Shown in pieces: positions 1 through 52,794 of a stretch of 52,794 nucleotides of DNA (position 1 is its first letter; each line of letters starts with the position of its first letter). The DNA is from Chrysophaeum taylorii (lineage: Eukaryota > Sar > Pelagophyceae > Pelagomonadales > Pelagomonadaceae). Where the stretch lies: the NCBI GenBank assembly GCA_029834535.1, contig JAQMWT010000008.1, positions 1-52,794 on the forward strand. Direction: 5' to 3'. Position numbers and translations under genes: made by a program. Under the pieces are notes generated by a model. The model ran no database searches, was not told the origin of the DNA, and saw nothing but the letters and a program-made list of their open reading frames with translations.

Positions 1-1708
1 GGTTATAAGGCTGTTGCTATTTGATGCTGCCTATAAACCATTCCTGGATGCTGTATCCCGTTCGCTCATACGCCATATCTCCGAATATAACCCAAGTACC
101 GATGAAAACAAGCCACCATCTGTGTGTTTGAGGAGATGCAATCCAACTCTGCTTTTACTGATACTGAGCGGAGAGATTTTGCGAAGCTGCTAGCTTCTAG
201 ATATCATCCTCAGCTCCACTCAGATTTTACCACTTCGACCGAAATGTCGCTAACTACTCGCCTAAGGTCTCATCATCGGCCTCTGACCCCCCTTCGCAGA
301 TTATAACCAATACACCTTCCAGCCAGGACCCTGATGCCTTATTAACTAACGGGAAGCATCCGATTTGGAAAAGGCTGTTACCAACGGAAGTGCCTTAGAA
401 AACCGCCTCTTTCCTCCAACATCAAACACAAACGTACTTCTGGTGACATTGATCAAAGTTTGTGAAGTCCTCAGCAGATTCACTCTTGCTCTGAATGATC
501 AACATGATGTGGTGCACGGTGTACCTGACGACACACTTGTACGACTCAGAAACGAGTTTATCCAAACTACCCATCATCCTTCCCTACAACAAGGTCCTCA
601 AGTCGCCTCGTGACCCATTCACAACACCTCACTTCATTGAAGAAGACCGTTTGGATGAATTGCAGTAAAACACTCTCATCCACAGGTCTTAAATCAGCTC
701 TCGCCTCACGCATCGGCTTGTGCCACAGCACTGTTCCGCCATTAATCCGGTGCCAGACTCTTACCCTGAGGGTGATGGCGTTTCTGCTATATATGTCAAA
801 TTAAAGAGGATCAAGCAATCTCGTTACCCTCTCCTCCACCTTATACCTTTTAAAGTTCCACTAGCTCTCGCGAGAGCATTCATCAGAGAGTCACTTCATT
901 GACCAAGCCCAAATCTTGTTGTGTCTGGTAATGACTTTACGAGGCGAAAAGTCGGGGCTGGCCGGTTAGCACCGGAAAGTCCGCGCTGCGATGGGGTTCG
1001 CTCGGTTGGGCAGACGCGACGGACAGGTCGATTGTCGTAGACAACACGTTTGCGGCCTGCGACGCTTTTGCACGACTTCGCACAAGACCGCGCGCAGTGG
1101 CGGTCCGTCATCAACGAATCCTCGTCCCTCGCCTCGGCCCCAACTGCGTGATTTTCCTCTGTGATTCCGGATCGGCTCCTGCCTGTCCGGCCTGGCTCCC
1201 ATGCTCGGGAGAGGTCTGAAGTTAGTTAGTTAATAACTTTACCGCTGAATATGAACTGAAGTTGTGTTACCTCATGTGGCCTCTGTAGTTTTACTCCTCC
1301 ATGTTCATCAACGGCTTCTTCCGTATTATCACATTTCCCCAGGAGATGTGCCATGTTGCTCTGCTTCAAGACACATCTCGAGGGGGTGCAGAGAAATCTG
1401 CAGACTCCTACCCTTATTCCGTCCGTTGAGAACGCGATCTCTCCCTTACCCTTCTTCTTCCTTTATCACCACCAGATAGTCCACGGATATTTTTGCTCAC
1501 GCTCATCATCATATGTGGTCTAACGCGTCCCGTAGGTACGTAGGATTACATGTTAACCTAGATGTAGTTCTATGTGTCGTCCGTCGTGTGCTGAGGCTAG
1601 GGGGACTTACCTTCCGTTCCCTGAACTGAGCCTGCCAGACTCACACGGTGAGACGGGATGGTTCTTCAGTGACTTTAAACCACTGCCTCGCGGAATACTC
1701 CGCAGGTT
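1..1708 (+). mobile_element. Repeat element with gag-like relic ORFs, left inverted copy (truncated by window edge)
   Basis: This stretch is repeated in the opposite orientation at about 8677-10327, so the two copies form a long imperfect inverted repeat. Shared coding traces run across several frames: residues beginning MFEEMQS near 130, then a segment with TNVLLVTLIKVCEVLSRF near 430-480, then VPDSYPEGDGVSAIYVKL near 745-810. The frames are interrupted, including a deletion near 360 that is absent from the right copy. I do not recognise the family; no reverse transcriptase, integrase or transposase motif is visible in this copy. Homology ends close to 1708, at the string cggaatactccgc. The element is AT-richer than the genes beside it. 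It may be a retroelement gag or the 3' part of a longer element. Confidence 0.6.
941..1235 (+). mobile_element. SINE-like short insertion with target-site duplication
   Basis: A segment of about 295 bp interrupts the repeat element. It is flanked by a direct repeat ACTTTAC (934-940 and 1236-1242), and the right-hand copy of the host element is uninterrupted at this point. The insert ends in a short tandem tail of GTTA units. Its last 70-80 bp, including gctcgggagaggtctgaag, recur at 9031-9237 and 37390-37588. A short element, target-site duplication and simple-repeat tail fit a SINE or a 5'-truncated LINE. The 5' part differs from the other two copies. Confidence 0.6.
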
Positions 1709-3244
1709 ATGGGCCCAGCGGGGTCCTGAAGGATCATGTGTTGCATGCACATACCATATTGGGCATTGGACTGTTACGGCGCCAGTCTACTAGCCTCGCC
1801 ATGCAAGACGCTTGTTTATATACGCTTAACATGGGTTGTACAGTACAGAGTTACACCGCATGCGTTAAGGCCCGTTCTTTACGGAGCCCTTGATATTTTT
1901 GTACATACCCAAAAAAAAAATTAGACTGCGTCGTACCCTGTGTCCTTGTATATATTATCGTGTTAGCGTGAAAGTGTTGGTGTGTGTGTATTCTGTCTAA
2001 CCTGTACTGATGGCAATTGCGCTATGGAATATTTTGGGTATGTCCACCTGGACACTCCACCATGATGCACTAACCGCTCATTAGAGCACAACCTACCACA
2101 ACTGCCAGTTAGTGCTACCCCTGCACACTGACTGGAATCACAGTTTGTACAGTTGCCATATAGGCATCCCTCCATTGTTTACCTGATGAGTGTACATAGA
2201 CACCGCTAGACAGAGCCCCCTAGAATGCCTAGTAGAAGTGAACTGCTCTGACTGAACCCACAGGTTCACGTCACCGTTGAGTGCCTCAATGAGGGGAACC
2301 GCTTTCAACTTCAAAGCCGAAAAGCGTCGCTCCAAGTGCGGCAAATCCGGCAAATGCTTCGGTATCACCATGCCGAAGCGCTCTTCGAGTTCGACTCGTA
2401 CGAATTTTACAGGAGACCCTGCCCTGACTATGACGCGTCTTGCGCAATAGAATTCTCGATACTGGGGAGTGGCGGAACTCAACCTCGGATCTGTTGAAGC
2501 GCTGAATTTCAGGAATGGCACTTCACAGCCGAAGCGTTTTCACACCTACCCGACCCAGAGGTAGCACACTGTTTGCTACGATAATGAGGTCAGGGTTATC
2601 CGGCCCGAAATAAATGATCGCTTCAGGGATGGTGAGCGCATTTTAAATCGCAACCTATCCTTGCAGAATCAACGCGCCATTTGGGACCAAGTGAATGTGG
2701 GGTTTGAGATTTGGGACCAGGTGAACTTGCTGGCATGCATACTTATTCGAAACTTACCATGGGGTTATCAATATCCCATTGTACTACTAACCTTTGCGTC
2801 ACGGCCCACTGCATCTTTGTGTGGGGAAGTCAGCCGGAACCCACGTCAGCGCGACGGCACAAAATGTTCTAAATCGAATACCAACTTCGGACTGCGAAAG
2901 CACGCGATCGGAGCCCGCCGGACTTTGCGTCTACGGAAACTTCACGACCTCATCTGGCGGACGAAAAACAGGTAACCCAATTCAGGTAACCCGCGTTATG
3001 TTTGCCTTCCGTTGAACTTTGGACCATATTTCAGCGTTCGCATCTTTGTGGCAAGAAAGAAGCCCCTCTGGCCATCACCCTCAGCATTCAATACTCAAGT
3101 ACGCACTCTTCCCCCCGAAAGATAATATTTGACACTTCAACTGATTACTCATCATATTATCGTTCTCAGCTGTGCCACTAAGGAGGAGAGAGGTTGCTCA
3201 GTTTCTCAGGTCGGGCGACGTCAAGTCGCGCTGTCGGAAGGAGC
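1709..3244. other. Intergenic stretch with one relic ORF and a dispersed minisatellite
   Basis: No intact gene is seen. On the minus strand, 2660-2138 carries protein-like sequence (EAIIYFGPDNPDLIIVANS, then after a frame break YREFYCARRVIVRAG and onwards, ending at 2138), probably a decayed transposon gene of unknown family. At about 2682-2735 two copies of a unit reading gggaccaggtgaactt lie on the plus strand; its reverse complement is the minisatellite at 41.9-43.1 kb. The last 100 bp would contain the promoter and 5'UTR of the kinase-LRR gene. Confidence 0.4.
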
Positions 3245-6200
3245 ATGGAGACGGCGAGCGCATATCTGCTAGGGAAACTCATCAACGACTTCAAGGATTT
3301 TGCGGACGCCCGGGTGACGGCCGACGACAAGAGCAAGGAGTTGCGCGTCAGCATGGCGAACCTCTACGCCACGCTGCTCAGCATGCAGGATCAAAGGGAC
3401 AACCTGAGCGTGCACGTCCTCGAGTCGACAAAGGTGACGCTCGACAGTGTTTTGGAAACGTGCCGCGAGTGGAGTGGCAAGTCAAGCTTCGGCAAGTTTT
3501 CGGACGGCACGAAGTACGCGAAGCTGTTCAGGCGGCTCGAGGAAGCGCTCGATAAGCGCGTCAGCGAGCTCGCGCTCGCGAAGACGGCCGCGAACGGGGA
3601 CGTGCTGAAGTCTCTCCGGCGCAAGCAGAACTCGATCTTCGCGCGGATCGAAGGTGGAAACGAGATGATTTACGAGTTCGACCCGCCGGGCCCGGACAAC
3701 AGGCAGAGGGCATCGCTGCTGGGTCAGGGCACGTTCGGGCGTACGCACCGGGTAAAAGAGCGCGGAGGGGTGGGCGTGCAGCGAGCGATGAAGATCATTG
3801 ACGTCGACCGCGCGCGCGACGTCGGGGTCGATATCACAAAGCTACACGTCGAGGCCAGACTTTTGGCCAGCCTCAACCATCCGAACATCGTGAGCTACGT
3901 CTCGAGCTTCGAGTACGGCAGCGACTTCTTCATTATCACGGAGTACGTGGGCGGCGGCCACCTCGGGCTCCAGATCGGCAAGTCGCAAGATGTGGCGACG
4001 TTACGTTCGTGGGCGTGCCAGATATTCAGGGCGTTGGAGTACATTCACGCGCAGGGCGTGCTCCACCGAGATCTCAAGCCGGAGAACATCCTCCTCGACG
4101 TTGGGAACCTGTTCATCAAGCTCTGCGACTTCGGCCTCGCTGCTCAGATGAGGACGGCTGGCCTGAGTTCGTTGACCGGTACGATGAACTACATGTCGCC
4201 GCAGAAAGCTACGAACAATCAGCGGTATGATGCCGCCGATGACATGTGGGGTTCCGGCTGCCTGCTCGGCGAGCTGCTCACGGGCACGCCACTCTACGTG
4301 CGTTGCCCACGAATGTCGTTCTTCAACGACACGCCGGCTGTCATGGATGTCTGCACCCAGAGTCGCGAGGCGGACGGGGTCCTCGGTGCCATCGTGTGCG
4401 ACCTCCTCAAGACAGTTCCGACGCAACGTCCGTCCGCGGCCGAAGCCGCAAACCGTCTCGAGGGAGGCCGTGCTGCGGGTTTCGAGCGCTTGCCTCGAGT
4501 TTCTGAAGAACCAAAGCAGGGTGAGGAGCAGGCCGAAAGGGTGTGCCCCGAACTAGAAGATGAACATCGACGCGAAAAAGGTGAGCGGCAGGCGATTGAG
4601 GCCAAAAGGATGCGCGACGACGAGATGGCGTCCGAGGAAGTGCGCGAACCACAAAAAAACGAGGCGGCGGCGCGACAGGCTGCTGAAAAGAATCGACTCG
4701 ATGAGGCTGATCTGCAGGTGATGGAGTCTGAGGCCATTCGGGTGCGTGCTGAGCGGGTCGCGGCGATCGAAGCCGAGCGGATGCGCGCCGAGCGGGTCGC
4801 AGCGATTGAGGCCGATGCCGAGCGTGTGCGCGCAGAACGGGAAGCAGCGATCGAGGCCGAGGCCGAGCAGATGCGCGCCGAGCGGGTCGCAGCGATTGAG
4901 GCCGATGCCGAGCGTGTGCGCGCAGAACGGGAAGCAGCGATCGAGGCCGAGGCCGAGCAGATGCGCGCCGAGCGGGTCGCAGCGATTGAGGCCGATGCCG
5001 AGCGTGTGCGCGCAGAACGGGAAGCAGCGATCGAGGCCGAGGCCGAGCAGATGCGCGCCGAGCGGGAAGCAGTGATCGAGGCCGAGGCCGAGCAGATGCG
5101 CGCCGAGCGGGAAGCAGCGATCGAGGCCGAGGCCGAGCGGATGCGCGCTGAGCGGGTCGTGGCACTCGAGGCCGAGCGGATGCGCGCCGAGCGGGTCGTG
5201 GCGATCGAGGCCGATGCCGAGCGGATGCGCGCAGAACGGGAAGTAGCGATCGAGGCCGAGGCCGAGCGGATGCGCGCCGAGCGGGTCGGGGCAATCGAGG
5301 CCGAGACCGAGCGTGTGCGCGCAGAACGGGAAGCAGTGATCGAGGCCGAGACCGAGCGTGTGCGCGCAGAACGGGAAGCAGCAATCGAGGCCGAGGCCGA
5401 GCGGATGCGCGCAGAACGGGAAGCAGCAATCGAGGCCGAGGCCGAGCGGATGCGCGCAGAACGAGAAGCAGCGATCGAGGCCGAGGCCGGGCAGATGCAC
5501 GCCGAGCGGGTCGGGGCAATCGAGGCCGAGACCGAGCGGATGCGCGCAGAACAGGAAGCAGCAATCGAGGCCGAGGCCGAGCGGATGCGTGCAGAACGGG
5601 AAGCAGCAATCGAGGCCGAGGCCAAGAAGATGCGCGCCGAGCGGGTCGGGGCACTCGAGGCGGAGACCGAGCGGATGCGCGCCGAGCGTATGGCTGCTAT
5701 CGAGGCCGAGGCCGAGCAGATGCGCGCCGAGCGCATGGCTACTATCGAGGCCGAGGCCGAGCGGATGCGCGCCGCGCGGGTCGAGGCTATCGAGGCCGAG
5801 GCCGAACAGATGCGCGCCGAGCGGGTCGCCCGCGAACATCAAGTTCAACGACAACGCGAAGAGGCCGCGCGGAAGGCGTTACCAAGTTACGGAGCGAGCG
5901 AGCGCTTCCTCCGAAATTGCAGAATGACCTGGCGACGGGTCCTAGAGCGTCTCGAAACGAACGATTGCGATTTGAGGGAGCTCGATCTTTCGTGCGAACG
6001 CGGCGCGTTAGGAATTTTTATCAATGCTAGTTTGGGTTTCTCGGATTGACTTTGTATTGTCCGTAGTAATAGCGGAATCGGCGACCAGGATGCGGCCCGC
6101 CTCGCAAGATCCATCGAGAAGAACACGTCGCTCCAGGTGCTCTATCTCTCGTGCGTTTCCCTTCGGCGTTTTCCCGAGGACTGAAAACGATGATTTTTTT

Positions 6201-8518
6201 TTTTCTGCAAGGATTTCCCCAAAACGCCCCGATTTTGCCGACGAAATTTCGCAGGTACAACAGTCTTGGCGCCGAGGGCGTGGCACGCCTCGCAGAGTCC
6301 CTCGAGAAGAACAGGTCGCTCCAGACGCTCTATCTCTCGTGCGTTTCCCTTGGGCGTTTTCGCGAGAACTGCGAACGATGTATATTTTTTTTCTGAACTT
6401 CTTATATCCAAAACCCCCGATTTTGCCGACGAAATTTCGTAGGTACAATAGTATTGGCGCCGAGGGAGCGGCACGCCTCGCAGAGTCCCTTGAGAAGAAC
6501 ACGTCGCTCCAGACGCTCCATCTCTCGTGCGTTCCCCGTCGGCGTTTTCTGCGAACGATGTAATTTTTTTTTCTGCACGGATTATCCCAAAACCCATAAA
6601 TTTTACCATCGAAATTTCGCAGGTCCAACGGTATTGGTGCCGAGGGCGCGGCACGCCTCGCAAAGTCCCTCGAGAAGACCAGGTCGCTCCAGACGCTCGA
6701 TCTCTCGTGCGTTTCCCTTGGGCGATTTTCGCGAACGATGTAATTTTTTTTTTCTTCGCGGATTATCCCAAAACCCATAAATTTTACCATCGAGATTTCG
6801 CAGGTACAACAGTATTGGCGCCGAGGGCGCGGCACGCTTCGCAAAGTCCCTCGAGAAGACCAGGTCGCTCCAGACGCTCGATCTCTCGTGCGTTTCCCTT
6901 GGCCGTTTTCTGCGAACGATGTAATTTTTTTTTCTGCACGAATTTTCCCAAAACCCCCGATTTTGCCGACGAAATTCCGCAGGGGGAACAACATTGGTGC
7001 CGAGGGTGCCGCGCTCCTTCTAGAGAAAAATAGGTCGCTTCAAACGCTAGATCTCTCGTGCGTTTCCCTTCGGCGTTTTTGCGAGGACCGAGCGAGACTT
7101 AACTTTATCCTGAACTGATCTTTCCAAATCCTCCTAATTTCCCGGCGAAAATTCGCAGGGAGAACAGTATTGGCGATCTGGCAGTAGCGCGCCACGCAAA
7201 GTTCCTCGAGAAGTACAGGTCGTTCCTCGAGAAGAACAGGTCGCTGGAGACGCTCATTCTCGCGTGCGTTTCCCGTCGGCGAGGATTGCGAACGATTTAT
7301 TATTATTTTTTGGACTGATTTTCCCAACCCCGCGATTTTTCTATAGCGATGAAATATATTTCGCAGGCACAATGATATCGGCGCCGAGGGCGTAGCACAC
7401 CTCGCAAAGTTCCTCGAGAATTACACGTCGCTCCTGACGCTTAATCTCGGGTGCGTTTCGCGTCTGAGTTTTTTTGTCGCGAGGAATGATAAGTCTTTTT
7501 TTTTTTTTTCTTCACAGATTATCCCAAAACCCATAAATTTTACCATCGAAATTTCGCAGGCGTAACAGTATTGGCGCCGAGGGCGCGGCACGCCTCGCAA
7601 AGTGCCTCGAGAAGAACAGGTCGCTCCAGACGCTCAATCTCGAGTGCGTTTTCCCCGTCGAAGCTGATTGTGAGCACTGAACGATTATTTTTAGTTCGGA
7701 ATTAATTTTCCAAAGCCCCCTTTTTACTGACGAAATTTCGCAGGTGCAACCGTATCGGCGATCAGGGCGCTGTCCACCTCGCAGAGTCCCTCGAGAAAAA
7801 CACGACGCTCCTATCGCTCGATCTCCAGTGCGTGTTTCCCGTCGGCGTTCTCACGAGGACAGGCCTTTTTTCCCAAAATCCCTGAGTTAACTAGCGGAAT
7901 TTCACAGGGCGAACAGTATCCGCGATCAGGGAGCGGCACGCCTCGCAGCGGCCCTCGAAAAGAACGCGTCGCTCCAATCGCTCGAACTCCAGTGCGTGTT
8001 TTTTTTTTCTGAGTTGATTTTACCAAAAACCCCCTACTTACCTCCTACGTTTCGCAGGGAAAACTTTGTCGGCTATCCGGGGGCTTTGCGCCTCGTACGT
8101 TCCCTCCAGAAGAACACGTCGCTCCAGGAGATCAATCTTGCGTGCGCATTTCCAGGCCGGCGTCGGGAAATTTTTCGTTTTTTTTTCCAGCAAAAATTCG
8201 TATATCTCATTCAAACAACACCGGCGTGCGACGCAGGATTATGCGTCTCGACGAAAACAAGATTCAACATCTTCGTTCTATCGCCAAAGACGCCGGGAAG
8301 AGTATCGGACTTTAAAGATACCGACCTCGGCACGGCGGTGTGCTCGCTTAGATCATTCCGTTTTCTTTTTACATCCGACGTTCGAGGTACCGTTTCGCTC
8401 TTTGATAGCGACAAAAAGTCCCTGCTCGAATGGCGAGGAGTATCGAGAAAGTGGAATTCCGGAAAATGAAAGTCGTCCCCTAAGTCAGTCAGTGCAGAAA
8501 AATTTAATAAAACCGTAG
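3245..8518 (+). CDS. Helical-bundle / protein kinase / long-helix / LRR protein, 14 exons
   Basis: Proposed join: 3245-5991, 6067-6150, 6255-6338, 6443-6526, 6623-6706, 6804-6887, 6983-7057, 7159-7263, 7367-7450, 7560-7643, 7744-7827, 7908-7991, 8058-8141, 8191-8518. The total is 4095 nt, in frame, 1364 residues. The start is the first in-frame ATG; an upstream in-frame TTG is not used. Residues 1-140 are an alpha-helical bundle resembling MLKL/HeLo-type four-helix domains. Residues 155-430 are a kinase: LGQGTFG at 159, HRDLKPEN at 274-281, DFG at 295-297. The usual APE reads SPQ, so the activation-segment Glu is lost. Residues 440-890 are E/R/A-rich 15-residue repeats, a coiled coil or single helix. 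LRRs of the RNI type (NSIGAEGAARLAESLEKN) follow, one per exon. The last exon encodes a basic tail without a recognised domain and is the least certain part. Introns begin GTGCG and end CAG or TAG. A sensor-kinase role is inferred. Confidence 0.8.
4740..5835 (+). repeat. In-frame tandem repeats encoding the long charged helix
   Basis: The coding sequence repeats a 15-residue motif of the form AERMRAEREAAIEAE about 24 times. Around 4788-5057 a 90-nt compound unit occurs three times with essentially no change, so expansion is recent. The repeats keep long open frames on other strands and frames, which should not be taken for genes. Confidence 0.85.
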
Positions 8519-8676
8519 TAGTCTAACGTCGTCTCCTCGTATATTTACTTTTACCTCATCGGCACGCCTGGCGCTACCCTCTTTTAAACTTCTCCTTGCC
8601 CTCTTTAAGCTCCGTTTGACACTCCTTCTTGCGTTGCTCCCTTCTTCCTACCTTTGCTTCTTAGAGTGTGCGTTTG
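8519..8676. other. Short spacer downstream of the kinase-LRR gene
   Basis: About 160 bp lies between the proposed stop codon and the start of the right inverted repeat element. It presumably holds the 3'UTR and polyadenylation site. No other feature is seen. Confidence 0.3.
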
Positions 8677-11100
8677 TTGCGGAGTATTCCGTGAGGCAAT
8701 GGTACAAGGCCACGGAATAACCATCCCGTCTCGCCGCGAGAGTCTGGCAGGTTCAGTTCAGGGAGCGGATGATAAGCCCCCCTAGCCTCAGCGCACGACA
8801 GAGACGCGCTATAGACCACATATGATGATGAGCGTGAGCAAAAATATCCGTGGACTATTTGGTGGTGAAAAGGGAAGAAGGGTAAGGGAGAGATCGCGTT
8901 CTCAACGGACGGAACAAGGGTAGGAGTCTGCAGATTTCTCTGCACCCCCTCGAGATGTGTCTTGAAGCAGAGCAACATGGCACATCTCCTGGGAAATGTG
9001 ATATAATACGGAAGAAGCCGTTGAGGAACATAACTAACTAACTTCAGACCTCTCCCGAGCATCGGAGCCAGGCCGGACCGACAGGAGCCAGTCCGGAATC
9101 ACGGGCCTGTAGACGAGGGGCGCCGAGAGATGGGTCGGCGGAGAGTGATCATCAAGCTTGTCGCCATGCGACGAGGAGACCGCGATGTGACTGACAACCA
9201 ACTCGTCGATAACCTTCCGTCTGCGCCCCGCGGCCATAAAACTACAGAGGCCACATGAGGTAACACAACTTTAGTTCATATTCAGCGGTAAAGTCACATT
9301 ACCAAGACACAACAAGATTTGGGCTTGGTCAATGAAGTGACTCTCGGACTGAATGCTCTTGGAGAGAGCTAGTGGAACTTTAAAAGGTAGTGAAGGTGGA
9401 GGAGAGGGTAACGAGATTGCTTGATCCTCTTTAATTTGACATATATAGCAGAAACGCCATCACCCTCAGGGTAAGAGTCTGGCACCGGATTAATGGGCAG
9501 AACAGTGCTGTGGCACAAGCCGATGCGTGAGGTCGAGGAGCTGATTTACGACCTGTGGGATGAGAGTGCTCAACTGCAATTCATCCAAACGGTCTTCTTC
9601 AATGAAGTGAGGTGTTGTGAATGGGTCATGAGGCGACTTGAGGACCTGGTTGTAGAGAGGGATGATGGGTAGTTTGGATAAACTCGTTTCTGAGTCGCAC
9701 AAGTGTGTCGTCAGGTACACCGTGCACCACATCATGTTGATCATTCAGAGCAAGAGTGAATCTGCTGAGGACTTCACAAACTTTGATCAATGTCACCAGA
9801 AGTACGTTTGTGTTTGATGTTGGAGGAAAGAGGCGGTTTTCTAAGGCACTTCCGTTGGTAACAGCCTTTTCCAAATCGGAGCGTAAAACAGCATTTTCGG
9901 TAGTTAAGGTGTGGATTTTCCGCGCCTGTTGATTGAGTGACACCTGAAGTGTCTCAACACACTGCGTGAGATGCTTCCCGTTAGTTAATAAGGCATCAGG
10001 GTCCTGGTTGGAAGGTGTATTGGTTGTAATCTGCGAAGGGGAGTCAGAGGCCGATGATGAGACCTTAGGCGAGTAGTTTAGCGACATTTCGGTCGAAGTG
10101 GTAAAATCTGAGTGGAGCTGAGGATGATATCTAGAAGCTAGCAGCTTCGCAAAATTTCTCCGCTCAGTATCAGTAAAAGCAGAGGTGGATTGCATCTCCT
10201 CAAACACACAGATGGTGGCTTGTTTTCATCGGCACTTGGGTTATATTCGGAGATATGGCTTAAGAGCGAACGGGATACAGCATCCAGGAATGGTTTATAG
10301 GCAGCAGCAGCAGCAGCCTTAATAACCGATTGCTTCTTATTTTGCGACCGCACAGCAGTGACCAGGAAGGACATGTGTTCCAGAAGTATAGTCTAGTTGC
10401 TCTTTTCAAATTCAGAGGATAAGGAATTTGAGGGGAGTCTGTGATGATCGAGGACGGAAGGACCATGTCAGCAGGCATACTATGCTGAGCATATAAATCC
10501 TGTACAAGCGTATAAAGATCAACAGGGAGGAAGTAGACTCGGAGTATAGTGGCCCGAAGATGGCCAATACAAGAGGATTCACAAAAAAAGGACGTCGTAC
10601 TCGCATTGCGCGGAAAAATAATAATAAAACTTCGCTTATTGTGATCAGCGTTGAGGCAGTGAAAGAGTAACAAAGAGTAACAGTTGAGATGGGAATGAAT
10701 GAATAACCAAAGTATGTAGAACTAGCCAGATGATCGATTACACTTTTTGGGGGGTTCAGGGTCAATTCTCTTTTTGTATGTCGCAATGTCGATAAAGAAT
10801 GGCATCCTGTCCAAGACACTGCATACAGTGGAAGGAAGCCTGTTGGTATTCTTTCTTGGTACCACGATAACACAAGGTGGCTTGGATGGCGGGAACAGAA
10901 GGCATGGTAACTACCACTGGGGCGCGGATCGATATGAAGGTTGGAACTTCCATAATGACCAGATAATCATTTGACGCGTAAACGGAGTCAATGGCTTCAT
11001 GTAGTTCTGAGCGTACAAAGGAAGTAAGGAGTCCGGTCAATGGGACACCACGGTAGGTTTCGTCCACTGGCAGGCCTTTTTATAAGTTGTCGAAGTCAAA
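8677..11100 (-). mobile_element. Repeat element with gag-like relic ORFs, right inverted copy
   Basis: Read on the minus strand, this copy matches 1-1708 and extends further upstream. Coding traces in order: 11067-10762 (begins MDETYRGVPLTGLL), 10673-10400 (contains YFLPVDLYTLVQDLYAQ), 10374-10200 (contains AYKPFLDAVSRSLLSHI), 10207-9626 (193 residues, begins MFEEMQSTSAF), then a C-terminal piece near 9630-9400. Adjacent pieces lie in different frames, so the protein is either decayed or uses frameshifts or introns. The overlap near 10200 (tgtgtgtttgagg) is identical in both copies. The 193-residue ORF is mainly helical with no catalytic motif; a gag-like role is a guess. Confidence 0.55.
9031..9237 (-). 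mobile_element. SINE-like short insertion, second copy
   Basis: On the minus strand this reads from atggccg to a GTTA-repeat tail and interrupts the repeat element at a site that is continuous in the left copy. It closely matches 37390-37588 along its whole length and the 3' end of 941-1235. It keeps an open frame starting MAAGRRRKVIDELVVSH. No clear target-site duplication is visible, and a few host bases are missing at the junction. Confidence 0.55.
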
Positions 11101-11411
11101 GTTAAGGATATATCGGCAAGCGTGGGCGGCAGGAAGCAACTTCGGCTTGCATCGCTGAAGCAGACTTGGACAGCAGCCGCGTCATCTCTTCACGATTTGG
11201 CTTCCTGCGATTGGAAGTGGGAGGGGTATTGAAGGACGAATCAAATCAAATCCACAGGAGACAGAGAGCGAGGAGGGTCTCGGCGAGCAGGAGCTACTCC
11301 CCTTGGGACATTACGCCTTGCCGGATGTGGCATTGGCGACGTCCGAATAGTGGCAGTGGCAAAAAGACGTAGGGTTAGTTTAACGACGCTTCCGTCATCA
11401 AGTCGTAGGAC

Positions 11412-11510
11412 AAAACTCAAAGGTTAGCGAACGTACGCTGATCAAAGCAGCTTAGATTGGCGGGGGTGAGAGCGTCGAGCTGAAATGAGAGTGGGGTGAG
11501 TGGGTGTAAG
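11412..11510 (-). repeat. Dispersed ~100-bp repeat at the 3' end of the RT element
   Basis: On the minus strand this reads ccactcaccccactctc followed by a stretch containing gccaatctaagctgctttga. Closely similar sequence occurs on the plus strand at about 42036-42140 and 42950-43050, beside the Helitron-type helicase fragments. It starts about 15 bp after the stop codon of the RT polyprotein. Confidence 0.7.
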
Positions 11511-11525
11511 GGGGACGGCATGGCA

Positions 11526-14500
11526 TTAGCCTAACCGTCCAGGCGCCGGTGCAGGGACCCGGTGGCCGAGAGACAGACGTAGGGGCACCAAGTTGACGTT
11601 TCTGTAAGCGTCTTGGCGCTCCCTGAAGTGCGCCTGTGCGTAATGCCGTTGCAGGAGGTGGGCGGTGGCTGCACCGCCTTCGACATACTGGATGCCTGCC
11701 AGAAGGAGACGGGCACGCTCACGGTGCACCGTGTTGGAGAGACGCCGGTAGAGGCGCGTTGTCTGAGCCGCCGTGGCTGCCGCGAGGGAAGGAGCACCCT
11801 CCGTGAGGCCAGTGTTGATGCCAATTTGACGGGCAACACGGTGGAGGAGACCATGTAGGTTGTCACTACCCTCCGCGAAATTACCAACTACAAACCCCAG
11901 CTCGGACCCGAACTCCGCGAGGCGGTCCCGGAACGGGCCCCGCGAGGCTGCCGGGTCGACCCCGCAGAATTTCCTGTCGGCGTATGCAGCGTGCGCGACG
12001 TATTCGCGTTGGATGTCGTTGGCCCGCTTGTCGACCGGGGTCGGGGTGCCAAAATTCGCGGCGGCGATCGACGTTAGTGGTCGGATACCGCGACGGGCAG
12101 AATACGATCGTTTTTTCGCCCTCGGCGGAGACCGCCCGGAGTAGGCGTTCCTGGTGGCTTCGCGATTGATAAGTCAGGAACGAGCCTCGACGTGGACTCG
12201 AAAGAACGGAAAGCACGCCGGGCGAGGGGTGGGACGCAATTCCAAAGCAAGCCCGAGGGCTCGACCGTGTGCCGGACGCCCCCTTTCGTGCATGAGGCCA
12301 CTCAACACGTAAAGCACCGAGTCGTGCATACAGGACCGAGCTCCGTTGCGGTTGACCAAGCGATTATCCGTGAGCACGACGTTACCGTTCGCGTCGAGAA
12401 CCCGCTGGGTGTCTGTCGCCAAGAATGCCACGCCCGGACAGCGGTACGTAGGCCGGCGACGGCAGCCCGAAGAAGTTGCCACAACGACTTCCGGGAAGTC
12501 GCCGTTCGAGAATGCCAGATATCGCGAGGGCCATGAAGCCACCCAGGCGGTGGAGAGCTTGTCGGCGCACAGGAAGGACGCGTTGCGGACGTCACGCGCA
12601 GGGAGAGCACGACGAAGGCTCGCCTCAAGGCGCTCGGCGCGAAGAGCCTCGCGTTGTCTCGTCACGACCCGCTGTACCTTCCCGTACGGGGCTCTGGCCG
12701 ATGTGTCAATGCCCGCGCATTGTACTGGCGCGGCCAATGGGCCCTCGTCAGGCCTCCCGGCGTCCGCCTGCAAACGGCTCCAAGCGCCACACAAAGAAAA
12801 GAAAAGAAAAGAAAAGAGCGGGCCAGCAAGGACGTTGGTTGGGATGCCGCAAGGGTCGCGAAGCGCGAGCTCATGTTGGCTGCGTCGAAAGAGTTACGCC
12901 CCAGCAAGGGTGCGAGCGGCTCGCAGAAACCGCTCACTGTGCCGCCCATGGCCGGAGAGCGGCTGAGCATGCGGGGGAGGACCGCACAGAAGGTCCCAGT
13001 GATGAAAGCCGCATCAGCGACATCGGCACGCGAGCGCAATCCAAGGCCACGCAACCGACCGGGAAAACGCAGGCGGCGTGTCGCAAAGGTGTCCGCACCC
13101 ACAACATCGCCGGCAGAGCCCAGCGCCGTGTAGTAGGTAGGTGTCAAGGGCCGCGGCGTCGAAACGGGCGAGGGCTGCACGCGAGTCGGCTGGGTAGGCG
13201 TGCTGGGTAACGTGGTCTGCAAGAGAAGTAGCACAGTAGTACATGACAGGATGGGCGGCATTGGCGCGAGTGTGACGTGAGTGTTCGTTGAATAGTTTCA
13301 ATAATCTTATTGCACATTCTGTCGATTCTCTCGCTCACCTCTTGCCGGGCAAACGACGGGGTGCCAACCGCAATGCCGCCAATCGTGATGCTCTCACTCT
13401 CACGACCCTAATTCCGCGGAGAGTTCGAAACGAACAGCCGCCCACTGTGCGCCAATCCACTATATCCTTGACGGAGGGGTCGTCCAAGGCGCGAAGACCC
13501 TGGGCCGGGCAGTGGAGGTAGGACTTGTCAAGCCGCAGTGTACCGTTGCGCACCTTGATCTCCTCACCATACGCCAGAGCTGCCAGCACAGCTTCGCGTT
13601 GGGGGACTTCCATGACATGACGCCGTCATCGAAGAAGAAAAAGCGGGCACAACCCCCGTGCGAGCAGAGGCGGTCGTCTGATGCCTTCATCTCGGGGAAG
13701 GCAGCCACCGCGCATACAGCCGGGAAGGTGGGCATGCCCCCCGGCGTCTCCGCCGTTCTCTGAACGGAAGGAGGCAAAGTCGCCGCCGTCAAGAACTCAA
13801 TGGGGGAAAAAAAAGGGCGTCAACTCGGCCTCTGCAAGTCGTCCGAGCGACGACGCAAGGTTTGCCCCCTGCAGCGTAGCATCGCTGTATCGACAGTCGC
13901 GCGTTCGATGCGGTCGAAGCAGCTCTCCTCGTCGAGCTTGATGATGGCAAAATCGGCACGTAGCTCTTCCAACAAATTGCGCAGTCCAAAGATGAACTGA
14001 GAGATCCCGTGAGGTACGCCAACGCCGCACTGAACTGGATAGCAATGTGCGGCAACATCGTCACGGATTCGTAACGCGAAAGCGCGGCCAGTGGCTCTCG
14101 CGCGCACGCAGCCCATCGCAATAGGACGCGCGTCCGGCACCGCCTCCGGGGACTCGAGAGGTTTCTTCAAGAGCGGCACGAGGAGGCTGGTACCGACGTA
14201 GGTGTAGTACCAGGCGGGAAGCTCGCCGGCAGCATAATACGCAGACTCGAAAAACTCGTTTGCAAGAGACATGACGCGCTTGGCCTTTTGGCGGGGGAAT
14301 TCTTCGTACGCCAGGACGGAGAGATGCTCGTTCCGGAGGAGCCCTGCGGGCCCGATCCCCGCCTTGGGTGGCAAGCGGCGATAAACCTCGGTAAGGTCGA
14401 GGACAATACGCGGCGCGGAGCCGCGATCGAAGCCCCCAATCGGCGGCCGATAGCGCGCGACGGGTGTTTTGTAGCTGCCATCTGGGCGATAGATAACGCG

Positions 14501-15504
14501 CGCATCGCTGGCGACGCCCAAACTGACAATAAGCGCGACGGCCTTTCCCAACTGACCGGCATGAATGAATGACCCTGGTCAGATCGCGCCGGCCGCGCGC
14601 GCGTGCGTTATCCACGTCACCGACGAAGCAGTCGAAGACACGCTCGTAGTCCCGACGTTCCCACGGCTCAATAAAGCGGGCCGCGACAGCCGCGCTCGCC
14701 CCCGCGAACCGATCGGAAGAAGAGGAAGTGCGCGACAGTCAGCCACTTGATAGCCCGCGAACGCTCCAAATCGTCGGTCCTTCCATCGCTCGTTATGTCG
14801 ACCATGGCCCGTGCCCAGCGCACTGCGACGTCGGGATGGCACGGGTTCACATTTGCCGCGAGGGGCAGGACATGGAGCATGGGTCCAGGTCGAGCTCGTC
14901 GATAACCGACCAGGGATTCGCAAGATCCATACGTGCCATGATGGGGGCGGATATGCCGCGCGAAGATGATCCGCCGCTGTCTGGGCTGTAGCAGCGGGGC
15001 AGCCATGGCCGCAGCTCGCGCGGCCGCGGCAATGTCGGCAGCATCGGCTGCAGCTCGAGCACCTGCCGCCCGAGCTGCCGCCGCAGCGCTATCTCGCCTC
15101 GCCTCCGCCTCTGCTGCGGCGGCCGCCGCATGGGCTGCAGTTCGAGCACCTGCCGCCCGAGCTGCCGCCGCTGCCGCTTGAGCCGCCGCCGCCGGGTCGG
15201 GAGCTGACTGTCGCCGTCGGCGCCCTGTGCCTCTTGACCCTGACCGGCCAGGGTGTGGCTGTGAAGGTGGCGCTGGCGGTTGAGTAGTAGGGTGGCTGCG
15301 CGTACTCCGACCGTGCGTGCGCACGAACGAGTCGTAGCGCTCCTTACGGCATTGCGCAGGGCCGTGAAGGCGCCTGCCGGCGTACTCCTGATCCACAGCT
15401 GCAGAGCGCTCCCGGGCGTATGCGACCGCAGCAGCTAAAGCGGCTTCATTGTCCGTGGCGAAGGTTCCCCCCAAGTGGCGCGTCACGAGCAGCGACGCCG
15501 TCAA
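11526..15504 (-). pseudogene. RT-element polyprotein (ORF2-like), frameshifted
   Basis: Coding pieces on the minus strand align with a known eukaryotic RT family whose members read RPIAVG, then QxGVG, then a motif A, then xDDG. Here 14551-13820 encodes DARPIAMG, QCGVGVPHGISQ and motif A as IIKLDEESCFDRIER. Motif C is FFFFDDGVM near 13620-13645, in another frame, followed by LRLDKSYLHC near 13530. Downstream, FPGRLRGLGLRS (near 13060) and a DANGNVVL ... RNGARSCMHDSV block (near 12370) match the conserved C-terminal region of that family. The final stretch, with FGSELGFVVGNFAEG (near 11880), ends at 11526. A frame break sits at a run of eight A (plus strand) near 13804, and motif B is not recognisable. 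The alanine-rich region 15200-14980 is low complexity. The copy is very unlikely to be active. Confidence 0.7.
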
Positions 15505-17887
15505 TCAAAATTTTGGCACGGTTGAGGGAAGCGAAGAAGACCTGCTGGGCTTTGGGCTCGTGGAACACCGAGAATCGAGCTGCGGTCGCCCCATCGATGG
15601 CCATGCGCACAATCCGCGCAGCCTTGCGGAATTCGGCGTTCGCCCGAGTCGACGACCAAGTAATCCCGAACACAGCTCGGGCGGCGCCCATAGAGAAAGA
15701 AGCCGCGAAGTCCATGGAGCGCGGCGTATAAATGGTATTAATGAACTGCTCGACTTCGCTCTGAGGCGATGTGGAACACGAACGGGAGGGCTTGCTCGAG
15801 GGCCGAACCGAGAGCGACAGCCGTCGTCGAGTGCAAGGGCACGAATGCTGCCGCAACAGAGAGACCGAGTGCGGTGACCAGTCCCCGACTGCCCATGGCC
15901 GTGAAGGCGGGACTGATGTCAACTATGGTCACCGACTCGAGCCCGTGTGACGACGGGACGGAACGCCGAACGGCTCGCGCCTTGCGAGCGGGGTGGAAAG
16001 CATCCGCCCCGCCGGATTCGGGGTCTCGGATCGGCCTCGCAAATCGCAGGTGTAGCATGCCGCGATCAAGGCGAGCGGAGGAGCTTACCGCTCGTCGCTG
16101 TGTGGCCGCTGCGTCTCAAACTCCCTCCATTACTTCAACTCGCCATACTGCAGCAGCGTGACCCGGTGCTCCCAGCGTCCCGCGATGCCATCGCCTGCGA
16201 ACCTCGACCTCGAAGCGCTTCTGACGTGAATTTCTTCATACACTTTCAACCAAAGGCCCGCCACGCGGGTGCCGATTTTGAGAAAGTATGTGGGAGTGAG
16301 GTATTTTGGCCAATCGGGTGCCTAGGTGGCTGTACTCTGCACGATGCCATCGGCTCCAAACACAACATCAGGCGACGTCCGCCGCGGGCCACGCGAGGGT
16401 CGTGCGGACGTTCAGCTTGCTGCGCTTTTTTCGCGCTAGGGAAACTTCCATTGTCCTCGTCTTCCAGCGCGGGGTCCGCCGGGAACACCGGCGTCGGGGC
16501 CCGCCGCGAATGCAGCCATGCGAAGTCGTCGTCCATCGCGCCCTCCTCGCCGTATTCGTTGTCCTCGGGAAGCTGGCTGCTTGGGCCGTCAAACACAAGG
16601 CGGGGCGGTTCGCGCGAAACCGTCGTCGCAGGAAACGGATACCCAGCCCAACAACTTTCGTGCGACCATCCTTGGAGTTTTCGTCGAATACCACCTCCAT
16701 AGGGCATCCAGTAGCAACCGGGATGACTCGCAGAAATGCCTCGACCCGTGACCCAACCAAAACCAGTCGATCGTTGGGTAGCTTCGAGCTGCCGCTCGTT
16801 GTCCGCTTCCTCGGGTGGCGCGACACTCCCCAACCTTGTGGCCTTGAGAAGCTCGTCAACGTCCAAAATGCCGCCTCGCGTCGAGTTCGACACGCTGGGT
16901 CGTCGAGGTCCCGAACACTATCAGCTGCCGTCGCCGCGAGTCAGTCACCACAGCCACGGCATTGGAGCAATGGTGCTCCCGGCGCGCGGTAGTAGCCTGC
17001 GCCTCGTGGTTCTGCCGATCGCGACGAGCCGCCTCCATCAACGCTCCTTTATAGTTGACGCTGAGTGTGGCGAGGCGGTCTCCATCAACTCGATCGCGCG
17101 TTATAGCCTTTGTCGTCGTCGTCGTTGTTGTTAGACGAGCGACCTCGTCGGCGACGAGGTCGCTGGCGCTTGGCCGAAAAACCTCGTGGCGGTGCGGTCG
17201 AAGATGTGGTCTACTTGGCACGAGACGACCCCAGCGCAGCTTTCGACGCTCGTGTTGAAGAGTAATACTTCAAGGTGCCAAACTCGATCGAGTTCCACGG
17301 CGCGTGCGTCGTCAAAGGACGTCTGGTTGACCGCCGCGAGGTCGCCGCCCCCACACTAGCGCATAGACTGCCCCCCTCGAAGGTTGCAGGCGCATGCCCA
17401 GGCCCGGAGCGCGTCGAGCATGGTCTTGGCCTCTTGATCATTGGTGTCTCAGTTGGAGAGCCGTGCCCAAACAGCCGCGACAAGGCCACGCTTTTGGTCG
17501 GAGATCTCATACTTCCAGTTCGAGGTCTCGTTTGACGCGAACCTGGGTGGTGGTGGTGGTGATCGCGTCTCTTTGCCGTCGATCCGAGACGCGTCCGTCG
17601 ACGACGTCACCGGGTAGGGTGATGGCAGCCTCTTGAATAATGACTGACGCCCATCTCGAACCGGAAAGTCGCGACGGAAGCTCCACGTCGACGACGACTT
17701 TCTGGAGGTGTCCGAGGACCGAGGCCGAAGGCGCAACCAGTTTCGCGCGCAGTTCCCCCGAGCTTCGATTCCGAACCTTTGCCGACGGCTTCCGCGGGAT
17801 CCACGCTTGCTTCTCGAGGGCCGCGACCCGCTCGATCTCCTCCTTTTTCATATGGACCTCGGCGGGATGTACATGCTCGATCTCCAT
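15446..17887 (-). pseudogene. Upstream ORF region of the RT element (ORF1-like)
   Basis: Several minus-strand open frames follow one another: 17887-17507 (begins MEIEHVHPAEVHMKKEE), 17221-16856, 16893-16246 (begins MSNSTRGGILDVDELL), 16058-15738 (contains SVTIVDISPAFTAMGSRG) and 15922-15446 (contains MDFAASFSMGAARAVFGI). Neighbouring pieces overlap in different frames, so this is one or two ancestral ORFs broken by indels. I recognise no domain. Position just upstream of the RT polyprotein suggests an ORF1 or the N-terminal part of the same polyprotein. Confidence 0.4.
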
Positions 17888-18115
17888 TTGCTTCGAGATT
17901 ATAATTGACCTCGAGTTGTCGCAAGGCCCGAGGTAGTCGGTTCCTCAGCCGCAGCCTGTCATGCCGCCTCCTTTTACTACTGCTGGGGGTGTTGGGCTTG
18001 TCGATGGACTGCTACGGCTGCACCCCCTGCTTAACCCCTCGGTTGAGGGCTCCCTCCTAGGGTTTAGATCCACTCGCCTCGCTTCGCTAACATTAATTAT
18101 TATCTCGCCAAGAGT

Positions 18116-18688
18116 ATGTCGAGCGCGCTGAAGAAGATAAAGAAGGAGGAACCCGACGAGATCGAGACGCAGGTCGCGCAGGAGCTGTACAACCTCGAGG
18201 TGTCGACGTCCGAGTTGAAGGCGGACCTTCGCGAACTTTACTTTCTGTCGGCGCGCGAGATTGAAGTTGGGAGCAAAAAAGCGATCGTTGTGTACGTTCC
18301 GTACGCGAAACTGCGCGCGTACCACAAAATCCAGACGCGGCTCGTGCGCGAGCTCGAGAAGAAGTTCTCGGGGCGCCACGTCATGATCGTGGCCCAGAGA
18401 ACGATTTTGGGAAAGAATTACCCGCGCGCTACCAAAAACAAAGGGCCTCGGCCGCGTTCGCGCACGCTCACTTCCGTCCAGAACGCGATACTCGAGGACG
18501 TCGTGTACCCCACCGAGATCGTCGGCAAGCGCACCCGTTGCAAAATGGATGGCTCGAAGGTGTTGAAGGTCTTTCTCGACCCCAAGGACCAAGTCAACGT
18601 CGAAACTAAGCTCGACACCTTTTCCGTCGTCTACAAGAAACTCACCAATAAGGAGGTCATCTTCGAGTTTCCCGTCCTCGAACCGTAA
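18116..18688 (+). CDS. RPS7: 40S ribosomal protein eS7
   Basis: This single-exon gene encodes 190 residues, the normal length for the eukaryotic small-subunit protein eS7, which acts in 40S assembly near the head/body junction. Family hallmarks are visible: the N-terminal helical segment ([12 protein letters not shown]), the central [19 protein letters not shown] block, the [14 protein letters not shown] block, the basic loop with [19 protein letters not shown], and the C-terminal [18 protein letters not shown]. The start is the first ATG of the frame and gives the expected N terminus. The gene sits between the 5' end of a decayed RT element (about 230 bp upstream) and the NDH-2 gene. No frame damage is seen; it is presumably a functional housekeeping gene. 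Confidence 0.97.
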
Positions 18689-19611
18689 TTATGACCTCGG
18701 AGCGCCAGAGATAGTGGTGGTTTTATTGCAGCTACCTCGTGACGAGCGTGGATGAGAGTTAATATTACACGAACGTGATCAGCGCCTTAAATTGTGGTTG
18801 GCGAAGACGCTCACCGCCTATAGGAGGCGGGCGCGTGTGTGACGTCGGGTGACGTCGAGCCTCCTGTTGTTAGTTAGAAAGGGCGCTCTGACCACCTTCT
18901 TTCTTCGGCTCAGGGATTATTCGCAGCACAATCAAAATCCTCCAGGTAATAGGTCTACGATGTTGAATGATTGACGGGCCAACCGCTAGCACGACAATAG
19001 CGCACGAAGAGGAACAAACAACACCCCGGCTGATTCCCCTCTTGAAAGCGCGCCCATTACAGACAGACAGGTCTCTTCTAATTCTCCAGTCGCCACGCCA
19101 ATAATGCCCCCCCCCCTCTGAGAGAGAATAAGCTTGCCTGCTGGTTCCTACGTCGTCTGTCAAAAGAATCTCCTTCCTGAATGTAAGCGGCATACTACCA
19201 TCCATCCATATGGCAGCGACCGGCTCGGCACGTACCGCCTCTCTCATCGTTGCCTTTTTACCGCGTCGCGCGCGATCCCGGTAGATAAGAGCCACGACGC
19301 GGCGGCGTCCGGAGTTTTTTTTTCCAGTAGTCTTGAGGGGTCAGAGCAATGGGGGGTCATCCCGACCGACACCTTTGAGAAAAAAAAAACAAACAATGTT
19401 TTTGCCAAGCGAGCTGCTGGTTCCGTCGCGACGTACAAAGGTGGGTGGTGAAACTTCAATTACGGGGCAGTTCTTTCAGTCAGTACCCTATAAAGAACGC
19501 GCAGAATGTCGCAGCTTCAACGGATCTTTCCCATCGATCGTGTCGAAGAACAATCCTAATAACGGAGCGACCCCCCGTTTTTTTTCGTTTTGTTGCGAGA
19601 TCACAAATCAT
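18689..19611. other. Intergenic region between eS7 and NDH-2
   Basis: About 920 bp should hold the eS7 3'UTR and the NDH-2 promoter and 5'UTR. Short GTTAGTTAG runs occur near 18866. There are short open frames on both strands but none with a recognisable protein. Poly-T and poly-A tracts lie near 19315 and 19380. Confidence 0.4.
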
Positions 19612-21150
19612 ATGATGTTCGCGCTGCTGTTGTTGCTTTTCGGAGTTTGCCAGGGGCTCGCGCCCCCCGCAAGCACCACCACCACCACCACCAGGCCGCG
19701 GGCCCCGAAGAAGAATAATCATGATGATGAAGCGCTGGATACACCACCACCACCGCCTGAGACGAAGAAGAAGAATAACGTGTGTCCGCTGGCGACGGTC
19801 GTGGAGGCATCCCTCGACACCGTTGAAGACGTGACGATGCACGCGCGGCGGCAGCTGGAGAGAGAAGAGTTGGGCGAGGAGAAGCTGGTGATTCTCGGGA
19901 GCGGATGGGCGGCGCACGCGATGCTCAAGGTCATCGACGCGTCCAAATTTCGCGTCACGGTCGTCTCGCCCGTCAACCATTTCGCGTTCACGCCAATGCT
20001 GCCGAGCGCCGCGACCGGCACGGTCGAATACCGTTCGATGACCGAGAGCGTGAGCCGGTCGAATCCGTACGTCGAATACGTCGAAGCGTCCGCGCGAGCG
20101 GTAGACGCGGAGGAGGGGAAGGTGTCGCTCGACGACGGGACGAGCATCGAGTACGACAAACTCGTGTGTGCGGTCGGGGTCAGAGTGAACGACGCCGTGC
20201 GCGGCGCGGAGCATTGCTTCCGGCTCAAGCAAGTCGAAGACGCGGTGGCTTTGCGTCGGGCAATTTCGAGGAATTTTGAAAAGGCGGCGAGAACGGGGGA
20301 CAATCGGCTGGTCACGTACGTGGTAGTCGGCGGAGGGCCGACGGGCGTCGAACTCGCGGGCGAACTCTGCGATTTCATAAAGGACGTGGGGCGCCGCTTC
20401 AAGAAGCTCGCCCCGAAAGTCGTTTTGGTGCACGCGGGGGCGCAGCTCCTCCAGCAATTCGAGAACCCGCAGCGCGTGGAAGCGCTCCGGGCTCTCCAAG
20501 CTCAAGGCGTCGACGTGCGATTGGGCGTGAAAGTCTCGGAAGTAAGGGACGGAGAAATGGTCGTGGACGACAACATTTTGCCTTTTGGGATTGCGATTTG
20601 GTGCGCCGGAACGATGGCCCAGCCCTTTATGGAAACTTTTCTCCGAGGTCTACCCTCAGAAGCAAAGGCCGGCCGAGGCTTCGTCGCGGTCGACGACTGG
20701 CTGCGCGTCCGAGGTACCCAGGACATCTTCGCCTTGGGCGACTGCGCGCGGCTCGAGCGGTTTTACCCACAAACGGCCCAAGTCGCGGCGCAACAAGGGG
20801 CATTCCTGGCGCGCCACCTCAACCGCGGCTACGACGGCTCTACCCCCCCTCGCTTGCCCCATTCTTCCCCCAACTGGGAGCAGTTTTGGGTCTCCGTTGT
20901 CCGGAGAGCTTCCGAAGCTCCGACGTTCGACTTCCTCGACCTCGGGATGCTGGCATACCTCGGCGGCGGCGCCGCTCTCTCCCAGCTCCGCTTCGGCGAT
21001 CTCCCGCTCGGCGCCTACTCGGGTTCGGCGGCCTATCTTCTCTGGAAGTCAGTTTACCTCGTCAAACAAGTCGCCACGAGGAACCGCGTCCTCGTCACCT
21101 TCGACTGGTTCAAGACGGCGCTCTTCGGCCGCGACATCACCCGCCTCTGA
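19612..21150 (+). CDS. Type II NADH dehydrogenase (alternative NADH:quinone oxidoreductase)
   Basis: This 512-residue protein belongs to the rotenone-insensitive NDH-2 family, which passes electrons from NAD(P)H through FAD to quinone without pumping protons. The FAD dinucleotide fold is LVILGSGWAA near residue 97. The NAD(P)H fold is YVVVGGGPTGVELAGEL near residue 240. The second FAD contact is DIFALGDCAR near 370, followed by AQVAAQQG. The C-terminal FDFLDLGMLAYLGGGAALSQ segment and the ending LFGRDITRL are typical of membrane-anchoring ends. I chose ATG 19612 because it opens with a hydrophobic segment (MFALLLLLFGVCQGLAPP), although the frame is open further upstream. The segment resembles a signal peptide, and its junction resembles plastid-targeting presequences of stramenopile algae; a mitochondrial or ER route is also possible. 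A low-complexity T/P/K-rich linker follows to about residue 60. Confidence 0.93.
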   Translation: MMFALLLLLFGVCQGLAPPASTTTTTTRPRAPKKNNHDDEALDTPPPPPETKKKNNVCPLATVVEASLDTVEDVTMHARRQLEREELGEEKLVILGSGWAAHAMLKVIDASKFRVTVVSPVNHFAFTPMLPSAATGTVEYRSMTESVSRSNPYVEYVEASARAVDAEEGKVSLDDGTSIEYDKLVCAVGVRVNDAVRGAEHCFRLKQVEDAVALRRAISRNFEKAARTGDNRLVTYVVVGGGPTGVELAGELCDFIKDVGRRFKKLAPKVVLVHAGAQLLQQFENPQRVEALRALQAQGVDVRLGVKVSEVRDGEMVVDDNILPFGIAIWCAGTMAQPFMETFLRGLPSEAKAGRGFVAVDDWLRVRGTQDIFALGDCARLERFYPQTAQVAAQQGAFLARHLNRGYDGSTPPRLPHSSPNWEQFWVSVVRRASEAPTFDFLDLGMLAYLGGGAALSQLRFGDLPLGAYSGSAAYLLWKSVYLVKQVATRNRVLVTFDWFKTALFGRDITRL

Positions 21151-22156
21151 ATGAGAATGTCATTTATGCTCAGCTTGCTCGTGGAGATCTAGATCTAGAT
21201 CTAGATCTAGCCTAGCCGCGCGACAAGGAGGTAGAATCGGTGGACAGACATAGTGGCGTGGACGAGCCAAATTTATCCGCATGCCCAGAGGCCGCGACTT
21301 TTTCTGGCTGCCTTTTATCGAGGAACACTCGGGGCTCGCCAGGCCATTCGGGAGTGAAATAAGAAGACATGCTGGATACCCATCTAGGGGAGTTACATCC
21401 TGCGTCGTCTCGCGGCGAGAATACCGCCCTCAAAACAACGTCTCAGTTCTACCCCTAAGAGCGACGACGACGACGACGACACCTCATGAGGTTGTTGAGC
21501 CCGAAGAATTGATTGCTGGTGAAACAAACTCGGTCGACGCTCGATGCCCAGTCGCTAACGAACTCGATGATTTCGTCGAGTGTCATCTTGTTTCTTCCTC
21601 CCCTGATGATGAAGATTGCCTCCGTGCTGGTAGATCTGACCGTCGAACTGAGCGTCGCTCGTCTGCCTGGAGATTAAAGCAAGAATAATTCCGAGAGCGG
21701 AATCTAAGGTGGGGTGTCTGCATGGTGGCCTCGAAATGTCATGGGCGGTAGCCTGGATGGTGATCGTAAGACGATCACAATCACCGCGCGGACGTACGTA
21801 TCTCTAGGAGCCGATGAAGTCCTCTCCATAAATGGCACACGACGACGGGGGTGATGTTTTTGGTCTCCTGGCCAACTTCTGGGTTCATCTCGAGCTGATG
21901 TTTGGACCGCTCGTGTAGAATCTTCATCGCGACAGACACTACCCCCTGATTTAAATGTGTGAGCCCACCCCCGAGATCGCTCGCTCCCAGGCGTCGCACC
22001 CTCCCCGAACTCCAATGCGTAATTCATCAAGTGTGTTGCCTGTCGCGTTCGTTTCCCGCGTCCTGGACATCTCGTAGGATCTCACCCCTTTGGCCAACCA
22101 AAATTTCCAGGTTTTCCGCTGAGCAGGGCTGAACGTTTTTTTAGCGGCTCGGAAGA
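21151..22156. other. Intergenic with short relic ORFs
   Basis: A GATCTA repeat (about 21184-21209) lies just after NDH-2. A plus-strand open frame 21281-21688 (135 codons) has an acidic, T-rich C-terminal half. A minus-strand frame 21999-21781 contains THLNQGVVSVAMKILHERSK and reads like a protein fragment. Neither is recognised, and both are probably decayed. Confidence 0.3.
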
Positions 22157-22276
<120 letters not shown>

Positions 22277-22283
22277 CCCCCTC

Positions 22284-22619
22284 TTAGCAGTCGACATTGT
22301 CACGACAGATACCCGAGCAGCTCCACGCAGATCCGAGCTCGCGTACGTACCGTTCATTCTCCACTCGGTACTTGTCCGCGATCTGTGCATCATCTTCGAG
22401 CCTTGGGTCGTTGGATTCGAAGAAGGAGGATGTTCCTGGGGGCTTGTGGTACTGGTTGCACTCACCAACCGACAAGCAGCGGAATAGCACGGTGCGCACT
22501 TCGAGTGCTCGAAATGCCAGTCGAACACTATCCACTTGTTGGCCACCGCCCACGATGTAGATGGTCAACAACAACAACGTTCCATCGCGTCGACGACGCT
22601 TTGATACTTTTGAACTCAA
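22284..22619 (-). CDS. Unrecognised ORF of 111 residues, possibly a fragment
   Basis: The minus-strand frame reads like real protein (VDSVRLAFRALEVRTVLFRC, then an acidic segment NDPRLEDDAQIADKYRVENE), with three cysteines near the C terminus. I recognise no family. It stops right beside the AGAC microsatellite. It may be a transposon-derived fragment or a terminal exon. Confidence 0.25.
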   Translation of the reverse strand: MSSKVSKRRRRDGTLLLLTIYIVGGGQQVDSVRLAFRALEVRTVLFRCLSVGECNQYHKPPGTSSFFESNDPRLEDDAQIADKYRVENERYVRELGSAWSCSGICRDNVDC

Positions 22620-22821
22620 GGGGACTCTTCATCTCGCGTTCATTCGCATTCCCTTTTTACCAGTCACATAATTAATTACGCCTACTACTCGCGCAACAAA
22701 ATGAAGCTTTCAGAAGAAAAAAAAGATCAACTTGTCGTTGATCTTGATAATAAGCTCGAGCGCGATCTCCGGCGTCAGGATATGGTGTTGGTGGATGAGA
22801 GGCCCCTGCGAAATTTTGAAA

Positions 22822-23412
22822 TTATCTACACTCATTCCTCGTGACCTGATCCCGTGCCAGGTGCGCCTCAGCTTCGACTTGTCCAGTTTGTAGAGCCTGA
22901 GTGAAGGCTTCTTCCATCGCCAGGATCTTATCCCAGCTCCCGCGCGACGGCTTGTCCTCACCGTGCGCCAGCATCATGCCCTGCATTGCCCGCTGGCGGA
23001 CCTCCTCCGCATAATCGCTGCCGGTCGTCCGCTTCTTCGTCCACCCAAGCGTCGGAAAAAATCGCGGGCACGACCCGCCCGATCGCCCGCATGATCGATC
23101 GACGAGGGTCTGCGCTTCTTGCGCGCCGTGCCATGAATACCCATCATGGCGTGCTGCTGCTGCAACGGTCTGAGAGCCGCCCTCCCTGCGCCGGCTGATG
23201 TCGTAAACTGCAAGCGAGGAAGTTGATGTGCGATCCTTTACTTCATGCTTCTGAACTAGAGGTAGACGCGACTTTTGGTACTTATTGGATGTGTGCAACG
23301 AGAAGATGGCGATCTTCAATGTGACGCAGCAGAAAAGTAAAGTGCTCTGAAAAAATATAGTGCAACAATGCGAGCAACAACGCGGACCGCCAATGCACTC
23401 AGCCAGACACAT
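22822..23412 (-). CDS. Unrecognised ORF of 196 residues, probably decayed
   Basis: Only the C-terminal 65 residues (from SDYAEEVRQRAMQGMM to the stop) look like a folded helical segment. The N-terminal part is compositionally odd, and alternative frames upstream (for example KAASIAEEAIYDVVGVNG near 23570) look more coding, suggesting frame breaks. No family is recognised. Confidence 0.2.
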   Translation of the reverse strand: MCLAECIGGPRCCSHCCTIFFQSTLLFCCVTLKIAIFSLHTSNKYQKSRLPLVQKHEVKDRTSTSSLAVYDISRRREGGSQTVAAAARHDGYSWHGAQEAQTLVDRSCGRSGGSCPRFFPTLGWTKKRTTGSDYAEEVRQRAMQGMMLAHGEDKPSRGSWDKILAMEEAFTQALQTGQVEAEAHLARDQVTRNECR

Positions 23413-24160
23413 CCTTCGGCTTCCGCGCGTCCGGCGATTGCGGCGAGCATCCCCGTGGACGTCCCGTTGGCCCCGGGCTTGGAAGGATTCGAACTTGTGC
23501 TGCGTGATGGCGCCCTTGGCGCATGCGATGCCCGTTGACTCCTACTACATCGTAGATAGCCTCCTCGGCGATGGACGCGGCCTTTGATTAATGATGATAT
23601 GGAGGTGCACGCGGATGGTCGCGCCGCGGTCGACGGGTTATTTTAAAGGCGGCGCAGAGATCCTCGATCTCTTTGTCCGTTTCACGAGGAGGCGCGGACT
23701 AGAGGGAACAGATTCGCTGCTAAGGCGCGCCGGATGACGGCCCGCGCGTGGTAGGCCTTGACGGAGCTGGTCCAGCAGTAAACCTGCTGATCAGCCTAGT
23801 AGGCGTCGTCGTCGTCGTCGTCGTCGTCGAGATGCTTCTTTCAGGCACCTCGAAGGCTTCGTCGAAGGTGGCGGGGTCTGGAGGAGGACATCCTGTTCGG
23901 CGCGGTTCGCTTCGCGCAGAAAAGCAATGGAGGTAGGTCCTCGAACGCCGTGAGCAAAAGTAGGGGCACCGTCACGGCACGCGAATAAGATGTTTTGCCC
24001 CAGTCAGTCCCGCGCATTACCTCAAGCCGATAGACTCGCGAGGATTCCCCATTTTTTGAAGCGATGCTTCCTAGCGCACTCTGTCGCGAGAACGAGGTGT
24101 TTTTTTTTGGAGGAAAAGGGTTTTTTTTTGGGCGATAGCGTCCAAGAAGTCCCCCGACCA
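23413..24160. other. Gap with no supported gene
   Basis: Holds a GTC-repeat tract near 23808-23830 and two T-runs near 24098 and 24120. Short frames only. Confidence 0.3.
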
Positions 24161-24928
24161 CTAATTCAAGCGAAACTTAAAAAATACGACAATCCTGTCT
24201 TCGAGTACGCCGTCGGCGCCGAGGCGACGGACGTGCCCTCGCTCTCTCAAAAACCCTCCTCCCCGAGAGAAATTTTCGATGTCCACGACCTCCGCCATCA
24301 AAAAGCCCCTCGCGATACCCTCGTGGATACCCGCGGCCAAGTCGATGACCGTTGATCCATCTCTCACGAGCCACGCGGTCAACCGTTCGTCGTGACGCGA
24401 CGTGAACACTGTTATCAGATCGAGCGCGTCCAGCGGCGCGCGAAGGATCTCAGATTTGGCGGATTTATGGGAAGGGTTTGCTCGGAAGTACCCTTCGCTT
24501 TTCGGGAGAGCTTCCCACTTAGCGGAACATTCGAGCGCATCTTCTTCGCGAAGAAGAAGATGATACCGTCTCGTATCGACGTTGCGTACCACAATGTCGG
24601 CGGCGGCGGATGGTTCTATATCATCATCATCGCGCGCGACGGCCATCACGACATCAGCGCCGTCGGTGTCGCCGCCGTCGGTGAGGATTAGAGTTGCGGG
24701 CGACCCACCGAAGCCACCAAAGTCCGTTGGGATGGCAACGCGCCCAGTCGTCGGCCGCCGTGTCTCAAAAAGCGACGCCGACGCCGGCGTCTCGAGTCCG
24801 GTCAGCGCATTGAAGAGAGTGCTGCATCCAGCAGCGTTCCGACCGACAAGACTAACGCGGATCTGCCGATACACCTTCACGACCATAATATCCTTCAACT
24901 TTAGATAGGTATCTACAACAACGGACAC
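24161..24928 (-). CDS. Degenerate P-loop GTPase-like protein
   Basis: The 255-residue frame has a GTPase-type G1 region near residue 28, VSLVGRNAAGCSTLFNALTG. The invariant P-loop lysine is replaced by cysteine (GRNAAGCST instead of GxxxxGKS/T). A later STVIDLAAGIHEG (near residue 193) resembles the DLPGI G3 region of dynamin- and septin-like GTPases, with an extra residue. No clear NKxD base-recognition motif is seen. Loss of the lysine predicts weak or no GTP hydrolysis, so it may be a pseudo-GTPase, a decaying gene, or one exon of a longer gene. Its ATG is only 32 bp downstream of the stop codon of the F-box gene on the same strand. Confidence 0.45.
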   Translation of the reverse strand: MSVVVDTYLKLKDIMVVKVYRQIRVSLVGRNAAGCSTLFNALTGLETPASASLFETRRPTTGRVAIPTDFGGFGGSPATLILTDGGDTDGADVVMAVARDDDDIEPSAAADIVVRNVDTRRYHLLLREEDALECSAKWEALPKSEGYFRANPSHKSAKSEILRAPLDALDLITVFTSRHDERLTAWLVRDGSTVIDLAAGIHEGIARGFLMAEVVDIENFSRGGGFLRERGHVRRLGADGVLEDRIVVFFKFRLN

Positions 24929-24960
24929 TCATACATTAAATGCACAACGCATTCTCTCTA

Positions 24961-25869
24961 CTAGCACCAGAGCAGGAAGTTGGGCGTCTCCTCGAGGTGG
25001 TGCGTCGCTCTAAGTGCCCCCGAGGTCGCGTCGAACCGAAGGATGCGACTGTCGTTTGGATCCGTCGCGACGAAGAGGTCCTTCGCATCCGGCGAGAAGG
25101 CGAGGGTCCACGGGTTCACCAGCTCGGGGTCTCTTTGGTTCCCCGTGGGTTCGATATTAACGAAAACTTCGCGGCGCCAGGTCTGGGAATCGAAGCGGAG
25201 AACTCTCCCCGGCGTGTGCGGGGCGCCATACTCGGTGACGAAAACTTGACCTTCGCGCGCGGCGATGCCACCCGGCCGCGTGAGACCATCCGCGACGCGC
25301 CGGACCTCAAAAGTGGTCGAAATCGCGCACACCCAGCCCTCTTCCTTGACGGTGTGGCCCGGGAGTTCGCGCTGGAAATCGTACGGCGGCGACCCCGTAA
25401 CCAACAGCGTCTCGTCGTCCAGCGCCGCCAGTCCCCAATACCACGCGCGCTCGAGGCGCACGGTCCTCGCGACGCAGCCCTTGCTGTCGAGCGCGACGAG
25501 TGTCGAGTGAGAGCTCGCGCAGACCCACAACTTTCCGCGCCAGAACGCGACGCCCTCGGGATTGCCAAGGCGCTCGTCTTTCGCGAACACCCGGCGCTCG
25601 TCGAGTCGGAGCGAATACTCGAAAATTGTGCACTCCCAGCTCGCAGCGTAGAGCCGCGACCCAACGCGCGCGAGCGAGGCGCACCAGGGGATCGACGATA
25701 ACCGGTTTGCGCTCCTCACGCCGCTCGGCACCGCCGTGAACAGCGTCGCCGCAACGCGGACTCGGGACGCGGCGAGGGCCCACCTTTGGCACACGCGACG
25801 ACACACGCCGACCTCGTCGTATCGCAGCTTCTCGAGCACGGCGCGCACCACATCGTCCTCCCGCATCAT
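24961..25869 (-). CDS. F-box-like / beta-propeller protein
   Basis: The single-exon frame encodes 302 residues. Residues 5-35 (VVRAVLEKLRYDEVGVCRRV, then CQRW) match the F-box pattern, which binds Skp1 in SCF ubiquitin ligases. The rest is made of repeated strands typical of an NHL/SMP-30-type propeller: NPEGVAFWRGKLWVCASSHS, RPGGIAAREGQVFVTEYG, GRVLRFDSQ, and NPWTLAFSPDAKDLFVATDP followed by SRILRFD. A propeller beside an F-box would be the substrate-recognition part of an SCF complex. The ATG at 25869 is directly followed by the F-box. The repeats are incomplete for a closed six-blade propeller, so a few blades may be divergent. Confidence 0.75.
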   Translation of the reverse strand: MMREDDVVRAVLEKLRYDEVGVCRRVCQRWALAASRVRVAATLFTAVPSGVRSANRLSSIPWCASLARVGSRLYAASWECTIFEYSLRLDERRVFAKDERLGNPEGVAFWRGKLWVCASSHSTLVALDSKGCVARTVRLERAWYWGLAALDDETLLVTGSPPYDFQRELPGHTVKEEGWVCAISTTFEVRRVADGLTRPGGIAAREGQVFVTEYGAPHTPGRVLRFDSQTWRREVFVNIEPTGNQRDPELVNPWTLAFSPDAKDLFVATDPNDSRILRFDATSGALRATHHLEETPNFLLWC

Positions 25870-27307
25870 AGGCGACAGAAACTAGGCGACAGAAAGAAAG
25901 AAAGAAAGAACCTATTGCACCCAGAATGTTGAACTTACACGTCATCAGAGTCGCCAGCTCCAAATCGTTGTTCGTGACCACCACAACAGCGCCGCGAGCT
26001 TGCTGTCGAGCACCTTCGTCCGATCGACGCCGGTAATCGAACGAGCTGTACTGATACAAAGTGCTCGAAGATATCGTCGTCGAATACTCCTCAAAAAACG
26101 GTTGTTCTCGCGGTTCCCAACGACCAATCAGGTATCGCCATTGCCGCGCGCTCGCTGCCGGCATAGTCGACGAACTGCGGAATACGGGTTGTTCGTATAG
26201 TTGTCTGCCAAATCTCCGCGTCGACGCGCGTCAAATCTCCTTCCTGCGCCCCTCGTAGCTCTCGGCCCCGTGACTCTGATCCCTCGCGCAACGGCGCTGG
26301 GATACACCCCATGCACCGGGCTAGTTCGCGAGCATGAGCAGCAGTCGAACACGACCTCGCGAGTCGGCCTGTTTTTGCGTGATGACACAGGATTATCGGT
26401 CAGAATCGCGCTTTGCACCTGCCTTCAGGCGGTAGCGCCGGTAGCGCCGGACAACTTCAGTTCCTCGTCTGAACACCCTCCTCCTGTTTTCCCGACTTGC
26501 CTCTCACCGAGCTTCGACCGGCGTGTGGTAAGGAGGAGATCGCAGGCTTTGCGCCGAGCATGACGGCGGTGTAGCTTTTCTGTTCTTCGAGTTCGATTTT
26601 GGCGGCGTCTATGTTCGCACCAACTCTCCTAGCGCCGCGATCTCCTTCTTAGACCCACCAAACAAGGACCCTTTCTTCTTTACCAACCGACATTCGTTTC
26701 GAGATCTTCTTCGAACCTCTCCCTCCGCGCGCCTGTGTGGTCGCCAGTTCCGTTCCAATGCGCGGGCCGAAGCAGATAACGACCCATCTCGCAGAGGTTA
26801 TATGTATGATGCGCGGTCGAGGGGTTGAGCGTCGCGTTCAGCAAATCCCATTGCTCGAGCGCGAGCCCCAGATCGCGGACACCGGCAAGCTGCATTCACA
26901 TGCCGGCGCGATAGATGCGCGAGACATTGTCCTCGGGGGGGGGGGGGGGCACCCGAGACGATCACCGTGTCGAAGAGGGCGATCTGCAGCGCGACGCCAC
27001 TGGCGTCGAATGTTACTGATAAAAATCATGGGTGTGCTGTCTATATCTCTCGGACAACTCCATCGGGGGGGGGGGCATGTTTCTTTCTTACTACGCCGGA
27101 GGGAGGGAGGGAGGGAGTCCCCTCCTCCTCCTTTGGAGGACTTTCAAATCCTACAGGGATTTTCCTCTTCTTACGATTCTTCCCGCAAAACTCTTTTTCC
27201 AAAATCCGCTTCTCTTCGAGGACACCCACTTGCTCCCGAAATAAAAAAGTTTGCCGACGGTCATATGCCCGCCAAGACACCACGACGAAATCAAAATTGG
27301 GTCAGGA
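25870..27307. other. Intergenic region with G-runs, no supported gene
   Basis: Many short frames on both strands, none recognisable. Homopolymer G runs lie at about 26935-26949 and 27066-27075, with a GGGA repeat near 27100-27116. GAAA repeats (25890-25910) lie just upstream of the F-box gene. Confidence 0.4.
27293..27296 (-). terminator. Candidate Pol III terminator T-run
   Basis: TTTT on the minus strand 11 bp after the last tRNA gene of the cluster. No comparable T-run lies between the three tRNA genes. Confidence 0.5.
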
Positions 27308-27394
27308 CACCCAAGGCGGGGCTCGAACCCGCGACCACACGATATCTTCTAGCATTTTAAGAGTCGTGCGCTCTGCCGACTGAGCTACCCGGGC
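27308..27394 (-). tRNA. tRNA-Lys(CTT), 14-nt intron
   Basis: The minus strand folds as a 73-nt cloverleaf once 14 nt are removed after position 37. The acceptor is GCCCGGG with CTTGGGT (three G-U pairs); the D-arm is GCTCAGTCGGCAGAGC; the anticodon stem CACGA/TCGTG holds loop CTCTTAA, anticodon CTT. The T-arm is GCGGGTTCGAGCCCCGC. Both internal promoter boxes are present. The intron reads AAATGCTAGAAGAT. This gene is last in the array and differs from its neighbours by one D-loop base. Confidence 0.95.
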
Positions 27395-27409
27395 TTTCAC
27401 GAAGATAGC

Positions 27410-27502
27410 CACCCAAGGCGGGGCTCGAACCCGCGACCACACGATATCTATGATGCAGCGCACCGTAAGAGTCGTGCGCTCTACCGACTGAGCTACCCGG
27501 GC
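27410..27502 (-). tRNA. tRNA-Lys(CTT), 20-nt intron
   Basis: Same 73-nt cloverleaf as its neighbours, with an intron of 20 nt (CGGTGCGCTGCATCATAGAT) between positions 37 and 38. Only 15 bp separates it from the next gene downstream, without a T-run, so the two may be co-transcribed. Confidence 0.95.
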
Positions 27503-27569
27503 AACATCCTCCTGTTATCAAGTGTAAGACACTCCTACGCGTCGTTAGTGAGCCATGCGCAATCGGCAT

Positions 27570-27657
27570 CACCCAAGGCGGGGCTCGAACCCGCGACCAC
27601 ACGATTTCTATCACACGTGATAAGAGTCGTGCGCTCTACCGACTGAGCTACCCGGGC
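27570..27657 (-). tRNA. tRNA-Lys(CTT), 15-nt intron
   Basis: Same cloverleaf with an intron of 15 nt (TCACGTGTGATAGAA) after position 37. It is first in the transcriptional order of the cluster. The 67-bp spacer to the second gene has no T-run. Confidence 0.95.
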
Positions 27658-29386
27658 TGAAGGCACGGCTGAGAACGCTGCTCGGCAGCCAACGCCGGAC
27701 GCGCACATCCTTCTGCCACTTCCTCGCGAGTACACTGTCGCAAAAACTTTTCATAAAGCCTTCTTGCTTGGGATCAACGGAACGATTCGCTACCGTTGTT
27801 CCAACGGTCTCCAACTTGAATGAATCGTCGTTGTGGAGACACAGTGTCTGCAGACCCGTCACCCTGCTGCGGCGGCGGCCGCCTCGCGCTTGGCTCTGCG
27901 CTTCTTCTTCCCGCAGGCCTTCAAGTCGAAGCAGGTCTCGCATCTGATGAGGCGACTTGCGACGCCTATCGAAAGATCCTCTCAGCAGCAGCAGTTCATG
28001 CATCGCGTTCCATCCAGCTTGGCGCACTCAGAACAGGGTTTTCGGCGCGATGGCGCTTGGCCTCCTGGGCGCGGGCAGCCTCCTGGGCTTTGCGCTTGCC
28101 CGGGAGGTCCGAGAGCTGGGCCGTGCCCATGATCCAAACGCGCGTCCTGGTCGGCTAAGTAAGTCACTTCCACGCTCGCGCTCAGACTACCGCTTGATGA
28201 TGCACTGGGCCTGCTCTCGAGAGCTTGGACTTACTCGAAAATCCTTGGGCACGCTCTGACGTTATGGTCAGGTCGACCATGGAGAAGGAGTTGACGCGGT
28301 CGGTTGGAGTGCTGGTGGATTCAACCGAGGCGGATCTGATACAACTCGCGGCCAGATTTCGGATCTTGAGTTGGTCGGCGGTGTTTTGAAAGAGCGCAAT
28401 GGCGGACGCCCTTCTTGTGGACGTTTTTCGCCTTGGAATCCCGGAGGAAGCCCGACGTGTTGGATGGCTCAAAGAAGAGGTTCCAGGCACCACTCGACGA
28501 CCTTGGGGCTGGCGTGGTCGTACGACGACGGGCCCGCGTGAGCTTCTCGTCCAGCACCTTCATCCTGTCGAGGAAGGACGCGGAGGCCTCATCACATCGT
28601 GACAATATTGCGGTTGTTGATGGTGCCTGCCGTGATGCAAATGTCGTCGACGCTGGCCGCGGACTTCATCATCTTGGCGTTGCCCTTTCCAGGCAAGTCA
28701 ACGGATTGGGGCTTCTCGTCGAGATTCAATTTGCGAACCTCGTCGGCGGTGTATGCTTCAAGTTCCCGCGCGTGCGGCCGCTCTAGCGGCGGCGGTTCTG
28801 GACCTCGTCAGCAAGATCTGGCGCAACCAAATGATGCTGATCTTCTCGTTGCCGACCGCCTTCTGCACCCGGTTTGATCGTCTGGAGCACCCAGTCACTC
28901 CATAAGCGCGCGTTCTCTTCGATCTCGGTGCGAAGCAGCGATTCGTGATCTCGGCGTCCTCCTCCTCCTCCTCGAAGTCCACCGCTCGTCCCTTGAGCCG
29001 GTCCTGGAGCTCTGCTGACACGCTGGGTGCTTGAGCTCCTCTTCGCCCGGACAAAAAACGTTCTCCTGACAGTAAGTAAGTACTTGACGGCGCCCAACGA
29101 TAAAGATCTGCTGCCGCGCACGTCTTCGTGTTGAACTTGCACACAGGCTTCGCCCTGGTTGCGACTTTTCTTCAAGTCGTTTTCGCGTTGTCGATGGTGT
29201 GAGCTCATTATTGACAACAACTCCCCCACTCAAAACGCAGTCAGAATGGACGAGCGCCGAGAGGAAGAGAGAGTCCACAGCAGCTTAACTTGTGTGCAGC
29301 AACAACTCCCAGGTTCAACAAAGTGCTGGAGTAAATGACTGGCCAGACTTGTCGTTCGGCGGCTCGACACTCTCGCCGTCCGTGAA
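27658..29386 (-). pseudogene. Eroded coding sequence, family not recognised
   Basis: Protein-like segments occur on the minus strand in shifting frames: TRTEIEENARLWSDWVLQTI-type sequence near 28900, EAYTADEVRKLNLDEKPQSV near 28750, DEASASFLDRMKVLDEKL near 28580, and GTAQLSDLPGKRKAQEAARA near 28100. Frames break between them, with stops such as that near 28600. This looks like a gene or transposon ORF decaying by indels. I cannot name it. Confidence 0.35.
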
Positions 29387-30546
29387 ATGAGGCGACGAAG
29401 ACTAGCACGTTCGTCAAAGAGGAAAGAAAGAACGTGGAATTTAATGAAAGCCTCCGCCGAGAGCAACAACTCAAGGTCCAGCGTCAGCGGAGCGAGGAGG
29501 CTGCGGAAGCGTGGTCTGCAGGCGGTGGCTGAAGAGAAGCAGGCGGCGGCCGACGCCCGCGCCGAAGTGAAGCGAGCATTGACCGAGGCGGCGGCGGCGG
29601 CGACGGAGCGGGCAATGGCGCAGCCGGCTAAAAGTGCGACCGGCCGAAGATGCGCCAACTTCACCGGAGCTACTACGCCGACGTCGACAGGGATGCGAAG
29701 CAGCCGGCTCTGGAGTTCGACAAGGCCGAGGCCGAGCCTAAAGCGCGGGACGAGGAGATCGATCGTCGCGCCGCCGAGCTCGAGAAGCGAGACGCCACTA
29801 TTCGAGAGTTCCATGCCGGCCGGCAGGCGTCGGTGCTGGCAAGGGCCAGGCCTGGCCTCAGCGGGTGTATGCATCTGTTTGGCGTTGCGCCGACCGAGGT
29901 CTCTGAAGTCATCGCCTCGATCGTCGTCGCGGTCGTTCTGGAAGAGCGCCGCCGAGATGGAGCTCCCGTCCTTTCGTTTCGTCCGCAACCTGCGCAGCGA
30001 GAAGGGAAGTTTCCACTACGAACTCCTCTTAGCCCTCGACCTCGACGGCAAGGAGCTCATCGGCACGCAACTCCGAATCGACGGCGACCATTGACTTCGA
30101 GACTGGACCATGGTGGGCGCCGCCGAGCTCGCCGACCAGGTCGCTTACGGCGAATCCCAGGCTATTATTGCAGCCCGCTTTAGCGACACGCACCCTCGAT
30201 CAGTTCCGTGTACGCGAAGCTTCATGGCTCGGCGGACGGAATTTCAGCGATTGGTGACGTTCGCAGTCTTGCAGGTGCTGTCGGGACGACCGACAACTCG
30301 GGGGCGGCCTTGGCAAGCGTCGTCCGAGAGCGGGCCGATGCGCATGCCGTCAAGCGTCAGCTCCGAGCCACCACTTCTGCCGAAGGAACAGAAAGAGGTT
30401 GTAGTGGTGAGACTGTGACGGCCGTGATTGAAGCAGCGCGAATGGGGCGGCTGGACTCCAAGGCGAAAGCCGCCGCTCGTCGCCAAGCAGCGATCGATCG
30501 CCACCGTGCGCGAAATGCCGAAACGATCGTGGCGGCGCTCGATTGA
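29387..30546 (+). pseudogene. Eroded coiled-coil gene
   Basis: Successive plus-strand frames each carry convincing helical sequence: VKEERKNVEFNESLRREQQL (about 29415), then AVAEEKQAAADARAEVKRAL (about 29520), then DEEIDRRAAELEKRDATIRE (about 29750), then FRFVRNLRSEKGSFHYELLL (about 29970), and finally an Ala/Arg-rich helix ending ARNAETIVAALD at 30546. Each shift implies an indel. The original product was probably a long coiled-coil protein; the family is unknown. Confidence 0.4.
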
Positions 30547-31405
30547 CGAGCCGTAAACGACACGACCTTGGATGCCATCGAGAAGGTAGGTGTGCCCCTT
30601 TTTTGTCAGCAACCAGGACCTGGATGGACAAACCACGTTCGCAGAGTTGGAAAGAAAGAAAGACGCCGAAACTCGCCAAGAAGCTCCGTAGCAACAATGG
30701 TCGATGCAAGGTGCTCGTCAGCAACATTACTCGCTACACCCACGACGTGGGCACCCTCGAGCCCAAGTCCTACACTTCGACAAAGGACGCACAGGTCGGC
30801 CAGTTTGGTGGTTAAGAAGCGAATGTTGCATTTTTAACCAAGCAGATCTACGGCAAGATCAAAATGGAGAGGGGGGCGTTGACGGACGAGCCTGTTGTTC
30901 CGCCGCCGGTGCTTGGCAACACAGGAGCGCAGGGCCCTGGACGCTCGGCGCCTTGTGAGCGACGCTGAGTTGAAGGAAAAGGCGGGACTGCTCTGGCCAC
31001 AAAGCGAGCAAAGCGCCGAGCGAGTGGCGAAACGAGACCAGCTGCCTGTCGACTCTCTTGTTGGCCAGCGAGTCGAGGTGTTGTGTTTGGTCGAGGGAAA
31101 AAAAAAGGCTCGCCGATTGACGGGCAGAAGACTGTCGCCGACGGCCAACCAGCCGCCCGCATGGTCGACTTCGCACCACGTGCTGGTCAGGAGTTCGTTC
31201 TCCCGAGGAATGGAAATAACCACATTGTCGGGTGTTTTCTCTTTCGTGCTGCGTTTTTATTTCTACGTACACTCGAGAAGCAGGCGGTTCCTGCTCGCGC
31301 TCATCAGCGGGGCGCAGACTGGGCCAGTTGGAACAACCCCCATCGACTTTCCCCCGGCGCGGTTCTGACGCCGCCACGAGTTGAATTTTAGATCCGTTGA
31401 ACAAG
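30547..31405. other. Relic coding traces upstream of the K+ channel
   Basis: Plus-strand pieces such as SDAELKEKAGLLWPQSEQSA (near 30960) and VGQRVEVLCLVEGKKK (near 31065) look protein-derived but are out of frame with the following text. No intact gene. The channel promoter should lie in the last few hundred bases. Confidence 0.3.
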
Positions 31406-32221
31406 ATGAAGTTGCCTGCGACGATGCGTCCGGTGGTGGCGCGCGTCCTGCGGACGCCAACGTACGAAGTCGGATCGGCCGTGGCGACCCTCATGTCGTG
31501 CGGGACCTTTGCCGTCGGGACCCTCGACACCGTGCCGCGGGAGATTTTTGATGGAGCGGAAGAACTGTTGAGTGTCTTGTTTGCCGCAGATTTTGCCGTC
31601 CGTTGCTTCGCGAGCCCGAGTCTCGGAGCCCTCGAACTCATCGATCTGGCGAGTTTCCTGCCACTCTTCCTCGAGTCGAACCTGAGCTTTTTGCGCCTCG
31701 TTCGCGTTTTGCGGCTACAACGGCTGCTCTCCGACGTCCAGACGTTCGGAAGGTTCCGCGCGGCCCTCGGGCTCCCGCCCTCCGAGACCACCGAGACCTC
31801 CCTCGAGCTCGCGCGCGTCCTCTTGTCTCTCTTTACGCTCCTCTTCGTCGCTTCGGGCCTCATTTACACGGCCGAACACGAAGTAAACGATTCGATAAAC
31901 GATTTCTTTACCGCGCTTTACTTTGGCCTCACGACCCTCACGACGGTTGGCTTCGGAGACATCGTCCCGGTCACCCCGAACGGCCGCCTCGTCGTCTCAT
32001 TTTCGATCTTGGTCGGCATCGCCGTTATCCCGCTGCAGCTTACGACCCTCGCCGAGTCACTTCTCGCGCCACCAATAGAAGACGCGCGCACGCCGCGACC
32101 AAGCATCCAGGCCCGCGCGGGCAGGCCCCCGCCCTGCCGAGTCTGCGGCGCGCCGGACCACAACAAGGACGCCAACTTCTGCTTCTCCTGCGGCGCGCCC
32201 TTGCTCAAGCCCGTATCGTGA
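31406..32221 (+). CDS. Voltage-gated K+ channel subunit with C-terminal zinc ribbon
   Basis: The protein has 271 residues. Residues 20-115 hold a short S1-S4 voltage-sensor-like region; S4 is RLVRVLRLQRLL with arginines at regular spacing. S5 lies at about 135-155, the pore helix at about 170, and the selectivity filter is TTVGFGD, diagnostic of K+ selectivity. S6 is VVSFSILVGIAVIPLQL. The C-terminal 30 residues contain CRVCGAP and CFSCGAP, a four-cysteine zinc ribbon. Four subunits would be needed to form a channel. The ATG at 31406 is used; a TTG three codons earlier is in frame. At 271 residues it is much shorter than animal Kv channels because it lacks a T1 domain. A zinc ribbon in place of a regulatory tail is unusual. 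Confidence 0.9.
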   Translation: MKLPATMRPVVARVLRTPTYEVGSAVATLMSCGTFAVGTLDTVPREIFDGAEELLSVLFAADFAVRCFASPSLGALELIDLASFLPLFLESNLSFLRLVRVLRLQRLLSDVQTFGRFRAALGLPPSETTETSLELARVLLSLFTLLFVASGLIYTAEHEVNDSINDFFTALYFGLTTLTTVGFGDIVPVTPNGRLVVSFSILVGIAVIPLQLTTLAESLLAPPIEDARTPRPSIQARAGRPPPCRVCGAPDHNKDANFCFSCGAPLLKPVS

Positions 32222-34519
32222 GGACGACTCTTGGTCGAGAGGGTTTTTTGGGCTACGACCCCCCTCCTCGGTCTGTGTTCCGTTGTTGTTGTAGGACGCC
32301 ACTGATAGTAGAGCGCCGCGTGGGACAGCGGTTCTTGCAGTATTGAAGTGGCGTAGTACCCATGTTTTTAACTTGAGTGGCCTCGGGTAGGTCTCTCTCA
32401 TCTGAAGTGGGGACACTCCGACCGTCATCTTGTTTTTGACGACAAACTTGCGGAGGAGATGATGAGTCTCCTTTTTTGACAACAACAACAAAAGCTTGTT
32501 GTGTGAACAGAGAGAAGGCGGCGCGCTGTTGGTTCACCTAAAGGTACACGGAAGTATGCGATTCACACCTTTCTCGGTATAAGCCAGCGCTTGCCGTGTC
32601 TGGGAGGGAGGGAGGGAGGGAGGGAGTGTCGACATTTAAAGACAACTAGCCTACCGTAGTTAAATAATCGTAAAGAAGCAAAATAACAAGAGCTTGTGAC
32701 CATGCTACGTTTGCGATGTAACATCATCTGTGTCGATCGCTATTCCAAAAGCATGCTGGACCGGTGAAACTAGATCATCTCCTAATCAATTGTTGCTCTA
32801 TGCCCATATCTTGGTATACGTGCTCCAAGCTTACAGACGTCTGGGACCACCACATACCATACGTGGAAAGTTTTATCAAAATCACACAGAAAAATGCTCA
32901 CAGAGATACTATTGAACAAGGCTGATACCAAACTAGCTTCCAGTCCACGCACTTTAGCCACATCATTATCAGCTGCAGCGAGTGGAAAGAAAAGCCGCAA
33001 ACACCATTATTATATTATTAGCTTCGTCGCCTTCGCAACGCTGAATAACGCCAAACACCCCTTTCTCACCAGCTGAAATGGGTTACTATCGCACCAGCGA
33101 CAACTACATCGCCCGAGTCACCTCATAATATAACGATCTATCCACCCAAAAACGTTCGACAGGGCTAATAATAACCGGTCGAACGCACCCAATACTCTGC
33201 AAGTTAACCAGAGACCTTCTACAGCAAGTTCCTCGGAAGAAGAAGAAGAAGAAGAAGAAGAATCAATGTAGATATCAACAACTTGGTAGGTACGATTTTA
33301 TATGCTATAGTGATCGCTTCTACCCAATCGTCCGACGAAACTGAACTGTTGCGCCTGATGACTTCGTACGAACAATCAAACGAATGACCAAGCTGAATAT
33401 ACCAACAACACCTTTAGTGCTCAACCATGTCGAGCTCCACCTAACGCGAACCACAACTAAGCCAGCACTTGACTCACCTTGAGCAGCTCCTACAGCTCCG
33501 CTGGAAAGGGATTCCTCCTTCGATTCATCGGAGTCAACCGATGATGACCATCATTTTTCGTGTGAGGTTCGAGCTGTCCGACAGCTCGGTGTGAATAGGT
33601 CTACGGCAATCGGCGACTCAGGAAGATGAGAGACCTAAGCTTCGAATGGCGCGTGGAGGCTGGCATTTCTGGTAGCTTGGGTTGCCTCCAAGTCGTGTCG
33701 CCATGCGCTGATGTCTCTGGAACCACAGTGATGAGCTCGAGCTGATCGTTATGATTGTTCGTTGTCTCACGATATTTAACTCGGTCGCAGAAAATGACTG
33801 GTCGAGAAGTTATGGCTTCGCGGTGATGTTGTGAATTGCGAGTGACCAAGTAAGCGAGAAGTTTCAAGATGTACGGTCACAATTATGGTTGGAAATGACG
33901 AAAATTATCCAAAACGTGAGTTCGTAAGAAAGGTCGATGCGAAATTGTCATGTTGTATTTTCAAATACTGGTGTCCGTTCGGGGGTTCGGCGAGAGCAAG
34001 AAACGGCACGAGCTTCCGGGTAGAGTGGAGAAAGAGGCCGCGAGCATCTCCTGTCCAGAGTACCAAGTCGAGGACGACAGCGAGCGCGAGATCTGGGTCG
34101 ACTACCGGAATCAGACGACTCACGAGGCGCGGCCAAAAGGAGGACGATGAGCGCGAGAAGGCTCGGCGTACGCGCGTATCACCGATATAACCGCGGAATA
34201 AGTAGCCCTGCGGCTGAAATCGAAGAGATGGCTGAAAAAGGCTTGCACTACTAGTGGAGGCGCGCGTTCTTCTTTGCATGTCTGTCCACCTGGAGGCGAC
34301 AAAGCTACCGCTGATTCGGTTGCCTTTCAAGAAGAAGGTTGGCCATCGTCGTCGAACGCGGGCCGCACGTCTCTATTCGACACTATCTGGCCATCTAGAA
34401 AGAGGTCATCACCGGCGCGTTTGAATTTTCTTCCCCGAGCTGTCTAGTACAGCGCGCGCCAGCGAGCTTCGGACCGCTTCATTTTCGCTAGGGAAAGCTC
34501 ATGGAAGATTTCAAAATGA
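32222..34519. other. AT-rich gene-poor stretch with relic ORFs and simple repeats
   Basis: Contains a GGGA repeat (about 32600-32626), a GAA repeat (about 33237-33260), and short fragments resembling protein, for example VAPDDFVRTIKRMTKLNIPT (plus, about 33350). Composition between 32.6 and 33.9 kb is clearly more AT-rich than the channel gene. No intact gene is seen. Confidence 0.35.
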
Positions 34520-35209
34520 TCAATAATACAGTCGCTGCAATAGAATTGCGCGCTTGTTATATACGACAAAGAGCGGTAGCTCGACTTGTTTCAGATGCTC
34601 GTTGCGGGGCGGGTGGCTGGTCTTGAACACTCTGCATCTCGGAGGATGTGGATGGACAGGCGGCAAGAAAAAATACACTAATATCATTGTTGGCGTCGTG
34701 GAGAAAAGCCAATGCTCCCAGCCGAGGACGTTAGAAATGGGTGGATGTAGGAGCTGCTTTTGACGAACGCTGTGATTGGATTCTTCTAGATCTCGGCTAA
34801 AAATGATACGGCTGGCGATGTTGCCTAGAGAATGTCTCGCGCGCAGCGCTCGGAGCGTTTGGAGTCGTCGCAGTGAAATGGATGGCCCTGCGTGAAATCG
34901 AAGGTTTTTTGGTCCGCAGGGGACGCGCAGTTCTTTGTTGGGCATCGGGACGAAAATAATCAAAGTACCCGGACGTTCAAGATTAACCGAATGCATCATT
35001 CGTTGGCTTCCGCAGAACATAATAACAGGCATGGCGTCCCCAAGAACAAGGAGCTCGGACCTGCTGCGGGCAATTATAACCGTTGACGTGCCGACCACGA
35101 TTCTGTCAAACGAAACAACCATCGATGCGGTTGTCGACGCGAAATCGCGCCGCTCGTGGCCGGGCCGTCCGGGAACCTTCTTTACGAGGATGATGTCGCG
35201 CTAGATGTC
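34520..35209 (-). CDS. Unrecognised ORF, possibly a relic
   Basis: The minus-strand frame has an ATG at 35122 giving 200 residues, and stays open upstream to about 35200 (RDIILVKKVPGRPGHERRDF). The N-terminal half reads like protein with strand-like segments (VVGTSTVIIARSRSELLVLG, then AMPVIMFCGSQ). The C-terminal half, with ATILVYF-like hydrophobic and Pro/His-rich sequence, looks less convincing. I cannot assign a family. Confidence 0.25.
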
Positions 35210-36706
35210 AAGGACATGCTGAGCGATCGGCGGTTCTGACACAGATGCAAGCACCGACGTCGCCCCTAGAGCCGCCGAGTCCGCATCATCCTCCGCGTCG
35301 CGCGGATGCTCAGCCGGCTTCGAGAGCAGCACAGCTCGAGGTGGACACGCTGCAACCACGCATAAATAAAACCCACTATCCTGATCATCCAAGGCAACAT
35401 CCCAGTGGCTGGCCAACATGGAGGGAGTGTACGTCTATCCTTGCATCAAGTCGCTTAAGAAACAGGAGCTGCGTGTCCCGCCCGAGGCGGCGTACTGTCG
35501 CCGTGGCTCGAATCGCAACAAATTCGATGACGTGTCCTGGTGATGATGTTGACCAGTCCATTCGCAATGCCAAGGGGAACTAAAACGACGCCACCTGTGC
35601 CGCTCTCCTGTCATGAATCCAACGCTCAAGCTCGACGACACAAACTCTGCCGCGCGCACGCGTCACGTTTGGGGCAGCTCGGAAGAAGGCAGCGATGAGA
35701 CCCGCTTTGTTTCGGGCAGAAAACGACACAGCCTTCGCCCTACAAGAAGAAACGTCATCAGTACCGCCGACTCCGACGACGATCATCTCGACCTCGGACG
35801 GTGAACCAGTCGCTAGGCGGCAAAAAAAAAACGCGACGCTCGTATCGACGAACCTGCCGAGTTAACGTACTACGTACCAGCAATTTATCGTCCTCGTCGT
35901 CGTCGACGAGGATTGAATTAGCGGCAAGCGTCTCGATTTGACAAGGATGTGTGTGACATCAGCCATCCGCGACAGTCAGAACGTCATTCTGTTGTTTGAG
36001 GGCAAGAAGGGATGCGCACAGATCACCGAAGGAGCTTCAAGTTCACGAAACTGAGAGAGACGCCGCTTCGCTCTCGCCTCAGGCCCCCAAGTTGCTCATG
36101 ACAACATCCCCATCTTGGAAAAATTCGACGGTGGCATCGACTCTACTACGACCGGCTTTGGGTGCTGTTCAAAGAGACGCCCAACGCCACGCTGGCGAGC
36201 ACGACAATCCCGAGGACGAGGTCGATGATATAAATATCATTGCCGACAGCATCTGATCGCCTTTAATCATCGCACCTGTCCTCTTTCGCTCTGCCCTCGA
36301 TGACGCTCCTCCTTTCTTTGTGCAGCCTTCTTCCCGGCGCCTACGGACGCTAAACGCGCGAACTCCGGCCATAATCTTCTCCTCGGCCACGCTCCCTCTG
36401 CCTCGCGCTCTGTCCTCATTGCCGCATCCTCTCCTGTTCGTCACCGCATATATCCCTATCTGACAGCCATGAGCCCCACAGACGGACTCGAGCTCTCCTG
36501 CGCCCCCCTTTCCGAAGGCATCACCCGCGGTTGAGCCGTTCGAGATCTGCACGCGGGTGCGTACACGCCGCGGATGCGGACGTTAGCCCCGCCACGAGCA
36601 GATACAACGTGGACGCGGATGAATATATCCAAATCGACGCGAACCCCAACGAGCTTGCGCTTTCGAAATCACCTTCGCACCGAAAGAGTGCTTGTCGGCC
36701 AATGGT
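35210..36706. other. Gap with short coding-like fragments only
   Basis: One short plus-strand frame, 35418-35543, reads MEGVYVYPCIKSLKKQ and onwards (41 codons), and may be a fragment of a lost gene. A run of nine A lies near 35822. No gene is supported. Confidence 0.25.
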
Positions 36707-37260
36707 TTAATTATTGTATCGAGACATTAAAATCTGATGAGTCTTAAAACTCCTCAGCCGGTCTCTTAAACTACTGGCGACGCGAGCCTCCACTACAAAC
36801 AGCGCCGTGTTCTCGGCGAGCAGGGGGTCCGCGAGTCTCGCGCCGCTGTCGCACGCCTGGTCCGGGACATCGCACAGTTTGAGAGTGATGTTCGACCGAA
36901 AATCGCCGTTCGCCTGCCATTGACGAGTCCAGACGCGATGATTCCTGTTTAGTGCCATCAGGGATCTCGTGGTCCAGCAGCGCTGAAAGAAAGGCGCCGC
37001 CGGCTATGTTGAGGTGGAAGTTCGCACAAAAACCGCGGCACTCACTGCACGCGGAGTCTTTCGCACGTCCAGCTCCGCCTCGGCCTTCTTGGCGATCCTC
37101 GCGCACACGAGCTGTCCAATGTTGTCCAGACTCTCCGTCGCGACGGGCGTGGTAAAACCAACTGCGCGCTACTTTTGCGTGGGGTTTTGGCGGCGGCCTG
37201 GATCGCAACCAACATTGAGGGCCGCGACTCGCTCGTTGTTCGCCTAGTGGCTTATCATCG
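36707..37260 (-). pseudogene. Broken gene of unknown family
   Basis: On the minus strand, VATESLDNIGQLVCARIAKK (near 37130) is followed in a second frame by NIAGGAFLSALLDHEIPDGT (near 36990), and in a third by MALNRNHRVWTRQWQANGDF (36958) continuing to a stop at 36707. The three pieces abut, so one ancestral protein has been cut by at least two indels. No domain is recognised. The SINE-like copy at 37390 lies just upstream. Confidence 0.35.
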
Positions 37261-37389
37261 CCGAGTCCAGCGCGCGTCCAAACGACGGACTCGAACGTCT
37301 TTTCACCGCACTCCGGCCGCAGCAGCCGACAGCTCCTCGAGCTGCGACGACGACTCGAGCGTCTCGAACTCGTCGTCGCAACCCCAAAA

Positions 37390-37588
37390 CTAACTAACTT
37401 CAGACCTCTCCCGAGCATGGGAGCCAGGCCGGGCCGACAGAAGCCAGTCCGGAATCACGGGCCTGTAGACGAGGAGTGCCGAAAGGCCGGTCGGCGGAGA
37501 GTGACCATCAATCGCCATGCGACGAGGAGACCGCGATGTGACTGACAACCAACTCGTCGATAACCTTCCGTCTTCGCCCCCCGGCCAT
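37390..37588 (-). mobile_element. SINE-like short insertion, third copy
   Basis: On the minus strand this runs from atggccg to a GTTAGTTAGTT tail and matches 9031-9237 nearly throughout, including the open frame starting MAGGRRRKVIDELVVSH. A possible GGGGT direct repeat flanks it, but this is weak. Confidence 0.6.
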
Positions 37589-38469
37589 ACCCCGTCCCAC
37601 TGCGAACGTTCCGGCTGCGAACCGGCCCGCCCGGGAGGCGAATAGGTGCCAACCTACGCCGGGAGGGCGGATGCCCTCGCAAGGCTCAGGATTCATGAGG
37701 CACCGTCCTCCATCGCAACCGCAGTCGGCGATCAACCCCAAAAGCTCGATGATTTGCACGACCTGATCACCAGCTTACCAACGCCAAGTAGTCGCGCACC
37801 ATCGTCTGCTTCTTTGAACTTCACGACGACGACGACGACGACGACGACGGCACCGCTGGTAGTGGTCTGAGGGGATTGCGCGCCGCCGCCTTCGCCGCCG
37901 ATGCCACTCAACGGATTGTCCGCTCTCATCAGCGGATCGTCTGCTCTCCTCGTCTCCTCACCCCGCTTTGTCCCAACCAAGGGATGCGCTCCCCACCCGC
38001 GCCACGGCGACCTCCGCCGACTCGCGCACATAGTCCCGCGCCCTAAAACACCTATCGCGACGTGCCATAGGGTGTTTTTTATATTGAAAAGCGAGGAAGA
38101 TGAGACGAAGGAGATGGTAAAGGAGAGAATGGCAAGTGTGGTTGAGGGGGTCTCATGGCTGAACAACTAGAACAGGTCCACAATGGGTTCTGCACATCCA
38201 AGCACCACTCGCGTGTCCACACACATTTCTAAACTACTGAGCGAGCTGCGTGCTCACGTTCGCACTCCTACCACCCTCTTAGCAGTCGACCTTCAAAAAC
38301 CCGCAGCATGTGCGGGTCGCGAAGTAATACAGCTGCAACTCGAGGTTACGCTAGCAAGGGTCGGCAACTGGACCATCTTTCTTCCCTAATAGAACCGAAA
38401 ATCACAGCGACCCATGCCCACACGCGACGCCCCACTCGCATTCGGTAATGGAATGTCGGGGATGTGGCA
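37589..38469. other. Intergenic stretch, no supported gene
   Basis: Holds a GAC trinucleotide repeat near 37825-37850 and short open frames only. The last part should contain the 3'UTR of the ARM-repeat kinase gene. Confidence 0.35.
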
Positions 38470-41400
38470 TTAGCGTAGTAAATCTAGAGCTCCAGTTGCG
38501 TTGTGTCTCGCACCCTCGCTCCCCGACCTCCTCACTTCCTCGATTATTTCGACACCTCCTGCACGTTTGATCGCGATTTTGTTGTCGTCGTTAAAAGCGA
38601 GATTCCTTAACGCCCCCGCCGCCCCGAATTTGGCCGCGTCGATACCCTCCTTCGCGAGATTGACAAGAACCGGAATCGCGCCAGCCTTCGCGATCGCGAT
38701 TTGGTTTTCGGCATTGACAGCAAGATTCCTTAACGCCTCCGCCGCCCCGAATTTGGCCGCGTCGGTACCCTCCTTCGCGAGATTGACAAGAACCGGAATC
38801 GCGCCAGCCTTCGCGATCGCGATTTGGTTTTCGGCATTGACAGCAAGATCCCACAACGCCCCCGCCGCCCCGACTTTGGCCGCGTCATTACCGCCTTCAA
38901 CGAGTTCGACGAGCACCGGAATCGCGCCCGCCTTCGCGATCGCGATTTTGTTTTCGTCGTTTTTGGCGGCGAGATTCCCCAGGGCCCCCGCCGCATGCTC
39001 TTTGTCCACGTCGCGCCCATCCTTCGCGAGTTTGACGAGCACCGGAAAAGCGCCCGCCTTCGCGATTGCGATTTTGTTTTCCTCGTTCAAGGCGAGATTC
39101 CTTAACGCCCCCGCCGCCCCGAATTTGGCCGCGTCGGTACCCTCCTTCGCGAGATTGACAAGAACCGGAATCGCGCCAGCCTTCGCGATCGCGATTTGGT
39201 TTTCGGCATTGACAGCAAGATCCCACAACGCCCCCGCCGCCCCGACTTTGGCCGCGTCATTACCGCCTTCAACGAGTTCGACGAGCACCGGAATCGCGCC
39301 CGCCTTCGCGATCGCGATTTTGTTTTCGTCGTTTTTGGCGGCGAGATTCCCCAGGGCCCCCGCCGCATGCTCTTTGTCCACGTCGCGCCCATCCTTCGCG
39401 AGTTTGACGAGCACCGGAAAAGCGCCCGCCTTCGCGATTGCGATTTTGTTTTCCTCGTTCAAGGCGAGATTCCTTAACGCCCCCGCCGCCCCGAATTTGG
39501 CCGCGTCGGTACCCTCCTTCGCGAGATTGACAAGAACCGGAATCGCGCCCGCCTTCGCGATCGCGATTTGGTTTTCGGCATTGACAGCAAGATCCCACAA
39601 CGCCCCCGCCGCCCCGAATTTGGCCGCGTCGGTACCGTCCTTCGCGAGATTGACGAGAACCGGAATCGCGCCCGCCTTCGCGATCGCGATTTTGTTTTCG
39701 GCATTGTTAGCAAGAACCCTCAACGCCACCGCCGCCGACTCTCTCGCCGCGTCATTACCACCTTCAACGAGTTCGACGAGCACCGGAATCGCGCCCGCCT
39801 TCGCGATCGCTTTTTTGTTTTCGTCATTGCGTGCGAGTTCCATTAACGCACATGCGACGTGCTGTTTTGCCTCATCACTCCTTGACATTCCAAGCTCGAC
39901 GAGCAGCGGAATCGCGCCCAACTCCCGCAACACGTCCGCATTGGAGATATCGTTTTGGCACAAAAGCACAATCTTCTTGGCGGCACGCGTTCGGATACGG
40001 GCGTCCCTTTTATGGCCCAAATTTGACACCACAGCGTCGATTGACCGTCCACCACGAAACAAGGCAGAAACTGCCTTCCGACCAAAAGCTAGCATTGTCG
40101 AGCCTTTTCGTCGTTGTCCAGGCGCTTCACCACGTCCTTGCACACCGGAACCGATCCGCGCACTCGATTCCGGGGAGTGCGCTTCAAGGACCGCATCGAA
40201 CTTTCGCGGGTCGCCACCAAGCGTTTCGAGGGCCGATGCCACTCGTCGTTGAATTAAACCCTTGGCGAGCACGGGGCGATTGGTCGGGTCCTGAGCCCAA
40301 AACTGCTCCAAGAGCTCGACGACGACGGGATTCGCGGCGCGCACGGGAGCCGGGATTTCGGGACGTTGTTTTCGATTGACGACCGCCGCAATAATCTGCG
40401 CGTCTATCTTGCCAGCCCACGGAGGCGAGCAAGTACACAGCTCGTAGCACACCACGCCGAGGGCGTAGACATCGGCCTCTCTCCACGGAGGATCCTTGCT
40501 GCCGTCGAGGAGTCTGCGCGCGCAGTCACTGAGAGGCCGCATGCAGCATAACTTACTCTGGAGCCATCCATTGACAGGTCCCGGGACCTTTGCCTGGCGA
40601 GGTCCCGGTTTTTTGGCCCGTCGCAGTTCTCCACGTGCTCGTCGCTTCCCTGACTTTGGCTAAGCCAAAGTCGGCAAGCTTGATCACGCCTCCAATACAG
40701 ACGAGAATATTCATTGACTTGAGGTCACGGTGGAACACGTCGGAGTTGTGCAAATAGGTCAAACCCTTTAGGATGTCGCTCGCGTACGCGAGCACGAGAG
40801 CCGGCGCGAGAGGCCTCGTCGGCTGGGCGTATAGCCTCGCGGCGAGACTTCCACCGAACGAGCGCTCGATGACCAAACAGACATTCTCCGGACAGAAGCC
40901 GTAAAACGCCAGAATGTTGGGATGGCTGAGCGACTGGTGCAGTATCGCTTCTTGTTGCAGCTCTTCGCGCGCGCTAGCAGCAAAAACCGAATTCAGAACG
41001 TCGAGCTGCTTCAGCGCCACTTGGCACGCGCCCCAGGTCGCGGCGCGGACCACGCCAAACGCCCCCTTGCCAAGGATGAAATCAGTCTCGATGAGCTCGC
41101 TCCGCTTGATTTCGCGCAGAGTATGTTGTTGTTTCCTATAGGACCGCTTGTCTCGAGCCTCGACGCCGCGACGACGACCACGAGATCGTCCGATATGCGC
41201 CTCGATCGCCTCCAGCCTCGCGATCATGTCGGCTTGGCCCTCCTTGACAGCAACTATGATGTCAGATCGGCCCTCCTCGGCGTCCGCGCCCAACCGGCAA
41301 AGTTGCTCGCTGATGTTCTCGCCGAGTTGCTGCAGCCTCGCGTCTACAGCGCTCAGCTCGTCCTCCATCGCCGCCACGTCTTGAGGCGGACGATCTTGCA

Positions 41401-41839
41401 CGGCCAACATGCCTTCAAGGGTGTCGTGTATCTCGAAGAGATCTTTCTGCTCGTCGTCGCGGTCGTCGCGCACGGCGAACATCGTCTCGGTGATTATCCC
41501 GAGCTGGAGCGCCTCGACGCACACCCGAAGCCGCTCGTTGATGTCCTCGAAGTCACCCTTGTGAGTTCCAAGTGCGGCGCCGATCGCACGCCCGTACCAT
41601 TTGGCTTGCTGATATTTCTTGATGAGGCTCTCAGCCTCGCGGACGACCGCGAGCGTCTGTACGAGCGCAATCTCCTTGTCCGTCGTTCGCGCGTCATCTC
41701 GTAGCGCCCCGAGCGGGCCGATAAGCGCGTGCAGACGCTCCCCGAGCCGGCGACAACGGCGCTTGTTAGCCTTGACCTCCAATGCGATATCGTACGCCTT
41801 TTTGACGACGTCGATGATGATCAGCGCCGTCTGCGCCAT
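38470..41839 (-). CDS. Helical-bundle / TKL-type kinase / armadillo-repeat protein, 2 exons
   Basis: Join on the minus strand: 41839-40557 and 40513-38470, giving 1108 residues. Residues 1-145 form a helical bundle close to the MLKL N-terminal pattern (NKRRCRRLGERLHALIGPL, then EAESLIKKYQQAKWYGRA and DFEDINERLRVCVEAL). A coiled linker follows. The kinase spans about 250-560: glycine loop GKGAFG at 257, lysine K277 in VALK, HRD at 370-372, DFG at 390-392, APE at 426-428, then ADVYALGVVCYEL. All catalytic residues are present, so activity is likely. About 12 ARM-type repeats of 41-42 residues (AKAGAIPVLVNLAKEG type) fill 600-1100 and should form a binding solenoid. The 43-nt intron splits the codon of the APE glutamate; without it both reading frames stop. 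A sensing or scaffolding role is inferred. Confidence 0.88.
38730..39477 (-). repeat. 372-bp tandem duplication inside the ARM array
   Basis: The segment 38730-39105 recurs at 39102-39477 with an offset of 372 bp and almost no differences. It encodes three consecutive ARM repeats (the KEGT, FPVL and VEGGND types), so the array grew by a triplet duplication recently. Shorter-range similarity of single 123-bp units extends across 38590-39850. Confidence 0.9.
40514..40556 (-). other. 43-nt spliceosomal intron in the ARM-kinase gene
   Basis: It begins GTAAGT and ends GCGCAG. Removing it restores APE and an unbroken frame to ADVYALG with normal kinase spacing. A 28-nt alternative ending at an upstream CAG would also keep frame but gives APD and a longer insert, so the 43-nt version is preferred. 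Confidence 0.75.
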
Positions 41840-41900
41840 GTGCTCAGAACTTTCGATCCCTGTTCTTTGTATGTTCTCAAGGGTTTTCTTTTATTTCTAC

Positions 41901-42243
41901 AAGTGCAGGCCAGTAAGTTCGCCAGTAAGTTCACCTGGTCCCAATCTCTAACCCCAGTAAGTTCACCTGGTCCCAGTAAGTTCACCTAGTCCCAATCTCT
42001 AACCCCAGTAAGTTCGGCGTAAGCCCACTCGTGCTCACATCCACTCACCCCACTCTCCTTCGAGCTCGTCGCTCTCACCTCCGCCAATCTAAGCTGCTTT
42101 GATCCGTACACGCCGCTAGCCTTTGCGTTCACTCTAAAACCCCAGTAAGTTCACTTGGTCCCAGTAAGTTCACCTGGTCACTAAGTTCACCTAGTCCCAA
42201 TCTCAAACCCCAGTAAGTTCACCTGGTCCCAGTAAGTTCAACT
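41901..42243. repeat. CAGTAAGTTCACCTGGTCC minisatellite, first block
   Basis: Units of the form cagtaagttcacctggtcc, alternating with caatctctaaccc, occur irregularly at 41908-42020 and again at 42131-42243. Between them lies a copy of the dispersed repeat found at the 3' end of the RT element (about 42036-42140). The block starts about 70 bp upstream of the ARM-kinase start codon. Confidence 0.8.
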
Positions 42244-42244
42244 A

Positions 42245-42930
42245 CAGTGCGCGTGTACACGCCGGGAGGGGGCTTATCGGTATTGCGCAGCACGTGTGGG
42301 GTAGGGTGGAGTCGTCGACTCAGAAGAGGATATCCTCGGGGTTGCCGATCGACAGAGAGCCACGTAGAGCTGGACGTGGCAGAAGACGGGCTTCGCCAAG
42401 AGGACGCCGACCTCGCGGGGCGTCTGGCCCTGGCTCTTGGTGATCGTTTGGCGTCGGCGGGCCTTACGGGATACAGGTTGGAGGAGCCTCGGTGACAACG
42501 ACACGATCGATCATGTATCTGGTACCGTTGCAGTGGCCGTGCGACGGGTCGAGGTTGCGAAGACTTTAAGCTCGCGATCAAAGTCAGCATGCCGTTGGTT
42601 GTCAGGGAGTTCAAAACTCGACTCTTGAGAGCGAGGCGTCGTCTTCCGACCCAACCTAGTCGGTCGAAAAGAACTCCGACGCCTCGTCTCCGGGAAAAAA
42701 AGGCCGCGGTCATGCGCGCGTTGTCAGCATCGACAACATCGTTTCGACGGGGCGTGAGAATGGCGCGCTGAAAGAGCCGCCGCGGGTCGTGGAAATAGTC
42801 TGCGAGGTCGCCGTAGACGGCTTGGAGGATCAATGTGTGGCTCGCGGGCCCACATGATCCTTACCCTAAATCGAGGGACAAACAAACAGACAGACAGACA
42901 GACAAACATCTGTCGATTAGTAGTTAGGAC
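42245..42930 (-). mobile_element. Helitron-type (PIF1-like) helicase C-terminal fragment, copy 1
   Basis: The minus strand encodes the end of a Helitron Rep-helicase. It reads AVYGDLADYFHDPRRLFQRA then ILTPRRNDVVDADN (near 42833-42720), followed in another frame by QTITKSQGQTPREVGVLLAK then PVFCHVQLYVALCRSAT (near 42460-42350). These match the conserved RAILTPxNxxVDxIN and TINKSQGQTL...PVFSHGQLYVALSR motifs. The shift between them and the changed histidine/glycine residues show a decayed copy. No replication-initiator domain is present. Confidence 0.8.
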
Positions 42931-43130
42931 AAGTGCAGGCCAGTAAGTTCACCTAGCTCACACCAACTCCTTTGAGCTCGTCGCTCTCGCCTCCGCCAAT
43001 CTAAGGCGCTTCGATCCGCACACGCCGATAACCTTTGAGTTTGCTCTAAAAACCCTTTACTCTAAAAAACCCAGTAAGATCACCTGCTCCAACCCCAGTA
43101 AGTTCACCTGGTCCCAGTAAGTTCACCTAC
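42931..43130. repeat. Spacer between helicase copies: dispersed repeat and minisatellite
   Basis: Contains a further copy of the RT-element 3' repeat (about 42950-43050) and a short block of cagtaagttcacctggtcc units (about 43070-43130), repeating the arrangement seen upstream of copy 1. Confidence 0.7.
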
Positions 43131-43800
43131 AGTGCGCGTGTAGACGCCGGGAGGGGGCTTATCGGTATTGCGCAGCACGTGTGGGGTAGGGTGGAGTCGT
43201 CGACTCAGAAGAGGATATCCTCGGGGTTGCCGATCGACAGAGAGCCACGTAGAGCTGGACGTGGCAGAAGACGGGCTTCGCCAAGAGGACGCCGACCTCG
43301 CGGGGCGTCTGGCCCTGGCTCTTGGTGATCGTTTGGCGTCGGCGGGCCTTACGGGATACAGGTTGGAGGAGCCTCGGTGACAACGACACGATCGATCATG
43401 TATCTGGTACCGTTGCAGTGGCCGTGCGACGGGTCGAGGTTGCGAAGACATTAAGCTCGCGATCAAAGTCAGCATGCCGTTGGTTGTCAGGGAGTTCAAA
43501 ACTCGACTCTTGAGAGCGAGGCGTCGTCTTCCGACCCAGCCTAGTCAGCCGAAAAGAACTCCGACGCCTCGTCTCCGGGAAAAAAAGGCCGCGGTCATGC
43601 GCGCGTTGTCAGCATCGACAACATCGTTTCGACGGGGCGTGAGAATGGCGCGCTGAAAGAGCCGCCGCGGGTCGTGGAAATAGTCTGCGAGGTCGCCGTA
43701 GACGGCTTGGAGGATCACTGTCTGTGGCTCGCGCGCCTACCTGATCCTTTACTCTCGCGCCTACCTGATCCTTACCCTAAATCGAGGGACAAACAAACAT

Positions 43801-43835
<35 letters not shown>

Positions 43836-43856
43836 TCTGTCGATTAGTAGTTAGGA
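43131..43856 (-). mobile_element. Helitron-type helicase C-terminal fragment, copy 2
   Basis: Nearly identical to copy 1 at an offset of 886 bp, including the same internal frame break, so the duplication happened after decay. It differs at a few bases and in the length of the terminal CAGA repeat (43803-43830). Confidence 0.8.
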
Positions 43857-44858
43857 TATCCAACAACCACGGGACAGACAGTTCCCCGACAGTTCATGTG
43901 GGGGTGGGAAACTCGCACTAACGGTCGTTTGATGTCTGAGCTTCGCGATGTGGGCCCTTCTTCGCCCGTGATTACGCGGCCCGTGTGCCGTGCGTGGTCG
44001 TGATACGGTTGTCGGAACTCCGCCGACGCAAACCGAAGCATGTTGGTCGGCCACCGCCGAGGCCATGGACGTCGACTCGAGCAACGCGACCGCCTTACAA
44101 GCGCCACCACCCAGCTAAGCCGTCGAAACCGAGGAATACGAAAGACGCAATGTTCGAGCTGCGTCGGTACTTCGAACGCTGTCGGAGAGGACCCCCTTGG
44201 GGTTCTGGTGTCGACACTCCATTTCGACAACGAGTTTCTCAGTGCGAAGCTGCATCGCGTCCATCGGACGCAGCTCGGCGAGCTCCAGCTCCTCCAGCTC
44301 TGTCGACTCCTCTTCTCCGACATCCTCTTTCACGCCGCCCTCCCTCGCCGCTTCCTCGGGAGACACCATATTGAGCGTTGTCGTTGTTAATAATGAGGAT
44401 TACCGTAGGCACGGGGCAGAGCCCCAAGAAACGAAATCCATATTGCGGCCTCCAAAGCCACTCAAGGGTTGCGCTTCGAAGGTCCGGGGCTGTGACTTTG
44501 GTGCGTGACGGCACCCAGATGAAAGCGAGCTCGGCGCCAAAGCATGGAGTGGCCGGCGGGTACGGTGCGGGCTGGCGGCTGAAAGAGGACCTCGACGTCG
44601 GCTTTCGTCACGTCGAGGTCGCTGCGCCGATTCAGCTCGTCAACGAGCGCGGTCTTTTTTTGGACGGACATCGCTGTTCAGGAATTCAACGCTGATGGGA
44701 CCTTCCTTCGAAGACGTGCCGATCAGTCGCTGGACACCGAGTCTGGATGACCTGGTATTTGAGCACGACGGCAGAGTGCACTACACATCCTGTGTAAGCG
44801 TCGAACTTGAGCAGGCTGCCATCACAGTACATAGATGGCTCTATCCGCAGCAGCCTGG
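43857..44858. other. Gap with short minus-strand coding traces
   Basis: A minus-strand frame, 44671-44462, begins MSVQKKTALVDELNRRSDLD and resembles the start of a small helical DNA-binding protein, but no full domain follows. Another (44369-44115) is acidic and helical (TELEELELAELRPMDAMQLR). Both may be fragments of the mobile DNA next to them. Confidence 0.3.
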
Positions 44859-45018
<160 letters not shown>

Positions 45019-45659
45019 GCGCTCGCAACGAGCGACACTTAATGCTAGTGTCTTTTCGCACACCAAAACAATAGAATTAATTCTAGAGCTCGCGCTATAA
45101 AACCAGAGCCGAGAGAGAAGGTTTCATGAGCAGAAGAACAAGTCACTTGACCCCAAACACTTTCTTAAAAGTCCTGGGACTTGGTGGCGTGGCTTGACAC
45201 GGTCCTGCGAGGCGGCGGTGCTGCGGCGCTGGGACGTTGACGTGCGGCGGAGATATCGAGGGTGCCTGCCCCATGGCTCAGGACGCACCTTTTCTTTCGA
45301 GGTGGGGTTTGGTGGCGTCGCTGTTTCGGGACGACGAGGGCTACTATCCGATTTCCCCTGGTGTCGAAGCTGTCGTCCGTTGAGGAAGTCATGGACGCGC
45401 CCGGAGATGAGGTCGATACTGGACTTGGCGGCGAGGACCGCCTCGAAGGTCAATAAGGAGCTGAAACGCAGGTAGAGCTACTGTTCTAGGGTGAGTCGCT
45501 GGGAGCGTGGTTTGTCCTTGGCGCAAACGGCAGCGCGAGGCGGCGGTCAGCGGGTGCAACGCTGGACCTCGATGTAACTAAGTAACTAACCCTAGTGATG
45601 GATGAGTTGGAGCCGTTAAAACAAACCGTTGATAAAACGTGGAAATTTTCATCATCAAA
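45019..45659. other. Gap, one weak minus-strand ORF
   Basis: A minus-strand frame 45453-45124 (109 codons) starts with TFEAVLAAKSSIDLISGRVH and then becomes low-complexity basic sequence. Probably a fragment; no family recognised. Confidence 0.25.
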
Positions 45660-45860
45660 ATGTTGTCCGCGTTGCAAGCGTTGGAGATCCTCGCGCCGAT
45701 CGCCGCGGGTGTCGTCGCTCTGATCGGGATCGTGGTGCTGACCAAGGGGCTGAGGAAGTGCCACTTTCAACGGCTCGAAAAGAAGTGGAGCTTGGATTCG
45801 ATGGCCGTTGACGACGTCGAGTCCGAGGAAGTTGTGATCGAGCGGCAGCTAAAAAACTAG
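45660..45860 (+). CDS. Small single-pass membrane protein
   Basis: The frame from ATG 45660 encodes 66 residues. Residues 9-30 (ILAPIAAGVVALIGIVVLTK) form a strong transmembrane helix. It is followed by a basic stretch (GLRKCHFQRLEKKW) and an acidic C terminus. This pattern predicts a tail in the cytosol by the positive-inside rule. I recognise no family. The clean helix and charge pattern make a real gene plausible, but an exon of a longer gene is possible. Confidence 0.4.
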   Translation: MLSALQALEILAPIAAGVVALIGIVVLTKGLRKCHFQRLEKKWSLDSMAVDDVESEEVVIERQLKN

Positions 45861-45933
45861 GAGTATTTGTTTTTGATCGTGGGGGGTCGGGGAGGTCAGA
45901 GGTCTGCTGCTGCTGCTGCTGCTGGAGGGGGCG

Positions 45934-46260
45934 ATGGGGGTCGCGAATCCCGAAGAACAAGGGCTTTTTGGCGGCCGTAGAGGAGGAGGTGCCGGACCAC
46001 CCGTGTCGGAAGAAGAAGAAGAAGAAGAAGGAAATATCAGAGATCGTCGCTCGAAAATTTCGTATTGGGATGTGCTTGACGACGCGAAGGAAGGTTCAAA
46101 ATCGTACGAGGTCTCGCGATCCTGCGGGGGGTTTACCGATTTTTGCCGCTTGGACGAAAAAAAAAACGACCCCCCCGGAACGGTTCGAGGGTTGAGCAAA
46201 GATTCAAATTTTTTGCGACGGTTGAGGAGGCAACGGCGTATCCGTCGTCGAAAATCATGA
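45934..46260 (+). CDS. Unrecognised ORF, 108 residues, low complexity
   Basis: The plus-strand frame has a Gly-rich start, a run of glutamates encoded by a GAA repeat (about 46008-46029), a middle part (KISYWDVLDDAKEGSKSYEV) that looks protein-like, and a strongly basic end (LRRLRRQRRIRRRKS). It might be a nucleic-acid-binding tail or a chance frame. The opposite strand is also open and Ser/Pro-rich. Confidence 0.2.
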   Translation: MGVANPEEQGLFGGRRGGGAGPPVSEEEEEEEGNIRDRRSKISYWDVLDDAKEGSKSYEVSRSCGGFTDFCRLDEKKNDPPGTVRGLSKDSNFLRRLRRQRRIRRRKS

Positions 46261-47508
46261 TGATGGAGCGCGAGCGCGGGAGGTGTTCGTCAGAGAATGG
46301 AATTCCTCAGAAGTTCCGTTTGTCGTACAATTCTCTTCGAACTAACGACCGATCGATATCTGCGCCCACCGCGCCTCGTGAAGGGCGACCGTGCGTACAA
46401 CTTCCCGACCTCCTCCACATCCGCTGGCGCGTTCCGTGATCGATCCCTCGGCGCGCGAACGTCGAGAATTAAAAATCCTGCTTCCAAGCCTCGGATCACA
46501 TGGTTCTTGTACTTGAAAACTGCCGGGATTAATTATTATTACGGAAGTCGTTGCGGTCGTCCAGCCATAAGAAAAGCTCTTCCTCACTCCGAGCCCGCGC
46601 GGGCTCGGGCTAAACCCGATATCAACACCTCAAGCAAAGAATAATGACAGCAGGCGTTGGGAAAGAAATAATATCACACTCGTGGAAGGGACCCCCAGCG
46701 CCACGAGACCTGCAATCCAATTGCGGGAGTTCGCTCCCTAGGGGAAAAAAAAAGACCTCTTCGACGACAAGTACTTGACGATAATATCTTCGAGGATTAA
46801 TTAGGAACTGCCGAGGCGATTGAATAAGAGCCTCCTGCCGATTTGAAAGTTGAGAGTCGTATTTAATAATTAACCGCACACCGCCCGCCCGCGGTACGTT
46901 ATTTTGGTCGAATGTGAAAAATTTTCGCATCAAAGATGATGATGATGATGATGAGCAATGGTGATGTTAAAAGTGATGGCTCGCGGCCACGAGGACATCC
47001 CCCTCAAACTGCCACGTTGGTTGGCACAATTAATTAATTAATTAATTAATTACCAAGCCCCAGGTTTGAAGAGTTTGTCAAATAAGCGCGAACTTTCTGC
47101 AGTTGTTTTTTCACGGCGCAGTAGGTTGAAATTCGGGTGCCTGCCTGCCTGCCGAAAGTTTTCGAGTTTTCGCTATGCATTAAGTTTATACCTAAACCCC
47201 TCTTTGATCGTGGTGGTTGGTGGTGGTGAGAGTTCATCTCTGTGTAGTTCGTGCCTGTCTCGCGGTGCGATTGTGCTGAAGACAGGACGCACCAGTCTCC
47301 AGAGCTATAGAAGCATGGACTCCAATTAGAGAGTTGTCCCAACAGAGATGATCCACTGCAAGGTGATATAACAAGGTAGAACTACTCTCGGAACGAACGA
47401 CGAACCCGGCTTTCGATTTCGCAATCCAAGACTTGCTCGAGCCGCCCGGCCGCCCGGCCGCGATCTCGACGTTAGATTTCAAAAATAAATTTCGGCCCAA
47501 AATTTACG
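46261..47508. other. Intergenic, no supported gene
   Basis: Contains a 20-bp perfect palindrome at 46589-46608, a GAT repeat (about 46935-46954), a TTAA-type repeat (about 47029-47053), and short frames. The last part should hold the 3'UTR of the TPR gene. Confidence 0.4.
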
Positions 47509-49002
47509 TCACGCGCGTCTCGTTTTGAGGCGGTGATATTTCTCGCGGGCCGCACCGTTTTCTGGGTCGGCTCGGATCGCGAGAAGGTATTCTCGCTCTG
47601 CCGAGTCGTAGTCCTTCCTTACCTTCTCGAGCAGGAGGCCGTAGCTCGCGTGGACGATAGCGTCGTTTGGGTCCGCGCATATCGCGGCGACGTACTCGCG
47701 CTCGGCCGCGTCGTAGTCCTGCCGCACGGTCCAGAGTAGGATAGCATAGTTCGCGCGAGCCTTGGCGTAATCGGGCTTTGCTCTAATCGCCTCGACGTAC
47801 TCGCGCTCGGCGCCGTCGTAGTCGGAGCGAACAGCCTGGAGCAGCGAGCCGTAGTTGTTGTGGGCCTTGGCGTTGTTCGGATCGGCGTGGATTGCGGCTT
47901 TGTACTCGCGCTCGGCACCGTCGAAGTCCATCTTCGCCGTCTCGAGCAACGAGCCGTAGTTGTACCGAAAGTCCGAGCGCGTCGGCTCGCGGCTAATCGC
48001 CGCCAAAAACTCGCGTTCGGCGCCGTCGTAGTCCTTCCGCACGTCCCGCAGCAAGTTTGCGTAATTGTAGTGGGCTATCGCGTTCTCGGAATCCCGAGCT
48101 AACCCCTTCTCGTAGGCCGCGAGCTGGTCGGAAGCAGATCCGCCAGTTTTTTCCAGCGAAAACGCAATCGCAAACCACGCGCCCGCGTGGGCACCGTCCT
48201 TGGCGACGGCTGCTCGCAGCGACTCGAGGGCCTCGTCGTACTTCTCGAGTCCGTACAGCGCCATGCCCGCCGCCACCAGCGACTCTGTCAGACAACGAAT
48301 ACGCGCGGAAGCCTTCCGGATCGTGTCGCGCGCCCCGGCGTTGTCGTCTCCCGCGAGCTGTTCGACGGCCGTCAATACCACGTCGTCGTCGTCGTCGTCG
48401 CTCCGTCGTCGTCTACAGCCTATTGCGAGACTGCGAATCACGCTCTGCGCGCTTTTTGACTGTTTGGAGTTTACGAGCATCTCGAGAATGCGGTCGAGCT
48501 TTTCTGCGTTCTCGCGCGCCACGCGGTTCGTCTCGAGCTCGACGACCGACCGCACCTGTTCGACGCAATAATGCGCGGTCTCCATGCGCTCGGCGAACTC
48601 GTGATGCCAAATAACTTCTCTCGCTTTCCTCGAGAAACCGTCCCCGTCCTGCGTGACGTGCTCGCACACCTCGATCAATTCTCGCACCGCGACGATCGCC
48701 CGTCGCACCACCCCTTCTTCCACCACCACCGAAACGACCCGCCGTTTCTCCTCGAGGAGCCGCGCGATCGACTCGGCCCACTCGAGGTCCTGCGCGATCG
48801 CTTCGGACGCCTTGGCGATCTCGCGCAACTTCCCCACGAGCTTCACCACGACCTCCACGAACTTCCCCACAACCGGCACCACCCTGCTCGCGGCATCTGC
48901 GGTCGCCTCGATCGCGACCGGGGCCGCTCGCCTCGCCGCTTCCTGAATGTCTTTCCGCAAGTTCGCGCGCCATCGCGCCTTCTTCAGGCAGCACGTCATC
49001 AT
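47509..49002 (-). CDS. Helical-bundle / TPR-repeat protein
   Basis: The single-exon gene encodes 497 residues from the ATG at 49002 (an in-frame TTG lies 10 codons upstream). Residues 20-165 are a helical bundle: VGKFVEVVVKLVGKLREIAK, then DLEWAESIARLLEEKRRVVS, RELIEVCEHVTQDGDGFSRK and FAERMETAHYCVEQV. The pattern resembles MLKL/HeLo-type four-helix domains. A linker with six aspartates (a GTC repeat near 48383) follows. From about residue 245 there are six or seven TPR units of 36-37 residues, the last five of the regular DYDGAEREYxxAI type, which should form a peptide-binding superhelix. There is no kinase, unlike the two related genes in this window. Recognition through the TPRs and output through the bundle is inferred. 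Confidence 0.88.
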   Translation of the reverse strand: MMTCCLKKARWRANLRKDIQEAARRAAPVAIEATADAASRVVPVVGKFVEVVVKLVGKLREIAKASEAIAQDLEWAESIARLLEEKRRVVSVVVEEGVVRRAIVAVRELIEVCEHVTQDGDGFSRKAREVIWHHEFAERMETAHYCVEQVRSVVELETNRVARENAEKLDRILEMLVNSKQSKSAQSVIRSLAIGCRRRRSDDDDDDVVLTAVEQLAGDDNAGARDTIRKASARIRCLTESLVAAGMALYGLEKYDEALESLRAAVAKDGAHAGAWFAIAFSLEKTGGSASDQLAAYEKGLARDSENAIAHYNYANLLRDVRKDYDGAEREFLAAISREPTRSDFRYNYGSLLETAKMDFDGAEREYKAAIHADPNNAKAHNNYGSLLQAVRSDYDGAEREYVEAIRAKPDYAKARANYAILLWTVRQDYDAAEREYVAAICADPNDAIVHASYGLLLEKVRKDYDSAEREYLLAIRADPENGAAREKYHRLKTRRA

Positions 49003-49382
49003 CGATACAATAATAATAATTTGAGGTGGCAATTTTTTTTGGACTAAGGCTTCAATAATAATTCATCTCGCCAAAGCTGGAAAAAAAATTGGGGGGGACG
49101 GACCCCTCGTGTGTCGGTCGCCGACCTTTCCGTCGCTGTCAAACATAAGTGCCTATCGCGCGCGACGTTACGGCCGCGTGCCTTAAAACGACCTCTCGAG
49201 CGGCGGACGGACGGATGGGGACAACAAGCTCGCCCGCGACGCCAATGCCGCCGACTTTTTTTCGGGCCTTTGGTGGCCTTTCACAATCAGGCAACTTCAG
49301 CCGAAATCCTTGACCGCCACCCCCCAATCTCGCTCGCGCCCCCCTGCGATTATCTCAGACGAGGCAGCAAGTTTGGTTTTTG

Positions 49383-49414
<32 letters not shown>

Positions 49415-50573
49415 CTGCTTGACGACCCCTGCCGATGCTCGTGCTCGCAGGCTTAGGTGCGTTTTTCAGGAAAACAGCGTCGCCTCCGGTTCCTCTTTGT
49501 CGTGATTTCGAGGCTCTCCTGTACGTAATGACACTCATCAAACTCATCCAAACTAGCGGCGAGAAAAATTTCGACAAGTCGCAAGCTTGACCATCGCGAC
49601 ACCCGCACGTTTAGCTCCAATCGCTGTCTCGTTGTCTATGGAGTGGCGGCAGGCTCGCTGCTGCGATTGTTTATCACCGCTTCGTTACGTCGTGAGGTAA
49701 AGAGAATAATTAATACAGCAACATTCTTCGCACCAAGCTCAAGAACATCTTATGTATTCTACGCCCGCCACTGCACATGGACTATACGGCGCAACTTTGC
49801 AACCCCGCTCCAGCTGCTTCTCCGACGCCATCTTTGTCCGGGTCTTTGACACCGACGACATAGTTCTCAATACACCAAGCAGCAGTCTAAAACTGGCGGT
49901 ATCGGCTCTTATGCCTACGTCGCATGCGTCGTACACAAGCCCTTCCGGAGACAATGTTGGGCGCCATTGTAGCGAGCGCTAGCACCACATCCTACGTTCT
50001 CTTGCAGCAGCTCTACGCACCGAACTCGGCGTTTCGATGGGATCCAAAGTATGTGTCCCCCATCCCGACTACTCGCCAACTGTCCCCTCGACCGTGGCTT
50101 CGTCTCCTCCTCCATCAGCTGACCCGACCGCTCCAGCCTTCTGCGACGGTGCGCGGACTCTGGCTGCATGGCGACATGCTCTACCCCGCCACTCTCTGCT
50201 CGGCCTTTTGAATCATCCCTTTACGACGACCGACCGCCGCGGCACCCATGACGACATCCTCGGCAAACTCGACCGCCGCCGGCACAATGCCGCAAGCGGT
50301 GCATGCCTTCGGCACGGAGGCGTCCCTCCCAGAAGCTCCTTCTTCAACACACACAAGGATCGCCGAAGCCAAGTCACTGCTGGCTTGTCTTTAAATGTCG
50401 ACTGTTGGCTTGTCGGTTATTATTAGTTTCGGCGGTGAATGAAATGAAATGAAATGAAATGAAAATTAAATGCAGGCGGCGCGTCACCCCGCCGGATGAT
50501 TAGATTAGATTAGATTAATAATATGATGATACATATCCGAGTAGTAGTAGATATTTATTAATTTATTTCTCCA
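49003..50573. other. Divergent intergenic region with simple repeats and relic ORFs
   Basis: Holds the promoter side of both the TPR gene (minus) and the CNB-REC gene (plus). A GCCT repeat lies at about 49382-49413, a GAAAT repeat at about 50433-50463, and GATTA repeats at about 50500-50517. Plus-strand frames at 49752-50426 shift from one to another and may be a decayed transposon fragment. Confidence 0.35.
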
Positions 50574-52794
50574 ATGGGCATAGAGGCGATCGATGCTCCG
50601 TTGATTCGCGAGCTCGGCGTGCAGCTGTCCCGGCGCGACATCTCGCTCGAGGGGGCGTCGATGCGGTCGCTGGCGCCGGGCATGGTGACCGAGATCATGG
50701 GGACGTTGAAGGCGATCGACGAATCCCTGAGCGCGCAGATAGTCTCAGAACCGGAACTGTACTTGCGCGAAGCGGAACTGCTGGTCTACGATGGCGAGCA
50801 GCGGATCTTCGAGGAGCACGACGTTCCCGACGGATTCTATTTTCTGATTTACGGCCGCGTCGACGTGACGAACAGCAAGTATATGATGTCAGAAGAGGAA
50901 AGGAGGCTGATAGAAAAAGACGAAAGGAAGATCGCGAGCATAGAGGCGCCCGGGTTCTTCGGAGAGAAGAGTCTCGGCGGATCCCAGGCGCAGCACCGTT
51001 CGGCGTCGATTCGCGTTACGTCGAAGAATGCAGCCTGTCTGCGGTGCAGTCTCGAGGTGTTCGTGAGATGTCTCGCCGCGGGCCAACGGTGCGACCTGCG
51101 CCGCAAGCTGACGTGGGTCGAGGAATCTTTGTTGTTTTGGGATTGTGCCGCCGACCTCCAGTTCAAGTTGGCCCAAGTATTGCGTCTGGTTGATGTGGAG
51201 AGAGGCAGGCACCTCGTCGACATGGACGACCCGATCGAGGGCATGTGGTTCGTGATGTCGGGGAGTCTCTCCGTGAGCGCCCAAATGCAAATGCCGGTCG
51301 TCGTGGCCAACGGCCCGGAACAGTGGAAGATCATCGAGGTGGCCACGTTGCCGGCGGGCGACGTTTTTGGGATAGTTGAGGTCCTCGCCGGTCGAAAAAA
51401 ATTCGCGAGGTTTTCGACCGCGATCTCTGACGCGACGCTCCTTTTCATCACCTCCAAGGACGCCGAAGACCTCATTTTTTCGGACAAGCACGCCAATGCG
51501 GTGTGTCGGTCGCTCGCTGCGAACCGCAGGAAGTGGGACGAGCTCGTGCTGACGCAGGCTATGTCGGACTTCAACGCCGTTCAGGTCGCGGTCACGAACA
51601 AAGAGATGCGCTTCGCGAAGTACTGGCTCTCCACGACTCCCGGGGTCGTCGTAGTCAAGAAGCGGAGGCGACGAAAGTCCTCGTCCAAACTACCCGCCGC
51701 CGAGATCGCCGCCGAAACCGAAACCCGGTCCACGACGGACACCAAGCCCGACGACGAGGACGAGGAAGCGCCCGCGCCCGCGCCGAGCGAGCGTCCCAAG
51801 CCCCGTCGCCGCAGTAGGAGAGACTCGAAAGCGCGCACGAACGAGGCGATGCGGGAGCTCGACACGGCGCTCGGCGAGCTCGAGGACCCGACGTCGTTGT
51901 CTTCGCCGCGAAACAACTATAATAATAACGGAGCCGCCGCCGAACCGAAAAAAAAGAATCCGAATGCCAAAGTCGCCGCCGAGGCGTGGCTCGCGAAACT
52001 GCAGATCCAGCAGGTCCTCGTCGTCGACGACTCCGTGACGACCCAGAATATCCTCGGATTGAAATTCAGAAAACAAGGGTGCATCGTCGAGACGGCGGGA
52101 GACGGCGCCGAGGCTCTCGAGATCATGCGAAAAAAGCTCTTCGCTCTCGTCGTCTGCGACGTCCTCATGCCACACATGGACGGCGTCACGGCCGTCACGA
52201 AGCTCCGCGAGTGGGAGACCGACCACCGCCCCGAAGACCTCCAGCCCGTGCTCTTGCTCACGCGCGTCGAAGACTCTCCCGTCCAATTCCAAGTCCCAAA
52301 AATGTGTCTCGTCGCCCTCCGGCACAAGGCAGACCGTCTCAAGGATTTAGACGGCCTGGTGATCGAGTGCTTCGAGAACTACCCCTCGCCACCGACCACC
52401 CAACCGCCCACGCACGACTCGCCAACAAAGGCTCGACGCACAACAACAACAATCTCGAGAAATACCTTCCACGCCGGCGACGCGGACCGTCCGCCCAAAA
52501 CCGACAAAGCGCCGCGTCGCCGCAGCGTCGAGTCTGTCGTCCGTCGCGGCAGCGACTACTCGAGTCGTAGTCCCCCGGCCTCCTCCTCCTCTGAAATCAT
52601 CAAAAAGGCCGGAGGACCTCTTCGTCGCCACAGCATCGTCACCAAAGAAGCAGAAACCAGCCCGCGCCCCCCGGCCGGCCCCGCGCCCGAGGAAAAAAAT
52701 GGCGCCGCCAGCCCGCGTCGCCACACCATTGCTACGCCAATGGATGATCGCAAAGACGACGACAATAATAATAATAAAAGTCTCGCAACAACCC
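50574..52794 (+). CDS. Dual cyclic-nucleotide-binding / response-regulator receiver protein (3' end outside window)
   Basis: The frame from ATG 50574 stays open to the window edge, giving at least 740 residues. Residues 65-165 form a first cyclic-nucleotide-binding domain with phosphate-binding cassette FGEKSLGG then HRSASIRV, including the FGE and Arg needed to bind cAMP or cGMP. Residues 195-300 form a second (GMWFVMSGSLSVSA, then FGIVEVLAGRKKFARFSTA), in which FGE reads FGI. After a charged linker, residues 481-590 are a two-component receiver: acidic pair D485/D486 in VLVVDDS, phospho-acceptor D529 in VVCDVLMPHMDG. A conserved Thr/Lys pair further on is less clear. The C-terminal tail is basic and Ser-rich with repeated RRHS/RRHT-like sites, possible kinase targets. 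The protein could link cyclic-nucleotide and phosphorelay signals. Antisense frames here are shadows. Confidence 0.88.
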   Translation, partial: MGIEAIDAPLIRELGVQLSRRDISLEGASMRSLAPGMVTEIMGTLKAIDESLSAQIVSEPELYLREAELLVYDGEQRIFEEHDVPDGFYFLIYGRVDVTNSKYMMSEEERRLIEKDERKIASIEAPGFFGEKSLGGSQAQHRSASIRVTSKNAACLRCSLEVFVRCLAAGQRCDLRRKLTWVEESLLFWDCAADLQFKLAQVLRLVDVERGRHLVDMDDPIEGMWFVMSGSLSVSAQMQMPVVVANGPEQWKIIEVATLPAGDVFGIVEVLAGRKKFARFSTAISDATLLFITSKDAEDLIFSDKHANAVCRSLAANRRKWDELVLTQAMSDFNAVQVAVTNKEMRFAKYWLSTTPGVVVVKKRRRRKSSSKLPAAEIAAETETRSTTDTKPDDEDEEAPAPAPSERPKPRRRSRRDSKARTNEAMRELDTALGELEDPTSLSSPRNNYNNNGAAAEPKKKNPNAKVAAEAWLAKLQIQQVLVVDDSVTTQNILGLKFRKQGCIVETAGDGAEALEIMRKKLFALVVCDVLMPHMDGVTAVTKLREWETDHRPEDLQPVLLLTRVEDSPVQFQVPKMCLVALRHKADRLKDLDGLVIECFENYPSPPTTQPPTHDSPTKARRTTTTISRNTFHAGDADRPPKTDKAPRRRSVESVVRRGSDYSSRSPPASSSSEIIKKAGGPLRRHSIVTKEAETSPRPPAGPAPEEKNGAASPRRHTIATPMDDRKDDDNNNNKSLATT

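Follow-up and report, generated by a model that had tools for sequence, protein, structure and literature searches.

A predicted protein family in the pelagophyte alga Chrysophaeum taylorii joins MLKL-related helical bundles to kinases and different repeat sensors

The window analysed here, 52,794 nucleotides long, is the whole of one contig of Chrysophaeum taylorii, a pelagophyte (golden-brown marine alga). Three of its genes had been predicted to carry a common N-terminal helical bundle followed by kinase and LRRs, kinase and ARM repeats, or TPRs. We observed these partners at the predicted places, but gene A ends at 8315 rather than 8518 once its LRR exons and final exon are joined by splicing. 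Gene A (3245-8315, forward strand) has 14 exons, and its spliced translation of 1281 amino acids, with a single terminal stop, reads bundle, kinase, coiled coil and 12 LRRs. The N-terminal helical bundle of 141 residues (3245-3667), a putative MLKL_N relative, is followed by a protein kinase domain (3710-4453; Pkinase E 4e-49), in which the catalytic motifs GxGxFG, K, HRDLKPEN and DFG were recognised by eye. Between the kinase and the LRRs lies a long coiled coil encoded by a tandem repeat (4768-5825; 45-nt unit, 23.6 copies by TRF). The 12 LRR exons (6067-8141) hold one LRR each and are all in one phase; ten are exactly 84 nt long and the remaining two are 75 and 105 nt. They are separated by similar GT-AG introns, exon and intron together forming a tandem repeat with a period of 181-188 nt (TRF), and the last exon with the stop was placed at 8237-8315 by the spliced translation. 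P0007-P0009 are paralogues of gene A in C. taylorii.

Gene B (38470-41839, reverse strand) has two exons (41839-40557 and 40513-38470), and its spliced translation of 1108 amino acids consists of an MLKL_N domain (41495-41818), linker helices, a kinase and an ARM array. The linker was judged helical by eye, as were the catalytic motifs of the kinase judged present. The GT-AG intron of 43 nt (40514-40556) falls within the kinase. The ARM array (38569-39829; Pfam Arm E 4e-85) is built of a 123-nt (41-amino-acid) unit repeated 10.2 times, as detected by TRF, and shows a higher-order block of 372 nt, or three repeats, with 92% matches. Gene C (47509-49002, reverse strand) is a single exon of 497 amino acids, in which a helical domain of 190 residues (48433-49002), Rx-CC/RPW8-like by predicted fold only, precedes a TPR array.

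Subsequently, the N-terminal domains were compared with the MLKL_N family. The bundle of gene B matched PF22215 directly, with 61.2 bits against a cut-off of 27 (E 1e-16) over positions 4-111 of the 142 in the model, and this family membership supports homology of the predicted domain to MLKL. Gene A did not reach the PF22215 cut-off (16.5 bits, E 0.0064), although this was still the top Pfam match of its bundle. The direct profile comparison of the A and B bundles was not significant either (E 0.10 and 0.15). The connection between them was formed by the bundles of NACHT-type proteins of the same genome, which matched the gene A bundle at E 1.3e-9 and 1.1e-8 and gene B at E 1.9e-9. In the profile comparison with A as the query, the NACHT-type protein bundles gave an E of 9.9e-12 over 99 columns, compared with 0.01-0.59 for eight reversed-sequence decoys and 0.17-0.89 for four other helical segments of the window (the coiled coil of A, the TPRs of C, and the ARM array and linker of B). 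Furthermore, an HMM of the B and NACHT-type bundles recovered gene A at 6.4e-6 and four of the six A members in the range 1.8e-8 to 6.4e-6; both C356 members lay outside the 16 best. An HMM from the three NACHT-type protein bundles alone recovered gene A at 2.6e-12 and four of the six A members at 2e-13 to 1.1e-10; with it, four of the five B members (the best at 8e-10) also outscored every one of 3000 shuffles. A core, W..KS.F.K...G.KY..LF, was seen by eye in A and in two NACHT-type protein bundles.

Searches against PDB gave a corresponding picture. When the bundles of B, A and the NACHT-type proteins were pooled in one profile (A2), the top seven matches were MLKL (E 1.1e-8 to 8.3e-8) and the next, at 0.035, was unrelated. 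A separate profile of bundles found with ankyrin, Roc and FG-GAP partners (A4) likewise had MLKL as its top six matches (E 0.0045-0.011; next 0.022, unrelated). The A-only profile did not find MLKL in PDB and matched miscellaneous, mostly helical proteins, and the NACHT-type bundles' own profile reached MLKL only at E 0.14-0.81; of these three bundles, with PF22215 E-values of 4.1e-6, 3.3e-4 and 0.0022, only the first passed the cut-off. An HMM that pooled five bundle groups ranked a shuffled sequence above held-out bundles. The AF2 model of the gene A bundle, a weak one (pLDDT 65), has four helices (4-20, 28-53, 56-76 and 88-137); VIA matched it to generic or de novo four-helix bundles with no MLKL among the 50 rows listed, an absence that is not evidence. 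Neither the gene A nor the gene C model had a Foldseek match in PDB at E <= 0.001. Sub-threshold matches among the 11 A2 members were to further families belonging to this executioner group, namely to RPW8 (two members, best E 0.025), to DUF1221 (one member, E 0.07), described as the domain of plant AtMLKL, and to PF17111 (one member, E 0.011). PF17111 is listed as PigL_N and was, we presume, formerly named Helo_like_N. These comparisons support homology of the A bundle to MLKL_N through intermediate sequences, which is kinship with the superfamily and not membership of the Pfam family.

Gene C behaved differently. In hhalign comparisons with the other bundles it gave probabilities of 3.9 and 5.7 (E 0.011 and 0.0067), which is the decoy level, and by profile similarity it does not join the MLKL_N superfamily. 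PF22215 was absent among the Pfam matches of its domain, the best of which was ROH1-like at E 0.0034, below cut-off. Its profile found no MLKL in PDB, and in none of eight HMM pools did the gene rank within the best 16. Its paralogue C458 appeared in three of the eight pools at E 0.17, 0.024 and 0.16, where the best shuffles were at 0.16, 0.0068 and 0.20. These results fit the view that the N-terminus of C has no kinship with the MLKL bundle and forms, on a scaffold of TPRs, an independent oligomerisation domain that is likewise helical, and we consider this explanation a serious one whose chance falls a little short of even. Two observations point the other way. VIA ranks 1, 3 and 5 for the single-sequence, low-confidence model of gene C were plant Rx-CC and NRG1 CC-R, with 110 of 112 residues covered at 2.6 A, 101 of 102 at 2.8 A and 115 of 118 at 5.2 A, respectively; the modelled resemblance to the MLKL/RPW8/CC group is suggestive only. 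In addition, C563, a relative of gene C, has a second bundle adjoining the C-type one, and this second bundle joins the ankyrin/Roc/FG-GAP-type group (HMM E 8.4e-9). Since the bundles of A and B both match the NACHT-type/WD40 protein bundles strongly and C has no sequence link, we hold the common bundle of the original prediction for A and B alone, as far as sequence can tell, with C a possible member. The proposed MLKL/HeLo homology stands in the same way for B directly and for A through intermediates, but not for C by sequence. N-termini that differ and share no profile similarity, the finding that would speak against the prediction, were seen for C by profile and not by fold, and for neither A nor B.

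The predicted mixing of one bundle with several partners was borne out across the genome. PF22215 was found at 21 places in C. taylorii, and 11 of these exceeded the cut-off. The places fall into five architectures (kinase-ARM, NACHT-type-WD40, ANK, Roc and FG-GAP), so that the mix-and-match is real and wider than had been seen at this locus. Fourteen prokaryote controls gave one PF22215 match, none over cut-off. Protein searches over 5.8 billion sequences returned 2, 3 and 1 matches at E <= 0.001, every one either a protein of C. taylorii or the window sequence; because such searches require common 5-mers and proteins of comparable length, absence elsewhere does not follow. Literature searches found no MLKL family in stramenopile algae. 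Judged from these sequences, MLKL-related bundles joined to kinases and different repeat sensors are a protein family in C. taylorii, of which two of the three window genes, A and B, are members. This suggests, short of proof, that cell-death immune receptors of their own exist in such algae.

Several known systems resemble these genes in part. MLKL proper is a pseudokinase phosphorylated by a RIPK3-type kinase. Animal MLKL, like gene B, has the homologous N-terminal domain, then a linker, then a kinase fold; it carries no ARM or LRR array, whereas A and B have repeat arrays and, by eye, the catalytic motifs of an active kinase, and hence are not MLKL proper. Pm13 of Aegilops and wheat, as described, combines, like gene B, an MLKL_NTD and a brace with a kinase that has the key residues, and from its sequence gene B would be Pm13-like, with the ARM array as an extra; gene A adds a coiled coil and LRRs. 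Disease resistance was shown for Pm13. Fungal HeLo/HELL/Goodbye NLRs, as described, are all-in-one receptors of MLKL-type bundle, NACHT-type NTPase and WD40, as are the C. taylorii proteins at C359 and C44. In contrast, where the NTPase would stand the window genes carry a kinase or no domain at all, the best Pfam match is MLKL_N, and a Pfam scan of P0001-P0004, run without the spliced LRR exons of A, found no NTPase between effector and repeats, as an NLR would have. The plant CC/CC-R (RPW8) NLR bundles that best match the model of gene C belong to proteins unlike it, as NB-ARC and LRR were not found in gene C by the Pfam scan. Brown-algal LRR-ROCO candidate immune receptors share with gene A one LRR per exon, a single phase and tandem duplication, but have 72-nt exons and 23-residue LRRs against 84 nt and 28 residues in gene A, and ROC-COR instead of a kinase and MLKL-like bundle (PMC11378527).

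Known MLKL, HeLo and CC-R domains are described as executing cell death, and Pm13, with MLKL_NTD and a kinase with key residues, as conferring mildew resistance. From such knowledge of the family, an immune or cell-death role of the window genes may be expected. We propose, with a probability of roughly 0.58, that A and B belong to an expanded superfamily whose bundle is homologous to the MLKL four-helix executioner and are most likely all-in-one receptors, with C probably alike. The partners of the bundle module are switch domains (kinase, NACHT-type NTPase, Roc) and repeat arrays (LRR, ARM, WD40, ankyrin, FG-GAP). The repeat array may recognise a pathogen- or damage-related ligand, upon which the kinase (in A and B) or NTPase would change state; the bundle would then be released, oligomerise and perforate the membrane, and the cell would die or signal. 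Gene C, if a member, probably acts likewise through its TPRs, without a switch domain. Tandem repeat and exon growth were seen in the window genes. Extended to pelagophytes, this reading would give a lineage-specific innate-immune and cell-death repertoire of one MLKL-type module and at least five sensor or switch kinds (LRRs multiplied by exon duplication, ARM repeats by block duplication, WD40 paired with a NACHT-type NTPase, ankyrin paired with a kinase, Roc, and FG-GAP). Stramenopiles would thereby possess a necroptosis-like system with sensor, active kinase and pore in one polypeptide; we regard this extension as an even bet.

The bundle might instead be an MLKL_N homologue that acts solely as an adaptor for dimerisation, membrane docking or effector baiting and controls the kinase or NTPase, with phosphorylation signalling and no perforation as the output. 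The kinases of A and B retain catalytic motifs, which the MLKL pseudokinase does not, and the Pm13 paper leaves open whether MLKL_NTD kills or perceives effectors. The A bundle also evolves faster than the A kinase (dN/dS 0.66 and 1.11 against 0.42 and 0.45, the higher value coming from one bundle pair), as a bait might. However, the partners of this one bundle range from kinase and NACHT-type NTPase to ankyrin, Roc and FG-GAP, a variety more readily reconciled with a shared output than with a shared regulator of kinases. Stretches of hydrophobic or amphipathic character close to the N-termini, a weak sign assessed without control, also disfavour the adaptor, which we consider unlikely. Far less probable is that the window genes are decaying, functionless members of a mobile or repetitive family: several copies in this genome carry stops or disrupted frames and repeats were recently amplified, but all three genes of the window have open frames, and 13 of 14 paralogue comparisons gave a dN/dS below 1 (raw ratios from pairs that share sequences). 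Least credible of all, helix or coiled-coil composition bias could account for the helical PDB matches of A and the likeness of its model to de novo bundles, but the reversed and shuffled controls scored far lower than A, and neither the 99-column match (E 1e-11) nor the common core is so explained.

Executioner bundles of the MLKL type have been described in animals, plants and fungi, and bacterial Bell domains are related to them. If true, a diversified family of this kind in an ochrophyte would widen the known range of the module or show transfer. Pelagophytes are reported to form harmful coastal blooms, and the family gives testable receptor genes in such a group. An MLKL-type domain, a kinase with catalytic motifs and a growing repeat array in one protein would be a compact natural link from recognition to cell death, and the exon-per-LRR structure of gene A would offer a route, parallel to the one in brown algae, by which receptors diversify.

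In the NCBIfam scan, models for kinases and TPRs stayed below their own cut-offs, and the other matches were weak. A DAC (diadenylate cyclase) identity was considered for the N-terminal domain in certain NACHT-type proteins and rejected, as the one Pfam match, in one of three scanned, was sub-threshold (E 0.034) and the PDB profile search gave no DAC. The motif GGACCAGGTGAACTTACTGG upstream of A and B was likewise rejected as a promoter element; since its 21-nt form has 3236 exact copies in the genome (1516 forward and 1720 reverse), it is a dispersed repeat.

Spliced translations and a domain scan confirmed the three predicted gene designs, namely kinase with LRRs (gene A), kinase with ARM repeats (gene B) and TPRs (gene C). 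The long first exon of gene A (3245-5991, plus strand) encodes a helical bundle, a kinase and a coiled coil; 12 LRR exons follow, and the final exon ends at 8315. The spliced product is 1281 aa with one terminal stop. Ten of the 12 LRR exons are 84 nt long and the remaining two are 75 and 105 nt, every length being divisible by three and the phase identical throughout. Because neighbouring LRR exons (55-95% identity) and the introns between them (58-91%) are both alike, with an exon-plus-intron tandem period of 181-188, exon and intron must have been duplicated as one. Gene B (38470-41839, minus strand) has two exons encoding 1108 aa in the order MLKL_N (PF22215), linker, kinase and ARM array. 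The unit of this array is 123 nt, and a 372-nt three-repeat block matching at 92% points to recent block duplication. Gene C (47509-49002, minus strand) is a single exon encoding 497 aa, in which an N-terminal helical domain is followed by TPRs. Between genes A and B, a 605-aa frame resembling type II NADH dehydrogenase (Pyr_redox_2, NDH2_C) was observed at 19333-21150 (plus strand), and an ion-channel frame (Ion_trans_2, E 1.7e-17) lies at 31397-32221 (plus strand).

Subsequently, the relatedness of the bundles was examined using groups from the own genome: B (kinase-ARM), N (NACHT-type-WD40), A (gene A type), R (ANK and Roc types), F (FG-GAP type), C (gene C type), and D and E (the first and second bundles of a protein on contig C563). 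In hhalign, A and N matched at E 9.9e-12 and 3e-11, depending on direction, and B and N at 1.9e-9. The direct comparison of A and B gave 0.10 and 0.15, below significance; hence, A reaches MLKL_N via N. The other matches were R-F (1.1e-16), C-D (2e-8), F-E (5.4e-7), R-E (1.4e-5) and N-R (5e-4). Eight reversed decoys gave 0.01-0.59 with A as the query, and the best reversed match over all queries was 0.0033, apart from the pairing of R with reversed R (6.7e-5). When B was compared with its own linker, E was 0.002 across 9 columns, a stretch common to both pieces. Trained HMMs were also run against held-out groups plus 3000 shuffles. The N-trained HMM found four of six A members with E values between 2e-13 and 1.1e-10; the other two, which are the short ones of C356, scored 0.005 and 0.049. 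It also found four of five B members at 8e-10 to 0.028, the fifth being at 0.41 (best shuffle 0.095). With B+N training, four of six A members were found at 1.8e-8 to 6.4e-6 and F members between 4e-4 and 0.009, the top shuffle being at 0.16. The five-group pool BNARF performed poorly, a shuffle at 0.0068 ranking first. The original prediction placed one bundle in all three genes; we conclude that an MLKL_N-type bundle is common to A and B, and gene C is at most a possible member.

The proposed homology to MLKL held for two profiles searched against PDB. The best 7 matches of the A2 profile (11 sequences pooled from B, N and A) were all MLKL, and so were the best 6 of the A4 profile (R, F and E; 0.0045-0.011), the next being unrelated (0.022). 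It did not hold for the A-only profile, from whose PDB matches MLKL was absent, or for the N-only profile, in which seven MLKL rows (six between 0.14 and 0.19, the last at 0.81) all ranked behind an unrelated match at 0.0094. At lax thresholds, PF22215 matched nine of the 11 A2 members and three of the six in the A5 set; RPW8, DUF1221 and PF17111 were sub-threshold Pfam matches of A2 members.

The C. taylorii assembly (70.8 Mb, 697 contigs), of which the window is one entire contig (C8, 52,794 bp), contains 21 PF22215 places, 11 of them exceeding the cut-off. As expected for mix-and-match sensors, these sort into kinase-ARM, NACHT-type-WD40, ankyrin, Roc and FG-GAP fusions; the Pfam scan covered seven frames. 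The B-type bundle accounts for 11 of the 21. Kinase and ARM were recognized by eye or in precomputed Pfam in six (C8, C565, C25, C308, C309:112598 and C309:145220) and lie in an adjoining frame in C74:64858; four were classed from the bundle alone (C521, C309:44388, C309:150447 and C309:109067). The C521 place resembles a copy of C25. NACHT-type NTPase (NPHP3_N) fusions number three, with WD40 repeats in both of the two scanned, and ankyrin fusions two, one of which also carries kinase and NACHT, its frame being ~3,400 aa long. There are two Roc fusions (C207 contains stops and was classed via the bundle) and three FG-GAP fusions (C74:62363 is a fragment, likewise classed). At C203 and C534 (loci L042 and L043), FG-GAP repeats precede the MLKL_N-like bundle, the order opposite to that of other fusions; both PF22215 scores were under the cut-off. 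In an annotated gene B paralogue on C309 (L038, protein P0006), HLH was seen by eye in place of the kinase HRD motif, and this kinase is possibly a pseudokinase, as in animal MLKL.

A search with the gene A bundle found 19 places in the own genome, including kinase neighbours (P0007-P0009, L049, L050 and L054) and two bundle-LRR genes on C356 with no kinase visible by eye. The gene C bundle found 4 places, one of them at E 0.02. NPHP3_N occurs at 14 places and NB-ARC at one, which overlaps an NPHP3_N place. Of 14 paralogue comparisons, whose pairs share sequences, 13 had a Nei-Gojobori dN/dS below 1. The gene A bundle gave 1.11 against the C359 paralogue and 0.66 against that on C339, and the kinase 0.45 and 0.42, respectively. 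These values suggest constraint on the genes, with more freedom in the A bundle than in the A kinase.

On C563 (L047:1360-2754, plus strand), two helical bundles in tandem, the first gene C-like and the second like FG-GAP/ANK-type MLKL_N bundles, precede a sub-threshold zinc ribbon. Another N-terminal domain is conserved in four proteins, L055, L056 and L057 (C454, C165 and C396) and L036, with 72-78% identity to the first and the motif GTGSRTRAASSIA or close to it. Its partner is an NPHP3_N NTPase in three, and L036 is the 3.4-kaa MLKL_N/kinase/ankyrin protein. Pfam gave no clear family for this domain; DAC was rejected, being one sub-threshold match (E 0.034) unsupported by a PDB profile search. 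On C28 (L058:2-2020, minus strand), a phosphorylase (PNP_UDP_1, E 4e-8) is joined to a NACHT-type NTPase, an arrangement also known from fungal NLRs.

Released MLKL, HeLo and CC-R domains are known to perforate membranes. By analogy, the repeat array would be the sensor, the kinase or NTPase the switch, and the bundle the executioner. Catalytic motifs, as read from the sequence, are retained in the A and B kinases, unlike in animal MLKL; the kinase of the wheat/Aegilops resistance protein Pm13 is likewise reported to keep them. The protein kind itself is already known; what looks new is the lineage, the joining of a motif-keeping kinase to ARM arrays or to LRR arrays grown by exon duplication, and the range of fusions. 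The paper on the published C. taylorii genome (PMC10366177) gives 71 Mbp and 702 contigs, and its main text never mentions kinase, NLR, leucine-rich or immun-. Among the papers listed by searches of the open-licence PMC literature, none was on an MLKL family in stramenopile algae.

Upstream of gene B, GGACCAGGTGAACTTACTGG is clustered at 41922-43114, and a single one-mismatch copy lies 5' of gene A (2714-2733). Since its 21-nt form is present 3236 times in the genome, GGACCAGGTGAACTTACTGG is a dispersed repeat.
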